A stretch of DNA of 64,000 bases from Streptomyces sp. NBC_00690 (GTDB lineage Bacteria; Actinomycetota; Actinomycetes; Streptomycetales; Streptomycetaceae), in NCBI RefSeq assembly GCF_036226685.1, contig NZ_CP109009.1:8397501-8461500 (forward strand), in the 5' to 3' direction. The notes beneath the pieces are model-generated. The model ran no database searches. It was not told the DNA's origin and saw only the letters and a list, made by a program, of their open reading frames with translations. Shown here one piece after another: positions 1 through 64,000 of this stretch. Both the position numbers and the translations under genes were made by a program. The stretch's first letter is position 1. The number at the start of each line of letters is the position of its first letter.

Positions 1-1
1 A

Positions 2-3000
2 GCCCAGTCGATGCCGACAACGGCCGATGTCGGGTTGTCCCTGGCGGCCGGCCGAGCCGCACTGGAACACCGCGCCGCCCTCGTGGGCACCGACCCCGAA
101 GATCTGCTACGAGCACTTGCCGCCCTGGCCGCCGATGAGCGTACGGAGGGAGCGGCGCAGGTCGTCGTCGGCAGCGTCCAGGACACTGCTGCACCTGCGT
201 TTGTGTTTTCGGGGCAGGGGAGTCAGTGGTGGGGTATGGGGCGTGGGTTGTATGAGTTGTTCCCGGTGTTTGCGGATGTGTTTGACACTGTGTGTGTCGG
301 GTTGGATGGGTTGTTGGGGTGTTCGTTGCGGGAGGTGTTGTTTGAGGGTGATGGGTCAGGGTTGGCTGGTACGGGGTTGACTCAGCCTGCGTTGTTTGTG
401 GTGGAGGTGGCGTTGTGTGGGTTGTTGGGGTCGTGGGGTGTGGTTCCTGCTGTGGTGGCGGGTCACTCGGTGGGTGAGTTCGCTGCCGCGTATGTGGCGG
501 GTGTGGTGTCGTTGGAGGATGCGTGCCGGTTGGTGGCGGCTCGTGGCCGGTTGATGGAAGACCTTCCGCCCGGTGGGGTGATGGTCGCGGTCGAAGCCTC
601 CGAAGCCGACGTCCTCCCACTCCTGGCCGGTCTGGAGGACCGGGTCGGGATTGCGGCGGTCAATAGCCCCACCTCGATCGTGCTCTCCGGCGCGGAGGAT
701 GCGGTCACCGCGGTCGTGGAACAGTTGGGGGATCGTCGTTCGAAGGCGCTGACCGTCTCCCATGCTTTCCATTCACCGTTGATGGATCCGATGCTGGATG
801 CGTTCCGTACGGTCGCGGAGAGTGTCACCTTCCATGAGCCGACCGTGCCGATCGTGTCCACGGTCACCGGCCGCCCGATCACCGCGGGGGAGATGTCGAA
901 CCCGAACTATTGGGTCGAGCACATCCGCCAGCCGGTCCGTTATGCGGATGCGGTGCAGTCGCTGGCTGAGCAGGGTGTGAATGTGTTCCTTGAGGTCGGC
1001 CCTGGCGGAGTCCTGACCGGGTTGACGCAAACCAACCTCGACCATGCAACAGCCATCCCGACCCTCCGCCCCAACACTGCCGAAGACCTCTCCCTCACCA
1101 CCGCACTGGCTCACCTCCACGTCCACGGCACTGTCATCGACTGGCCCGCCTTCTACACCGGCCGTGGCGCCCAACTCGTCGACCTCCCCACCTACCCCTT
1201 CCAACACCAGCACTACTGGCTACGGGTCCCGCCCCAGTTCGACACCGAGGCCATCGGTGTCACGGACACCGATCATCCGATGCTGGGGGCGACCGTCATG
1301 CTCCCCGACGGCGGTATGGTCCTCACCGGCAGACTGTCCTTGGCCACCCATCCTTGGCTCGCCGATCACGCCTTCGCCGGGGTGGTTCTCGTACCCGGAA
1401 CGGCCTTCGTAGAGCTGGCCCTGCGCGCTGGCCGTGAGGCCGGTTGCGACCTGCTCGAAGAAATCACCTTGGAAGCCCCGCTCGTTCTGCCAGAACACGG
1501 AGGAGCCCAGCTCCGTCTGGCTGTGGGAGCCGCGGATGAGGCCGGCCGCCGAACTCTGACCCTGCACTCGCGGTCTGACGCCGACCCCACCAACACGGTG
1601 TGGACCAGACACACCAGTGGCTCCCTGGCCCTCGACCAACAGCAGCACACCGCGGCCGATTTGACCGTATGGCCACCCCGAGGAGCCGAAGAGGTCGACA
1701 CCCAGAACCTCTACGACCAACTTGACACGATCGGCTTCGGATACGGCCCGGTCTTCCGAGGGCTGAAGGCCGCGTGGCGGCAGGGAAACACCCTGTTCGC
1801 GGAGGCAGCCCTCCCCGAAGACGCAGCTACGGAAGCCTCCGCATACGGACTCCATCCGGCCCTGCTGGATGCTGCCCTCCACGCCTCATGGCTCGGTCTG
1901 CTCTCCGGGTCCGAAACGGGGCAGGGACTGCTCCCCTTCTCCTGGGGCGAAGTGCGGCAGTCGGCAGTCGGCGCCGACACCGTACGGATCGAACTCACCC
2001 CGGTGGGAACGGACACCATGTCCGTCCTGATCGCTGACGGGTCCGGACAACCCATCGCATCGATCGGCAGTCTCGTCCTACGCCCTGTGACGGCCGAACA
2101 ACTGAAGCCCACCGCATCAATCGAGCAGGATGCGCTGTTCCGCCTGGACTGGGTCCAGGGTGAACCGGGCACCCCCCATGCGTCCACCCGGCTCATCAAT
2201 CTCGCCGATCTCAACCCCGCTGACGCAGTACCGGAAACCGACTTCGTCATCGCCAGGATCGCAACGGCTACCGACGAATCCTCGGAGCTGGCATCAACTG
2301 CCCAGACCATTCGGGCCACCACTCACCGAACCCTCCGGCTCCTTCAGGAATGGTTGACGGACACGCGCTTCGACTCGGCGCGACTCGTCCTGGTCACCCA
2401 TCGCGCGGTCGCCGTCTCTGCCGAGGAGCGCTCGACACTCGATCCTGCCCAGGCCGCGGTCTGGGGGCTGGTGCGCGCGGCTCAGTCGGAGAACCCCGCT
2501 CGCTTCATCCTCGTGGACACCGACGACGATGACCTGTCGTCCCTCCACCCGGCGCTAGCCATGGAGGAGCCGCAGATCGCCATGCGCTCCGGCCGCATCC
2601 TTCTGCCCCGTCTCACCAGGGCGACCCATAGTGAGGCCGAGGGCACGGACAGCACGTTCCCGGCTGAGGGCACCACTCTCATCACCGGAGCGACCGGTAC
2701 GTTGGGCCGCCTCCTCGCCCGTCATCTGGTGACGACGCATGGGGTGCGACACCTGGTACTGGCGAGCCGTCGAGGCCCGGACGCCGTGGGCTCCGCGGAG
2801 TTCACCGAGGAGCTCACAGCGCTGGGAGCCGAGGCCATCACCGTGGCCTGTGACATCGCCGACCGTACGGAACTGGGCGCCCTGCTCGATGCCATCCCAG
2901 CCGAGCACCCGTTGACCGCCGTGGTGCACGTCGCGGGAGTGACGGACGACGGCACCATCGGCGCACTCACTTCCGATCGACTCGACAGTGTGTTCCGCCC

Positions 3001-3760
3001 GAAGGTCGACGCGGCACTCAATCTCCACGAGCTCACCTCCAGCCTCGACCTCTCCGCATTCGTCCTGTTCTCCTCCATCTCGGCCACCCTCGGCGGGGCA
3101 GGGCAGGGGAACTACGCCGCCGCCAATGCCTATCTGGACGCTCTGGCCCAACAGCGCCGGGCAGCCGGACTGCCCGCCGTATCGCTGGCCTGGGGACTCT
3201 GGGCCGATGACAGCGGCATGACGGGTGTGCTCGACACCGCGGATCATGCGCGTATCCGCCGGATGGGCCTCCTCTCCATGGACTCCGCACAGGGCCTCGC
3301 CCTGTTCGACGCGGCCTGCCTGAGCCGGGAGGACGTTCTCTACCCGGCTGCTCTGGACAAGTCAGGTCTTCGAACACAGGCTGCCGAGGGTCGAGTCCCC
3401 GCACTACTTCGCGGACTCGTGAAGGCACCGATGCGGATCTCCCGGGCCACGCGGGGTGGCGTCACGCCGGGCGGGATCGCCGACCGGGCCGCCACCTTCG
3501 CGGACGATCTGGTCGCACTGCCGGAAGCCGAACAGGACCGTCTGCTGATGGACCTGGTGCGCCGTCAGATAGCGAATGTCCTCGGTCACACCTCTCCGAA
3601 CGAGATCGAACCCGGGCGGGCCTTCAAGGAACTCGGCTTCGACTCGCTCACCGCCGTGGAACTCAGGAACCTGCTGAATGCCGCGACCGGCACTCGCCTG
3701 CCCGCCACGCTCGTCTTCGATCACCCCACCCCCATCGCTCTCACTCGATTTCTCCGCAGC
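2..3760 (+). other. PKS module 1 (partial): AT(malonyl)-DH-KR-ACP
   Basis: The KS is outside the window. AT cassette 197-1222, DH 1274 to about 2105 (HAFAGVVLVP; HPALLDAALH), KR Rossmann core from 2669 with VTDDG in the LDD position (B-type) and GNYAAAN catalytic Tyr, ACP about 3550-3760 with the phosphopantetheine Ser at 3644-3646. Expected outcome is one alkene from malonate. The AT cassette ends in QHQHYW, a tail otherwise seen only in the DH-less modules 7, 9 and 11. Confidence 0.93.
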
Positions 3761-6700
3761 GAGATCCTGGGCGACCGATCGGCACCGGCCCCTTCGGGGA
3801 GTCCTGTCCCCAACCTTCCCGAGTCGACCTCCGCGGTCGGGGATGAGCTGATGGCGATTGTGGGGATGAGTTGCCGGTATCCGGGGGGTGTGCGGTCGCC
3901 GGAGGACTTGTGGCGGTTGGTGAGTGAGGGTGGCGATGCCGTGGGTGGGTTCCCGGGTGATCGTGGGTGGGATCTGGAGGCTTTGTACCATCCTGACCCT
4001 GATCATGCTGGGACGAGCTACACCCGAGAAGGCGGCTTCCTCCATGACGCCGCCCAGTTCGATCCCGACTTCTTCGAAATCTCGCCGCGTGAGGCGCTGG
4101 CGATGGATCCGCAGCAGCGGTTGCTGCTGGAGACGTCCTGGGAGGCGTTCGAACGGGCGGGAATCGATCCGTCGTCGGTACGTGGTTCCCGTACGGGTGT
4201 TTTCGCCGGCGTGATGTACCACGACTACGGCTCTCGACTCTCCACCGCACCTGAAGGGCTTGAGGGCTATCTAGTCAATGGCAGCGCGGGAAGCATCGCC
4301 TCCGGTCGTGTTGCCTACACGTTTGGTCTTGAGGGGCCTGCGGTGACGGTGGATACGGCGTGTTCTTCGTCGTTGGTGGCGTTGCATTTGGCGGCGCAGT
4401 CGTTGCGGCAGGGTGAGTGTGAGATGGCGTTGGTGGGTGGTGTCACCGTGATGGCGACGCCGAACACGTTTGTGGAGTTCAGTCGGCAGCGTGGGTTGGC
4501 TGTTGATGGTCGGTGCAAGGCGTTCTCGGCGGCTGCGGATGGTACGGGTTGGGCTGAGGGTGTGGGGATGCTGTTGGTGGAGCGGTTGTCGGATGCTCGT
4601 CGGCTGGGGCATCGGGTGTTGGCTGTGGTGCGGGGTTCTGCGGTGAATCAGGATGGTGCGTCGAATGGTCTTACTGCGCCGAATGGTCCTGCGCAGCAGC
4701 GGGTGATTCGGCAGGCGTTGGCGAATGCCGGTCTGGGTTCTGCTGATGTGGATGTGGTGGAGGCGCACGGTACGGGTACGTCGCTGGGCGACCCGATCGA
4801 GGCGCAGGCGCTACTGGCGACCTATGGTCAGGACCGCCCCGCGGATCGTCCTCTCCTTCTCGGCTCACTGAAGTCGAACATTGGTCATACGCAGGCGGCT
4901 GCGGGTGTGGCGGGTGTGATCAAGATGGTGATGGCGATGCGGCATGGTGTCGTGCCGCGTACGTTGCATGTGGATGAGCCGTCACCGCATATCGACTGGT
5001 CGGCGGGGGCCGTCGAGCTGATAACCGAGCCGGTGGAATGGGCAGTCGAGGGGCGTCCTCGTCGGGCGGGGGTGTCCTCCTTCGGAGTGAGCGGCACCAA
5101 CGCCCACGTCGTCATCGAACAAGCCCCAGAGGCCGAACCAGAGCCCGAATCTGATTCCACAAAGGTGCCTGCCCAGGGCACCGCCACTGCTTGGCTCCTA
5201 TCAGCTGAGACTGAGCAGGCACTTCGTGCACAAGCACAGCGCCTGCTGGCGCACATGGCTGAGCATCAAGATGCCCGACTGGTCGATGTGGGCCTCTCTC
5301 TTGCGACATCAAGGGCAGCACTGGGCCACCGGTCCGTGGCAATCGGAGCTGGCCACGATGAGTTGATGGAAGGCATCGAGGCCATCGCGGCGGGGCGAAC
5401 CAACCCTCAAGCTGTGCAACGCACGGACCCCTCGAAGGGACTCATCGGCGGGGCGGAAAAGCCCGCATTTGTGTTTTCGGGGCAGGGTAGTCAGTGGTGG
5501 GGTATGGGGCGTGGGTTGTATGAGTTGTTCCCGGTGTTTGCGGATGTGTTTGACACTGTGTGTGTCGGGTTGGATGGGTTGTTGGGGTGTTCGTTGCGGG
5601 AGGTGTTGTTTGAGGGGGATGGGTCGGGGTTGGCTGGTACGGGGTTGACGCAGCCTGCGTTGTTTGTGGTGGAGGTGGCGTTGTGTGGGTTGTTGGGGTC
5701 GTGGGGTGTGGTTCCTGCTGTGGTGGCGGGTCATTCGGTGGGTGAGTTCGCTGCGGCGTATGTGGCGGGTGTGGTGTCGTTGGAGGATGCGTGCCGGTTG
5801 GTGGTGGCTCGTGGCCGGTTGATGGAGGACCTTCCGTCGGGTGGGGTGATGGTCGCGGTCGAAGCCTCTGAAGCCGACGTCCTCCCGCTCCTGGCCGGTC
5901 TGGAGGATCAGGTCGGGATCGCGGCGGTCAATAGCCCCACCTCGATCGTGCTCTCCGGCACGGAGGATGCGGTCACCGCGGTCGTAGAACAGCTGGGGGA
6001 CCGGCGCTCGAAGGCACTGACCGTCTCCCATGCCTTCCATTCACCGTTGATGGATCCGATGCTGGACGCCTTCCGTACGGTCGCGGAGAGCGTCACCTTC
6101 CATGAGCCGACCGTTCCGATCGTCTCCACCGTCACCGGCCGCCCGATCACCACCGGCGAGATGTCAAACCCCGAGTACTGGGTCCAGCACATCCGCCAAC
6201 CCGTCCGCTACGCGGATGCGGTCCAGGCCCTGGCTGAGCAGGGGGTGAGTGTCTTCCTTGAGGTCGGCCCTGGCGGAGTCCTGACCGGGCTGACGCAAAC
6301 CAACCTCGACCATGCAACCGCCATCCCGACCCTCCGCCCCAACACCGCGGAAGACCTCTCCCTCACCACGGCACTCGCGCACCTCCACGTCCATGGCACT
6401 GTCATCGACTGGCCCGCCTTCTACACCGGCCGCGGCGCCCAGCTCATCGACCTCCCCACCTACCCCTTCCAACGCGACCGCTACTGGCTGGATGTTCCGG
6501 CTCCCCGCGGTGGTATCGCTGCCGCAGGGCTGACCGCGACCCATCACGAGCTCCTCGGCGCCATGACCGTAATGCCCGATGGCGGAGGATCCCTGTTCTC
6601 GGGCCGCCTCTCCCTCACTACGCATCCGTGGCTAGCTGACCACTCCGTATCCGGAGTGTGCCTGCTGCCCGGCACAGCCTTCCTGGAGATGTGCATCCAA

Positions 6701-9700
6701 GCAGGCGACGAGCTCGGCTGCGGTCGTGTGGATGAGCTCACCCTCGCCGCACCGCTTGTGCTTCCCGACACCGGAGCGGTCCAGCTCCGTCTGATCGTCG
6801 GCATCTCGGCCGACCAGAGCGCCCGGCGTACGGTCAAGGTCTACTCCCGACCCGAAGGCTCGACCGATGCCGAGCCAGAGAGCCCGTGGATCTGCCACGC
6901 CACAGGCTTCCTCACCCCCGACACCGATCGCCACTACGCCATGACCGGCCGCGGCACCGATGGTTCAGCGGAGGAATGGCCTCCCATCGGTGCGACTGTC
7001 GTGGATCTCGACGGCAGCTACCAGCAGCTCGCCGCGTCCGGTTTCGTATACGGACCGGTCTTCCAGGGACTGCGGCAGCTCTGGCGGCGAGGCGAAGAGC
7101 TCTTTGCCGAGGTCGCCTTGCCACAAGGTGCCTCCGTCGACGGTTTCGCCCTTCACCCTGCCCTGCTCGATGCAACGCTGCACGCCCTGGGGGCAGCCGA
7201 CTTCCTGACGGCGGGCCATGAAGGACGGCTTCCGTTCGCCTGGAACGGGGTCAGTGTGTACGCCACGGGAGCCGAAGCCGTAAGAGTCAGGCTGCCGCAT
7301 GCCGTTGAAGGCTCCGATTCAATCTCGCTGTGGATCACCGACGGTGTGGGATCGGTGGTTGCATCCGTCGACTCCCTCACACTGCGCACGGTGGATCCAG
7401 AGCAACTGAAGGCGGCTTCTGATCCTCACCGCGACTCACTGTTCCGCATCGAATGGGAGCAACACGAACCATCGACCACGGATACCCCCGTACCCGTGGC
7501 AGTGCTCGACACCCTGTCGGAACTCGGCTCCGCCCAGACCTCGGCGGCCGAGATGGTGGCGATTCGCGTTGCTGGGGCCGGGTCGGAATCCGACTTCCTC
7601 TGCTCAGCCCCCGTACAGAGCGTGTTGCCCCTCCTCCAAGAGTGGTTGGCCGAGGAGAGGTTTGCGGCCTCCCGACTGCTGGTGATGACGCGACGCGCCG
7701 TAGCGGTTTCCTCCTCCCACAAGGACGGTACGGCAGCCGACGTCGACATGGGGCAGGCTGCAGTCTGGGGACTGGTGCGTTCTGCTCAGTCGGAGAACCC
7801 CGGCCGCTTCACCCTGGTCGACTGCGACACCGACGACACAACACTCCTGTCGGAAGCGGCGGCGACGGGTGAACCGCAGATCGCGATCCGTGAAGGCCGC
7901 CTGCTCGTGCCACGTCTCGCACGCATCGACGCGGGATCACGCACCGGTTCGGGGACTCCTTCCAAGGCAACCACGTTCTCCTCCACGGGTACGGTTCTGA
8001 TCACCGGAGCGTCCGGCACACTCGGCAGGCTCATTGCCCGCCATCTGGTGACGACGCATGGGGTGCGGCACCTGGTACTGGCGAGCCGTCGAGGCCCGGA
8101 CGCCGAAGGGGCCCAGCACTTCATCGCCGAGTTGGAAGGGCTAGGTGCCCATGCAGCTGCGGTCAGCTGCGATGTCGCTGACCGGGCCGCGCTGGTCGAA
8201 CTGCTGGCCACCATCCCCGCCGATCGTCCCCTGACCGGAATTGTCCATGCCGCCGGTGTCGTGGACGACGGCACCCTGCCGACCCTTACCCCAGAGAGCA
8301 TCGACCGGGTCTTCGGACCCAAGGCGATAGCCGCGATGAACCTTCATGAGCTGACTCTGGGCCTGGAGCTCTCCGCCTTCGTTCTCTTCTCGTCCGCGGC
8401 CGGCACGCTCGGAAGCGCCGGCCAGGGAAACTACGCCGCCGCGAACTGTGTCCTCGACGCTCTGGCAGAATCGCGACGAGCCGCGGGTATGCCCGCGCTG
8501 TCGATGGCTTGGGGGCTGTGGGCCGAATCCAGCACGCTCACCGAAGACCTGGCGGACGCTGACCGCCACAGGATCAGCCGCTCAGGACTGATCGCCTTCC
8601 AGGCCGAAAAGGGCTTGGCCCTCTTCGACGAGGCAAGCCGCTCCGCACTGCCCGTTGTGATCCCGGTCCAGCTCGACATGGGGACGCTCCAGACACAGGC
8701 ACAAAATGGAACGCTGTCCCCGGTACTTCGTCGGCTGGTGCGGACTCCTGCGCGCCGCATGCTTGACGCGACTTCCGAGTCGGTGGGTGCGCTCTCCCTG
8801 GTCCAGCGGCTCAACGCCCTGGCACCGGCCGAGCAGTATCACCTCGTCCTGGACCTGGTACGGACACAGATTGCGGCGGTGCTCGGCCACCAGACCGATA
8901 CCGGGATCGTGGCGGACCGCCAATTCAAGGAGCTCGGGTTCGACTCGCTGACCGCTGTGGAGCTGCGCAACACGCTGAACACCGCTACGGGACTCCGACT
9001 CAACGCGACCCTCGTGTTCGACCACCCGACACCCGAGGCGCTGTCCCGCTTCCTTCTGGCCGAACTCGTCACATCGAATGCCTCTGGCGCATTGGTGAAC
9101 ACCCCGGTATCCCTGCCGGTCGGGGATGAGCTGATGGCGATTGTGGGGATGAGTTGCCGGTATCCGGGGGGTGTGCGGTCGCCGGAGGACTTGTGGCGGT
9201 TGGTGAGTGAGGGTGGCGATGCCGTGGGTGGGTTCCCGGGTGATCGTGGGTGGGATCTGGAGGCTTTGTACCATCCTGACCCTGATCATGCTGGGACGAG
9301 CTACACCCGAGAAGGCGGCTTCCTCTACGGAGCGGGTGAATTTGACCCGTCGTTCTTCGGAATCTCGCCGCGTGAGGCGCTGGCGATGGATCCGCAGCAG
9401 CGGTTGCTGCTGGAGACGTCGTGGGAGGCGTTCGAACGGGCGGGCATCGATCCGTCGTCGGTACGTGGTTCCCGTACGGGCGTCTTCGCCGGCGTGATGT
9501 ACCACGACTACGCCTCCCAGCTCGGGCAGGTGATACCGGACGGAGTCGAAGGACATCTGGGCATGGGCACGTCCGGCAGCGTGGCTTCCGGGCGGTTGTC
9601 GTACACGTTTGGTCTTGAGGGGCCTGCGGTGACGGTGGATACGGCGTGTTCTTCGTCGTTGGTGGCGTTGCATTTGGCGGCGCAGTCGTTGCGGCAGGGT

Positions 9701-12700
9701 GAGTGTGAGATGGCGTTGGTGGGTGGTGTCACCGTGATGGCGACGCCGAACACGTTTGTGGAGTTCAGTCGGCAGCGTGGGTTGGCTGTTGATGGTCGGT
9801 GCAAGGCGTTCTCGGCGGCTGCGGATGGTACGGGTTGGGCTGAGGGTGTGGGGATGCTGTTGGTGGAGCGGTTGTCGGATGCTCGTCGGCTGGGGCATCG
9901 GGTGTTGGCTGTGGTGCGGGGTTCTGCGGTGAATCAGGATGGTGCGTCGAATGGTCTTACTGCGCCGAATGGTCCTGCGCAGCAGCGGGTGATCCGCCAG
10001 GCGCTGGCGAACGCGCGGTTGAGCTCGGCTGATGTGGATGTGGTGGAGGCGCACGGTACGGGTACGTCGCTGGGCGACCCGATCGAGGCGCAGGCGCTAC
10101 TGGCGACCTATGGTCAGGACCGCCCCGCGGATCGTCCTCTCCTTCTCGGCTCACTGAAGTCGAACATTGGTCATACGCAGGCTGCTGCGGGTGTGGCGGG
10201 TGTGATCAAGATGGTGATGGCGATGCGGCATGGTGTGGTGCCGCGTACGTTGCATGTGGATGAGCCGTCTCCGCATATCGACTGGTCGGCGGGGGCCGTC
10301 GAGCTGGCTACCGAGCCGCTGGAATGGGCAGCAGTTGAGGGGCGTCCTCGTCGGGCGGGGGTTTCCTCCTTCGGAGTGAGCGGCACCAACGCCCACGTCG
10401 TCATCGAACAAGCCCCAGAGGCTGAGCGACCGGTGAACGCCCCTGAGTCGGGACCGTTGTCAGACGTGGTCACATGGGTTCTCTCCGCGAAGGAAGAGGA
10501 CAGCCTGAGGACACAGGCGCAACGCCTGGCTGCGCATCTAGACGCCCACCCCCAGGTGCAGTCAGCTGACGTCGGGCTGACTCTGGCAACATCGCGAGCG
10601 GTGCTGGAACAGCGCGCGGCCATCGTGGGCACCGATCGTGGTGCCTTGTTGGCCGGACTGATGGCCATCGCCTCAGGTCAGGTGACTGACGGAGTGATCC
10701 GGGGCGACTCTGAGCGCTCACTGAACCGGCTGGCGTTTGTGTTTTCGGGGCAGGGGAGTCAGTGGTGGGGTATGGGGCGTGGGTTGTATGAGTTGTTCCC
10801 GGTGTTTGCGGATGTGTTTGACACTGTGTGTGTCGGGTTGGATGGGTTGTTGGGGTGTTCGTTGCGGGAGGTGTTGTTTGAGGGTGATGGGTCGAGGTTG
10901 GCTGGTACGGGGTTGACTCAGCCTGCGTTGTTTGTGGTCGAGGTGGCGTTGTGTGGGTTGTTGGGGTCGTGGGGTGTGGTTCCTGCTGTGGTGGCGGGTC
11001 ATTCGGTGGGTGAGTTTGCTGCCGCGTATGTGGCGGGTGTGGTGTCACTGGAGGATGCGTGCCGGTTGGTGGTGGCTCGTGGCCGGTTGATGGAGGACCT
11101 TCCGGCTGGTGGGGTGATGGTCGCGGTCGAAGCCTCCGAAGCCGACGTCCTCCCGCTCCTGGCCGGTCTGGAGGACCGGGTCGGGATTGCGGCGGTCAAT
11201 AGCCCCACCTCGATCGTGCTCTCCGGCGCGGAGGATGCGGTCACCGCAGTCGTGGAACAGTTGGGGGACCGTCGTTCGAAGGCGCTGACCGTCTCCCATG
11301 CTTTCCATTCACCGTTGATGGATCCGATGCTGGACGCGTTCCGCACGGTCGCGGAGAGCGTCACCTTCCATGAGCCGACTCTGCCGATCGTGTCCACCGT
11401 CACCGGACGCCCGATCACCACAGGCGAGATGTCGAACCCCGAGTACTGGGTCGAGCACATCCGCCAGCCGGTCCGCTATGCCGATGCGGTCCAGGCACTG
11501 GCCGAGCAGGGCGTGAGCGTGTTCCTTGAGGTCGGACCTGGCGGAGTCCTGACCGGGCTGACCCAAACCAACCTCGACCACGCAACAGCCATCCCGACCC
11601 TCCGCCCGAACACCGCCGAAGACCTCTCCGTAGCCACCGCCCTCGCCCACCTCCACGTCCACGGCACCCCCATCGACTGGCCCGCGTTCTACACCGGCCG
11701 TGGTGCCCAACTCATCGACCTCCCCACCTACCCCTTCCAACGCAACCGCTACTGGCTGGAGTCAGGCCCAGCCGTGAGCGATGTGGCCTCGTTCGGGCTC
11801 GCCTCAGCCGGCCACCCCCTGCTCGGTGCGACTGCAGTGCTCGCCAACGGTGATGGAGCGCTGCTGACAGGTCGGTTGTCCCTCGACACCCATCCTTGGC
11901 TCGCCGAACACATGGTCAATGGCGTTGTATTGCTGCCCGGAACCGCCCTGCTGGAACTGGCCGTGCAGGCCGCCTCCGAGGTGGGATTCGACCGAGTGGA
12001 TGAGCTCGTCCTAGGCGCTCCGCTGCTTCTACCCGATCGAGGGTCCTCGCAATTCCAAGTCGTTGTCGGTGGGCCGGACGAGGCAGGCCGTCGTGCCGTG
12101 AGCATCCACTCGCGCACGGAGAGGGACAGCGGCGCCGAATGGCTTCGCCACGCGACGGGCTACCTGTCCGACGCCAAGCTCCAAGCCCCAGATCCGAGCG
12201 ATCAGGCCGTTCAGGAACCGGACGGTCCGTCATTCTTGAACGGATCCAACGACTGGCCAACCCATGACTCCGAGTCGATGAACATCGACGGTGTGTATGA
12301 GCGGTTGTCCGATCTTGGGTTTGGCTATGGTCCGTTGTTCCAGGGGTTGCGGGGGGTTTGGCGTCGGGGTTCCGATGTGTTTGCTGAGGTGGCGTTGCCT
12401 GAGGGGACGGTGGTTGATGGGTTTGGTGTGCATCCGGCGCTGTTGGACTCGGCTTTGCATGCCCTCGGTGTGTCTGGGGTGTTGGAGGACACCGGGCAGG
12501 GGCGCATTCCCTTCTCGTGGAGCGGGGTACAGCTCACCGCGACCGGTGCCACCCGACTACGAGTCAAAATAACCTCAACTGGAGCAGACAAGGTCGCTCT
12601 GACCGCCATCGAGCCGTCGGGGCAGACGGTGATCACCGTGGACTCTCTTGTGCTGAGGCCGGTCTCGCCCGAGCAACTGGATCAGGCGCGGGGGCAACAG

Positions 12701-14758
12701 AGTCCGCAGGAATCCCTCTACTACCTGGACTGGACTCCGCTTCCTCTGGTGGTGAGAGACACGGATGTGCTCTCTCCGGGCCGGTCGGTCGAAGAATGGC
12801 CTGTCGTAGGACAGGGCAGTGAACTACAAGCAGCCCTGGACAAGGCCGGACTGCACGCCACTTACTATGCCGATCTGCCCGGCCACTCGGAGAGCAACTC
12901 CGAGCCCGGCACAGGCGGCAGCGGACAACCCTCTCCTTCAGTCGTCCTCGTCTCCGTCGGCCCTGGTCACAGTGACAGTGAAGTCTCGGTGGCATCCGTC
13001 CACACCGCGGTGTACCGAACTCTGGACGTAGTACAGCAATGGCTCTCAGACCCTCGGTGGGAGCGGTCCCGGCTGGTGGTCGTGACCAACGACGCAGTGA
13101 TCGCAAACGGCAGGGAGGGCGTCATCGCACCGGCTCAGGCTGCGATGTGGGGTTTGGTGCGCTCGGCGCAGTCCGAGCATCCAGGACGCTTTGTCCTCGT
13201 TGACACGGACCGTGACTCCAACTCGGTGCGCATGCTGCCCGAACTCCTCAATACCGCGGGTGATCAGTTCGCCGTGCGAGCAGGCGCCGCCTTTGTGCCT
13301 CGACTGGCGCATGCCGAAGATTCGACACGCAACGATGTGCCCACCGCCCCCTTCGAGGCCGAGGGTACGGTCTTGGTGACCGGCGCTTCGGGGCAGCTCG
13401 GCCAGGTCATGGCCCGACACCTGGTGACCGAGCACGGCGTACGTCATCTGCTGTTGGCCAGCCGAAGCGGTGGCGCGGCTGAAGGCATGGCCGAACTCGC
13501 GGCAGACCTGGCCGTTGACGGGGCAAAAGTGGCCCTTTCGGCCTGCGATGTTTCGGATCGGGGGGCGCTTGCGAAGCTCCTCGCAGAGGTTTCGCCGGAG
13601 CATCCGCTGACCGGCGTTGTGCACGCCGCCGGAGTGACCGAAGACGGTATCGTCGCCGGGCTCACCAAGGACCAGACCGAACGAGTGCTCCGCCCCAAGG
13701 TGGATGCAGCAATCCATCTGGATGAACTCACTCGTGACAGCGATCTGGGCGCCTTCGTTCTGTTCTCTTCCGCGGCCGGGGTGTTCGGCGCAGCTGGGCA
13801 GGCGAACTATGCCGCGGCCAATGCCTGCCTCGATGCAGTGGCCCAGTCCCGACGTGCGGCCGGACTTCCGGCGGTGTCCCTGGCGTGGGGTCTGTGGTCC
13901 GGTGGTGGCGGCATCACCGGCTCGATGAGCGAAACGGACCGTGGACGCATGACCCGCGGCGGCATAGAGCCACTTCCCGTCAGCGATGCGCTCGAACTCT
14001 TCGATGCGGCGATCGGTCACCCCCGAGCTGCGTTGATCCCGATACACCTGAATCTGGGGGTGCTTCGGCAAAGGGCCACGGCCGGTGAGCTGCCCGCTCT
14101 GCTTTCGTCACTCCTCCCCACTCCGGGCGGACGCGGACTGACACACACGGCTGGTGCGAACGGCAGCGACTCCGCCCATGGCACAGCGAACCCTTCACCG
14201 GAAGGCAACGGCACAACAGACCTCACCCTTCGCTTGGAAGGCCGAACCGAGGTCGAACAGCGCAAGCTGCTGCTCGACCTCGTATCCGAGCACGTTGCGT
14301 CAGTGCTCGCGCTTCCCTCCGCACGGGTGGTGAGGCCAACGCACACCCTGCGGGATCTGGGATTCGACTCCTTGACGGCAGTCGAGCTCCGCAATCGGCT
14401 CGCCACGGAAACCGGCCTCAAACTGCCGCCCACACTGGTCTTCGACCACCCCACTCCGGCCGATCTCGTCGAGTATCTGAAGGCCCAGGCTGCTCCCCAA
14501 CAGTTGGCGATCACAGCGCTACTGGCCGAGTTGGACGGTCTGGAAGAGGCGTTGCACAACAGTGCAGTGGCGGACGTGACACAGCGCGGCGCAATAGGCA
14601 TGCGCCTTCAGACATTGGCGACCCGGTGGTCGAACGGAATTCCTGGGAACGGAATCGACACCGAGCCCATCCAGGGTTCTGGAGCGAAGGATGGACTCGA
14701 TGCAGCTACCGACGACGAAATGTTCGATTTCATTGGTAAGGAATTCGGGATCTCCTGA
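2..14758 (+). CDS. Modular type I polyketide synthase, PKS A (5' partial): AT-DH-KR-ACP / KS-AT-DH-KR-ACP / KS-AT-DH-KR-ACP
   Basis: The frame is open from base 2 and begins inside a KS-AT linker, so the start codon and at least one KS lie upstream; the ATG at base 11 is internal. 4918 residues are visible. Residues from base 2: AT 66-407, DH 425-702, KR 890-1123, ACP Ser about 1215; KS 1281-1710 (Cys 1454), AT 1822-2163, DH 2181-2467, KR 2663-2897, ACP Ser 2982; KS from 3042 (Cys 3216), AT 3578-3919, DH 3938-4227, KR 4455-4687, ACP Ser 4790. All three ATs carry GHSVG and HAFH (malonyl-type). Each DH has an intact HxxxGxxxxP and a DxxxH, and every KR has the B-type acidic motif and catalytic Tyr. 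Three consecutive extension/ketoreduction/dehydration cycles are inferred, giving a conjugated triene segment. The acidic C-terminal tail is a docking region that ends in DDEMFDFIGKEFG. PKS B starts 87 bp downstream. Confidence 0.97.
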   Translation, partial: AQSMPTTADVGLSLAAGRAALEHRAALVGTDPEDLLRALAALAADERTEGAAQVVVGSVQDTAAPAFVFSGQGSQWWGMGRGLYELFPVFADVFDTVCVGLDGLLGCSLREVLFEGDGSGLAGTGLTQPALFVVEVALCGLLGSWGVVPAVVAGHSVGEFAAAYVAGVVSLEDACRLVAARGRLMEDLPPGGVMVAVEASEADVLPLLAGLEDRVGIAAVNSPTSIVLSGAEDAVTAVVEQLGDRRSKALTVSHAFHSPLMDPMLDAFRTVAESVTFHEPTVPIVSTVTGRPITAGEMSNPNYWVEHIRQPVRYADAVQSLAEQGVNVFLEVGPGGVLTGLTQTNLDHATAIPTLRPNTAEDLSLTTALAHLHVHGTVIDWPAFYTGRGAQLVDLPTYPFQHQHYWLRVPPQFDTEAIGVTDTDHPMLGATVMLPDGGMVLTGRLSLATHPWLADHAFAGVVLVPGTAFVELALRAGREAGCDLLEEITLEAPLVLPEHGGAQLRLAVGAADEAGRRTLTLHSRSDADPTNTVWTRHTSGSLALDQQQHTAADLTVWPPRGAEEVDTQNLYDQLDTIGFGYGPVFRGLKAAWRQGNTLFAEAALPEDAATEASAYGLHPALLDAALHASWLGLLSGSETGQGLLPFSWGEVRQSAVGADTVRIELTPVGTDTMSVLIADGSGQPIASIGSLVLRPVTAEQLKPTASIEQDALFRLDWVQGEPGTPHASTRLINLADLNPADAVPETDFVIARIATATDESSELASTAQTIRATTHRTLRLLQEWLTDTRFDSARLVLVTHRAVAVSAEERSTLDPAQAAVWGLVRAAQSENPARFILVDTDDDDLSSLHPALAMEEPQIAMRSGRILLPRLTRATHSEAEGTDSTFPAEGTTLITGATGTLGRLLARHLVTTHGVRHLVLASRRGPDAVGSAEFTEELTALGAEAITVACDIADRTELGALLDAIPAEHPLTAVVHVAGVTDDGTIGALTSDRLDSVFRPKVDAALNLHELTSSLDLSAFVLFSSISATLGGAGQGNYAAANAYLDALAQQRRAAGLPAVSLAWGLWADDSGMTGVLDTADHARIRRMGLLSMDSAQGLALFDAACLSREDVLYPAALDKSGLRTQAAEGRVPALLRGLVKAPMRISRATRGGVTPGGIADRAATFADDLVALPEAEQDRLLMDLVRRQIANVLGHTSPNEIEPGRAFKELGFDSLTAVELRNLLNAATGTRLPATLVFDHPTPIALTRFLRSEILGDRSAPAPSGSPVPNLPESTSAVGDELMAIVGMSCRYPGGVRSPEDLWRLVSEGGDAVGGFPGDRGWDLEALYHPDPDHAGTSYTREGGFLHDAAQFDPDFFEISPREALAMDPQQRLLLETSWEAFERAGIDPSSVRGSRTGVFAGVMYHDYGSRLSTAPEGLEGYLVNGSAGSIASGRVAYTFGLEGPAVTVDTACSSSLVALHLAAQSLRQGECEMALVGGVTVMATPNTFVEFSRQRGLAVDGRCKAFSAAADGTGWAEGVGMLLVERLSDARRLGHRVLAVVRGSAVNQDGASNGLTAPNGPAQQRVIRQALANAGLGSADVDVVEAHGTGTSLGDPIEAQALLATYGQDRPADRPLLLGSLKSNIGHTQAAAGVAGVIKMVMAMRHGVVPRTLHVDEPSPHIDWSAGAVELITEPVEWAVEGRPRRAGVSSFGVSGTNAHVVIEQAPEAEPEPESDSTKVPAQGTATAWLLSAETEQALRAQAQRLLAHMAEHQDARLVDVGLSLATSRAALGHRSVAIGAGHDELMEGIEAIAAGRTNPQAVQRTDPSKGLIGGAEKPAFVFSGQGSQWWGMGRGLYELFPVFADVFDTVCVGLDGLLGCSLREVLFEGDGSGLAGTGLTQPALFVVEVALCGLLGSWGVVPAVVAGHSVGEFAAAYVAGVVSLEDACRLVVARGRLMEDLPSGGVMVAVEASEADVLPLLAGLEDQVGIAAVNSPTSIVLSGTEDAVTAVVEQLGDRRSKALTVSHAFHSPLMDPMLDAFRTVAESVTFHEPTVPIVSTVTGRPITTGEMSNPEYWVQHIRQPVRYADAVQALAEQGVSVFLEVGPGGVLTGLTQTNLDHATAIPTLRPNTAEDLSLTTALAHLHVHGTVIDWPAFYTGRGAQLIDLPTYPFQRDRYWLDVPAPRGGIAAAGLTATHHELLGAMTVMPDGGGSLFSGRLSLTTHPWLADHSVSGVCLLPGTAFLEMCIQAGDELGCGRVDELTLAAPLVLPDTGAVQLRLIVGISADQSARRTVKVYSRPEGSTDAEPESPWICHATGFLTPDTDRHYAMTGRGTDGSAEEWPPIGATVVDLDGSYQQLAASGFVYGPVFQGLRQLWRRGEELFAEVALPQGASVDGFALHPALLDATLHALGAADFLTAGHEGRLPFAWNGVSVYATGAEAVRVRLPHAVEGSDSISLWITDGVGSVVASVDSLTLRTVDPEQLKAASDPHRDSLFRIEWEQHEPSTTDTPVPVAVLDTLSELGSAQTSAAEMVAIRVAGAGSESDFLCSAPVQSVLPLLQEWLAEERFAASRLLVMTRRAVAVSSSHKDGTAADVDMGQAAVWGLVRSAQSENPGRFTLVDCDTDDTTLLSEAAATGEPQIAIREGRLLVPRLARIDAGSRTGSGTPSKATTFSSTGTVLITGASGTLGRLIARHLVTTHGVRHLVLASRRGPDAEGAQHFIAELEGLGAHAAAVSCDVADRAALVELLATIPADRPLTGIVHAAGVVDDGTLPTLTPESIDRVFGPKAIAAMNLHELTLGLELSAFVLFSSAAGTLGSAGQGNYAAANCVLDALAESRRAAGMPALSMAWGLWAESSTLTEDLADADRHRISRSGLIAFQAEKGLALFDEASRSALPVVIPVQLDMGTLQTQAQNGTLSPVLRRLVRTPARRMLDATSESVGALSLVQRLNALAPAEQYHLVLDLVRTQIAAVLGHQTDTGIVADRQFKELGFDSLTAVELRNTLNTATGLRLNATLVFDHPTPEALSRFLLAELVTSNASGALVNTPVSLPVGDELMAIVGMSCRYPGGVRSPEDLWRLVSEGGDAVGGFPGDRGWDLEALYHPDPDHAGTSYTREGGFLYGAGEFDPSFFGISPREALAMDPQQRLLLETSWEAFERAGIDPSSVRGSRTGVFAGVMYHDYASQLGQVIPDGVEGHLGMGTSGSVASGRLSYTFGLEGPAVTVDTACSSSLVALHLAAQSLRQGECEMALVGGVTVMATPNTFVEFSRQRGLAVDGRCKAFSAAADGTGWAEGVGMLLVERLSDARRLGHRVLAVVRGSAVNQDGASNGLTAPNGPAQQRVIRQALANARLSSADVDVVEAHGTGTSLGDPIEAQALLATYGQDRPADRPLLLGSLKSNIGHTQAAAGVAGVIKMVMAMRHGVVPRTLHVDEPSPHIDWSAGAVELATEPLEWAAVEGRPRRAGVSSFGVSGTNAHVVIEQAPEAERPVNAPESGPLSDVVTWVLSAKEEDSLRTQAQRLAAHLDAHPQVQSADVGLTLATSRAVLEQRAAIVGTDRGALLAGLMAIASGQVTDGVIRGDSERSLNRLAFVFSGQGSQWWGMGRGLYELFPVFADVFDTVCVGLDGLLGCSLREVLFEGDGSRLAGTGLTQPALFVVEVALCGLLGSWGVVPAVVAGHSVGEFAAAYVAGVVSLEDACRLVVARGRLMEDLPAGGVMVAVEASEADVLPLLAGLEDRVGIAAVNSPTSIVLSGAEDAVTAVVEQLGDRRSKALTVSHAFHSPLMDPMLDAFRTVAESVTFHEPTLPIVSTVTGRPITTGEMSNPEYWVEHIRQPVRYADAVQALAEQGVSVFLEVGPGGVLTGLTQTNLDHATAIPTLRPNTAEDLSVATALAHLHVHGTPIDWPAFYTGRGAQLIDLPTYPFQRNRYWLESGPAVSDVASFGLASAGHPLLGATAVLANGDGALLTGRLSLDTHPWLAEHMVNGVVLLPGTALLELAVQAASEVGFDRVDELVLGAPLLLPDRGSSQFQVVVGGPDEAGRRAVSIHSRTERDSGAEWLRHATGYLSDAKLQAPDPSDQAVQEPDGPSFLNGSNDWPTHDSESMNIDGVYERLSDLGFGYGPLFQGLRGVWRRGSDVFAEVALPEGTVVDGFGVHPALLDSALHALGVSGVLEDTGQGRIPFSWSGVQLTATGATRLRVKITSTGADKVALTAIEPSGQTVITVDSLVLRPVSPEQLDQARGQQSPQESLYYLDWTPLPLVVRDTDVLSPGRSVEEWPVVGQGSELQAALDKAGLHATYYADLPGHSESNSEPGTGGSGQPSPSVVLVSVGPGHSDSEVSVASVHTAVYRTLDVVQQWLSDPRWERSRLVVVTNDAVIANGREGVIAPAQAAMWGLVRSAQSEHPGRFVLVDTDRDSNSVRMLPELLNTAGDQFAVRAGAAFVPRLAHAEDSTRNDVPTAPFEAEGTVLVTGASGQLGQVMARHLVTEHGVRHLLLASRSGGAAEGMAELAADLAVDGAKVALSACDVSDRGALAKLLAEVSPEHPLTGVVHAAGVTEDGIVAGLTKDQTERVLRPKVDAAIHLDELTRDSDLGAFVLFSSAAGVFGAAGQANYAAANACLDAVAQSRRAAGLPAVSLAWGLWSGGGGITGSMSETDRGRMTRGGIEPLPVSDALELFDAAIGHPRAALIPIHLNLGVLRQRATAGELPALLSSLLPTPGGRGLTHTAGANGSDSAHGTANPSPEGNGTTDLTLRLEGRTEVEQRKLLLDLVSEHVASVLALPSARVVRPTHTLRDLGFDSLTAVELRNRLATETGLKLPPTLVFDHPTPADLVEYLKAQAAPQQLAITALLAELDGLEEALHNSAVADVTQRGAIGMRLQTLATRWSNGIPGNGIDTEPIQGSGAKDGLDAATDDEMFDFIGKEFGIS
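197..1222 (+). repeat. Malonyl-AT cassette, copy 1 (module 1)
   Basis: 1026 bp from the AFVFSGQGSQ start to the QHQHYWL end. Copy-specific variants: LVAARGR (others LVVARGR), DLPPGG, SGAEDAV, NYWVEH, GVNVF. Confidence 0.9.
3836..4042 (+). repeat. Shared KS N-terminal block, module 2 copy
   Basis: 207 bp that I read as identical to 9119-9325 (module 3). It starts a few bases before the KS and ends in the GGFL motif, after which the two KSs diverge. Confidence 0.85.
3842..9045 (+). other. PKS module 2: KS-AT(malonyl)-DH-KR-ACP
   Basis: KS 3842 to about 5130 with Cys codon 4361-4363 and both His motifs (EAHGTGT, NIGHTQ). AT 5465-6490, DH from 6542 (HSVSGVCLLP; HPALLDATLH), KR from 7988 with VVDDG (B-type), ACP Ser 8945-8947. 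All catalytic motifs that I can check are intact, so an alkene-forming cycle is expected. The first 207 bp of the KS region are identical to those of module 3. Confidence 0.95.
5465..6490 (+). repeat. Malonyl-AT cassette, copy 2 (module 2)
   Basis: 1026 bp. Variants: DLPSGG, EDQVG, SGTEDAV (only this copy), EYWVQH, tail QRDRYWL. One base change in the G-rich left edge (GGGTAGTCAG instead of GGGGAGTCAG). Confidence 0.9.
9119..9325 (+). repeat. Shared KS N-terminal block, module 3 copy
   Basis: Partner of 3836-4042. Upstream, the ACP-KS linkers of the two modules are unrelated, so the left edge is sharp. Confidence 0.85.
10733..11758 (+). repeat. Malonyl-AT cassette, copy 3 (module 3)
   Basis: 1026 bp. 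Variants: GSRLAG, DLPAGG, SGAEDAV, TLPIV, LSVATALAHLHVHGTPIDW (shared with copy 7), unique tail QRNRYWL. Confidence 0.9.
12284..12570 (+). repeat. Shared DH block, copy in module 3
   Basis: 287 bp nearly identical to 49243-49529 in module 10, with the same G/T-rich codon usage as the AT cassettes. It encodes the DH C-terminal half including HPALLDSALHALGV. Confidence 0.85.
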
Positions 14759-14845
14759 ATCAGCAGGCTGCCGGACACCCGTGCCAGCCTCAACCATTTG
14801 CTGACCTCCGGGCCCAAAAGGCTCCTCTGTAAAAGGTGATCCCAG

Positions 14846-17800
14846 GTGACTGAACTTCAGGCAAAGAGTAACGAAGAGAAGCTGCGCTACTTCCTCAAGC
14901 GGGTTTCCACAGACCTCCACGAAGCTCGCGAGCGGCTCCAGGAACTCGATGCTGCCCAGCACGAGCCGATCGCCATCGTCGCGATGGGCTGCCGGTATCC
15001 CGGCGGGGTCACCTCACCTGAAGACCTCTGGCGCTTGGTTTCGGACGGCCATGACGCGATCGGCGGCTTTCCGATCGATCGAGGCTGGGACCTGGAAGCA
15101 CTCTTCGACTCGGACCCGGACAATCGTGGAACCAGCCATGTTCGGGAGGGCGGGTTCCTCGGAGAGATCGACCGATTTGATGCGGGCCTCTTTGAGATAT
15201 CGCCCCGCGAAGCACAGACCATGGACCCCCAGCAGCGCCTGCTCTTGGAGACCACCTGGGAGACCATTGAGCGAGCAGGAATCGACCACACATCCCTCAG
15301 GGGAAGCCGCACCGGAGTATTCGCCGGAGTGATGTATCACGATCACTCGTCGGTGCTGCAACAAGCGGTGGAGGACGTCGAGGGTTACATCGGAACCGGC
15401 AGCGCTGCCAGTGTCATTTCGGGCCGGATCGCCTATTCCTTCGGCCTTGAGGGGCCTGCGGTGACGGTGGATACGGCGTGTTCTTCGTCGTTGGTGGCGT
15501 TACATCTCGCAGTTCAGGCACTGCGGCAGGGCGAATGTGATCTGGCCCTGGCCGGCGGAGTCACCGTCATGTCCACCCCAACCGCTTTTGTGGACTTCAG
15601 TCGTCAGCGTGGGTTGGCTATTGATGGTCGGTGCAAGGCGTTTGCTGCGGCTGCGGATGGTACGGGCTGGGCTGAGGGCGTTGGAATGCTCCTGGTGGAG
15701 CGGTTGTCGGATGCTCGTCGGCTGGGCCATCCGGTACTCGCGGTGGTGCGGGGTTCTGCGGTGAATCAGGATGGTGCGTCGAACGGTCTTACCGCGCCGA
15801 ATGGTCCTGCCCAGCAGCGGGTGATCCGCCAGGCGTTGGCGAACGCCCGTCTGAGTTCCGCTGATGTGGACGTGGTGGAGGCGCACGGTACGGGTACGTC
15901 GCTGGGCGACCCGATTGAGGCGCAGGCACTACTGGCGACCTATGGTCAGGACCGCCCAGCGGACCGTCCACTGCTGCTTGGTTCACTGAAGTCGAACATC
16001 GGTCACACCCAGGCGGCTGCGGGCGTGGGTGGTGTGATCAAGATGGTGATGGCCATGCGGCACGGTGTCGTGCCGCGTACCTTGCATGTGGATGAGCCGT
16101 CTCCGCATATCGACTGGTCGGCAGGAGCCGTCGAGCTGGCTACCGAGCCGATGGAATGGGCCGAGGACCCAGCCAGGCCCCGCCGAGCAGCGATCTCGTC
16201 CTTCGGCTTCAGCGGCACCAACGCCCATGCAATCATCGAGGAAGTACTCAGTCCAGAACCTCAGGTGCGGACCGAAGAGGAAGGGCAGCGGGAGTGGCGC
16301 CCGACCCCCATCTTGATTTCGGGGAAGACAGACACCGCAGTCCGTGACCAAGCGGCCAAGCTGCTGTTGCACATGGATCACGCCGGGTCCGCTTCATTGG
16401 TGGACCTGGGGTTCTCGTCGGCAACATCACGTGCCGCGTTGGAGCACCGCGCCGCGATCGTAGCTACGGATCGACAAGGACTTCGGGTAGCACTGGAAGT
16501 TCTGGCGCGAGGAACTCAGACGGACGCAGGCACCTCATTGGTGGCAAAGGCCGTGGCGGCTCCGCAGCAAACGATGGCGTTTGTGTTTTCGGGGCAGGGG
16601 AGTCAGTGGTGGGGTATGGGGCGTGGGTTGTATGAGTCGTTCCCGGTGTTTGCGGATGTGTTTGACACTGTGTGTGTCGGGTTGGATGGGTTGTTGGGGT
16701 GTTCGTTGCGGGAGGTGTTGTTTGAGGGTGATGGGTCGGCGTTGGCTGGTACGGGGTTGACTCAGCCTGCGTTGTTTGTGGTGGAGGTGGCGTTGTGTGA
16801 GTTGTTGGGGTCGTGGGGTGTGGTTCCTGCTGTGGTGGCGGGTCATTCGGTGGGTGAGTTCGCTGCCGCGTATGTGGCGGGTGTGGTGTCGTTGGAGGAT
16901 GCGTGCCGGTTGGTGGTGGCTCGCGGCCGGTTGATGGAGGACCTTCCGCCGGGTGGGGTGATGGTCGCGGTCGAAGCCTCCGAGGCCGACGTCCTCCCGC
17001 TCCTGGCCGGCCTGGAGGACCAGGTCGGGATTGCGGCGGTCAATAGCCCCACCTCGATCGTGCTCTCCGGCACCCACGACGCGGTCACCGCGGTCGTAGA
17101 ACAGCTAGGTGACCGGCGCTCGAAGGCACTGACCGTCTCCCACGCTTTCCACTCACCGTTGATGGATCCGATGCTGGAAGCGTTCCGTACGGTCGCGGAG
17201 AGCGTCACCTTCCATGAGCCGACCGTTCCGATCGTGTCCACGGTCACCGGCCGCCCGATCACGGCGGGGGAGATGTCGAACCCGAACTATTGGGTCGAGC
17301 ACATCCGCCAACCGGTCCGCTACGCGGATGCGGTCCAGTCGCTCGCCGAGCAGGGCGTGAGTGTCTTCCTTGAGGTCGGCCCTGGCGGAGTCCTGACCGG
17401 GCTGACGCAAACCAATCTCGACCATGCCACCGCCATCCCGACCCTCCGCCCCAACACCGCCGAAGACCTCTCCCTCACCACCGCCCTCGCGCACCTCCAC
17501 GTCCACGGCACTGTCATCGACTGGCCCGCCTTCTACACCGGCCGAGATGCCCAACTCATCGACCTCCCCACCTACCCCTTCCAACGCGACCGCTACTGGC
17601 TCGACGTCCGGTCTGACGCTGGTGATCTTGCTGAAGCGGGGCTTAGGGACGCTGAGCACCCGTTGCTTGCCGCAGTCGTTGCCATGGCCGAGGGCGATGG
17701 AGTGTTGCTCACCGGCCGTCTTTCGATGGCCGCGCACTCCTGGCTCGCTGAACACGTTGTTCTGGGAACAACGATCCTTCCCGGTACCGCATTGGTCGAG

Positions 17801-20800
17801 TTGGCGATCAGAGCGGGTGATCAGATTGGATGCGGGCGACTCGAAGAGCTGACTCTTCAGACGCCGCTCGTGCTTCCGGAGACAGGCAGCCTTCGACTAC
17901 AGGTTGCGGTGGGCGTACCCGACGAGCATGGTCATCGACCGATACGACTGTACTCACAGCGAGATGATGCCTTGGCGACCGAAGCCTGGGCTTGCCACGC
18001 TGTCGGAGCGGTGTCGCACACACAGGGAAGCAGCGATTCTGCGCTCCAGGAACCAGTTGTTGATCTAGCCGAGTGGCCCCCAATAGGTGCTGAGCCCGTT
18101 GATGTGAGTGCCCTGTACGACCAACTGGCCGAGGTCGGCCTGGAATACGGGCCGGTGTTTCGTGGCGTGCATGCCGGATGGCGCCGCAACGGGGAGTTCT
18201 TTGCCGAGATTTCCCTACCCGAGCAGACCTCAGTGGCTGGTTACGGTATCCATCCGGCCCTCTTCGACTCCGCCCTCCACTCGGTGGGTTTGGTGGGACC
18301 CGAGGAGCGGACCGATGGACCACTCGTGCCCTTCGCATGGAGCGGTGTCCGGCTTCATGCCACGGGCGCCACTTCCCTTCGCCTGCGTATCGCGCCTGCA
18401 AGCACAGGCGGGCGGGGCGCGCTATCACTCCTCGCTGCGGACGGCGAGGGAACAGTGGTGTTCTCAGTCGAATCCCTGGATCTCCGACCGGTCGATGCAG
18501 ACCAGCTCTCCCGGGCGGGGGACACAAGCGGCGACGGGCTGTTCCGGGTGGACTGGGTACCCCTACGGGACACGGCTTCCCTTGCGGTCAACGACGTTCG
18601 GATTCCTCTCCGTGACTCCCTGACCGGACTGGCTGGCGACTTGGATCCGGTTCCGGACGTGGTGGCGGTGAGGGTGCCGATGCTGTCGGGCTGCGGATCC
18701 CAGGCACCCACTGCAACCGTTCAAGCAACCCTGCTCCTCATACAAGAATGGCTTTCGCAACCTGAGTTCGAGCTATCGCGGCTGGTACTTGTGACGCAGG
18801 GCGCCGTGACGACGGGATTGCGCCCGACCCATGCCGCGGGCGATGCTGCTGGCCACAGCGCGACTGCGGAACCGTATGGTGAAGCGAACGCCGCGCAAGC
18901 GGCTGTTTGGGGGCTGGTCCGGTCCGCCCAGTTGGAACACCCCGGTCGATTCGGCCTGGTCGATCTCGTCGATCTGGACGATGGTGAAGACACCACTGAG
19001 CTGACGATCGCGATCGTCACGGATGAGCCGCAGATGGCACTGCGTGGGTCGCAGGTGCTTGTGCCACGCCTGGTGCAAGTGGAGCAGACGCTGCCGACCT
19101 CCAACCGTCAGCTCTCTTCCACCGAAGGAACGGTCCTCATCACCGGGGCTTCCGGCACGTTGGGGCGGATCGTTGCACGCCATCTGGTGGCCGAGGTCGG
19201 GGTACGAAGCCTCGTGCTGGCCAGCCGTAGCGGTCCAGCCGCTGAAGGCGCGGCAGAGTTCTCGGCTGAGCTGCGCGAACTGGGCGCCATCATCGACACG
19301 GTCGCCTGCGACGTCTCGGACCGTGAGGCACTCGTGCGGCTGCTCGACCGAGTACCGGGGGAGTACCCCTTGACCGGCGTCATCCATGCCGCTGGTGTCA
19401 CCGACGACGGTGTGATCTCTGCACTGACCCCCGAACGTGTTGCCACTGTGTTCAAGCCGAAGGTGGATGCCGCCTTCCATCTCCATGAACTGACGAAGGA
19501 CCTGGACCTCACCGCGTTCGTACTGTTCTCCTCCGCGGCCGGCACGTTCGGCAATGCAGGTCAAGGCAACTACGCGGCTGCCAACGCCGCCCTGGACGCA
19601 TTGGCCACCACCCGCCGTACCACCGGCCTGCCGGCGCTTTCCCTCGCATGGGGCCTGTGGGCACACACCAGTACACTCTCCGCCGAGTTGGCTGAGGCCG
19701 ACCACTACCGGATGAGTCGCTCAGGGCTTCTCCCCTTGGAGACCTCGGAGGGTCTCGCACTTCTGGACCGAGCACTCGGTGTGGACGAGCCAGCGCTTGT
19801 CCCCGCCCGCTGGGACTTCCCCGTACTGCGTGACCAGGCCCGATCCGGGTCACTCCCCGTACTTCTACGGAGCATGGTCCCCGTGTCCACACAACGGGTG
19901 CGGGCCGCAGCCACGCCGTCGGGCGGTGCGAGCACCACCCTCGCCAAGGAACTGGCCGAGCTGACCGAGAGTCGCCAACACGACGCCCTTGTCGAGCTCG
20001 TCATCACACATGCCGCTGCCGTCCTCGGGCACGGCCGGCCTGAATCCGTACAGGCGAACCAGGCGTTTCGCGAGCTCGGCTTTGACTCGCTCACAGCCGT
20101 CGAGCTGCGAAATCGTCTTGCTTCAGCGACCGGTGTGCGGCTGCCGGCCGGACTCGTCTTCGACTACCCGACGCCGCAGGCGCTTGCCAAGCATCTACGC
20201 CAGGAACTACTGGGTGCCGGGGCCGCCGCATCGACGCCTGTTGCGGTGCCCGCATCGGACGACCCCATCGCCATCGTCGCCATGAGCTGCCGCTACCCCG
20301 GCGGAGTGGAAACCCCCGAGGACCTTTGGGCGCTGATCGAACTCGGTCGGGACGCCATCTCGGACTTCCCGTCCGATCGTGGTTGGGATCTTGCCCTATT
20401 GTCCGAAGGAGGGTCCTCCGGCTCCAGCGATACAAGCGTGGGAGGGTTCCTCTACAAGGCGGGCGAGTTCGACGCGGGCTTCTTCGGGATTTCGCCGCGT
20501 GAGGCGCTGGCGATGGATCCGCAGCAGCGGTTGCTGCTGGAGACGTCGTGGGAGGCGTTCGAACGGGCCGGAATCGACCCCACAACTCTGCAGGGGAGTC
20601 GCACCGGTGTGTTCACCGGTGCGATGTACCACGACTACGCATCCTCCCTCCAAACGGTTCCCGAAGGCGTGGAAGGATTCCTCGGCACGGGGAACTCGGC
20701 GTCGGTGGTCTCGGGGCGGTTGTCGTACACGTTTGGTCTTGAGGGGCCTGCGGTGACGGTGGATACGGCGTGTTCTTCGTCGTTGGTGGCGTTGCATTTG

Positions 20801-23800
20801 GCGGCACAGTCGTTGCGGCAGGGCGAATGCGATCTGGCCTTGGCCGGTGGAGTTACCGTCATGTCCACCCCAGGGGCATTCGTGGAGTTCAGTCGTCAGC
20901 GTGGGTTGGCTGTTGATGGTCGGTGCAAGGCGTTTGCTGCGGCTGCGGATGGTACGGGTTGGGCTGAGGGTGTGGGGATGCTGTTGGTGGAGCGGTTGTC
21001 GGATGCTCGTCGGCTGGGGCATCGGGTGTTGGCTGTGGTGCGGGGTTCTGCGGTGAATCAGGATGGTGCGTCGAACGGTCTTACCGCGCCGAATGGTCCT
21101 GCCCAGCAGCGGGTGATTCGGCAGGCGTTGGCGAATGCGCGGTTGAGCTCGGCTGATGTGGATGTGGTGGAGGCGCACGGTACGGGTACGTCGTTGGGTG
21201 ATCCGATTGAGGCGCAGGCTCTACTGGCGACCTATGGTCAGGACCGGCCGACGGATCGTCCTCTGCTTCTCGGCTCACTGAAGTCGAACATTGGTCATAC
21301 GCAGGCGGCTGCGGGTGTGGCGGGTGTGATCAAGATGGTGATGGCGATGCGGCATGGTGTGGTGCCGCGTACGTTGCATGTGGATGAGCCGTCTCCGCAT
21401 ATCGACTGGTCGGCGGGGGCCGTCGAGCTGGCTACCGAACCGATGGAATGGGCCGAGGACCCAGCCAGGCCCCGCCGAGCAGCGATCTCGTCCTTCGGCT
21501 TCAGCGGCACCAACGCACACGTCATTCTCGAAGAGCCGCAGTCGGCTGTATCTCCCAGGCAACAGGATGCTGAGGAGCCCACCGGACAGTTGGCATTCCC
21601 TTGGGTCTTCTCGGCCAAGACCCCGGAGGCGCTGCGTGAACAGGCGCATCGTGCCTTGTTGTTCGCTCGGGGGCAGCTGCAAGGAGTCGATGGACCTCGA
21701 ATCGCCACGGATATTGCGTACTCGCTGGCGACAAGCCGAGCCGCGTTGAGTCACCGTGCCGCCGTGTGTGCGACTGGCACACAAGAGGTTTTGGAGGGAT
21801 TGGCTGCCCTCGCGCACGGTGAACCCTCTGCTTCTGCGGTCAGCGGTCTTGCTTTGTCTGATGCCAGGCTGGCGTTTGTGTTTTCGGGGCAGGGGAGTCA
21901 GTGGTGGGGTATGGGGCGGGGCTTGTATGAGTTGTTCCCGGTGTTTGCGGATGTGTTTGACACTGTGTGTGTCGGGTTGGATGGGTTGTTGGGGTGTTCG
22001 TTGCGGGAGGTGTTGTTTGAGGGTGATGGGTCGGGTCTCTCTGGTACGGGGTTGACTCAGCCTGCGTTGTTTGTGGTGGAGGTGGCGTTGTGTGGGTTGT
22101 TGGGGTCGTGGGGTGTGGTTCCTGCTGTGGTGGCGGGTCATTCGGTGGGTGAGTTTGCTGCGGCGTATGTGGCGGGTGTGGTGTCGTTGGAGGATGCGTG
22201 CCGGTTGGTGGTGGCTCGTGGCCGGTTGATGGAGGACCTTCCGTCGGGTGGGGTGATGGTCGCGGTCGAAGCCTCTGAAGCCGACGTCCTCCCGCTCCTG
22301 GCCGGTCTGGAGGACCGGGTCGGGATTGCGGCGGTCAATAGCCCCACCTCGATCGTGCTCTCAGGCACCCACGATGCGGTCACCGCGGTCGTGGAACAGT
22401 TGGGGGACCGGCGTTCGAAGGCGCTCACCGTCTCCCATGCTTTCCATTCACCGTTGATGGATCCGATGCTGGATGCGTTCCGCACGGTCGCGGAGAGTGT
22501 CACGTTCCATGAGCCGAGCGTGCCGATCGTGTCCACGGTCACCGGACGCCCGATCTCCACCGGCGAGATGTCGAACCCGAACTATTGGGTCGAGCACATC
22601 CGCCAACCCGTCCGCTATGCCGATGCGGTCCAGGCTCTGGCCGAGCAGGGGGTGAGTGTCTTCCTTGAGGTCGGCCCTGGCGGCGTCCTGACCGGGCTGA
22701 CGCAAACCAACCTCGACCATGCAACCGCCATCCCGACCCTCCGCCCCAACACCGCCGAAGACCTCTCCCTCACCACCGCACTCGCTCACCTCCATGTCCA
22801 CGGCACTGTCATCGACTGGCCCGCCTTCTACACCGGCCGCGGCGCCCAGCTCGTCGACCTCCCCACCTACCCCTTCCAACGCGACCGCTACTGGCTCGAA
22901 GCCTCTCCCACAGCCGGGGACCTCACCGTCGCTGGAGTGGAGGACGCAGGTCACCCATTCCTCGGCGCTGCAGTCTCCCTCGCCGATGACGAAGGGCTCG
23001 TCCTGACGGGCCGAATAGCGCTTGCCACTCACCCCTGGCTCGCGGAGCACACTGTCATGGGCTCCGTACTCCTTCCCGGTACTGCCCTGGTCGACCTCGC
23101 CCTGCACGCGGCACGTGAGCAGAGCGTCGGCTGTGACCGGATAGATGACTTCACCCTGGAATCACCGATCGTCATTCCCGAGGATTCGGCGGTCCAACTG
23201 CAACTGAGGGTGGCTGCACCGGGTGCAGACGGCGAGCGGGCTCTGAGAATTCACTCCCGTGCCCTTCCTGCGACGAGTGACGAACCCTGGACGAGTCATG
23301 CCAATGGCACGATCTTGCCTCCCACCGCAGCCGCGACATCCCTCCCGTCCAGTGATCTGACCCTATGGCCCCCACCTGAAGCGAAGCCCATCGCAACCGA
23401 GTTCCTCTATGGCCAACTGACGGATCTGGGTCTGGACTACGGCCCCCTGTTCCGTGGAGTGAAGAGTGCATGGAGCCAATCGGATGTTCTCTACGCCGAG
23501 GTGGAGTTGCCGGCCGGAGCCGACGTCTCAGGGTTCGGTGTTCACCCGGCACTACTGGATGCCTCCCTGCATGTGATGGCGCTCGGCGATCAGCTTGGCG
23601 CGGTCAGCCCTCCTGCTGAGCGGTCGGCCCGAGTTCCCTTCTCGTGGAGCGGTGTCACCGCCCACCTGGCGCACCCCTCCACCAGCCGCTCACTACGCGT
23701 CCGTATCGCTCCGACCGGGCCCGACTCCGTGTCGCTGATGGCTGCCGATGCGTCCGGACGACCCGTTGTGTCCGTCGAATCCCTCGTTCTGCGTCCGATA

Positions 23801-25885
23801 TCGACCGAGCAGCTGGCTGTTGCCCGCAGCGGTCGATCACGGGACTCGATCTTCCGTCTGGAATGGACGGAACTATCCCTCCGAGGAGGGGTGGATACGG
23901 CGGGGAGTGGGGCCGCCCGTGCCGCAGGTCGTGTTGTCATATTCGACTCGGCTCGCTCGACATCGTCTCCTGAAGCGGCCGGAGCGCATGCCCGTCGCGC
24001 CCTGGAACTCGTACAAGAGTGGTTGGAACCATCGTCTTCGCCAAGGCAGGAGCATGGGCGGCTCGTTCTGGTGACGAGGAACGCCGTGGCCGTCGATGCT
24101 CGGGATGCTGGCGGGCTCGACGTGGCACAGGCCACCGTGTGGGGCCTGCTCAGGTCCGTGCAGGCGGAACATCCGGAGCGCTTCGTCCTGGTGGACGTGG
24201 GGCGTGGGCCCGACGACGGGCCCGGGGTGGTGACTGATAGCGGCCACACGCACGACGATGACACAGCGGGGGTGGACCCCGAGGCAGTTCTTGAGCTGTT
24301 GGCCGCAGTACCGGTTCATGAGCCACAGATCGCACTGCGCGGAGATCGGGCCTACGTACCGAGACTGACTCGCGCAGTGACGAATGCGCGACCTGTACAA
24401 ACCTCCGCGGACCTGGGGCTCGCCCCTGCCGGAACCGTCCTGGTGACCGGTGCGACCGGGGCACTCGGCCGGCTGATCGCCCGTCATCTGGTCACCTCCC
24501 ACGGTGTACGCCACCTGGTGTTGACCAGCCGCAGAGGCGCAGCCGCAACGGGAGCCGCCGCGTTTGAGGAGGAACTGACGACACTGGGCGCCGAAGTGTC
24601 CACCGTGGCGTGTGACGCGTCCGATCGGGCCTCGCTCGCTGCGATGATCGACGCCATTCCGAGCGCCCACCCACTGACCGCAGTGATCCATGCCGCGGGA
24701 GTCCTCGACGATGCATTGGTGGGGTCGCTGACCGCCGAACGGTTGGAGAGCGTCTTCGCCCCCAAGGTCGAGGCAGCGTTCCATCTGCACCAGCTCACCC
24801 GGGAGCTCAACCTGTCGGCCTTCGTCCTGTTCTCGTCGCTCGCCGCCACCTTCGGCAATGCGGGACAGGCGAACTACGCCGCCGCGAACGCCTATATGGA
24901 TGCCCTGGCGCAGCTCAGGGCGTCACAGGGCCTTCCGGCCGTATCACTGGCCTGGGGACCCTGGGCAGGAGGGGGCGCAGCCGACGGTTCGGGCATGGCG
25001 GGAGAGGCCGATCCTCAGGCGCTCGCCCGAATGGCCCGAGCCGGTGTGTCGCCGCTGTCCACGGACGAGGGGCTCGCACTCTTCGACATGGCAACGGCGG
25101 CCGTCGCCACGGACAACACGGGCGCACCACGGAGCGATCTGAAGACCGCGCCGGAACCAGACCTGCCCGCCGTACCGGCGGAGGGCGTGTACATCCCGGC
25201 CCGGCTCAACCTCACCGCCCTCCGCAACAGGGCGGTCAATGGATCGCTCCCCGCGCTGCTGAGCGATCTGGTCCAGGTGCCCGGTGGCCGGCGCGTTTCC
25301 AGCGCCCCGGCGCCGGCCGACCTCGCCGAGCGGTTGGCAGGCGCCTCCGACGAGCAGCGCAGATCCACACTGCTGAGCGTCGTGCGGGCCGAGGTCGCGG
25401 CGGTTCTGGGACATGCGTCGGTCGAAGCCATCGGAGCCGCGCAGGCATTTAGGGACCTCGGGTTCGATTCGTTGACCGCTGTCGAACTCCGCAACAGGCT
25501 CGGTGCTGCCACCGGACTGCGCCTGCCGGCGAGCCTCCTCTTCGACCACCCCAACCCCAATGCTCTCGCCGAACACCTCGGTGCCGCACTACCGCGCACC
25601 TCGGCCGGCGGCACACCGGAGGCCATGGCTCCCTCCCTGCTCGCCGAGATCGATCGACTGGCAGCAGCACTCGACCACTCTCCGTACGACAAGGGAACCC
25701 GCGCCACCGTCACCATGCGGCTGGAAGTCCTGCTCGCGAAGTGGCAGGACGCGGGCCGGAGCACGGGAGCGAACGGTGAGGCCGCCACCGGCACGGCTGC
25801 AGAAGCCGATGCCGTACTAGCGGTACAAGCCGCCTCCGACGACGAACTCTTCGAGCTGCTCGACGACGAGCTCGGCACCCACTGA
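14846..25885 (+). CDS. Modular type I polyketide synthase, PKS B: two KS-AT-DH-KR-ACP modules
   Basis: 3679 residues. The GTG start at 14846 is supported by GGTGATC at 14835-14841, which matches the 16S anti-Shine-Dalgarno end, and by the N-terminal coiled-coil docking helix (EEKLRYFLKRVSTDL) just before the first KS. Residue positions: docking 1-38; KS 40-467 (Cys 212), AT 578-919, DH 938-1222, KR 1428-1662, ACP Ser 1748; KS 1806-2234 (Cys 1976), AT 2343-2684, DH 2703-2995, KR 3196-3459, ACP Ser 3542; docking tail 3590-3679 ending SDDELFELLDDELG. Both ATs are malonyl-type (GHSVG, HAFH), both DHs are intact, and both KRs are B-type (VTDDG and VLDDA). It is expected to add two further alkenes to the chain received from PKS A. 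A TTA leucine codon lies in the first KS. PKS C follows after 43 bp. Confidence 0.98.
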   Translation: MTELQAKSNEEKLRYFLKRVSTDLHEARERLQELDAAQHEPIAIVAMGCRYPGGVTSPEDLWRLVSDGHDAIGGFPIDRGWDLEALFDSDPDNRGTSHVREGGFLGEIDRFDAGLFEISPREAQTMDPQQRLLLETTWETIERAGIDHTSLRGSRTGVFAGVMYHDHSSVLQQAVEDVEGYIGTGSAASVISGRIAYSFGLEGPAVTVDTACSSSLVALHLAVQALRQGECDLALAGGVTVMSTPTAFVDFSRQRGLAIDGRCKAFAAAADGTGWAEGVGMLLVERLSDARRLGHPVLAVVRGSAVNQDGASNGLTAPNGPAQQRVIRQALANARLSSADVDVVEAHGTGTSLGDPIEAQALLATYGQDRPADRPLLLGSLKSNIGHTQAAAGVGGVIKMVMAMRHGVVPRTLHVDEPSPHIDWSAGAVELATEPMEWAEDPARPRRAAISSFGFSGTNAHAIIEEVLSPEPQVRTEEEGQREWRPTPILISGKTDTAVRDQAAKLLLHMDHAGSASLVDLGFSSATSRAALEHRAAIVATDRQGLRVALEVLARGTQTDAGTSLVAKAVAAPQQTMAFVFSGQGSQWWGMGRGLYESFPVFADVFDTVCVGLDGLLGCSLREVLFEGDGSALAGTGLTQPALFVVEVALCELLGSWGVVPAVVAGHSVGEFAAAYVAGVVSLEDACRLVVARGRLMEDLPPGGVMVAVEASEADVLPLLAGLEDQVGIAAVNSPTSIVLSGTHDAVTAVVEQLGDRRSKALTVSHAFHSPLMDPMLEAFRTVAESVTFHEPTVPIVSTVTGRPITAGEMSNPNYWVEHIRQPVRYADAVQSLAEQGVSVFLEVGPGGVLTGLTQTNLDHATAIPTLRPNTAEDLSLTTALAHLHVHGTVIDWPAFYTGRDAQLIDLPTYPFQRDRYWLDVRSDAGDLAEAGLRDAEHPLLAAVVAMAEGDGVLLTGRLSMAAHSWLAEHVVLGTTILPGTALVELAIRAGDQIGCGRLEELTLQTPLVLPETGSLRLQVAVGVPDEHGHRPIRLYSQRDDALATEAWACHAVGAVSHTQGSSDSALQEPVVDLAEWPPIGAEPVDVSALYDQLAEVGLEYGPVFRGVHAGWRRNGEFFAEISLPEQTSVAGYGIHPALFDSALHSVGLVGPEERTDGPLVPFAWSGVRLHATGATSLRLRIAPASTGGRGALSLLAADGEGTVVFSVESLDLRPVDADQLSRAGDTSGDGLFRVDWVPLRDTASLAVNDVRIPLRDSLTGLAGDLDPVPDVVAVRVPMLSGCGSQAPTATVQATLLLIQEWLSQPEFELSRLVLVTQGAVTTGLRPTHAAGDAAGHSATAEPYGEANAAQAAVWGLVRSAQLEHPGRFGLVDLVDLDDGEDTTELTIAIVTDEPQMALRGSQVLVPRLVQVEQTLPTSNRQLSSTEGTVLITGASGTLGRIVARHLVAEVGVRSLVLASRSGPAAEGAAEFSAELRELGAIIDTVACDVSDREALVRLLDRVPGEYPLTGVIHAAGVTDDGVISALTPERVATVFKPKVDAAFHLHELTKDLDLTAFVLFSSAAGTFGNAGQGNYAAANAALDALATTRRTTGLPALSLAWGLWAHTSTLSAELAEADHYRMSRSGLLPLETSEGLALLDRALGVDEPALVPARWDFPVLRDQARSGSLPVLLRSMVPVSTQRVRAAATPSGGASTTLAKELAELTESRQHDALVELVITHAAAVLGHGRPESVQANQAFRELGFDSLTAVELRNRLASATGVRLPAGLVFDYPTPQALAKHLRQELLGAGAAASTPVAVPASDDPIAIVAMSCRYPGGVETPEDLWALIELGRDAISDFPSDRGWDLALLSEGGSSGSSDTSVGGFLYKAGEFDAGFFGISPREALAMDPQQRLLLETSWEAFERAGIDPTTLQGSRTGVFTGAMYHDYASSLQTVPEGVEGFLGTGNSASVVSGRLSYTFGLEGPAVTVDTACSSSLVALHLAAQSLRQGECDLALAGGVTVMSTPGAFVEFSRQRGLAVDGRCKAFAAAADGTGWAEGVGMLLVERLSDARRLGHRVLAVVRGSAVNQDGASNGLTAPNGPAQQRVIRQALANARLSSADVDVVEAHGTGTSLGDPIEAQALLATYGQDRPTDRPLLLGSLKSNIGHTQAAAGVAGVIKMVMAMRHGVVPRTLHVDEPSPHIDWSAGAVELATEPMEWAEDPARPRRAAISSFGFSGTNAHVILEEPQSAVSPRQQDAEEPTGQLAFPWVFSAKTPEALREQAHRALLFARGQLQGVDGPRIATDIAYSLATSRAALSHRAAVCATGTQEVLEGLAALAHGEPSASAVSGLALSDARLAFVFSGQGSQWWGMGRGLYELFPVFADVFDTVCVGLDGLLGCSLREVLFEGDGSGLSGTGLTQPALFVVEVALCGLLGSWGVVPAVVAGHSVGEFAAAYVAGVVSLEDACRLVVARGRLMEDLPSGGVMVAVEASEADVLPLLAGLEDRVGIAAVNSPTSIVLSGTHDAVTAVVEQLGDRRSKALTVSHAFHSPLMDPMLDAFRTVAESVTFHEPSVPIVSTVTGRPISTGEMSNPNYWVEHIRQPVRYADAVQALAEQGVSVFLEVGPGGVLTGLTQTNLDHATAIPTLRPNTAEDLSLTTALAHLHVHGTVIDWPAFYTGRGAQLVDLPTYPFQRDRYWLEASPTAGDLTVAGVEDAGHPFLGAAVSLADDEGLVLTGRIALATHPWLAEHTVMGSVLLPGTALVDLALHAAREQSVGCDRIDDFTLESPIVIPEDSAVQLQLRVAAPGADGERALRIHSRALPATSDEPWTSHANGTILPPTAAATSLPSSDLTLWPPPEAKPIATEFLYGQLTDLGLDYGPLFRGVKSAWSQSDVLYAEVELPAGADVSGFGVHPALLDASLHVMALGDQLGAVSPPAERSARVPFSWSGVTAHLAHPSTSRSLRVRIAPTGPDSVSLMAADASGRPVVSVESLVLRPISTEQLAVARSGRSRDSIFRLEWTELSLRGGVDTAGSGAARAAGRVVIFDSARSTSSPEAAGAHARRALELVQEWLEPSSSPRQEHGRLVLVTRNAVAVDARDAGGLDVAQATVWGLLRSVQAEHPERFVLVDVGRGPDDGPGVVTDSGHTHDDDTAGVDPEAVLELLAAVPVHEPQIALRGDRAYVPRLTRAVTNARPVQTSADLGLAPAGTVLVTGATGALGRLIARHLVTSHGVRHLVLTSRRGAAATGAAAFEEELTTLGAEVSTVACDASDRASLAAMIDAIPSAHPLTAVIHAAGVLDDALVGSLTAERLESVFAPKVEAAFHLHQLTRELNLSAFVLFSSLAATFGNAGQANYAAANAYMDALAQLRASQGLPAVSLAWGPWAGGGAADGSGMAGEADPQALARMARAGVSPLSTDEGLALFDMATAAVATDNTGAPRSDLKTAPEPDLPAVPAEGVYIPARLNLTALRNRAVNGSLPALLSDLVQVPGGRRVSSAPAPADLAERLAGASDEQRRSTLLSVVRAEVAAVLGHASVEAIGAAQAFRDLGFDSLTAVELRNRLGAATGLRLPASLLFDHPNPNALAEHLGAALPRTSAGGTPEAMAPSLLAEIDRLAAALDHSPYDKGTRATVTMRLEVLLAKWQDAGRSTGANGEAATGTAAEADAVLAVQAASDDELFELLDDELGTH
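15500..15502 (+). other. TTA leucine codon in KS of module 4
   Basis: In-frame TTA in the SSLVALHL stretch three codons after the KS active-site region. TTA is very rare in Streptomyces and is read by the bldA tRNA. The homologous codon in the other KS domains is TTG or CTC/CTT. See also 42475 and 55521. Confidence 0.85.
16577..17602 (+). repeat. Malonyl-AT cassette, copy 4 (module 4)
   Basis: 1026 bp. Variants: LYESFPV, GSALAG, CELLGSW, DLPPGG, EDQVG, SGTHDAV, MLEAFRT, NYWVEH, tail QRDRYWL. Confidence 0.9.
20261..25585 (+). other. PKS module 5: KS-AT(malonyl)-DH-KR-ACP
   Basis: KS from 20261 with Cys 20771-20773, AT 21872-22897, DH from 22952 (HTVMGSVLLP; HPALLDASLH), KR from 24431 with canonical LDD (VLDDA), ACP Ser 25469-25471. 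The KS lacks the usual HPDP segment after RGWDL and has a short Ser/Gly-rich replacement (about 20395-20440). Last alkene-forming malonyl module before the methyl-branched one. Confidence 0.94.
21872..22897 (+). repeat. Malonyl-AT cassette, copy 5 (module 5)
   Basis: 1026 bp. Variants: GSGLSGTG (shared with copy 10), DLPSGG, SGTHDAV, EPSVPIV and ISTGEM (both shared with copy 9), tail QRDRYWL. The 30-odd bases just upstream (VSGLALSDARL) are also shared with copy 8. Confidence 0.9.
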
Positions 25886-25912
25886 TCGACAAGCACGAAT
25901 TCCCCTGGCGTT

Positions 25913-25917
25913 GAGGA
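25913..25917 (+). promoter_or_regulatory. Ribosome binding site that decides the PKS C start
   Basis: GAGGA lies 11 bases before the ATG at 25929. A TTG six codons upstream (25911) overlaps this site, so the ATG is preferred. The ATG also gives a docking-domain N-terminus like those of PKS B and PKS E. Confidence 0.7.
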
Positions 25918-25928
25918 ACAGAATTCAG

Positions 25929-28900
25929 ATGACCACTGATGTGAACAAGCTCCGGGACTACCTCAAGCGTGCCACTGTCGATCTCCGCCATGCACGTCAG
26001 CGGCTGCGCGAGGCCGAGAGCAAGAACCGTGAACCGATCGCCATCGTCGGGATGAGCTGCCGGTTCCCCGGCGGGGTGCGGTCCCCCGAGGACCTGTGGA
26101 ACCTGGTCGAATCCGGCGGTGACGCAATATCGGACTTTCCCACCGACCGCGGCTGGGACCTCGACGCACTCTTCCACCCGGACCCGGAACACCCGGGAAC
26201 CAGCTACACCCGAGAAGGTGGCTTCCTCCATGATGCCGCGGACTTCGATGCCGACTTCTTCGGCATCGGCCCCCGCGAGGCGCTCGCCATGGACCCGCAG
26301 CAGCGCCTCATCCTGGAAGCCGCCTGGGAGGCGGTCGAGAGGGCCGAACTGGACCCCGCGGCGCTGAAGGGCAGCCGTACCGGAGTCTTCGCGGGAGTCA
26401 TGTACCACGACTACGTCTCCCGGCTGCCCGTCATGCCCGAGGGCATCGAAGGTTATGTGAGCACCGGAAACACCGGCAGTGTCGTCTCCGGCCGAATCGC
26501 CTACACGCTCGGTCTGGAAGGGCCGGCGGTGACGATCGACACTGCCTGCTCCTCCTCCCTCGTCGCACTCCACCTCGCCGTCCAGGCACTGCGGCAGGGC
26601 GAATGCGACCTCGCCCTCGCGGGGGGCGTGACGGTGATGGCGGGCCCCACGACGTTCGTCGAGTTCAGCCGCCAGCGCGGATTGGCACCCGATGGACGGT
26701 GCCGAGCGTTCGCGGCCTCCGCGAACGGCACCGGCTGGTCCGAAGGCGTCGGGATGCTCCTGGTGGAGCGGCTGTCCGATGCCCACCGCCTCGGGCACCC
26801 GGTCCTGGCCGTGGTGCGTGGCTCGGCCGTCAACCAGGACGGCGCGAGCAACGGGCTGACCGCACCCAACGGCCCCTCCCAGGTGCGGGTCATCCACCAG
26901 GCCCTTGCCAATGCCAGGCTGGCCCCTGCCGATGTGGACGCCGTCGAAGCGCACGGTACGGGTACGTCGTTGGGGGACCCGATCGAAGCGCAGGCGCTGC
27001 TGGCCGCCTACGGTAAGGACCGCGACGGCGATCGTCCGCTGTGGCTCGGATCGGTCAAGTCCAACCTCGGACACACCCAGGCGGCGGCCGGCGTGGCCGG
27101 TGTGATCAAGATGGTGCAGGCACTGCGCCACGGAGTCGTGCCGAAGACCCTGCACATCGATTCCCCGACTCCGCACGTCGACTGGTCGGCCGGCGCTGTG
27201 CACCTGGCCACCGCCAACACTCCCTGGCCTGAACTGGACAGACCACGACGCGCGGCCGTCTCAGCGTTCGGTGTCAGTGGCACCAACGCCCACGTCGTCA
27301 TCGAACAGCACGAGCCCCAACTCGCCGCCGAGCCCTCGTCCCGGCCTTCCGACCCGGTACGGGCGGGCACGGCGAACGGGAACTCCCACCCCGCAGTGCC
27401 GGAGGAGCCGAACCCCCCGACCACTCGACGAGACCGCGTTGCTCCGGCGCCGACCGGTGAGGCCGCGGGCCCGTCGGACACATCGATCGATGAGGGCCGC
27501 ACCACAACCGGGCCCCAGGAGACCGGGACCGTACACACCGACGCCCTACCGCGCCACACCGTGGAGACGGCCGAGGCCGGGCCCGGTCAGCAGGCGCTCA
27601 TCCCCTGGCCGCTCTCCGGCAAGAATGCGACAGCGTTGGCGGATCAAGCCGATCGACTCCGCTCCCATCTCGCCAAGGAAGCCGTAGGAGCGGCGGCATC
27701 AAGCCAGCCGAGCCCGAGCGACATCGGGTACTCCCTCGCCACGACGCGCACCGCCCTGGCCCACCGCGCCGTGCTGCTCGCCAACGACCGATCGGGCCTG
27801 GCGGCGGCCCTGGACGCACTCGCCGACGGCACGGCCGCGCCCACGGGCACCCACGTGGTACGCGGCATCGCCGACGACACCCGACAGGTCGCCTTCGTCT
27901 TCCCCGGACAAGGCTCCCAGTGGCCGCTGATGGCGCTCCAGCTCCTGGATGCCTCCTCGGTCTTCCGAAACAGGATCGCCGAGTGTGAGCAGGCCCTGGC
28001 TCCCCATGTCGATTGGTCGCTCACCGAGGTGCTACGAGGTGCACCGGGGGCGCCGGGCCTCGAACGGGTCGATGTCGTACAGCCGGTGCTCTTCGCCGTC
28101 ATGGTGTCGCTGGCCGAGGTGTGGCGCTCGTACGGTGTCCGTCCCTCGGCTGTCGCCGGACACAGTCAGGGAGAAATAGCAGCGGCCTGTGTCGTGGGAG
28201 CCCTCTCGATTGAGGACGCCGCGAAGGTGGTCGCACTGCGCAGCCGAGCCCTGATCGCCCTCGCCGGCAAGGGCGGCATGCTGTCCGTCGGACTGTCGCT
28301 GGAGGACCTCACCCCACGGATGGAGGCTTGGGGAGAGCGGATCTCGATCGCAGCCGTCAACAGCCCCACGTCCATCGTCGTATCGGGCGACCCCACCGCC
28401 CTGACGGAGCTCAGGGACGCCCTGCACTCCGAAGACATCCGGGCGCGGATGATCGCCGTCGACTACGCCTCCCACTCCGCACACGTCGAAGAGGTACGCG
28501 AACGAGTGCTCACCGCACTCGCGGACATCGTTCCTCAACGGTGTGACGTGCCCTTCTACTCCACGGTCACCGGAACGCTGCTGACGACGGACGAACTGGA
28601 CGCCGAGTACTGGTACCGCAGCCTCCGGCAGACCGTGCGTTTCGACGAAGTCACCCGTGCCCTGGTCCACGACGGACACACCGCACTCATCGAGGTCAGT
28701 GCCCACCCGGTGCTCACCATCGGTATGCAGGAGACCCTCGACGACCTCAACAGCACCGGCGTCGCCCTCGGCACCCTGCGCCGCAACGAAGGCGGCCTGG
28801 ACCGCATCGTTCAGTCCTTGGCCGAGGCCCACGCCCAGGGCGTCGCCCTTGACTGGCCCGCGGTCTTCGCCGAGGCCGACCTCCGCCGGGTCCAGCTGCC

Positions 28901-31900
28901 CACGTACGCCTTCCAGCGCCGGCGGTACTGGCTCGACGCGCCGCGCACCTCCGGTGACGTAGCCGGACTCGGGCTGACGTCATTGGACCACCCGCTGCTG
29001 GGCGCGGTCGTCGGTCTCGCCGATGCCGACGGTCTCCTGTTGACCGGCCGGCTCGCCACCCGAACTCATCCCTGGCTCGCGGACCATGTCGTGATGGGTA
29101 CCGTCATCCTGCCCGGTGCGGCGTTCGTGGAACTCGCGATCCGCGCGGGGGATCACCTCGGCTGCGGCCTCCTCACCGAACTGACCCTCCAGGCGCCGCT
29201 GATTGTCCCCGAACACGGCGGTGTTGTCGTACAGGTCTCGGTCGGCCAAGCCGGCGGCTTCGGCGAACGATCCCTCGCCATCCACTCGCGCGCCGAGGAC
29301 ACGGACCCCGACGGCACCTGGACCTGCCACGCCACCGGTGTGCTGATGCCCGATGACCCCGGCGCCACCACGGCGACCCTTACCCCGGACGGCACCGAAT
29401 CGGACGTCTGGCCGCCCACCGGTTCGACCCCCCTCGACCTCACGGACTTCTATGACCGTCTGGCCGAACACTCCTTCGGCTACGGCTCCGCATTCCAAGG
29501 GCTCCGCGCCGCCTGGCACCGGGGGAACGAGGTGTTCGCCGATGTGTCCCTGCCGGCGGACCCTGACATCCAGGGCGACGCAGCCAGGTTCGGTCTCCAC
29601 CCGGCACTCCTCGACGCGGCTCTCCACGGCGTCGGGTTCGGCCCCATCGGCGACATGGGCGCCGGACGGATCGCCTTCGCCTGGGAGAACGTACGCCTGT
29701 ACGCCACCGGAGCAACACGGCTGCGGGTGCGCATCACCCCCGCGGGCAGCGATGCCGTGGCCGTGGTCGTGGCCGATGACACGGGTCGGACGGTTGCCTC
29801 CGTCGACACCCTCACCTTCCGCGAAGCACGCGAAGAACACTTGCGTGCCGCACTGGCCGAGCAGCATCGGGCCCTCTACCGCACGGACTGGCACGGCACT
29901 CCGTTCACGGACGCCGGTGTGAACACGATCGGGGCATGTGCCCTCGTCGGAGTCACGGCGAACAGCCCCATGGATCGTGAGGCCGAGGGACTGCGTGAGA
30001 GTGGGGCGAGCCCGGACGTCTACCAAGACCTCGCAGCCCTCGCCGACTCCATCTCTGCCGGCGCACTCGTGCCCGAAACGGTCATCGCCATTGCGCCGAT
30101 GCCCGGCGGTGCTGACGCACGTCCACTCGACGAAATGGCAGGCAACGACACGCGCACTGATGCGGCAGTCGTGCGAGAGATCGCGAAGGACACCCTTGCC
30201 TTCATCCAGGCATGGCTCGGCGACCGACGATTCGCCGACACCCGGTTGGTCATGCTCACCCAAGGTGCAGCCGCCCTGCCCCGACCGGACGGCAGAACAC
30301 CGGACACCCGCCCCGAGCACGCTGCCATCTGGGGCCTGATCCGCTCGGCCCAGTCTGAACAGCCAGGCCGGTTCGTCCTCGCGGATACCGATGGAAAGTC
30401 GGCGTCCCTTCGCCACCTCCCCGATGCGATCGCGACCGACGAGCCCCAGTTCGCCCTTCGCACGGGAACGATGTCCGTACCGAGGTTGGCACCAGTAACG
30501 ATCGGTGCGCCCTCGACATCCACCGCCCCCAATGAACTCAATCCACACGGCACTGCACTGATCACCGGTGGTACGGGAGCTCTCGGCAGACTGCTTGCGG
30601 CACACCTCATCACCCACCACCACATACGCAACATCGTTCTGACCAGCCGCCGAGGTCCGGACGCCGAAGGCATGGAGCAGCTCCTCGCCGAACTGTCCGC
30701 GCTCGGCGACTCCGTGACCGTCACCATTGCGGCCTGCGATGCAGCCGACAGAGGCTCCCTCGCCGACCTCCTCGCCTCCCTCCCCGAAGACCGGCCTCTG
30801 ACCGCAGTCGTCCACGCCGCCGCTGTCGTCGCAGGCGGCCTCATCGCCTCCCTCACCGGAGACGATCTCGACCTGGTGTTGCGACCCAAGGTCGATGCCG
30901 CCCTCAACCTCCATGAGCTCACCCGAGACATGGAACTGGCGGCCTTCGTCCTCTTCTCGTCCTTCTCAGGCACACTCGGCGGCGCCGGACAAAGCGCCTA
31001 CGCTGCCGGCAACGCCTTCCTCGACTCACTCGCCGAACACCGAAAGGCACACGGCCTGCCTGCCACCTCCCTCGCCTGGGGAGTCTGGGACGCGCGGGGC
31101 GAACAGACCCGACTCAAGACCAGCGACCTGAACCGCATGACCCGAGCCGGACTCGTACCGCTCGAAGCGAGCGAGGGCCTGCGCCTGTTCGACACCGCAC
31201 TCACCCTCGGCGACCCGGTGCTTGCACCCGTACACCTCGATCTGGCCGCACTGCGCGCCCGAGCCGCATCAGGTCCGGTGCCTCCCCTCCTCCGCGGCTT
31301 GATCCGCACACCGTCCCGACGCTCCGCCACCACATCGACACTCACCGGTGCCCAAGGCGCACTCTCGGCTGAGCTGGCAGCACTAGCCGAGCTGCCCCCC
31401 GGCGAACGCACAGCGGCCATGGTCACACTTGTACGGGCTCAGGCAGCCGCTGTACTCGGCCACGCGGCCCCCGACGCCATCGACCCTGAGCGGGCCTTCC
31501 GAGAGCTCGGTTTCGACTCCCTCGCCGCCATGGAACTCCGCAACCGGCTCGGCACTGTCGTCGGCGTCCGGTTGCCGGCTACTGTCGTCTTTGACCACCC
31601 AACTCCTTCCTCGCTTGCAGAGCACCTGCTTCGAGAGATCCCCGGAGCCGGTCCGAAGGCGGTCACCGCCGCACGTGCTGTTGTGCCTTCCCACCGCAGT
31701 ATCGATGAGCCCATCGCGATCGTGGGCATGGGCTGCCGCTTCCCCGGTGATGTGTCCGGACCTGAGGACCTCTGGCACCTGCTGGTCACGGAAACCGACG
31801 CCATCACCGGCCTTCCAACCGACCGCGGATGGAACCTGGACACCCTCTACGACCCGGACCCGGCGAACCCTGGCACCAGCTACGTCCGTGAAGGCGGCTT

Positions 31901-34900
31901 CCTGCACGGCGCTGCCCGGTTCGACCCCGACTTCTTCGGGATCTCACCACGTGAAGCCCTGGCCATGGACCCTCAGCAGCGACAACTACTCGAAGTCAGC
32001 TGGGAGACGTTCGAGCGTGCAGGCATCGACCCCGCACAACTGCGGGGCAGTCGGACAGGTGTCTTCGCGGGAACCAACGGACAGGACTACGCGGCCGGGC
32101 TGACCGATCAATCGGAAGACGCCCTGGAAGGCCATCTTTTGACTGCCAACTCGGCGTCGGTGGTCTCGGGGCGGTTGTCGTACACCTTTGGTCTTGAGGG
32201 GCCTGCGGTGACGGTGGATACGGCGTGTTCTTCGTCGTTGGTGGCGTTGCATCTCGCGGTTCAGTCGTTGCGGCAGGGCGAATGCGATCTGGCGCTGGCC
32301 GGTGGAGTCACCGTCATGTCCACGCCTGGCGCACTGATCGGCTTCAGCCGGCAGCGCGGCCTCGCCAAGGACGCCCGCTGCCGAGCCTTCGCCGCCTCTG
32401 CCGACGGCACGGGACTGTCCGAAGGTGTGGGGATGCTGCTGGTGGAGCGGTTGTCGGATGCTCGTCGGCTGGGGCATCGAGTGTTGGCTGTGGTGCGGGG
32501 TTCTGCGGTGAATCAGGATGGTGCGTCGAATGGTCTTACTGCGCCGAATGGTCCTGCGCAGCAGCGGGTGATTCGGCAGGCGTTGGCGAATGCGCGGTTG
32601 AGCTCGGCTGATGTGGATGTGGTGGAGGCGCACGGTACGGGTACGTCGTTGGGCGACCCGATCGAGGCGCAGGCACTACTGGCGACCTATGGTCAGGACC
32701 GCCCGGCGGATCGTCCTCTCCTTCTCGGCTCACTGAAGTCGAACATTGGTCATACGCAGGCGGCTGCGGGTGTGGCGGGTGTGATCAAGATGGTGATGGC
32801 GATGCGGCACGGTGTCGTGCCGCGTACGTTGCATGTGGATGAGCCGTCTCCGCATATCGACTGGTCGGCGGGGGCCGTCGAGCTGGCTACCGAGCCGCTG
32901 GAATGGGCAGCAGTTGAGGGGCGTCCTCGTCGGGCGGGGGTGTCCTCCTTCGGAGTGAGCGGCACCAATGCCCACGTCGTCATCGAACAAGCCCCGGTCG
33001 AGGACCCCACGACACACACGGATCCGCAGCCGGACTCCGGTCCGGTCGTTCAGCCCTGGCTGATATCAGCCAAGGACGAGAAGGGACTGCGAGCTCAGGC
33101 GGAACTCCTCCTTGCCCATGTCCAGAGCACCCCGGCCCTTCCTCTTGGCGACATCGCCCTCTCACTGGCGACCACGCGCGCCTTCTTCCCTCACCGGGCA
33201 GCAGTCGTCGGCAACGGGCGTGATGAGTTGCTGCGCGGATTGTCCGCGCTGACCATGACGGATCGCGAAGCCCACCAGGACTTGGTTTCCGGCACCGCGC
33301 TGCCCACAGTGAAGACGGCGTTTGTGTTTTCGGGGCAGGGGAGTCAGTGGTGGGGTATGGGGCGTGGGTTGTATGAGTTGTTCCCGGTGTTTGCGGATGT
33401 GTTTGACACTGTGTGTGTCGGGTTGGATGGGTTGTTGGGGTGTTCGTTGCGGGAGGTGTTGTTTGAGGGTGATGGGTCGGGGTTGGCTGGTACGGGGTTG
33501 ACTCAGCCTGCGTTGTTTGTGGTGGAGGTGGCGTTGTGTGGGTTGTTGGGGTCGTGGGGTGTGGTTCCTAGTGTGGTGGCGGGTCATTCGGTGGGTGAGT
33601 TCGCTGCGGCGTATGTGGCGGGTGTGGTGTCGTTGGAGGATGCGTGCCGGTTGGTGGTGGCTCGTGGCCGGTTGATGGAGGATCTTCCGGCTGGTGGGGT
33701 GATGGTCGCGGTCGAAGCCTCTGAAGCCGACGTCCTCCCGCTCCTGGCCGGTCTGGAGGACCGGGTCGGGATTGCGGCGGTCAATAGCCCCACCTCGATC
33801 GTGCTCTCCGGCGTGGAGGATGCGGTGACCGCGGTCGTGGAACAGTTGGGGGACCGTCGTTCGAAGGCGCTGACCGTCTCCCATGCTTTCCATTCACCGT
33901 TGATGGATCCGATGCTGGACGCGTTCCGCACGGTCGCGGAGAGCGTCACCTTCCATGAGCCGACCGTGCCGATCGTGTCCACCGTCACCGGACGCCCGAT
34001 CACCACAGGCGAGATGTCGAACCCCGAGTACTGGGTCGAGCACATCCGCCAGCCGGTCCGCTATGCCGATGCGGTCCAGGCTCTGGCCGAGCAGGGGGTG
34101 AATGTCTTCCTTGAGGTCGGACCTGGCGGAGTCCTGACCGGGCTGACCCAAACCAACCTCGACCACGCAACCGCCATCCCAACGCTCCGCCCCAACACCG
34201 CCGAAGACCTCTCCGTAGCCACCGCCCTCGCCCACCTCCACGTCCACGGCACCCCCATCGACTGGCCCGCGTTCTACACCGGCCGCGGCGCCCAGCTCAT
34301 CGACCTCCCCACCTACCCCTTCCAACACCAGCACTACTGGGTATCGCCGATTGGGGCTCGCGACCCCGAAGTCGGGACGCATCCGTCGGATATCGAATTC
34401 TGGAATGCGGTGGAGAGCCAGGACCTTGCGGCGATGGCCGAACGGCTTGAGCTCCAGGTCGACGCCGACACCCCTTTCGGCACCGTACTTCCAGCACTCT
34501 CGCAGTGGCGCCGGCACCAGCGTGATCAGTCGACCATCGACGGCTGGCGATACCAAGTGTTCTGGAGGGCACTCACCAGTCAGGAATCCACAGCTCCAAG
34601 CGGGTCGTGGCTCTTGGTTCTGCCCGAAGAAACCGAGCATGTCACCGCCACCGCCCACGGAATCTCCCAAGCTCTACAAAGCCACGGTGTAGACGTCGTA
34701 CGACTCGCCGTGGCCGTTCAAGAAGACCGACAGTCCCTCGCCGGCCGCATCCGGAAGTTGCTCGACGAAGGGCAGGCCCCCACGGGGGTGCTCTCCTTGC
34801 TGGCGCTGAACGAAGAACCACACCCTGACCACCATGAACTACCCGCAGGGCTGGCCCTCACCACCGTACTGATTCAGGCGCTGGGCGATGCAGAACTGGC

Positions 34901-37900
34901 GGCACCTCTGTGGTGCGCAACCAGGGGCGCAGTGGCGGTTGGCTCCTCTGAGACGGTGAACAGCGCCCGACAAGCCATGATCTGGGGGCTCGGGCGCGCC
35001 ACGGCGTTGGAGTATCCCTCGCGCTGGGGCGGCCTGGTCGACCTGCCTGCGAAGCTGGACGACCGTGCCGCAAAGCGACTGCTGTCGACCCTTGGCACAT
35101 CGCCGGGGGGCGAAGATCAGTTCGCTGTGCGGGCCTCTGGAGTGTTCGTCCGTCGTCTACGCCGGGCTATCGTCGCAAGCGGCTCCGCCGAGTCGGAGTG
35201 GCAGCCGCGCGGCACGGTTCTCATCACCGGCGGTACCGGTGCGCTGGGAGCACAGGTCGCACGCCATTGGGCCCGGGCCGGAGCCGAACACATCGTGCTC
35301 ACCGGACGGCGCGGGGCGCAGGCTCCCGGGGCCGTGGAACTTGCCACGGAACTGGAGGCCCTGGGCGCGACGGTGACCATCGCGGCCTGTGACGTATCGA
35401 ACCGTGAGGCCGTAGCGGATCTGCTTGCGTCACTCCCCGTCGAGCACCACCCCTTGACCGCGGTGGTGCACGCGGCTGGTGTTCCCCAGTTCAGTCCCAC
35501 CGATTCCTTGAGCTGTGCCGATCTTGCGGCCGTACTCTCCGCCAAGGTATCCGGGGCGATCCATCTGGATGAGCTGCTGGGCGATCGAGAGCTGGATGCC
35601 TTCGTCCTGTTCTCTTCCGTCGCCGGAGTATGGGGCAGCGGCGGGCAGGCGGCCTACTCCGCCGCCAACAGCTTCCTTGACGGGCTCGCGGAACAGCGCA
35701 GGTCCCGAGGGCTGACCGCCACGGCGGTGGCATGGGGGCCGTGGGCCGACGCGGGCATGGCGGGCGACGACGAGGCGGAGTCCCATCTTCGGCGCCGCGG
35801 CCTGCCTTCGATGTCACCCGACTTGGCACTCCATGCCCTCCAGCGGACCCTGCAACTGAACGACACCGCCACCGTGCTGGCCGACATCGCCTGGGACCGC
35901 TTCGCTCCCGCCTTCACCGTCGCCCGGCCCAGTGCGCTGCTCGCCGATCTGGCCGAGGCCCAAAGTGCGTTGACCGTGTCGGAAGGCTCTGCCACCGGAG
36001 CGGTGGAGAACGGGGCAGCGGCAGGGGGATCGCGACTCGCCCGACTCTCGCCTATCGAACGACGCCGAACCCTCCTCGAACTCGTACGTACCGAGGTGGC
36101 CCGAGCGCTGGGACACGTCGGACCCGAAGGCGTGGCGTCGGACCGGGCATTCAAGGACCTGGGATTCGATTCGCTGACCGGCATCGAACTCCGCAACAGA
36201 CTGCAACATCTCACCGGTCTCTCTCTGTCGACCACATTGGTGTTCGACCAGCCCAACGCGGAAGCACTCGCCACCTTCCTCAGCTCCGAGCTCGCCGGCG
36301 ATGACACGGCCGGGAGCGGAGACCGGTCGAGTGAATCAACATCGACGGCAGCTGGCCACACCTTCTCCGGATCGGTGGTCGGCAACGGCGAGCCGATGGC
36401 GATCGTGGCCATGAGCTGCCGTTTCCCTGGCGGCGCGAACTCTCCCGAGGAGCTGTGGCAGCTACTCGCGAACGGAGTCGATGCCGTCTCCCGGTTCCCC
36501 ACCGATCGTGGCTGGGATCTCGAAGCTCTGTACCACCCGGACCCCGAGCACGCCGGCACCACGTACGTCGATGAGGGTGCCTTCCTCTACGACGCAGGCC
36601 GATTCGACTCCGGGTTCTTCGGAATCTCCCCCCGCGAGGCGTTGGCGATGGATCCGCAGCAGCGGCTGCTGCTGGAGACCTCCTGGGAGGCTCTGGAGCG
36701 GGCACGGCTCGCGCCATCCTCCCTGCGCGGCTCACGAACGGGAGTTTTCATCGGCTCCGGCTACCAGGGGTACGGCGCGGGCCTGGCCGACCTGCCGGAA
36801 GGTGTCGAGGGGCATCTGCTCACCGGCTCCAGCAGCAGCGTCATGTCAGGTCGGATCGCCTACTCGCTTGGCCTTGAGGGGCCTGCCGTCACGGTTGACA
36901 CGGCCTGCTCGTCATCGCTGGTCGCCCTGCACCTGGCCGTTCAGTCGCTACGGCAGGGCGAGTGTGAACTAGCACTCGTCGGCGGCGCTGCCGTGATGTC
37001 CAGCCCGAACGCGTTTATCGAGTTCAGCCGCCAGCGGGGACTTGCGACCGATGGCCGCTGCAAGCCGTTCTCCGCGGCTGCGGATGGTACGGGTTGGGGT
37101 GAGGGTGTGGGGATGTTGCTGGTGGAGCGGCTGTCGGACGCCCGTCGGCTCGGTCATCCGGTCCTCGCTGTGGTCCGGGGGAGTGCGGTGAACCAGGACG
37201 GTGCGTCCAACGGTCTGACCGCGCCCAGCGGGCCCGCACAGGAGCGAGTCATCGAGCAGGCCCTGGCCTCAGCCGGTCTATCGGCCTCCGACGTGGATGC
37301 GGTGGAGGCCCACGGCACGGGGACCGCACTGGGCGATCCGATCGAGGCTCGCGCTCTGCTGGCCACGTACGGCCGGGAACGGCCGGTAGGCCGTCCCCTC
37401 CTTCTTGGCTCACTCAAGTCGAACATCGGACACACTCAAGCCGCCTCGGGCATCGCCGGCGTCATCAAGACCGTCCTGGCGCTTCAGCACGGCCTGCTTC
37501 CCAAGACCCTGCACGTGGACGAACCGTCACCGCATGTGGACTGGTCGGGCGGAACGGTACAACTGCTCGCTGAGTCGGTGCCGTGGGAGGACAATGGCCG
37601 GCTTCGACGGGCAGCGGTGTCTTCCTTCGGTGTGAGCGGCACCAACGCCCACACCATCATCGAGCAGGCACCGGCGTCCGCCGACGAACCGGCCGAACGG
37701 GAGAGCAGCGACGGTGAGCGCCACCAACTCTGGGTGGTGTCCGGTAGGGACGAGGCGGCATTGCGTGACAACGCGCGCAATCTCGCCACCTTCGCGCGGA
37801 ACGCTCAGGGGATTGCCGCGATGGACGTCGCCCATTCCCTGGCTGAGTCGCGTACGGCTCTGGCGCACCGAGCTGTTGTCTTGGGTCGGACCACAGCCGA

Positions 37901-40900
37901 ACTGACGGCCGGTCTTGATGGGCTGGGCAGAGGAGTGCACTCCGCCGAGACAGTCAGCGGTCTTGCTTCGTCTGATGCCAGGCTGGCGTTTGTGTTTTCG
38001 GGGCAGGGGAGTCAGTGGTGGGGTATGGGGCGTGGTTTGTATGAGTTGTTTCCGGTGTTTGCGGATGTGTTTGACACTGTGTGTGTCGGGTTGGATGGGT
38101 TGTTGGGGTGTTCGTTGCGGGAGGTGTTGTTTGAGGGTGATGGGTCGGGGTTGGCTGGTACGGGGTTGACTCAGCCTGCGTTGTTTGTGGTGGAGGTGGC
38201 GTTGTGTGGGTTGTTGGGGTCGTGGGGTGTGGTTCCTGCTGTGGTGGCGGGTCACTCGGTGGGTGAGTTCGCTGCCGCGTATGTGGCGGGTGTGGTGTCG
38301 TTGGAGGATGCGTGCCGGCTGGTGGTGGCTCGCGGCCGGTTGATGGAGGATCTTCCGGCTGGTGGGGTGATGGTCGCGGTCGAAGCATGCGAAGCCGACG
38401 TCCTCCCGCTCCTCGCTGGCCTGGAGGATCAGGTCGGGATTGCGGCGGTCAATAGCCCCACCTCGATCGTGCTCTCCGGCACCCACGACGCGGTCACCGC
38501 GGTCGTGGAACAGCTAGGTGACCGGCGTTCGAAGGCGCTGACCGTCTCCCATGCCTTCCATTCACCGTTGATGGATCCGATGCTGGACGCGTTCCGTACG
38601 GTCGCGGAGAGCGTCACGTTCCATGAGCCGACCGTGCCGATTGTGTCCACGGTCACCGGCCGCCCGATCAGCACCGGCGAGATGTCGAACCCCGAGTACT
38701 GGGTTCAGCACATCCGCCAACCCGTCCGCTACGCCGATGCGGTCCAGGCACTGGCCGAGCAGGGGGTGAATGTCTTCCTTGAAGTCGGACCTGGCGGAGT
38801 CCTCACCGGGTTGACCCAAACCAACCTCGACCATGCAACCGCCGTCCCGACCCTACGAGCAGATGCCCGGAGCGAAGACGCTGCGCTGCTCGCAGCGGCG
38901 GCCCGTCTCCATGTGCGCGGGGTGGACCTCCACTGGTCGGCAGTCCTGGGACCGGACCGGATGCGGCGTATCGACCTGCCCACGTACTCCTTCCAGCGAG
39001 CCCACTACTGGCTCGACGCAGGCAACACCAACGCCGTTGGTTCCCTCAACCCCGAAGATCCGGCGGAGTCGGAGTTCTGGGACACCGTTGAGAACGGACG
39101 GCCCGATGCCGTGCCCGAATGGCTTGGGCTTCAGCAAGGCGCCTCGGTCGACTCGGTCTTCGACGCACTCGCGACCTGGCGGCGCGAGAACCGTACCCGC
39201 ACCGCTCTGGACGGCTTGCGCTACCACACGGTGTGGGAGCCGAAGACCGATCTCTCATCCGCAGCCCTCTCCGGTACCTGGGTGGTCGTGACACCCGAAG
39301 AGGAAGAAGCCGGACCTTACATCCGCATGCTGCGGAGCAGGGGCGCGCAACCTCTGTTGGTGACGGTCGCCGACCCTGGAGTCGACAGGGAATCACTGGC
39401 CGTGCTGCTCGGCAAAGCCATGGCCGGCCACGACGGATCTCTCAACAGCCGCCAAGAGCACGACATCACCGGTGTGTTGTCGCTGCTGGCAATCGATGAC
39501 CGGGTGCACCCGGACCAGCCAGGTCTACCGTCCAGTTTGACGTCCACCGTCGCACTGATCCAGGCACTGACCGACATGACGATGAACGCTCCCCTGTGGT
39601 GTGTCACACGGGCCGCGGTCTCCGTCAGTTCCTCCGAGCCGCCACTACGGCCGCTGCAGGGGCTCCTATGGGGCCTGGGGCGGGCGGCTGCGTTGGAAAG
39701 CCCGGAGCGTTGGGGCGGGCTGGTCGATCTGCCTGCCACACGGGACGACCGCTCACTCAGCCGGCTCGCGGATGTCCTGGCCGCAGCCGATGCCGAGGAC
39801 CAGCTCGCCGTACGCGGCGCGACCGTGCTGGTACGCAGACTGACCCGCTCACCCCGGACCAGCGGCCCCGTCACCCACAACGGTTGGAAGCCCCGCGGAA
39901 CCGTCCTGATCACCGGGGGTACGGGTGCACTCGGTGGGCACGCCGCCAGATGGCTGGCCCGTGCCGGAGCCGACCATCTGGTTCTCACCAGCCGTCGTGG
40001 GGCACAGGCCGAAGGCGCAGCGGAACTAGCAGCAGAACTGGCGGACATGGGCACCAGGGTCACCATCGCGGCTTGTGATGTGGCTGACAAGGCGGCGGTC
40101 GCCCGACTCCTCGCCTCCCTCGCAGACGACGCGGCCCCGCTCACCGGAGTCGTACACGCGGCAGGACTTCCCCAGCTGAACTCGATCACCGACACCAGCC
40201 TGGAGGAACTGGCCGCAGTGGTGACCGCGAAGGTCGCGGGGGCGACCCACCTGGATGAGCTGCTGGGAGATCGAGAACTCGACGCCTTCATCCTCTTCTC
40301 GTCCGTGTCCGGAGTGTGGGGCAGCGGCAAGCAGGCCGCGTACTCGGCGAGCAATGCCTTCCTCGACGCGCTGGCCCACGACCGTCGTGCCAGGGGGCTC
40401 GCCGCGACGGCCGTCGCCTGGGGCCCATGGGCCGAGAGCGGAATGGCGGCCGACGGTGGCGCCGAGGAATACCTTCGACTCAGCGGACTGCCCTCGCTCT
40501 CGCCTGACCTCGCCGTATCGGCCCTACAACTCGCCATGGACCGTGACGAGACCGCGGTGGTGGTGGCCGATGTGGACTGGGAGCGGTTTGCTCCTTCCTT
40601 CACCATCGGCCGCCCGAGCCCCCTCCTCGCAGACCTTCCGGAAGCTCGCGCGGCGCTGGAAGGCGACAGCGCCAACAGCGGAGGGAGCACCGTCACCCAG
40701 CCCGGGCGAGACGCGGTCGAACTGGTGCAGAAGCTATCCGACCTCTCCGCTCAGGACCGGCACGACCTTCTGTTGGAGATCGTGCAGCGAGAGGCCGCCG
40801 CTGTGCTGGGCTACTCCCACACCGACGCCATCGAACCCGAGCGAGCATTTCGAGAGCTCGGCTTCGACTCGCTCACGGCAGTCGAGCTCCGCAACCGACT

Positions 40901-41258
40901 GGGCACCGCCACCGGCCTCAAGCTCCCCACCACCATGGTCTTCGACCACCCCACCCCCGACGCACTCACCGACCATCTGCGGAGTGAACTCTTCCCCGGC
41001 ACGGCCGCACCGGACTCGCCCGTCGACGCAGACAGTGGAGAAGAGGCCATTCGGCGGGCGCTCGCAACGATCCCGCTCGCACGGTTGCGAGAAGCGGAAT
41101 TGATGGACGTTCTGCTGAAGCTCGCCGGCCCGGGCCAGCAGGGCACGGCAGCGGATGACACAAACGATCACAACGACAGCCCGGAGTCCGATCAGGCGAT
41201 CGCGACGATGGACGTCGATCACCTCATTGAACTCGCCCTTGGCGACAGCGACCTCTGA
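25929..41258 (+). CDS. Modular type I polyketide synthase, PKS C: KS-AT(mM)-DH-KR-ACP / KS-AT-KR-ACP / KS-AT-KR-ACP
   Basis: 5109 residues from the ATG at 25929. Residue positions: docking helix 1-33; KS 35-461 (Cys 207), AT 654-1002 (Ser 746, GHSQG and YASH, methylmalonyl-type), DH 1021-1304, KR 1541-1771 (Tyr 1691), ACP Ser 1864; KS 1927-2357 (Cys 2100), AT 2464-2805, KR 3095-3324 (Tyr 3243), ACP Ser 3415; KS 3488-3918 (Cys 3660), AT 4020-4362, KR 4657-4891 (Tyr 4805), ACP Ser 4981; tail to 5109. The last two ATs are malonyl-type, and no DH lies between AT and KR in either module. It is inferred to finish the polyene with a methyl-branched alkene and then install two hydroxyls. The tail (MDVDHLIELALG) belongs to a different docking class from the tails of PKS A, B and D, matching the unusual N-terminus of PKS D. 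The gap to PKS D is 25 bp. Confidence 0.98.
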   Translation: MTTDVNKLRDYLKRATVDLRHARQRLREAESKNREPIAIVGMSCRFPGGVRSPEDLWNLVESGGDAISDFPTDRGWDLDALFHPDPEHPGTSYTREGGFLHDAADFDADFFGIGPREALAMDPQQRLILEAAWEAVERAELDPAALKGSRTGVFAGVMYHDYVSRLPVMPEGIEGYVSTGNTGSVVSGRIAYTLGLEGPAVTIDTACSSSLVALHLAVQALRQGECDLALAGGVTVMAGPTTFVEFSRQRGLAPDGRCRAFAASANGTGWSEGVGMLLVERLSDAHRLGHPVLAVVRGSAVNQDGASNGLTAPNGPSQVRVIHQALANARLAPADVDAVEAHGTGTSLGDPIEAQALLAAYGKDRDGDRPLWLGSVKSNLGHTQAAAGVAGVIKMVQALRHGVVPKTLHIDSPTPHVDWSAGAVHLATANTPWPELDRPRRAAVSAFGVSGTNAHVVIEQHEPQLAAEPSSRPSDPVRAGTANGNSHPAVPEEPNPPTTRRDRVAPAPTGEAAGPSDTSIDEGRTTTGPQETGTVHTDALPRHTVETAEAGPGQQALIPWPLSGKNATALADQADRLRSHLAKEAVGAAASSQPSPSDIGYSLATTRTALAHRAVLLANDRSGLAAALDALADGTAAPTGTHVVRGIADDTRQVAFVFPGQGSQWPLMALQLLDASSVFRNRIAECEQALAPHVDWSLTEVLRGAPGAPGLERVDVVQPVLFAVMVSLAEVWRSYGVRPSAVAGHSQGEIAAACVVGALSIEDAAKVVALRSRALIALAGKGGMLSVGLSLEDLTPRMEAWGERISIAAVNSPTSIVVSGDPTALTELRDALHSEDIRARMIAVDYASHSAHVEEVRERVLTALADIVPQRCDVPFYSTVTGTLLTTDELDAEYWYRSLRQTVRFDEVTRALVHDGHTALIEVSAHPVLTIGMQETLDDLNSTGVALGTLRRNEGGLDRIVQSLAEAHAQGVALDWPAVFAEADLRRVQLPTYAFQRRRYWLDAPRTSGDVAGLGLTSLDHPLLGAVVGLADADGLLLTGRLATRTHPWLADHVVMGTVILPGAAFVELAIRAGDHLGCGLLTELTLQAPLIVPEHGGVVVQVSVGQAGGFGERSLAIHSRAEDTDPDGTWTCHATGVLMPDDPGATTATLTPDGTESDVWPPTGSTPLDLTDFYDRLAEHSFGYGSAFQGLRAAWHRGNEVFADVSLPADPDIQGDAARFGLHPALLDAALHGVGFGPIGDMGAGRIAFAWENVRLYATGATRLRVRITPAGSDAVAVVVADDTGRTVASVDTLTFREAREEHLRAALAEQHRALYRTDWHGTPFTDAGVNTIGACALVGVTANSPMDREAEGLRESGASPDVYQDLAALADSISAGALVPETVIAIAPMPGGADARPLDEMAGNDTRTDAAVVREIAKDTLAFIQAWLGDRRFADTRLVMLTQGAAALPRPDGRTPDTRPEHAAIWGLIRSAQSEQPGRFVLADTDGKSASLRHLPDAIATDEPQFALRTGTMSVPRLAPVTIGAPSTSTAPNELNPHGTALITGGTGALGRLLAAHLITHHHIRNIVLTSRRGPDAEGMEQLLAELSALGDSVTVTIAACDAADRGSLADLLASLPEDRPLTAVVHAAAVVAGGLIASLTGDDLDLVLRPKVDAALNLHELTRDMELAAFVLFSSFSGTLGGAGQSAYAAGNAFLDSLAEHRKAHGLPATSLAWGVWDARGEQTRLKTSDLNRMTRAGLVPLEASEGLRLFDTALTLGDPVLAPVHLDLAALRARAASGPVPPLLRGLIRTPSRRSATTSTLTGAQGALSAELAALAELPPGERTAAMVTLVRAQAAAVLGHAAPDAIDPERAFRELGFDSLAAMELRNRLGTVVGVRLPATVVFDHPTPSSLAEHLLREIPGAGPKAVTAARAVVPSHRSIDEPIAIVGMGCRFPGDVSGPEDLWHLLVTETDAITGLPTDRGWNLDTLYDPDPANPGTSYVREGGFLHGAARFDPDFFGISPREALAMDPQQRQLLEVSWETFERAGIDPAQLRGSRTGVFAGTNGQDYAAGLTDQSEDALEGHLLTANSASVVSGRLSYTFGLEGPAVTVDTACSSSLVALHLAVQSLRQGECDLALAGGVTVMSTPGALIGFSRQRGLAKDARCRAFAASADGTGLSEGVGMLLVERLSDARRLGHRVLAVVRGSAVNQDGASNGLTAPNGPAQQRVIRQALANARLSSADVDVVEAHGTGTSLGDPIEAQALLATYGQDRPADRPLLLGSLKSNIGHTQAAAGVAGVIKMVMAMRHGVVPRTLHVDEPSPHIDWSAGAVELATEPLEWAAVEGRPRRAGVSSFGVSGTNAHVVIEQAPVEDPTTHTDPQPDSGPVVQPWLISAKDEKGLRAQAELLLAHVQSTPALPLGDIALSLATTRAFFPHRAAVVGNGRDELLRGLSALTMTDREAHQDLVSGTALPTVKTAFVFSGQGSQWWGMGRGLYELFPVFADVFDTVCVGLDGLLGCSLREVLFEGDGSGLAGTGLTQPALFVVEVALCGLLGSWGVVPSVVAGHSVGEFAAAYVAGVVSLEDACRLVVARGRLMEDLPAGGVMVAVEASEADVLPLLAGLEDRVGIAAVNSPTSIVLSGVEDAVTAVVEQLGDRRSKALTVSHAFHSPLMDPMLDAFRTVAESVTFHEPTVPIVSTVTGRPITTGEMSNPEYWVEHIRQPVRYADAVQALAEQGVNVFLEVGPGGVLTGLTQTNLDHATAIPTLRPNTAEDLSVATALAHLHVHGTPIDWPAFYTGRGAQLIDLPTYPFQHQHYWVSPIGARDPEVGTHPSDIEFWNAVESQDLAAMAERLELQVDADTPFGTVLPALSQWRRHQRDQSTIDGWRYQVFWRALTSQESTAPSGSWLLVLPEETEHVTATAHGISQALQSHGVDVVRLAVAVQEDRQSLAGRIRKLLDEGQAPTGVLSLLALNEEPHPDHHELPAGLALTTVLIQALGDAELAAPLWCATRGAVAVGSSETVNSARQAMIWGLGRATALEYPSRWGGLVDLPAKLDDRAAKRLLSTLGTSPGGEDQFAVRASGVFVRRLRRAIVASGSAESEWQPRGTVLITGGTGALGAQVARHWARAGAEHIVLTGRRGAQAPGAVELATELEALGATVTIAACDVSNREAVADLLASLPVEHHPLTAVVHAAGVPQFSPTDSLSCADLAAVLSAKVSGAIHLDELLGDRELDAFVLFSSVAGVWGSGGQAAYSAANSFLDGLAEQRRSRGLTATAVAWGPWADAGMAGDDEAESHLRRRGLPSMSPDLALHALQRTLQLNDTATVLADIAWDRFAPAFTVARPSALLADLAEAQSALTVSEGSATGAVENGAAAGGSRLARLSPIERRRTLLELVRTEVARALGHVGPEGVASDRAFKDLGFDSLTGIELRNRLQHLTGLSLSTTLVFDQPNAEALATFLSSELAGDDTAGSGDRSSESTSTAAGHTFSGSVVGNGEPMAIVAMSCRFPGGANSPEELWQLLANGVDAVSRFPTDRGWDLEALYHPDPEHAGTTYVDEGAFLYDAGRFDSGFFGISPREALAMDPQQRLLLETSWEALERARLAPSSLRGSRTGVFIGSGYQGYGAGLADLPEGVEGHLLTGSSSSVMSGRIAYSLGLEGPAVTVDTACSSSLVALHLAVQSLRQGECELALVGGAAVMSSPNAFIEFSRQRGLATDGRCKPFSAAADGTGWGEGVGMLLVERLSDARRLGHPVLAVVRGSAVNQDGASNGLTAPSGPAQERVIEQALASAGLSASDVDAVEAHGTGTALGDPIEARALLATYGRERPVGRPLLLGSLKSNIGHTQAASGIAGVIKTVLALQHGLLPKTLHVDEPSPHVDWSGGTVQLLAESVPWEDNGRLRRAAVSSFGVSGTNAHTIIEQAPASADEPAERESSDGERHQLWVVSGRDEAALRDNARNLATFARNAQGIAAMDVAHSLAESRTALAHRAVVLGRTTAELTAGLDGLGRGVHSAETVSGLASSDARLAFVFSGQGSQWWGMGRGLYELFPVFADVFDTVCVGLDGLLGCSLREVLFEGDGSGLAGTGLTQPALFVVEVALCGLLGSWGVVPAVVAGHSVGEFAAAYVAGVVSLEDACRLVVARGRLMEDLPAGGVMVAVEACEADVLPLLAGLEDQVGIAAVNSPTSIVLSGTHDAVTAVVEQLGDRRSKALTVSHAFHSPLMDPMLDAFRTVAESVTFHEPTVPIVSTVTGRPISTGEMSNPEYWVQHIRQPVRYADAVQALAEQGVNVFLEVGPGGVLTGLTQTNLDHATAVPTLRADARSEDAALLAAAARLHVRGVDLHWSAVLGPDRMRRIDLPTYSFQRAHYWLDAGNTNAVGSLNPEDPAESEFWDTVENGRPDAVPEWLGLQQGASVDSVFDALATWRRENRTRTALDGLRYHTVWEPKTDLSSAALSGTWVVVTPEEEEAGPYIRMLRSRGAQPLLVTVADPGVDRESLAVLLGKAMAGHDGSLNSRQEHDITGVLSLLAIDDRVHPDQPGLPSSLTSTVALIQALTDMTMNAPLWCVTRAAVSVSSSEPPLRPLQGLLWGLGRAAALESPERWGGLVDLPATRDDRSLSRLADVLAAADAEDQLAVRGATVLVRRLTRSPRTSGPVTHNGWKPRGTVLITGGTGALGGHAARWLARAGADHLVLTSRRGAQAEGAAELAAELADMGTRVTIAACDVADKAAVARLLASLADDAAPLTGVVHAAGLPQLNSITDTSLEELAAVVTAKVAGATHLDELLGDRELDAFILFSSVSGVWGSGKQAAYSASNAFLDALAHDRRARGLAATAVAWGPWAESGMAADGGAEEYLRLSGLPSLSPDLAVSALQLAMDRDETAVVVADVDWERFAPSFTIGRPSPLLADLPEARAALEGDSANSGGSTVTQPGRDAVELVQKLSDLSAQDRHDLLLEIVQREAAAVLGYSHTDAIEPERAFRELGFDSLTAVELRNRLGTATGLKLPTTMVFDHPTPDALTDHLRSELFPGTAAPDSPVDADSGEEAIRRALATIPLARLREAELMDVLLKLAGPGQQGTAADDTNDHNDSPESDQAIATMDVDHLIELALGDSDL
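26031..31640 (+). other. PKS module 6: KS-AT(methylmalonyl)-DH-KR-ACP
   Basis: KS from 26031 with Cys 26547-26549, AT 27888-28934 (active Ser 28164-28166, YASH 28464-28475), DH from 28989 (HVVMGTVILP; HPALLDAALH), KR from 30549, ACP Ser 31518-31520. The KR keeps the Lys, Ser and Tyr (30999-31001) but has VVAGG where LDD is expected, and lacks the A-type Trp. The KS-AT linker is about 190 residues against roughly 115 in the other modules. Expected product is a methyl-substituted alkene if the KR and DH are both active. Confidence 0.93.
31707..36295 (+). other. PKS module 7: KS-AT(malonyl)-KR-ACP
   Basis: KS from 31707 with Cys 32226-32228, AT 33318-34343, KR core from 35211, ACP Ser 36171-36173. 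There is no DH: the AT tail runs directly into the KR structural half. The KR has Trp at 35631-35633 (GVWGSG), no LDD and no His before the Tyr (35655-35657), which is A1-type. A beta-hydroxyl is expected. Confidence 0.94.
33318..34343 (+). repeat. Malonyl-AT cassette, copy 6 (module 7)
   Basis: 1026 bp. Variants: VVPSVVAGHS (only this copy), DLPAGG, SGVEDAV (shared with module 10), HGTPIDW (shared with module 3), tail QHQHYWV. Confidence 0.9.
36390..40985 (+). other. PKS module 8: KS-AT(malonyl)-KR-ACP
   Basis: KS from 36390 with Cys 36906-36908, AT 37986-39014, KR core from 39897 with Trp 40317-40319 and Tyr 40341-40343 (A1-type), ACP Ser 40869-40871. The AT core is the common cassette, but its last 50-odd residues (from about 38850) are unrelated to the other copies, and the cassette is one codon longer. 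A beta-hydroxyl is expected. Confidence 0.94.
37986..39014 (+). repeat. Malonyl-AT cassette, copy 7 (module 8), recombinant right end
   Basis: 1029 bp. It follows the common cassette up to about 38850, then changes to an unrelated post-AT segment (RADARSEDAALLAAAARLH) ending QRAHYWL. EACEADV is shared with the module 10 copy. Confidence 0.9.
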
Positions 41259-41273
41259 CAGTGGCCCGAGTAC

Positions 41274-41277
41274 GGAG
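41274..41277 (+). promoter_or_regulatory. Ribosome binding site that decides the PKS D start
   Basis: GGAG six bases before the ATG at 41284. A longer in-frame reading from 41155 would overlap PKS C by 104 bp and adds residues with no docking character, so the start is placed at 41284. Confidence 0.75.
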
Positions 41278-41283
41278 CGGAAG

Positions 41284-52632
<11,349 letters not shown>

Positions 52633-52715
52633 GCACCCGAGCAGGCACGGTGCACACCACGCGGCCCGCACCACCGCACCACGTACGACTCAGACATCTT
52701 GGCGGGTGACCAGAC

Positions 52716-55700
52716 ATGCAGAACGAGCAGAAGCTACTCGACTACCTGAAGCGTGTGACGGCAGATCTCAAGCAGACCCGACGACGACTGCACGAGGCCG
52801 AGACCAAGGGCCAGGAACCCATCGCCATTGTCGCGATGAGCTGCCGATACCCTGGCCAGGCCAACAGCCCCGAGGAGTTGTGGCAGTTGGTCGCGAGCGG
52901 CACCGACGCCGTGACCAACTTTCCCACCGACCGCGGATGGGACCTGGAAGCCCTCTACGACCCCGATCCGACCTCGTCGGGCACCTGCTACACCCGCGAG
53001 GGTGGATTCCTGCACGATGCAGCCGAGTTCGACCCTGGATTCTTCGGGATGTCCCCCAGGGAAGCGCTCGCCACGGATCCTCAACAGCGGCTGCTCCTCG
53101 AAACCGTCTGGGAGACCTTCGAACGGGCCGGTGTGGACCCGTCGTCGGTGAAGGGGACCCGCACCGGTGTGTTCGTCGGCCTCGCCTACCAGGGATACGC
53201 CGGTAGCGGCGCATCCCTGGAGGAACTGGAGGGGTTCCTCCTCACCGGTACGGCACCCAGTGTGGCGTCCGGTCGTGTCTCGTACGCCTTCGGTCTGGAA
53301 GGCCCATCGCTCACCGTTGACACCGCCTGCTCCTCGTCACTGGTCGCCCTTCACCTGGCCGTGCAGGCGCTGCGCCAAGGCGAGTGCTCCATGGCGCTCG
53401 CCGGTGGGGCTGCGATCATGGCGAGCACCGGGATGTTCACCGAGTTCAGCCGTCAGCAGGGCCTTGCCGTCGACGGTCGCTGCAAATCGTTCGCGGCGGC
53501 TGCGGATGGTACGGGTTGGGGTGAGGGTGTGGGGATGTTGCTGGTGGAGCGGCTGTCCGACGCCCACCGCCTCGGGCACCCGGTCCTCGCTGTGGTGCGG
53601 GGTTCTGCGGTGAACCAGGACGGTGCGTCCAACGGTCTCACCGCGCCCAGCGGGCCCGCACAGCAGCGGGTCATCGAACAGGCCCTAGCTTCAGCCGGTC
53701 TGTCGATGGCCGATGTGGATGTGGTGGAGGCCCATGGCACGGGTACGTCGTTGGGCGATCCGATCGAGGCGCAGGCGCTACTGGCGACCTATGGTCAGGA
53801 CCGCCCGGCGGACCGTCCGCTGCTCCTTGGTTCACTGAAGTCGAACATCGGTCATACGCAGGCCGCTGCGGGTGTGGGTGGTGTGATCAAGATGGTGGAG
53901 GCGATGCGGCATGGTGTGGTGCCGCGTACCTTGCATGTGGATGAGCCGTCACCACACGTCGATTGGACGTCCGGTGCGGTGCGGTTGGTGACCGAGCCCG
54001 TCGATTGGCCCAAGACCGGGCGCCCCCGCCGTGCTGCTGTCTCCTCATTCGGAGTGAGCGGTACCAATGCTCACACCATCATTGAGCAAGCACCTCTGGG
54101 CCTCGAAGGCGAGAAGGCAGGGGACTCGACGGACATATCGTCCCTCTCTGCTTCCCTCCCCATCGCCTGGACCCTCTCGGCGCGTTCGGCACCAGCTTTG
54201 CGGGAGCAGGCGCAACGTCTGCTGACAAGCCTGGCCGGAAGTGGTGCTTCGTCGCGTCCGGTGGACATTGCGCACTCCCTCGCCACGGCACGAGCAGTCC
54301 TGGAACACCGAGCGGTCGTGGTCGGTCACGATCAGCCGGGACTCCTCGCCGGACTCGAAGCACTGGCCGCGGGCACCTCCGCCACGCAGGTCATCACCGG
54401 CCTTACTGAGCGCGAGAGCAGGACCGCATTTGTGTTTTCGGGGCAGGGGAGTCAGTGGTGGGGTATGGGGCGTGGGTTGTATGAGTTGTTTCCGGTGTTT
54501 GCGGATGTGTTTGACACTGTGTGTGTCGGGTTGGATGGGTTGTTGGGGTGTTCGTTGCGGGAGGTGTTGTTTGAGGGTGATGGGTCGGGGTTGGCTGGTA
54601 CGGGGTTGACTCAGCCTGCGTTGTTTGTGGTGGAGGTGGCGTTGTGTGGGTTGTTGGGGTCGTGGGGTGTGGTTCCTGCTGTGGTGGCGGGTCATTCGGT
54701 GGGTGAGTTCGCTGCGGCGTATGTGGCGGGTGTGGTGTCGTTGGAGGATGCGTGCCGGTTGGTGGTGGCTCGTGGCCGGTTGATGGAGGACCTTCCGTCC
54801 GGTGGGGTGATGGTCGCGGTCGAAGCCTCCGAGGCCGACGTCCTCCCGCTCCTGGCCGGTTTGGAGGACCGGGTGGGGATTGCGGCGGTCAATAGCCCCA
54901 CCTCGATCGTGCTCTCCGGCACCCACGACGCGGTCACCGCGGTCGTAGAACAGCTGGGGGACCGGCGTTCGAAGGCACTGACCGTCTCCCACGCTTTCCA
55001 TTCACCGTTGATGGATCCGATGCTGGACGCGTTCCGCACGGTCGCGGAGAGCGTCACCTTCCATGAGCCGACCGTGCCGATCGTGTCCACGGTCACCGGA
55101 CGCCCGATCACCACCGGCGAGATGTCGAACCCCGAGTACTGGGTTCAGCACATCCGCCAACCGGTCCGCTACGCCGATGCGGTCCAGGCACTGGCCGAGC
55201 AGGGTGTGAGTGTCTTCCTTGAAGTCGGCCCTGGCGGAGTCCTGACCGGGTTGACGCAAACCAATCTCGACCATGCAACAGCCATCCCGACCCTCCGCCC
55301 CAACACCGCCGAAGACCTCTCCCTCACCGCCGCACTGGCTCACCTCCATGTCCACGGCACTGTCATCGACTGGTCCGCCTTCTACACCGGCCGTGATGCC
55401 CAGCTCATCGACCTCCCCACCTACCCCTTCCAGCACCAGCACTACTGGCTGACTGCCAGGAGCCCTCAGTCGGCTCGGTCCACGGATCGAGACCTTGAGT
55501 ACACGGTGAACTGGAAGCGGTTACCCGATCCCCTCGAAGCCGAAGCCGAAGCCGAAGCCGGTGTTGATGTCGAGGGGCACTGGCTCCTCGTCTCAGCCCC
55601 CGACGGCCCGAGCGCCGTCGAGCACCTCGTGGACGGCATACGGGATGCCCTCCTCGCGGGCGGTGCACGCGTCACACAGCTGACCGTCGACGACACTTCG

Positions 55701-58700
55701 GGTCGGGAAGCGCTCGCGGTGAGGCTGCGGGACCTACTGACTGTCGACCCACCTCGCGGGGTGGTTTCGACACTGGCACTTGACGAACGGCCTGCGGGAA
55801 TCCTGGGCTCCCTGTCCGTCGGAATGGCCGCCACGCTGAACCTCTTCCAGGCTCTCGGCGATGCCGAGGTGCAAGCCCCGCTGTGGTGTGTCACACGAGG
55901 GGCCGTATCCGCCCTGCCGGACGGTGACCCCGTGACCGCGCCTGCTCAGGCGCAGCTCTGGGGCTTTGGCCGCGCCGCCGCTCTGGAGCACCCGCAACGC
56001 TGGGGCGGAGTGGTCGATCTACCTGCGGAGGGTGATGCAGCGGTCCTCGCACGCTTCGTTCGGCTCCTCGGCTCCGCAGGAGAAGAAGATCAGCTCGCCG
56101 TCCGTTCCGGCGGTGTGTTCGCCCGCAGGCTCGGGCGTGCCGCCCACACCGCCCCTGACCTCGATGCGCGTTGGCAGCCCCGGGGCACCGTGCTCATCAC
56201 CGGAGGCACGGGCGCCCTCGGCGGTACGGTGGCCCGGATGCTCGCCCAACGCGGCGCTGACCACCTCGTTCTCACCAGCCGACGGGGCTCCACCGCACAG
56301 GGCGCGGACGAACTGCGGGCCGAGTTGGAGTCGCACGGCTCACGAGTGACGATCGCGGCCTGCGATGTGTCGGACCGGGCGGCCCTGGCGCAGCTCATCA
56401 GTGACATCGCCGATGCCGAACATCCCCTGACCGCCGTGGTCCACACGGCCGGGGTGGACACCCCCGCGGCACTGGCCACGACGGACCCGGAGGCATTCGC
56501 GGCGGTTCTCGCCGCAAAGAGCGCGGGCGCCGAGCACCTCGATGCACTCCTCGTCGACCATGAGTTGGACGCCTTCGTTCTGTTCTCGTCCATCGCTGGA
56601 GTGTGGGGAGCGGGTGGCCAGGCCGCCTACGGTGCCGCCAATGCCCACCTGGACGCCCTCGCTTGGGCCCGGCGCGCCCGTGGCCTGAGCGCGACAGCCA
56701 TCGCCTGGGGCCCCTGGGCCGATTTCGGCATGGCAGCCGCGCCCGAGGTTGCCGAAGGTCTTCAGCGGCGGGGACTTCAGCCGCTGGCCGTCACCACCGC
56801 AGTCGCGGCACTGGACCGGGCAGTCGGCCAGGGCGTAACCGCGGTGACCATCGCCGATGTGGACTGGGCGCGATTCGCTCCCACCTTCACCATCGGGCGC
56901 CCCAGCCCGCTTCTGAGTGACCTGCCCGAAGTGCGGGAGGACATCGCCCGCACCGCTTCCCTCACGGGTGATGAGACCACCGGCACCGCAGCAGCGCTCC
57001 GGAGCGAGCTGGCGCGCAGGACTCCCGACGAGCGCGACCGCACCCTGGTGAACCTCGTACGGGTCGAGGCCGCGGCCGTACTCGGTCACCCTGGTCCGGA
57101 AGCCGTCGAACCGGGTCGCGCCTTCCGGGACCTGGGCTTCGACTCGTTGACGGCCGTCGAACTGCGCAACAGGCTGACCAGGGCAACCGGGATCCAGTTG
57201 CCCACCACGGTCGTGTTCGACCACCCCTCGGCGATCGACCTCGCCAGTCGACTCCTCGTAGAGCTCCTCGGCTCCGACGAACCCTCCGACTCCGGACCGC
57301 ACACCGCCCTCCCCGACGATGAGCCGATCGCGATCGTCGCCATGAGCTGCCGTTATCCGGGCGGAGTGCGTTCGCCGGAGGAGCTGTGGCAGTTGGTCGA
57401 CGAGGGTACGGATGCGATGTCGGTGTTCCCGTCGAACCGCGGTTGGGACCTCGAAGCGCTCTACCATCCGGACCCCGACCACCCCGGGACCACCTATGCG
57501 CGGGCCGGGGGTTTCCTGTACGACATGGCCGACTTCGACGCGGCGTTCTTCGGCATCTCGCCGCGTGAAGCGCTCGCCATGGACCCACAGCAACGGTTGC
57601 TGCTGGAGATCTCCTGGGAGGCGTTCGAACGGGCCGGCATCCCCGCCCCGGATGTACGGGGCAGTCGCACCGGCGTCTTCATCGGCTCCGGGTACCAGGA
57701 CTACATCCGGCGCGACATCGCCGTACCGGAGGACGTCGAAGGCCACCTCGGCACCGGCAACGCGGCAAGCGTCGTCTCCGGGCGCATCGCCTACACATTC
57801 GGCCTCGAAGGCCCTGCGGTCACCGTTGACACCGCCTGCTCCTCCTCGCTCGTCGCCCTCCACATGGCGGTGCAGTCCTTGCGCCAGGGCGAGTGCGACA
57901 TGGCGCTGGCCGGTGGTGTGACGGTCATGTCCAGTTCGGGGGCGTTCGTCGAGTTCAGTCGTCAGCGCGCGCTCGCCGCGGACGGCCGTTGCAAGGCGTA
58001 CTCCGCCGACGCCGACGGGACCGGCTGGGGCGAAGGAGCCGGCATGCTCCTCGTCGAACGACTTTCCGACGCCCGACGCCACGGCCACCAGGTGCTCGCC
58101 GTCGTACGCGGCAGCGCGGTCAACCAGGACGGCGCTTCCAACGGTCTCACCGCGCCGAGCGGCCGTGCTCAGCAGCGGGTCATCCGCCAAGCCCTCACCA
58201 GCGCTCGACTCTCCACAGCAGACGTCGACGCGGTCGAGGGCCACGGCACCGGCACCCGTCTCGGTGACCCCATCGAAGCGTCGGCGCTCCTCGCCACCTA
58301 CGGCCAGGACCGCCCCACGGACCGTCCGCTGTGGCTGGGCTCGCTCAAATCCAACATCGGACACACCCAAGCCGCCGCGGGAGCCGGTGGTGTCATCAAG
58401 ATGGTGCAGGCCCTGCGCCACGGAACCATCCCCATGACCCTGCACGCCCAGACCCCGTCCCCCCAGGTCGACTGGACTGCGGGCGCGGTCCAACTCCTGA
58501 ACGCCCCCGTCCCCTGGCCCGCTGGGGAACGTCCGCGCCGGGCGGGAGTGTCGTCGTTCGGCATGAGCGGCACCAACGCCCACATCATCATCGAGGAGGC
58601 ACCCCGACCGCCGTCCGACGACCTGCCCCCAACCGAACCCGCCGACGAACACACGCCGGACCGAACGGCCGGGGAATCGACGGCCGCGGTCGTCGACAGT

Positions 58701-61700
58701 GCAGCCGTACCCCTGCTCCTGTCGGCCCGAACGCCGATCGCCCTGGAGGAGCAGGCCCGCGACCTCGCCGTACTTCTGCGCGACCCTGCCGCCGAACCCG
58801 CCGAGATCGGCCACGCCCTCGCCACCACCCGTACCCGATTCGATGAACGAGCCGTCGTCGTCGGGAACGACCGGGACGAACTCGTCACCGCGCTGGAGGC
58901 ACTGGCGGCCGGCGGCTCCCATGAACTCCTGGTGCGCGGTTCGGCCGCCGGCGACACTCAGCCGGTGTTCGTCTTCCCGGGCCAGGGTTCCCAGTGGGCG
59001 GGGATGAGCGTTGAACTCCTCGACACCTCGCCCGCCTTCCGGAACTCCATCGCCGCGTGTGAGCAGGCACTTGAGCCCTTCGTGGACTGGAGCCTGCAGG
59101 ACGTGCTGCGCCAGACGGAAGACGCTCCCCGTCTGGAGGGCCCGGACGTCGTCCAGCCCGTGCTGTGGGCCGTGATGGTCTCCCTGGCCGAGCTGTGGCG
59201 CTCCTGTGGCGTACGGCCCGCTGCCGTCGTTGGGCACTCCCAAGGCGAGATCGCCGCGGCCGTGATCGCCGGCGCGCTGACGCTCTCCGACGGTGCGCGG
59301 CTCGTCGCACGCCGCAGCGCCCTCCTGCGTCGGCTGTCAGGCCGAGGCGGCATGGCATCCGTACCCCTGTCCGCGGCCGAGGTCACCGATCGACTGACCC
59401 CCTGGGGCGATCGGCTGAGCGTGGCCGCCGTCAACGGGCCGCGTACCGCGGTGGTCTCCGGTGAACCCGACGCACTCACCGCATTCCTTGAAACCTGCGC
59501 AGCCGATGCGATACCGGCCAAACGCATCACCGTCGATCTGGCATCGCACTGCGCGCAGGTCGAGGCGGTACGCGACGACCTGGCCGCTGAACTCGCCCCG
59601 CTCGCACCCGTACCGCCCGAGGTGCCCTTCGTCTCCACCGTGACCGGTCAACCACTCGACACCGCTCCGGACGCCGCGTACTGGTACCTCAACCTGCGCC
59701 GGACCGTCCGCTTCGAGGAGGCGACGCGTCGTCTGCTCGCCGATGGACATCGGGTCTTCATCGAGATGAGCCCCCATCCGATCCTTGCGTACGGACTTCA
59801 GGAAACCGCGGCGGACGCGGCCGTTGACACGGCTCGGGCCCATGCCGTCGTGCCGACGCTGCGGCGCGGCGACGGGGGTGTCCGTCGATTCCTCTCCTCA
59901 CTCGGCGAGGCGCACAGTCACGGCGTGCCGGTCGACTGGCGGAGTGTGTTCGGTGACGGCCCCGCCCCCCGTACCGACCTGCCCACCTACCGCTTCCAAC
60001 GCCAGCGGTACTGGCTCGACGTGGTCGACACAACCGCGGACGGTACGACGGCAGCCGGTCCCACCGTGGACGCGGCCTTCTGGGCAGCTGTGGAACGGCA
60101 GGATCTGACGGCCCTCACCGACGCCCTACAACTGGACGCCGACACCACCCTGCGGTCGGCGCTCCCCGCACTCTCCTCCTGGTACCGGGGACGCAGCGAG
60201 GATGCCAGCGTCGACACCTGGCGCTATCGGATCACCTGGCGACCGGTCAGCGACATCGCAACCCCGGCACTCAGCGGCCGTTGGCTCGTCCTCATCCCCA
60301 CCACCAGCATCGACGATGCGTCCACCGAACTCGTCCTCAACGCCCTCTCCGCACACGGCGCCGAGCCGATCGTGCTCACCGTGGGCGACGACGTGGACCG
60401 TGGCGCGCTCGGCGCTCTGCTCGGTGCGGCAACCGAGGGCGCGCACGGGGTGCTGTCCCTGCTGGCGCTCGACGAACGCGACCATCCGAGCCATCCCGGT
60501 CTGCCCATCGGCCTGGCCATGACCCTGCTCCTCGTCCAAGCCCTCGACGATGTGCACCTGGACGCGCCCCTGTGGTGCGCCACCCGAGGAGCGGTGTCAA
60601 CGGCGGCCACCGATCCCATCACATCCGTGCGTCAAGGCGCGGTCTGGGGATTGGGGCGGGTGGCCGCATTGGAACACCCCGGACGCTGGGGCGGACTCAT
60701 CGATCTGCCCACATCCGTGCGGGCCACTGACGGGCACACCGGGCGTCGACTCGCCGCAGTCCTGGCCGGTGTCACCGGCGAGGACCAGAGCGCACTGCGT
60801 ACGGACGGCTGCTACGGCCGCCGCATGGTCCACGCCCCAGGTCGTGACCCCGAGGCCGGCTGGCAACCGCGCGGGACGGTCCTCATCACGGGAGGGACCG
60901 GGCACATCGGCAGCCAGGTCGCACGCTGGCTGGCGGCGAGCGGAGCCGAACACCTGGTGCTCGCGTCGCGACGCGGGGAGGCTGCCGCCGGAGCGAGCGC
61001 ACTGCGCGATGAACTCAGCGCGGCCGGCGTGGGCGTGACCCTGGCCGCATGCGATCTGGCGGACCGTGACGCGGTCTCCGCACTCGTCGACTCCCTCGAA
61101 CAACACCCCCCGCTGAGCGCGGTGGTGCATGCCGCAGGGGTGGGCACGCCCGGAATGCTCACCGACACGACGCCCGCCGACCTTGCCGCCGTACTCGCCG
61201 CCAAGGCCGTCGGAGCGGCCCATCTCGACGAACTGATCGGTGAACGCGACCTGGACGCCTTCATCCTGTTCTCCTCCGGGGCGGCAGCGTGGGGCAGCGG
61301 AGCCCAGGGTGCCTACGCCGCAGCGAACGCCCTGCTGGACACCCTCGCCGAGGACCGTCGCCATCGCGGTCTGACCGCCACCTCCATCGCCTGGGGCGCC
61401 TGGGGCGGAGGAGGCATGGTGGATCGTGTGGCCGAAGAACGGTCACGGCTGCGCGGCCTCGATGTGATGCCCCCGGACCTCGGGGTGCTCGCCCTGCGCC
61501 GGGCCGTCGAACAGGACGACACCTATGTGATCGTCGCCGATGTGGACTGGAGCCGGTTCGTGCCCGGGTTCACCTCCGCCCGCCCGAGTCCGCTGATCAG
61601 CGGAGTACCCGAAGTGGCCCGGCTCCTGGCGCAGGAGGAGGACGACCGGACCTCCGCCTCCGGCACCGCACCGCTACTGCAACGCACCCTCGGAGACCTG

Positions 61701-62807
61701 CCGGCCGAAGAACACCGCTCGGCCGTCGTCGCGTTCGTACGCTCCGAAGCCGCCGCGGTCCTCGGTCATCCCTCCGCCGACGCCGTCCAGGAACACAGTG
61801 TCTTCCTGGAGTTGGGATTCGACTCGCTCACCGCCGTGCGGCTGGGCAAGGCTCTCGGTCGGGCCACCGGCCTCACCCTCCCCGGCACCTTGGTCTTCGA
61901 CCATCCCACGCCGGCTGCGGTCGCCACCCGGTTGATCGAACTCCTACCGGACGACACCGGCTCCGCGCGCACCGCACCGACGGACCAGGGCGACGACCTC
62001 CTCGTCACCCTCTACCGTCGGGCATCCGAAGAAGGGCGCCTCACCGAAGCCATCGACATGGTCAAGGCAACCGCCCGACTCCTCCCCTCCTTCGACGAGG
62101 CGTCCGCCGCGGCTCACCGACCCGAACCCGTCCAACTCGCCCGCGCGGCCGAAGGCCCCCAACTGGTCTGCCTGGGGCCCTACATGGCACCCTCAGGCGT
62201 ACACCAGTACGCGCGATTCGCGGCCTCCTTCGCCGGTAGGCGCGGTATCTGGGCACTGCCCGAGCCCGGGTTCGCACCGGGGGAGTCCCTGCCGAGCGAT
62301 GTGGCCGCACTGGTTGCCGCACACATCGAAACCATCGACCGGCGGGTGGGCGACGCACCGATCGTCCTCATCGGCTACTCCTCCGGCGGTTGGGTCGCGC
62401 ACGCCGTGGCCTGCCGACTGGAGGAGCTGGGCAGGCCCGTCGAAGGCATCGTGATGCTCGACAGCTTCACCCGTGCACGCGGTATGGGTGACCGGTTCCA
62501 GTCGGCGATCGTGACACGGCAGGCGGAGCGCTTCGACTTCATCTCCGCCCCAGGCAACCAACTCGCCGCGATGGGCGGATACCTCAACCTCTTCCAGGAC
62601 TGGGAGGCTCCGCAGGTCAAAGCGCCCACGCTCGTGGTGCGTGCGGCTGATTGGATGGCGCCCAACGCCTCGTCCTCCGATGACCGTCCGCCCTTCCCGG
62701 AGCACGCCAGTACCGTCGTCGAAGTACCCGGCGACCACTACACGCTCATGGAGCGCCATGCCCCGACGACGGCCGATGCCGTCAGCGCATGGGTCGATAC
62801 CCTGTGA
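52716..62807 (+). CDS. Modular type I polyketide synthase, PKS E, terminal: KS-AT-KR-ACP / KS-AT(mM-like)-KR-ACP-TE
   Basis: 3363 residues. The ATG at 52716 follows GGGTGA at 52704-52709. Residue positions: docking helix 1-32 (EQKLLDYLKRVTADL); KS from 34 (Cys 205), AT 571-912 (GHSVG, HAFH), KR from 1157 (Tyr 1305), ACP Ser 1477; KS from 1536 (Cys 1708), AT 2083-2434 (Ser 2175, GHSQG; LASH at 2275), KR from 2720 (Tyr 2867), ACP Ser 3037; TE 3082-3363 (Ser 3222, Asp 3249, His 3341). Both KRs are A1-type and there is no DH. The C-terminal thioesterase identifies this as the last PKS of the line; it should release the chain, most likely by macrolactonisation. KS 1 has TDPQQR where the others have MDPQQR, and KS 2 has EGHGTGT for EAHGTGT. 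A TTA codon lies in the first module. Confidence 0.98.
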   Translation: MQNEQKLLDYLKRVTADLKQTRRRLHEAETKGQEPIAIVAMSCRYPGQANSPEELWQLVASGTDAVTNFPTDRGWDLEALYDPDPTSSGTCYTREGGFLHDAAEFDPGFFGMSPREALATDPQQRLLLETVWETFERAGVDPSSVKGTRTGVFVGLAYQGYAGSGASLEELEGFLLTGTAPSVASGRVSYAFGLEGPSLTVDTACSSSLVALHLAVQALRQGECSMALAGGAAIMASTGMFTEFSRQQGLAVDGRCKSFAAAADGTGWGEGVGMLLVERLSDAHRLGHPVLAVVRGSAVNQDGASNGLTAPSGPAQQRVIEQALASAGLSMADVDVVEAHGTGTSLGDPIEAQALLATYGQDRPADRPLLLGSLKSNIGHTQAAAGVGGVIKMVEAMRHGVVPRTLHVDEPSPHVDWTSGAVRLVTEPVDWPKTGRPRRAAVSSFGVSGTNAHTIIEQAPLGLEGEKAGDSTDISSLSASLPIAWTLSARSAPALREQAQRLLTSLAGSGASSRPVDIAHSLATARAVLEHRAVVVGHDQPGLLAGLEALAAGTSATQVITGLTERESRTAFVFSGQGSQWWGMGRGLYELFPVFADVFDTVCVGLDGLLGCSLREVLFEGDGSGLAGTGLTQPALFVVEVALCGLLGSWGVVPAVVAGHSVGEFAAAYVAGVVSLEDACRLVVARGRLMEDLPSGGVMVAVEASEADVLPLLAGLEDRVGIAAVNSPTSIVLSGTHDAVTAVVEQLGDRRSKALTVSHAFHSPLMDPMLDAFRTVAESVTFHEPTVPIVSTVTGRPITTGEMSNPEYWVQHIRQPVRYADAVQALAEQGVSVFLEVGPGGVLTGLTQTNLDHATAIPTLRPNTAEDLSLTAALAHLHVHGTVIDWSAFYTGRDAQLIDLPTYPFQHQHYWLTARSPQSARSTDRDLEYTVNWKRLPDPLEAEAEAEAGVDVEGHWLLVSAPDGPSAVEHLVDGIRDALLAGGARVTQLTVDDTSGREALAVRLRDLLTVDPPRGVVSTLALDERPAGILGSLSVGMAATLNLFQALGDAEVQAPLWCVTRGAVSALPDGDPVTAPAQAQLWGFGRAAALEHPQRWGGVVDLPAEGDAAVLARFVRLLGSAGEEDQLAVRSGGVFARRLGRAAHTAPDLDARWQPRGTVLITGGTGALGGTVARMLAQRGADHLVLTSRRGSTAQGADELRAELESHGSRVTIAACDVSDRAALAQLISDIADAEHPLTAVVHTAGVDTPAALATTDPEAFAAVLAAKSAGAEHLDALLVDHELDAFVLFSSIAGVWGAGGQAAYGAANAHLDALAWARRARGLSATAIAWGPWADFGMAAAPEVAEGLQRRGLQPLAVTTAVAALDRAVGQGVTAVTIADVDWARFAPTFTIGRPSPLLSDLPEVREDIARTASLTGDETTGTAAALRSELARRTPDERDRTLVNLVRVEAAAVLGHPGPEAVEPGRAFRDLGFDSLTAVELRNRLTRATGIQLPTTVVFDHPSAIDLASRLLVELLGSDEPSDSGPHTALPDDEPIAIVAMSCRYPGGVRSPEELWQLVDEGTDAMSVFPSNRGWDLEALYHPDPDHPGTTYARAGGFLYDMADFDAAFFGISPREALAMDPQQRLLLEISWEAFERAGIPAPDVRGSRTGVFIGSGYQDYIRRDIAVPEDVEGHLGTGNAASVVSGRIAYTFGLEGPAVTVDTACSSSLVALHMAVQSLRQGECDMALAGGVTVMSSSGAFVEFSRQRALAADGRCKAYSADADGTGWGEGAGMLLVERLSDARRHGHQVLAVVRGSAVNQDGASNGLTAPSGRAQQRVIRQALTSARLSTADVDAVEGHGTGTRLGDPIEASALLATYGQDRPTDRPLWLGSLKSNIGHTQAAAGAGGVIKMVQALRHGTIPMTLHAQTPSPQVDWTAGAVQLLNAPVPWPAGERPRRAGVSSFGMSGTNAHIIIEEAPRPPSDDLPPTEPADEHTPDRTAGESTAAVVDSAAVPLLLSARTPIALEEQARDLAVLLRDPAAEPAEIGHALATTRTRFDERAVVVGNDRDELVTALEALAAGGSHELLVRGSAAGDTQPVFVFPGQGSQWAGMSVELLDTSPAFRNSIAACEQALEPFVDWSLQDVLRQTEDAPRLEGPDVVQPVLWAVMVSLAELWRSCGVRPAAVVGHSQGEIAAAVIAGALTLSDGARLVARRSALLRRLSGRGGMASVPLSAAEVTDRLTPWGDRLSVAAVNGPRTAVVSGEPDALTAFLETCAADAIPAKRITVDLASHCAQVEAVRDDLAAELAPLAPVPPEVPFVSTVTGQPLDTAPDAAYWYLNLRRTVRFEEATRRLLADGHRVFIEMSPHPILAYGLQETAADAAVDTARAHAVVPTLRRGDGGVRRFLSSLGEAHSHGVPVDWRSVFGDGPAPRTDLPTYRFQRQRYWLDVVDTTADGTTAAGPTVDAAFWAAVERQDLTALTDALQLDADTTLRSALPALSSWYRGRSEDASVDTWRYRITWRPVSDIATPALSGRWLVLIPTTSIDDASTELVLNALSAHGAEPIVLTVGDDVDRGALGALLGAATEGAHGVLSLLALDERDHPSHPGLPIGLAMTLLLVQALDDVHLDAPLWCATRGAVSTAATDPITSVRQGAVWGLGRVAALEHPGRWGGLIDLPTSVRATDGHTGRRLAAVLAGVTGEDQSALRTDGCYGRRMVHAPGRDPEAGWQPRGTVLITGGTGHIGSQVARWLAASGAEHLVLASRRGEAAAGASALRDELSAAGVGVTLAACDLADRDAVSALVDSLEQHPPLSAVVHAAGVGTPGMLTDTTPADLAAVLAAKAVGAAHLDELIGERDLDAFILFSSGAAAWGSGAQGAYAAANALLDTLAEDRRHRGLTATSIAWGAWGGGGMVDRVAEERSRLRGLDVMPPDLGVLALRRAVEQDDTYVIVADVDWSRFVPGFTSARPSPLISGVPEVARLLAQEEDDRTSASGTAPLLQRTLGDLPAEEHRSAVVAFVRSEAAAVLGHPSADAVQEHSVFLELGFDSLTAVRLGKALGRATGLTLPGTLVFDHPTPAAVATRLIELLPDDTGSARTAPTDQGDDLLVTLYRRASEEGRLTEAIDMVKATARLLPSFDEASAAAHRPEPVQLARAAEGPQLVCLGPYMAPSGVHQYARFAASFAGRRGIWALPEPGFAPGESLPSDVAALVAAHIETIDRRVGDAPIVLIGYSSGGWVAHAVACRLEELGRPVEGIVMLDSFTRARGMGDRFQSAIVTRQAERFDFISAPGNQLAAMGGYLNLFQDWEAPQVKAPTLVVRAADWMAPNASSSDDRPPFPEHASTVVEVPGDHYTLMERHAPTTADAVSAWVDTL
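54426..55451 (+). repeat. Malonyl-AT cassette, copy 10 (module 11)
   Basis: 1026 bp. Variants: DLPSGG, SGTHDAV, EYWVQH, LSLTAALAHL, TVIDWSAF (only this copy), tail QHQHYWL. Confidence 0.9.
55521..55523 (+). other. TTA leucine codon in AT-KR linker of module 11
   Basis: In-frame TTA in NWKRLPDP, just before the Glu-Ala repeat. Third TTA codon in the PKS genes and the only one outside a KS domain. Confidence 0.85.
55536..55559 (+). repeat. Hexanucleotide tandem repeat (GAAGCC)4
   Basis: Four perfect GAAGCC units encode Glu-Ala dipeptides in the linker between AT and KR of module 11. The position is outside any catalytic domain, so length change would be tolerated in frame. Confidence 0.85.
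57321..61935 (+). other. PKS module 12: KS-AT(methylmalonyl-like)-KR-ACP
   Basis: KS from 57321 with Cys 57837-57839, AT 58962-60017 (Ser 59238-59240 in GHSQG; LASH 59538-59549), KR core from 60873 with Trp 61290-61292 and Tyr 61314-61316 (A1-type), ACP Ser 61824-61826. DVVQPVLWAVMVSLAELW and GHSQG fit methylmalonyl selectivity, but the usual YASH is LASH. Last extension: alpha-branched beta-hydroxy acyl end expected. Confidence 0.92.
61960..62804 (+). other. Terminal thioesterase domain of PKS E
   Basis: Alpha/beta-hydrolase fold region after the last ACP. The nucleophile is Ser 62379-62381 in GYSSG, with a probable Asp at 62460-62462 (MLDSF) and His at 62736-62738 (GDHYTL). It is preceded by a helical segment (LYRRASEEGRLTEAIDMV), typical of the linker before PKS thioesterases. 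It releases the finished chain, by cyclisation if a distal hydroxyl (or amine) is available. Confidence 0.93.
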
Positions 62808-62822
62808 GACTCACCGGTCCAC

Positions 62823-62856
62823 GGCCGCTCGCCCCGGGAGACCGGCGAGAGCGGCC
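62823..62856 (+). terminator. Hairpin downstream of PKS E (possible terminator or attenuator)
   Basis: GGCCGCTCGCC (62823-62833) pairs with GGCGAGAGCGGCC (62844-62856) as 11 base pairs with a two-base bulge and a 10-base loop, 16 bp after the PKS E stop codon. There is no U-tract, as is common in Streptomyces. It could end or reduce transcription before the type II thioesterase, or protect the mRNA 3' end. Confidence 0.5.
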
Positions 62857-62922
62857 TCGATGAGACAGACCGCGACCACCGTCGTGAGAAGGACGAGAAC
62901 AACGCACCCCCGGGCAGTTCCC

Positions 62923-62929
62923 GAAAGGA
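62923..62929 (+). promoter_or_regulatory. Ribosome binding site of the type II thioesterase
   Basis: GAAAGGA lies 13 bases before the ATG at 62943. The spacing is slightly long. A TTG directly before the ATG (62940) is an alternative start that adds one residue. Confidence 0.5.
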
Positions 62930-62942
62930 CTCGATCAGCTTG

Positions 62943-63719
62943 ATGACCACCCGCGCCGGCTCAGACGAGAACAGCCTGTGGATACGCCGGTTCCAGCCCC
63001 GTTCGGGGGCCGCAGTACGTCTGGTCTGCCTTCCCCATGCGGGCGGTTCCGCCAGCTACTTCGTACCCGTCGCACGTGCCATGCCGGAGTTCGCCGATGT
63101 GCTGTGCGTGCAGTACCCCGGTCGTCAGGACCGCCGTACCGAGCCCCTCATCGACAACATCCCCGACCTCGCCGACCACGTCTTCGCGGCGCTCCTGCCC
63201 TGGGCCGATCGACCGTTGGCGTTCTTCGGACACAGCATGGGCGCATCCCTCGCCTTCGAAGTGGCCCGACGATTCGAGCGTGAGAAGGGCGTCATCGCTG
63301 CGGCGCTCTTCGCGTCGGGCCGTCGGGCGCCCTCAGCACTGCGTCGCGAGACCGCCCATCTACGGGACGATCGCGGGCTGCTCGAAGAGGTTGCCGCGCT
63401 GAGCGGCACGGACTCCGAACTGCTCGGCGACGAGGAGGTACAGAAGATGATCCTCCCGGCCCTCCGCGCCGACTACCGTGCGGCTGAGACCTATCTGCCG
63501 GAACCTGGGGATCCGCTGCGCTGCCCGGTGCATGTACTGGTCGGCGACGACGACCCCAAGGTGACCGTGGCGGAAGCCGCGGCCTGGGCCGAGCACACCG
63601 CAGGACCGTTCACCATGAAGGTCTTCCCGGGCGGTCACTTCTATCTGACGGACCATGCGAACGAGGTGATCCGGACCATGACGGAACACCTCCGCGCGGC
63701 GGGAGCACCCTCCGTCTGA
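62943..63719 (+). CDS. Type II (editing) thioesterase
   Basis: 258 residues, the normal size for discrete type II thioesterases of PKS/NRPS clusters. The alpha/beta-hydrolase catalytic triad is visible: Ser98 in GHSMG (63234-63236), Asp at about 204 in GDDDP, and His232 in GGHFYL. The N-terminal RLVCLPHAGGSASYF motif is diagnostic of the family. Known role of the family: hydrolysing aberrant acyl groups from stalled ACPs, for example after decarboxylation of an extender unit. There is no signal peptide, so it is cytoplasmic. It follows PKS E in the same direction after 135 bp that hold a hairpin, so it may be read through from the PKS operon or have its own weak promoter; I see no clear promoter. 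The gene ends 10 bp before a strong hairpin. Confidence 0.95.
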   Translation: MTTRAGSDENSLWIRRFQPRSGAAVRLVCLPHAGGSASYFVPVARAMPEFADVLCVQYPGRQDRRTEPLIDNIPDLADHVFAALLPWADRPLAFFGHSMGASLAFEVARRFEREKGVIAAALFASGRRAPSALRRETAHLRDDRGLLEEVAALSGTDSELLGDEEVQKMILPALRADYRAAETYLPEPGDPLRCPVHVLVGDDDPKVTVAEAAAWAEHTAGPFTMKVFPGGHFYLTDHANEVIRTMTEHLRAAGAPSV

Positions 63720-63728
63720 GCCGGGTCA

Positions 63729-63761
63729 CGCCCGCGGGAGCCGCGCCGGTTCCCGCGGGCG
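63729..63761. terminator. Strong hairpin between convergent genes, probable bidirectional terminator
   Basis: An 11-bp perfect stem, 63729-63739 pairing with 63751-63761 (core GCCCGCGGGA / TCCCGCGGGC) with an 11-base loop. It sits 10 bp after the type II thioesterase stop and about 106 bp after the stop of the convergent STAS gene, so it could serve both. No poly-T tract. Confidence 0.65.
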
Positions 63762-63867
63762 GGCACGCATGTTCATCGCGCTTCCCGGGGGCGCCGGTGG
63801 AACGAACGACCCTGCCACCCGGGCGAACCGCCGCGTTCGCGGGGAGCCCATGCCGCTCCGAGGGCGA

Positions 63868-64000
63868 TCAGCCGTCCGTCGACGTCCAGGCGGCTTCGGC
63901 CGCATCCGCGCTGGGGTGCGTGGGGAAGATCTGTGTCAGTCCCACGATCCGAAAGATCCGGCTGACCTGGTCCGGTACCGCGGCCAGGGCGATCGAGGCC
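63868..64000 (-). CDS. Anti-sigma-factor antagonist (STAS domain) C-terminus, partial
   Basis: The reverse strand is open from the window edge for 43 residues, ending at a TGA whose complement is 63868-63870. The peptide contains VSRIFRIVGLTQIFPTHPS followed by an Ala-rich helix (ADAAEAAW). This is the typical C-terminal pattern of SpoIIAA/RsbV-like STAS proteins, where a leucine/valine helix and GL..IF..(H/Y)P precede a last Ala-rich helix. In that family the protein binds an anti-sigma kinase and frees a sigma factor. The N-terminal part with the phosphorylatable Ser lies outside the window, so it cannot be checked. Convergent with the thioesterase gene and probably outside the biosynthetic cluster. 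Confidence 0.7.
   Translation of the reverse strand, partial: ASIALAAVPDQVSRIFRIVGLTQIFPTHPSADAAEAAWTSTDG

Follow-up and report, generated by a model that had tools for sequence, protein, structure and literature searches.

What keeps the malonyl-type ATs of a single polyketide synthase (PKS) so alike? The question is raised by a 64,000-nucleotide stretch of Streptomyces sp. NBC_00690 DNA, referred to here as the window. It encodes ten ATs with the malonyl-type motifs GHSVG and HAFH, spread over five PKS genes rather than the four proteins counted in a first-pass annotation; the first gene begins 8.95 kb upstream of the window (L001:11047), where there is one further module. Nine of the ten cassettes are, as that annotation had said, exactly 1026 bp long and free of indels; they align at 92.6 to 96.8% pairwise identity. 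Its description of an altered right end in module 8 was also borne out: this AT is 1029 bp long (one extra codon), departs from the others at about nt 872 and is 83.6 to 86.0% identical to them in ungapped comparison. The nine full cassettes vary at 154 sites, 84 of them informative, and are therefore alike but not identical.

The repeats can be classed as GRINS. As defined in PMC10394414, a GRINS is a region of about 1 kb that is >90% identical to another of the same PKS, with GC and TA skew >25%; the method variant given in PMC9899208 takes regions of at least 500 bp with >80% identity and a mean absolute skew >0.15. The ATs of the window, each starting at the first coordinate given, are as follows.

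197..1222, + strand: malonyl AT cassette, module 1 (GRINS)
5465..6490, + strand: malonyl AT cassette, module 2 (GRINS)
10733..11758, + strand: malonyl AT cassette, module 3 (GRINS)
16577..17602, + strand: malonyl AT cassette, module 4 (GRINS)
21872..22897, + strand: malonyl AT cassette, module 5 (GRINS)
27891..28934, + strand: methylmalonyl-type AT (GHSQG/YASH), module 6; internal control, without homogenization
33318..34343, + strand: malonyl AT cassette, module 7 (GRINS)
37986..39014, + strand: malonyl AT, module 8; homogenized up to ~38857; GRINS region 37951-38850
42988..44013, + strand: malonyl AT cassette, module 9 (GRINS)
47689..48714, + strand: malonyl AT cassette, module 10 (GRINS)
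54426..55451, + strand: malonyl AT cassette, module 11 (GRINS)
58962..60017, + strand: methylmalonyl-type AT (GHSQG), module 12; internal control, without homogenization

Short reads handle kilobase repeats poorly, and an assembler might have collapsed or copied some of these. Such an artefact is extremely improbable, given that the nine full copies differ by 3 to 7% pairwise with all reading frames intact, and that the genome is in 2 contigs with a module order that agrees with three other assemblies.

Synonymous divergence in cassettes and flanks was compared, as the first-pass annotation had proposed. Among the ten malonyl modules, the median proportion of synonymous differences was 0.180 in the AT (0.083 to 0.287), as opposed to 0.574 in the KS, 0.658 in the KR, 0.639 in the ACP and, for six modules, 0.685 in the DH. 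The nonsynonymous value (pN) of the AT within the synthase was only 0.022, and third-position bias is strong in its 5' part, as would be expected if purifying selection or codon bias alone kept the ATs alike. However, the same-position AT divergence at synonymous sites between the window and a related synthase, G172, was 0.556; AT synonymous sites are therefore not generally slow but free to change. Divergence also stays low after normalization for composition (observed mismatch over that expected from base composition), at 0.00 to 0.34 in the first five AT bins against 0.91 to 1.03 in the linker bins, and we consider selection or codon bias alone very unlikely.

The homogenized zone is sharply bounded. 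Measured in a codon alignment, mean identity within a synthase jumps from 0.43 in the KS-AT linker to 0.95 to 1.00 in the opening bins of the AT, and falls to 0.42 beyond the YW motif (the edge profile and the dS table leave out the relative G614). The LPTYPFQ...YW stretch we take to be the conserved PAL2 part of the post-AT linker. Inside the cassettes, synonymous differences climb from 0.06 near the 5' end to 0.17 to 0.32 in the 3' half, and homogenization is at its peak in the first third of the AT, the part with G/T skew.

Near-identity had been described as confined to the AT cassette and the flanks as much more divergent. This holds for the KS-AT linker, DH and KR but not for the C-terminal half of the KS, which forms a second homogenized zone, with synonymous divergence that is reduced as well, though less markedly than in the cassette; the N-terminal half is mostly not homogenized. 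The KS zone and the G/T skew were both absent from that description. Seven of the tracts in this synthase are listed below.

4261..5130, + strand: homogenized KS C-terminal half, module 2 (GRINS)
9541..10410, + strand: homogenized KS C-terminal half, module 3 (GRINS)
15451..16230, + strand: homogenized KS C-terminal half, module 4 (GRINS, 0.15 threshold only)
20671..21510, + strand: homogenized KS C-terminal half, module 5 (GRINS)
32371..33000, + strand: homogenized KS C-terminal half, module 7 (GRINS, 0.15 threshold only)
46591..47340, + strand: homogenized KS C-terminal half, module 10 (GRINS, 0.15 threshold only)
53431..54030, + strand: homogenized KS C-terminal half, module 11 (GRINS, 0.15 threshold only; identity 0.87)

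Modules alike in architecture and length, with window ATs that form a single clade (support 1.0), might be the product of a recent tandem duplication in which the AT has not yet diverged. Three relatives (G172, G038 and G614) carry PKSs whose module order matches that of the window synthase over the stretches compared, and this shared order cleanly separates gene conversion from duplication, with the methylmalonyl ATs as a built-in control. Across the four PKSs, the nearest neighbor lay at the same module position for all 11 methylmalonyl ATs, all 39 ACPs, 37 of 40 KRs, 20 of 24 DHs and 32 of 40 KS N-terminal halves (the G614 stretch compared stops before module 11 is complete and lacks module 12, hence 11 and 39). 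By contrast, 37 of 40 malonyl ATs, with paralogs closer than same-position orthologs, and 24 of 40 KS C-terminal halves had their nearest neighbor within their own cluster. Between G172 and G038, the advantage of the same position was clear outside the cassette and at most 0.06 inside it. The shared order, with KRs and ACPs that pair up by module position, means that the modules are older than the split. This positional orthology, together with the 0.57 to 0.69 of synonymous sites that differ in the domains next to ATs differing at 0.18, makes recent duplication exceedingly unlikely. The comparison indicates that the malonyl ATs undergo concerted evolution through gene conversion among ATs of the same class.

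How much sequence is copied at a time can be gauged from linkage. In the nine full cassettes, the fraction of incompatible site pairs rose from 0.36 at 6 to 15 bp to 0.59 at 30 to 60 bp; values as low were found in 0 of 1,000 permutations for 1 to 30 bp and in 4 of 1,000 for 6 to 30 bp. No distance effect was seen at 6 to 30 bp in the window KRs used as a control (419 of 1,000), and the effect was weaker when all ten window ATs were included (27 of 1,000 at 6 to 30 bp). The signal is confined to less than about 30 bp: window ATs gave no distance effect at 6 to 60 bp (453 of 1,000), and an earlier permutation test at the 100-bp scale gave no signal (206 of 1,000). The KR control of G038 was not clean (7 of 1,000 at 1 to 30 bp, 47 of 1,000 at 6 to 60 bp). 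Overall incompatibility was equally high in KRs, so much of it reflects recurrent mutation. Linkage within the cassette decays within about 30 to 60 bp, and therefore small patches appear to be copied inside a fixed zone rather than whole cassettes moving as blocks; the longest identical tracts between pairs of cassettes are 224 bp.

Low synonymous divergence, the position-versus-cluster comparison and linkage decay over tens of base pairs together strongly favor the repeated gene conversion that the first-pass annotation had suggested. Its view of the cassette as a natural AT exchange unit fared less well. The cassette does have real edges, found again in both of the related synthases that were profiled, but the patches are far smaller than the cassette. 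Nor was there any sign of swapped extender specificity: by motif all ten ATs are of the malonyl type, the methylmalonyl ATs keep their positional history and the two classes remain separate. The cassette edges are points where homology ends.

We scanned the synthase for GRINS with windows compared by blastn instead of global alignment. The AT cassettes gave regions of 900 to 1,080 bp with a mean best-window identity of 0.96 to 0.97 and mean absolute GC and TA skews of 0.26 to 0.31 and 0.27 to 0.34, so that 10 of 10 pass both skew cutoffs. The KS tracts span 600 to 870 bp at identities of 0.87 to 0.98; all eight exceed a skew of 0.15, and three (modules 2, 3 and 5) exceed 0.25. At 0.15, all 18 repeat regions (10 cassettes and 8 KS tracts) qualify. 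GRINS include every malonyl AT, whereas the three methylmalonyl ATs of extension modules all lie outside them. Like known GRINS, the cassettes are repeats of about 1 kb, >90% identical within one cis-AT PKS, with more G than C and more T than A on the coding strand, and with protein recoding and signs of gene conversion. They differ in that the skew occupies only about the first 400 to 500 bp; taken over whole cassettes, signed GC skew is +0.10 to +0.23, thus under 0.25. Recoding is directional and limited to the 5' half: at codon positions 1 and 2 of amino acids 0 to 170, A or C changed to G or T at 29 of 116 consensus sites, and G or T to A or C at 4 of 181 (Fisher p ~1e-9). Protein recoding by biased composition reportedly figures in the title of the founding GRINS paper, said to be Nivina et al. 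2021 in PNAS.

Composition-normalized divergence fell with increasing skew, both along the AT (rho = -0.80, 13 bins) and across 40 loci (rho = -0.71; 223 AT pairs with a minimum identity of 78% and sufficient fourfold sites). The cross-locus analysis was rerun at 70% identity with 51 loci and 282 pairs; L032 was set aside throughout, being the G614 contig. Across loci, the divergence difference within cassettes was unrelated to the skew difference (rho = -0.09, p = 0.59). The ATs of the relatives have best-window identities of 0.85 to 0.96, yet the skew threshold is reached by only 4 of 23 repeat regions in G172 and 6 of 23 in G038; likewise, the window bins at amino acids 117 to 192 have hardly any skew and are still homogeneous. 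Therefore, skew is not required for homogenization. A role for G-quadruplexes was rejected, as canonical coding-strand motifs were found in 0 of 10 window cassettes; some occur in the KS tracts.

The first-pass annotation had also offered recent AT replacement. Such a replacement could be pictured as a foreign malonyl AT that entered one module and then swept all ten. The pN against G172 is far higher in ATs (0.233) than in KS (0.085) or KR (0.140), and when only the N-terminal 130 residues are used, the tree does not group the window ATs with those of related PKSs. In trees that set the ATs against 139 malonyl ATs from other loci, however, the window ATs nest within the clade formed by the related PKSs, both with full-length sequences (support 0.941 and 0.993) and with the C-terminal part (0.85 and 0.999). 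The changes that set the N-terminal segment apart run toward G and T. The more skewed an outside AT is, the more it resembles the N-terminus of the window ATs (rho = 0.47), with no such relation for the C-terminus (rho = -0.03), although the effect is small (mean identity 0.611 for 30 skewed ATs, 0.594 for 105 others). We read the discordant N-terminal tree as compositional convergence; the 5' part may still be foreign. Replacement as the main process is improbable. A search of 394 family genomes gave no donor AT above 72% identity over the 5' 400 bp among the matches listed (E ≤1e-110; best two candidates per genome scored), and megablast with the cassette as query found no match in a plasmid collection.

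A genome search with the cassette (best 40 of 156 candidates scored) pointed to a second PKS of the same genome (C1, ~7.63-7.68 Mb), four methylmalonyl ATs of which match the cassette at 70% over the first 340 nt. Conversion between the two clusters was considered and rejected: over the first 115 codons these ATs have a nucleotide identity of 0.65 and an amino acid identity of 0.47, against 0.53 and 0.46 for the other methylmalonyl ATs of that PKS. We read the likeness as probable parallel recoding, not exchange.

As described in Medema et al. 2014 (PMC4256081), cluster-specific concerted evolution of ATs occurs in the pimaricin, nystatin and amphotericin polyenes and in meridamycin; there too, ATs branch by cluster and other domains hold positional history. 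The window differs from the clusters as described there in that the KS C-terminal half is homogenized as well and an internal negative control is at hand in the methylmalonyl ATs of these very proteins. In the rapamycin and tylosin PKSs, KS and AT were sites of homologous recombination, and the modules connected by intra-AT junctions shared their extender class (Wlodek et al. 2017, PMC5663706; PMC10661043); entire modules were gained or lost in the cases reported, whereas the window synthase keeps its module number and sequence alone is copied. Compared with engineered AT swaps (Yuzawa boundaries, PMC8058987; Englund et al. 2023, PMC10423236; PMC11344766), module 8 seems to depart close to the engineering sites, around where the AT ends or the post-AT linker begins. 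Unlike those designs, 9 of 10 natural zones reach the end of the post-AT linker (LPTYPFQ...YW), which the productive designs described there keep native.

Taken together, the cassettes are very probably paralogous AT segments of one class in one PKS, kept alike by frequent short-tract conversion, with a 5' part that is now GRINS. The malonyl ATs of a synthase would be similar enough for homologous pairing, and methylmalonyl ATs would not pair with them; such a homology barrier may be what separates the two classes. Patches of tens of base pairs or more would be copied among modules, homogenizing synonymous sites and erasing the history of module position, and copying would halt at the limits of homology, in the KS-AT linker and past the post-AT YW motif, with the KS C-terminal half as a separate zone. 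The first third of the AT, also the most homogenized part, would have drifted to G/T-rich codons, in part with amino acid changes. Our comparisons show patch copying, its limits and the association of skew with homogeneity. The skew itself might promote conversion, for example if RNA-DNA hybrids form on the coding strand, which is rich in G.

More tentatively, and with the odds against it, conversion may be polar, starting in the skewed regions, the G/T-rich first third of the AT and the KS C-terminal half, and running 3'-ward over variable distances, with copying that itself favors G and T, so that skew and homogenization reinforce each other. Polarity, if true, would account for the sharp left edge, for the 3'-ward synonymous rise in the window synthase that is missing in weakly skewed relatives, and for the right-side change in both clearly end-altered cassettes seen (module 8 and a cassette of the genome's second PKS).

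The case is a clear example of a known phenomenon, and polarity is a fresh lead; the link between skew and homogeneity across 40 loci makes the role of GRINS testable. The freely copied parts of a module are the AT through the post-AT linker and the KS C-terminal half, and those that keep module-specific history the KS N-terminal half, KS-AT linker, DH, KR and ACP. This division is relevant to the choice of cut sites in PKS engineering.

Five type I PKS genes lie on the + strand of the window, with a separate thioesterase gene downstream of the last one.

Open reading frames of the PKS genes and the downstream thioesterase gene
11-14758, + strand, PKS gene 1, type I PKS (true start at L001:11047, outside the window)
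14846-25885, + strand, PKS gene 2, type I PKS
25911-41258, + strand, PKS gene 3, type I PKS
41155-52632, + strand, PKS gene 4, type I PKS
52716-62807, + strand, PKS gene 5, type I PKS, thioesterase match also present
62940-63719, separate thioesterase gene

With the bounds as listed and PKS start codons provisional, the third and fourth frames overlap at 41155-41258. The region upstream of the PKS genes encodes a GMC oxidoreductase, a P450 and two LuxR-type regulators; the two large neighbouring AAA-ATPase/LuxR-type regulators there lie at L001:1987-7577. Judged by gene content, these genes resemble a polyene macrolide cluster. Besides a loading AT, the synthase has modules 0-12, of which module 0 lies upstream. 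GHSVG and HAFH occur in the ATs of modules 1-5 and 7-11, and GHSQG in those of modules 0, 6 and 12; following motif rules, we take the former to be malonyl type and the latter methylmalonyl type. Consecutive modules 1-6 (197-31700) carry DH and KR domains with HxxxGxxxxP motifs, and the AT of module 6 is of the methylmalonyl type; a methylated hexaene is therefore predicted, if every DH acts.

The first-pass annotation had described nine malonyl AT cassettes (AT plus post-AT linker) of exactly 1026 bp without indels and a tenth, in module 8, with a changed right end, and had attributed their likeness to repeated gene conversion or recent AT replacement, proposing the cassette as a natural AT exchange unit. 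The nine indeed align without gaps, at 92.6-96.8% identity. The module 8 cassette (37986-39014) is one codon longer, is 83.6-86.0% identical to the others in an ungapped comparison, and departs from them at about nt 872; the median nucleotide identity of its last 50 residues to the other window malonyl ATs is 0.54, as opposed to 0.93 for its body. Among the ATs of five clusters compared, the best match of this tail (0.66) was module 4 of G614, a relative genome. A search of the source genome, with 40 of 156 first-look candidates scored, set the ten cassettes apart, the next matches, in a second modular PKS, covering 340 nt at 70% identity. Across the ten malonyl modules (45 pairs per domain), median synonymous differences per site were 0.180 for AT, 0.574 for KS, 0.658 for KR and 0.639 for ACP, with 0.685 for DH (15 pairs, six modules). 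Thus, cassettes and flanks are not equally diverged.

Searches of 392 genus genomes at the DNA level (G172 and G038) and of 394 family genomes (G614) yielded three relatives with the same order of modules and AT classes, G614 being fetched into module 11. Among the four synthases, the nearest neighbour of a malonyl AT was within the same synthase in 37 of 40 cases, whereas methylmalonyl ATs (11/11), KRs (37/40), ACPs (39/39), DHs (20/24) and KS N-terminal halves (32/40) were nearest to the domain at the same position. KS C-terminal halves were mixed (24 of 40 same synthase, 15 same position). AT clades comprised the window alone (support 1.0), G614 alone (0.911), and G172 and G038 jointly (0.999). 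Between the latter two, a close pair, same-position identity outside the cassette was 0.76-0.96 and, along most of the module, clearly exceeded the identity between different positions; within the cassette the gap was at most 0.06, with the leftover positional signal mainly in the 3' part. The low synonymous divergence of the ATs and the grouping of malonyl ATs by synthase and of other domains by position strongly support the gene-conversion reading, which we take to be right.

In a codon alignment from KS to post-AT, the within-synthase identity of 0.43 in the KS-AT linker gave way to 0.95-1.00 at AFVFSGQG and fell back to 0.42 past YW. The KS C-terminal half formed a second zone of higher identity (up to 0.90), separated from the first by the unhomogenised linker. 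In G172 and G038 (L116-L123) the KS C-half repeat occurs in all 13 modules, methylmalonyl-AT modules included; homogenisation of the KS thus does not track AT class.

Incompatible site pairs in the nine cassettes made up 0.36 at 6-15 bp, 0.44 at 15-30 bp and 0.59 at 30-60 bp. Values as low arose in 0 of 1,000 permutations at 1-30 bp, 4 at 6-30 bp and 453 at 6-60 bp (27/1000 at 6-30 bp for all ten cassettes over 870 bp). In the KR control, permutation counts per 1,000 for the window, G172 and G038, in that order, were 419, 358 and 102 (6-30 bp); 66, 46 and 7 (1-30 bp); and 782, 535 and 47 (6-60 bp). Given its 7 and 47, the G038 control is not wholly clean. The ATs of G172 and G038 and the KSs of all three synthases displayed the distance effect at every range tested (0/1000). 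Overall incompatibility is high in every domain tested and alone is no evidence. We conclude that copying proceeds in short patches and that the cassette is a zone rather than a block. The proposal of a natural AT exchange unit therefore needs correction: its edges recur in all three profiled synthases (window, G172 and G038), but short patches are what is copied.

GRINS, a known class of PKS repeats that are G/T-skewed on the coding strand, were called by the procedure outlined in PMC9899208, with blastn replacing global alignment. All 18 repeat regions of the window synthase qualified (10 ATs and 8 KS tracts, one KS upstream of the window), as did 4 of 23 in G172 and 6 of 23 in G038, ATs only. 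Six of seven qualified in the second PKS of the source genome (G000:C1:7629518-7687319; L004-L006 and the tail of L003): two KS tracts and four methylmalonyl ATs whose mutual identity is 98-99% and whose skews are around 0.5-0.6. Of the nine GHSQG ATs in that PKS, four carry this strong skew. Over codons 5-200 these four are 99.5-100% identical, and within their first 510 nt the G and T skews are roughly +0.65 and +0.70; in one of them the right part diverges (0.71).

Third positions in the first 510 nt of the window cassettes are 0.02 A, 0.17 C, 0.56 G and 0.25 T, as opposed to 0.10, 0.55, 0.28 and 0.07 in methylmalonyl ATs; the remainder of the cassette lacks such skew. Relative to the three-relative consensus, at first and second codon positions where each side agreed to 80% (Fisher tests), A/C had changed to G/T at 29 of 116 sites in residues 0-170 (reverse, 4 of 181) and at 7 of 122 in residues 170-341 (reverse, 20 of 141). 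With 139 malonyl ATs added from 67 further loci (three of the loci or ATs being from L032, the G614 contig), the window ATs fell inside the related-PKS clade in full-length and C-terminal trees and outside it in the tree built on the first 130 residues alone. Likeness of outside malonyl ATs to the window N-terminus rose with the skew of those ATs (rho 0.47, n = 135), although the difference was small (mean 0.611 for 30 skewed ATs versus 0.594 for 105 others); likeness to the C-terminus did not (rho -0.03). We read the N-terminal pattern as probable convergence by composition.

Fourfold divergence, normalised to the value expected from composition, dropped in the window synthase as G+T skew rose (AT bins, rho -0.80, p = 0.001, n = 13; KS bins, rho -0.76, n = 17). 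There was no such link in G172 (AT -0.32, KS +0.19), and a weak one in G038 for KS only (rho -0.49, p = 0.046; AT -0.10); adjacent bins are non-independent. In a set of 40 loci, the more skewed the 5' third of the AT, the lower its divergence (normalised rho -0.71) and, more weakly, that of the 3' part (rho -0.45). The former correlation held at -0.72 in 30 loci, one per organism, with the window cluster, the related clusters and the second PKS excluded. The AT 5' part was less diverged than the 3' part in the 18 skewed loci of these 30 (0.28 versus 0.48, p = 0.008), and not significantly so in the other 12 (0.59 versus 0.70, p = 0.18). A simple dose effect of skew is counted against by two results: the within-cassette difference in skew did not predict that in divergence across loci (rho -0.09), and the relatives are homogenised despite weak skew.

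Earlier papers describe GRINS and propose that they are connected with gene conversion (PMC10394414, PMC9899208, PMC11907408 and PMC11915812); concerted evolution of ATs, including those of polyene synthases, is likewise published (PMC4256081). Titles and the beginnings of abstracts yielded no report of a 5'-to-3' gradient within ATs, and the founding GRINS paper may have one. It is well supported that the window cassettes are a member of this known phenomenon; a possible polarity and the association with skew are leads worth testing.
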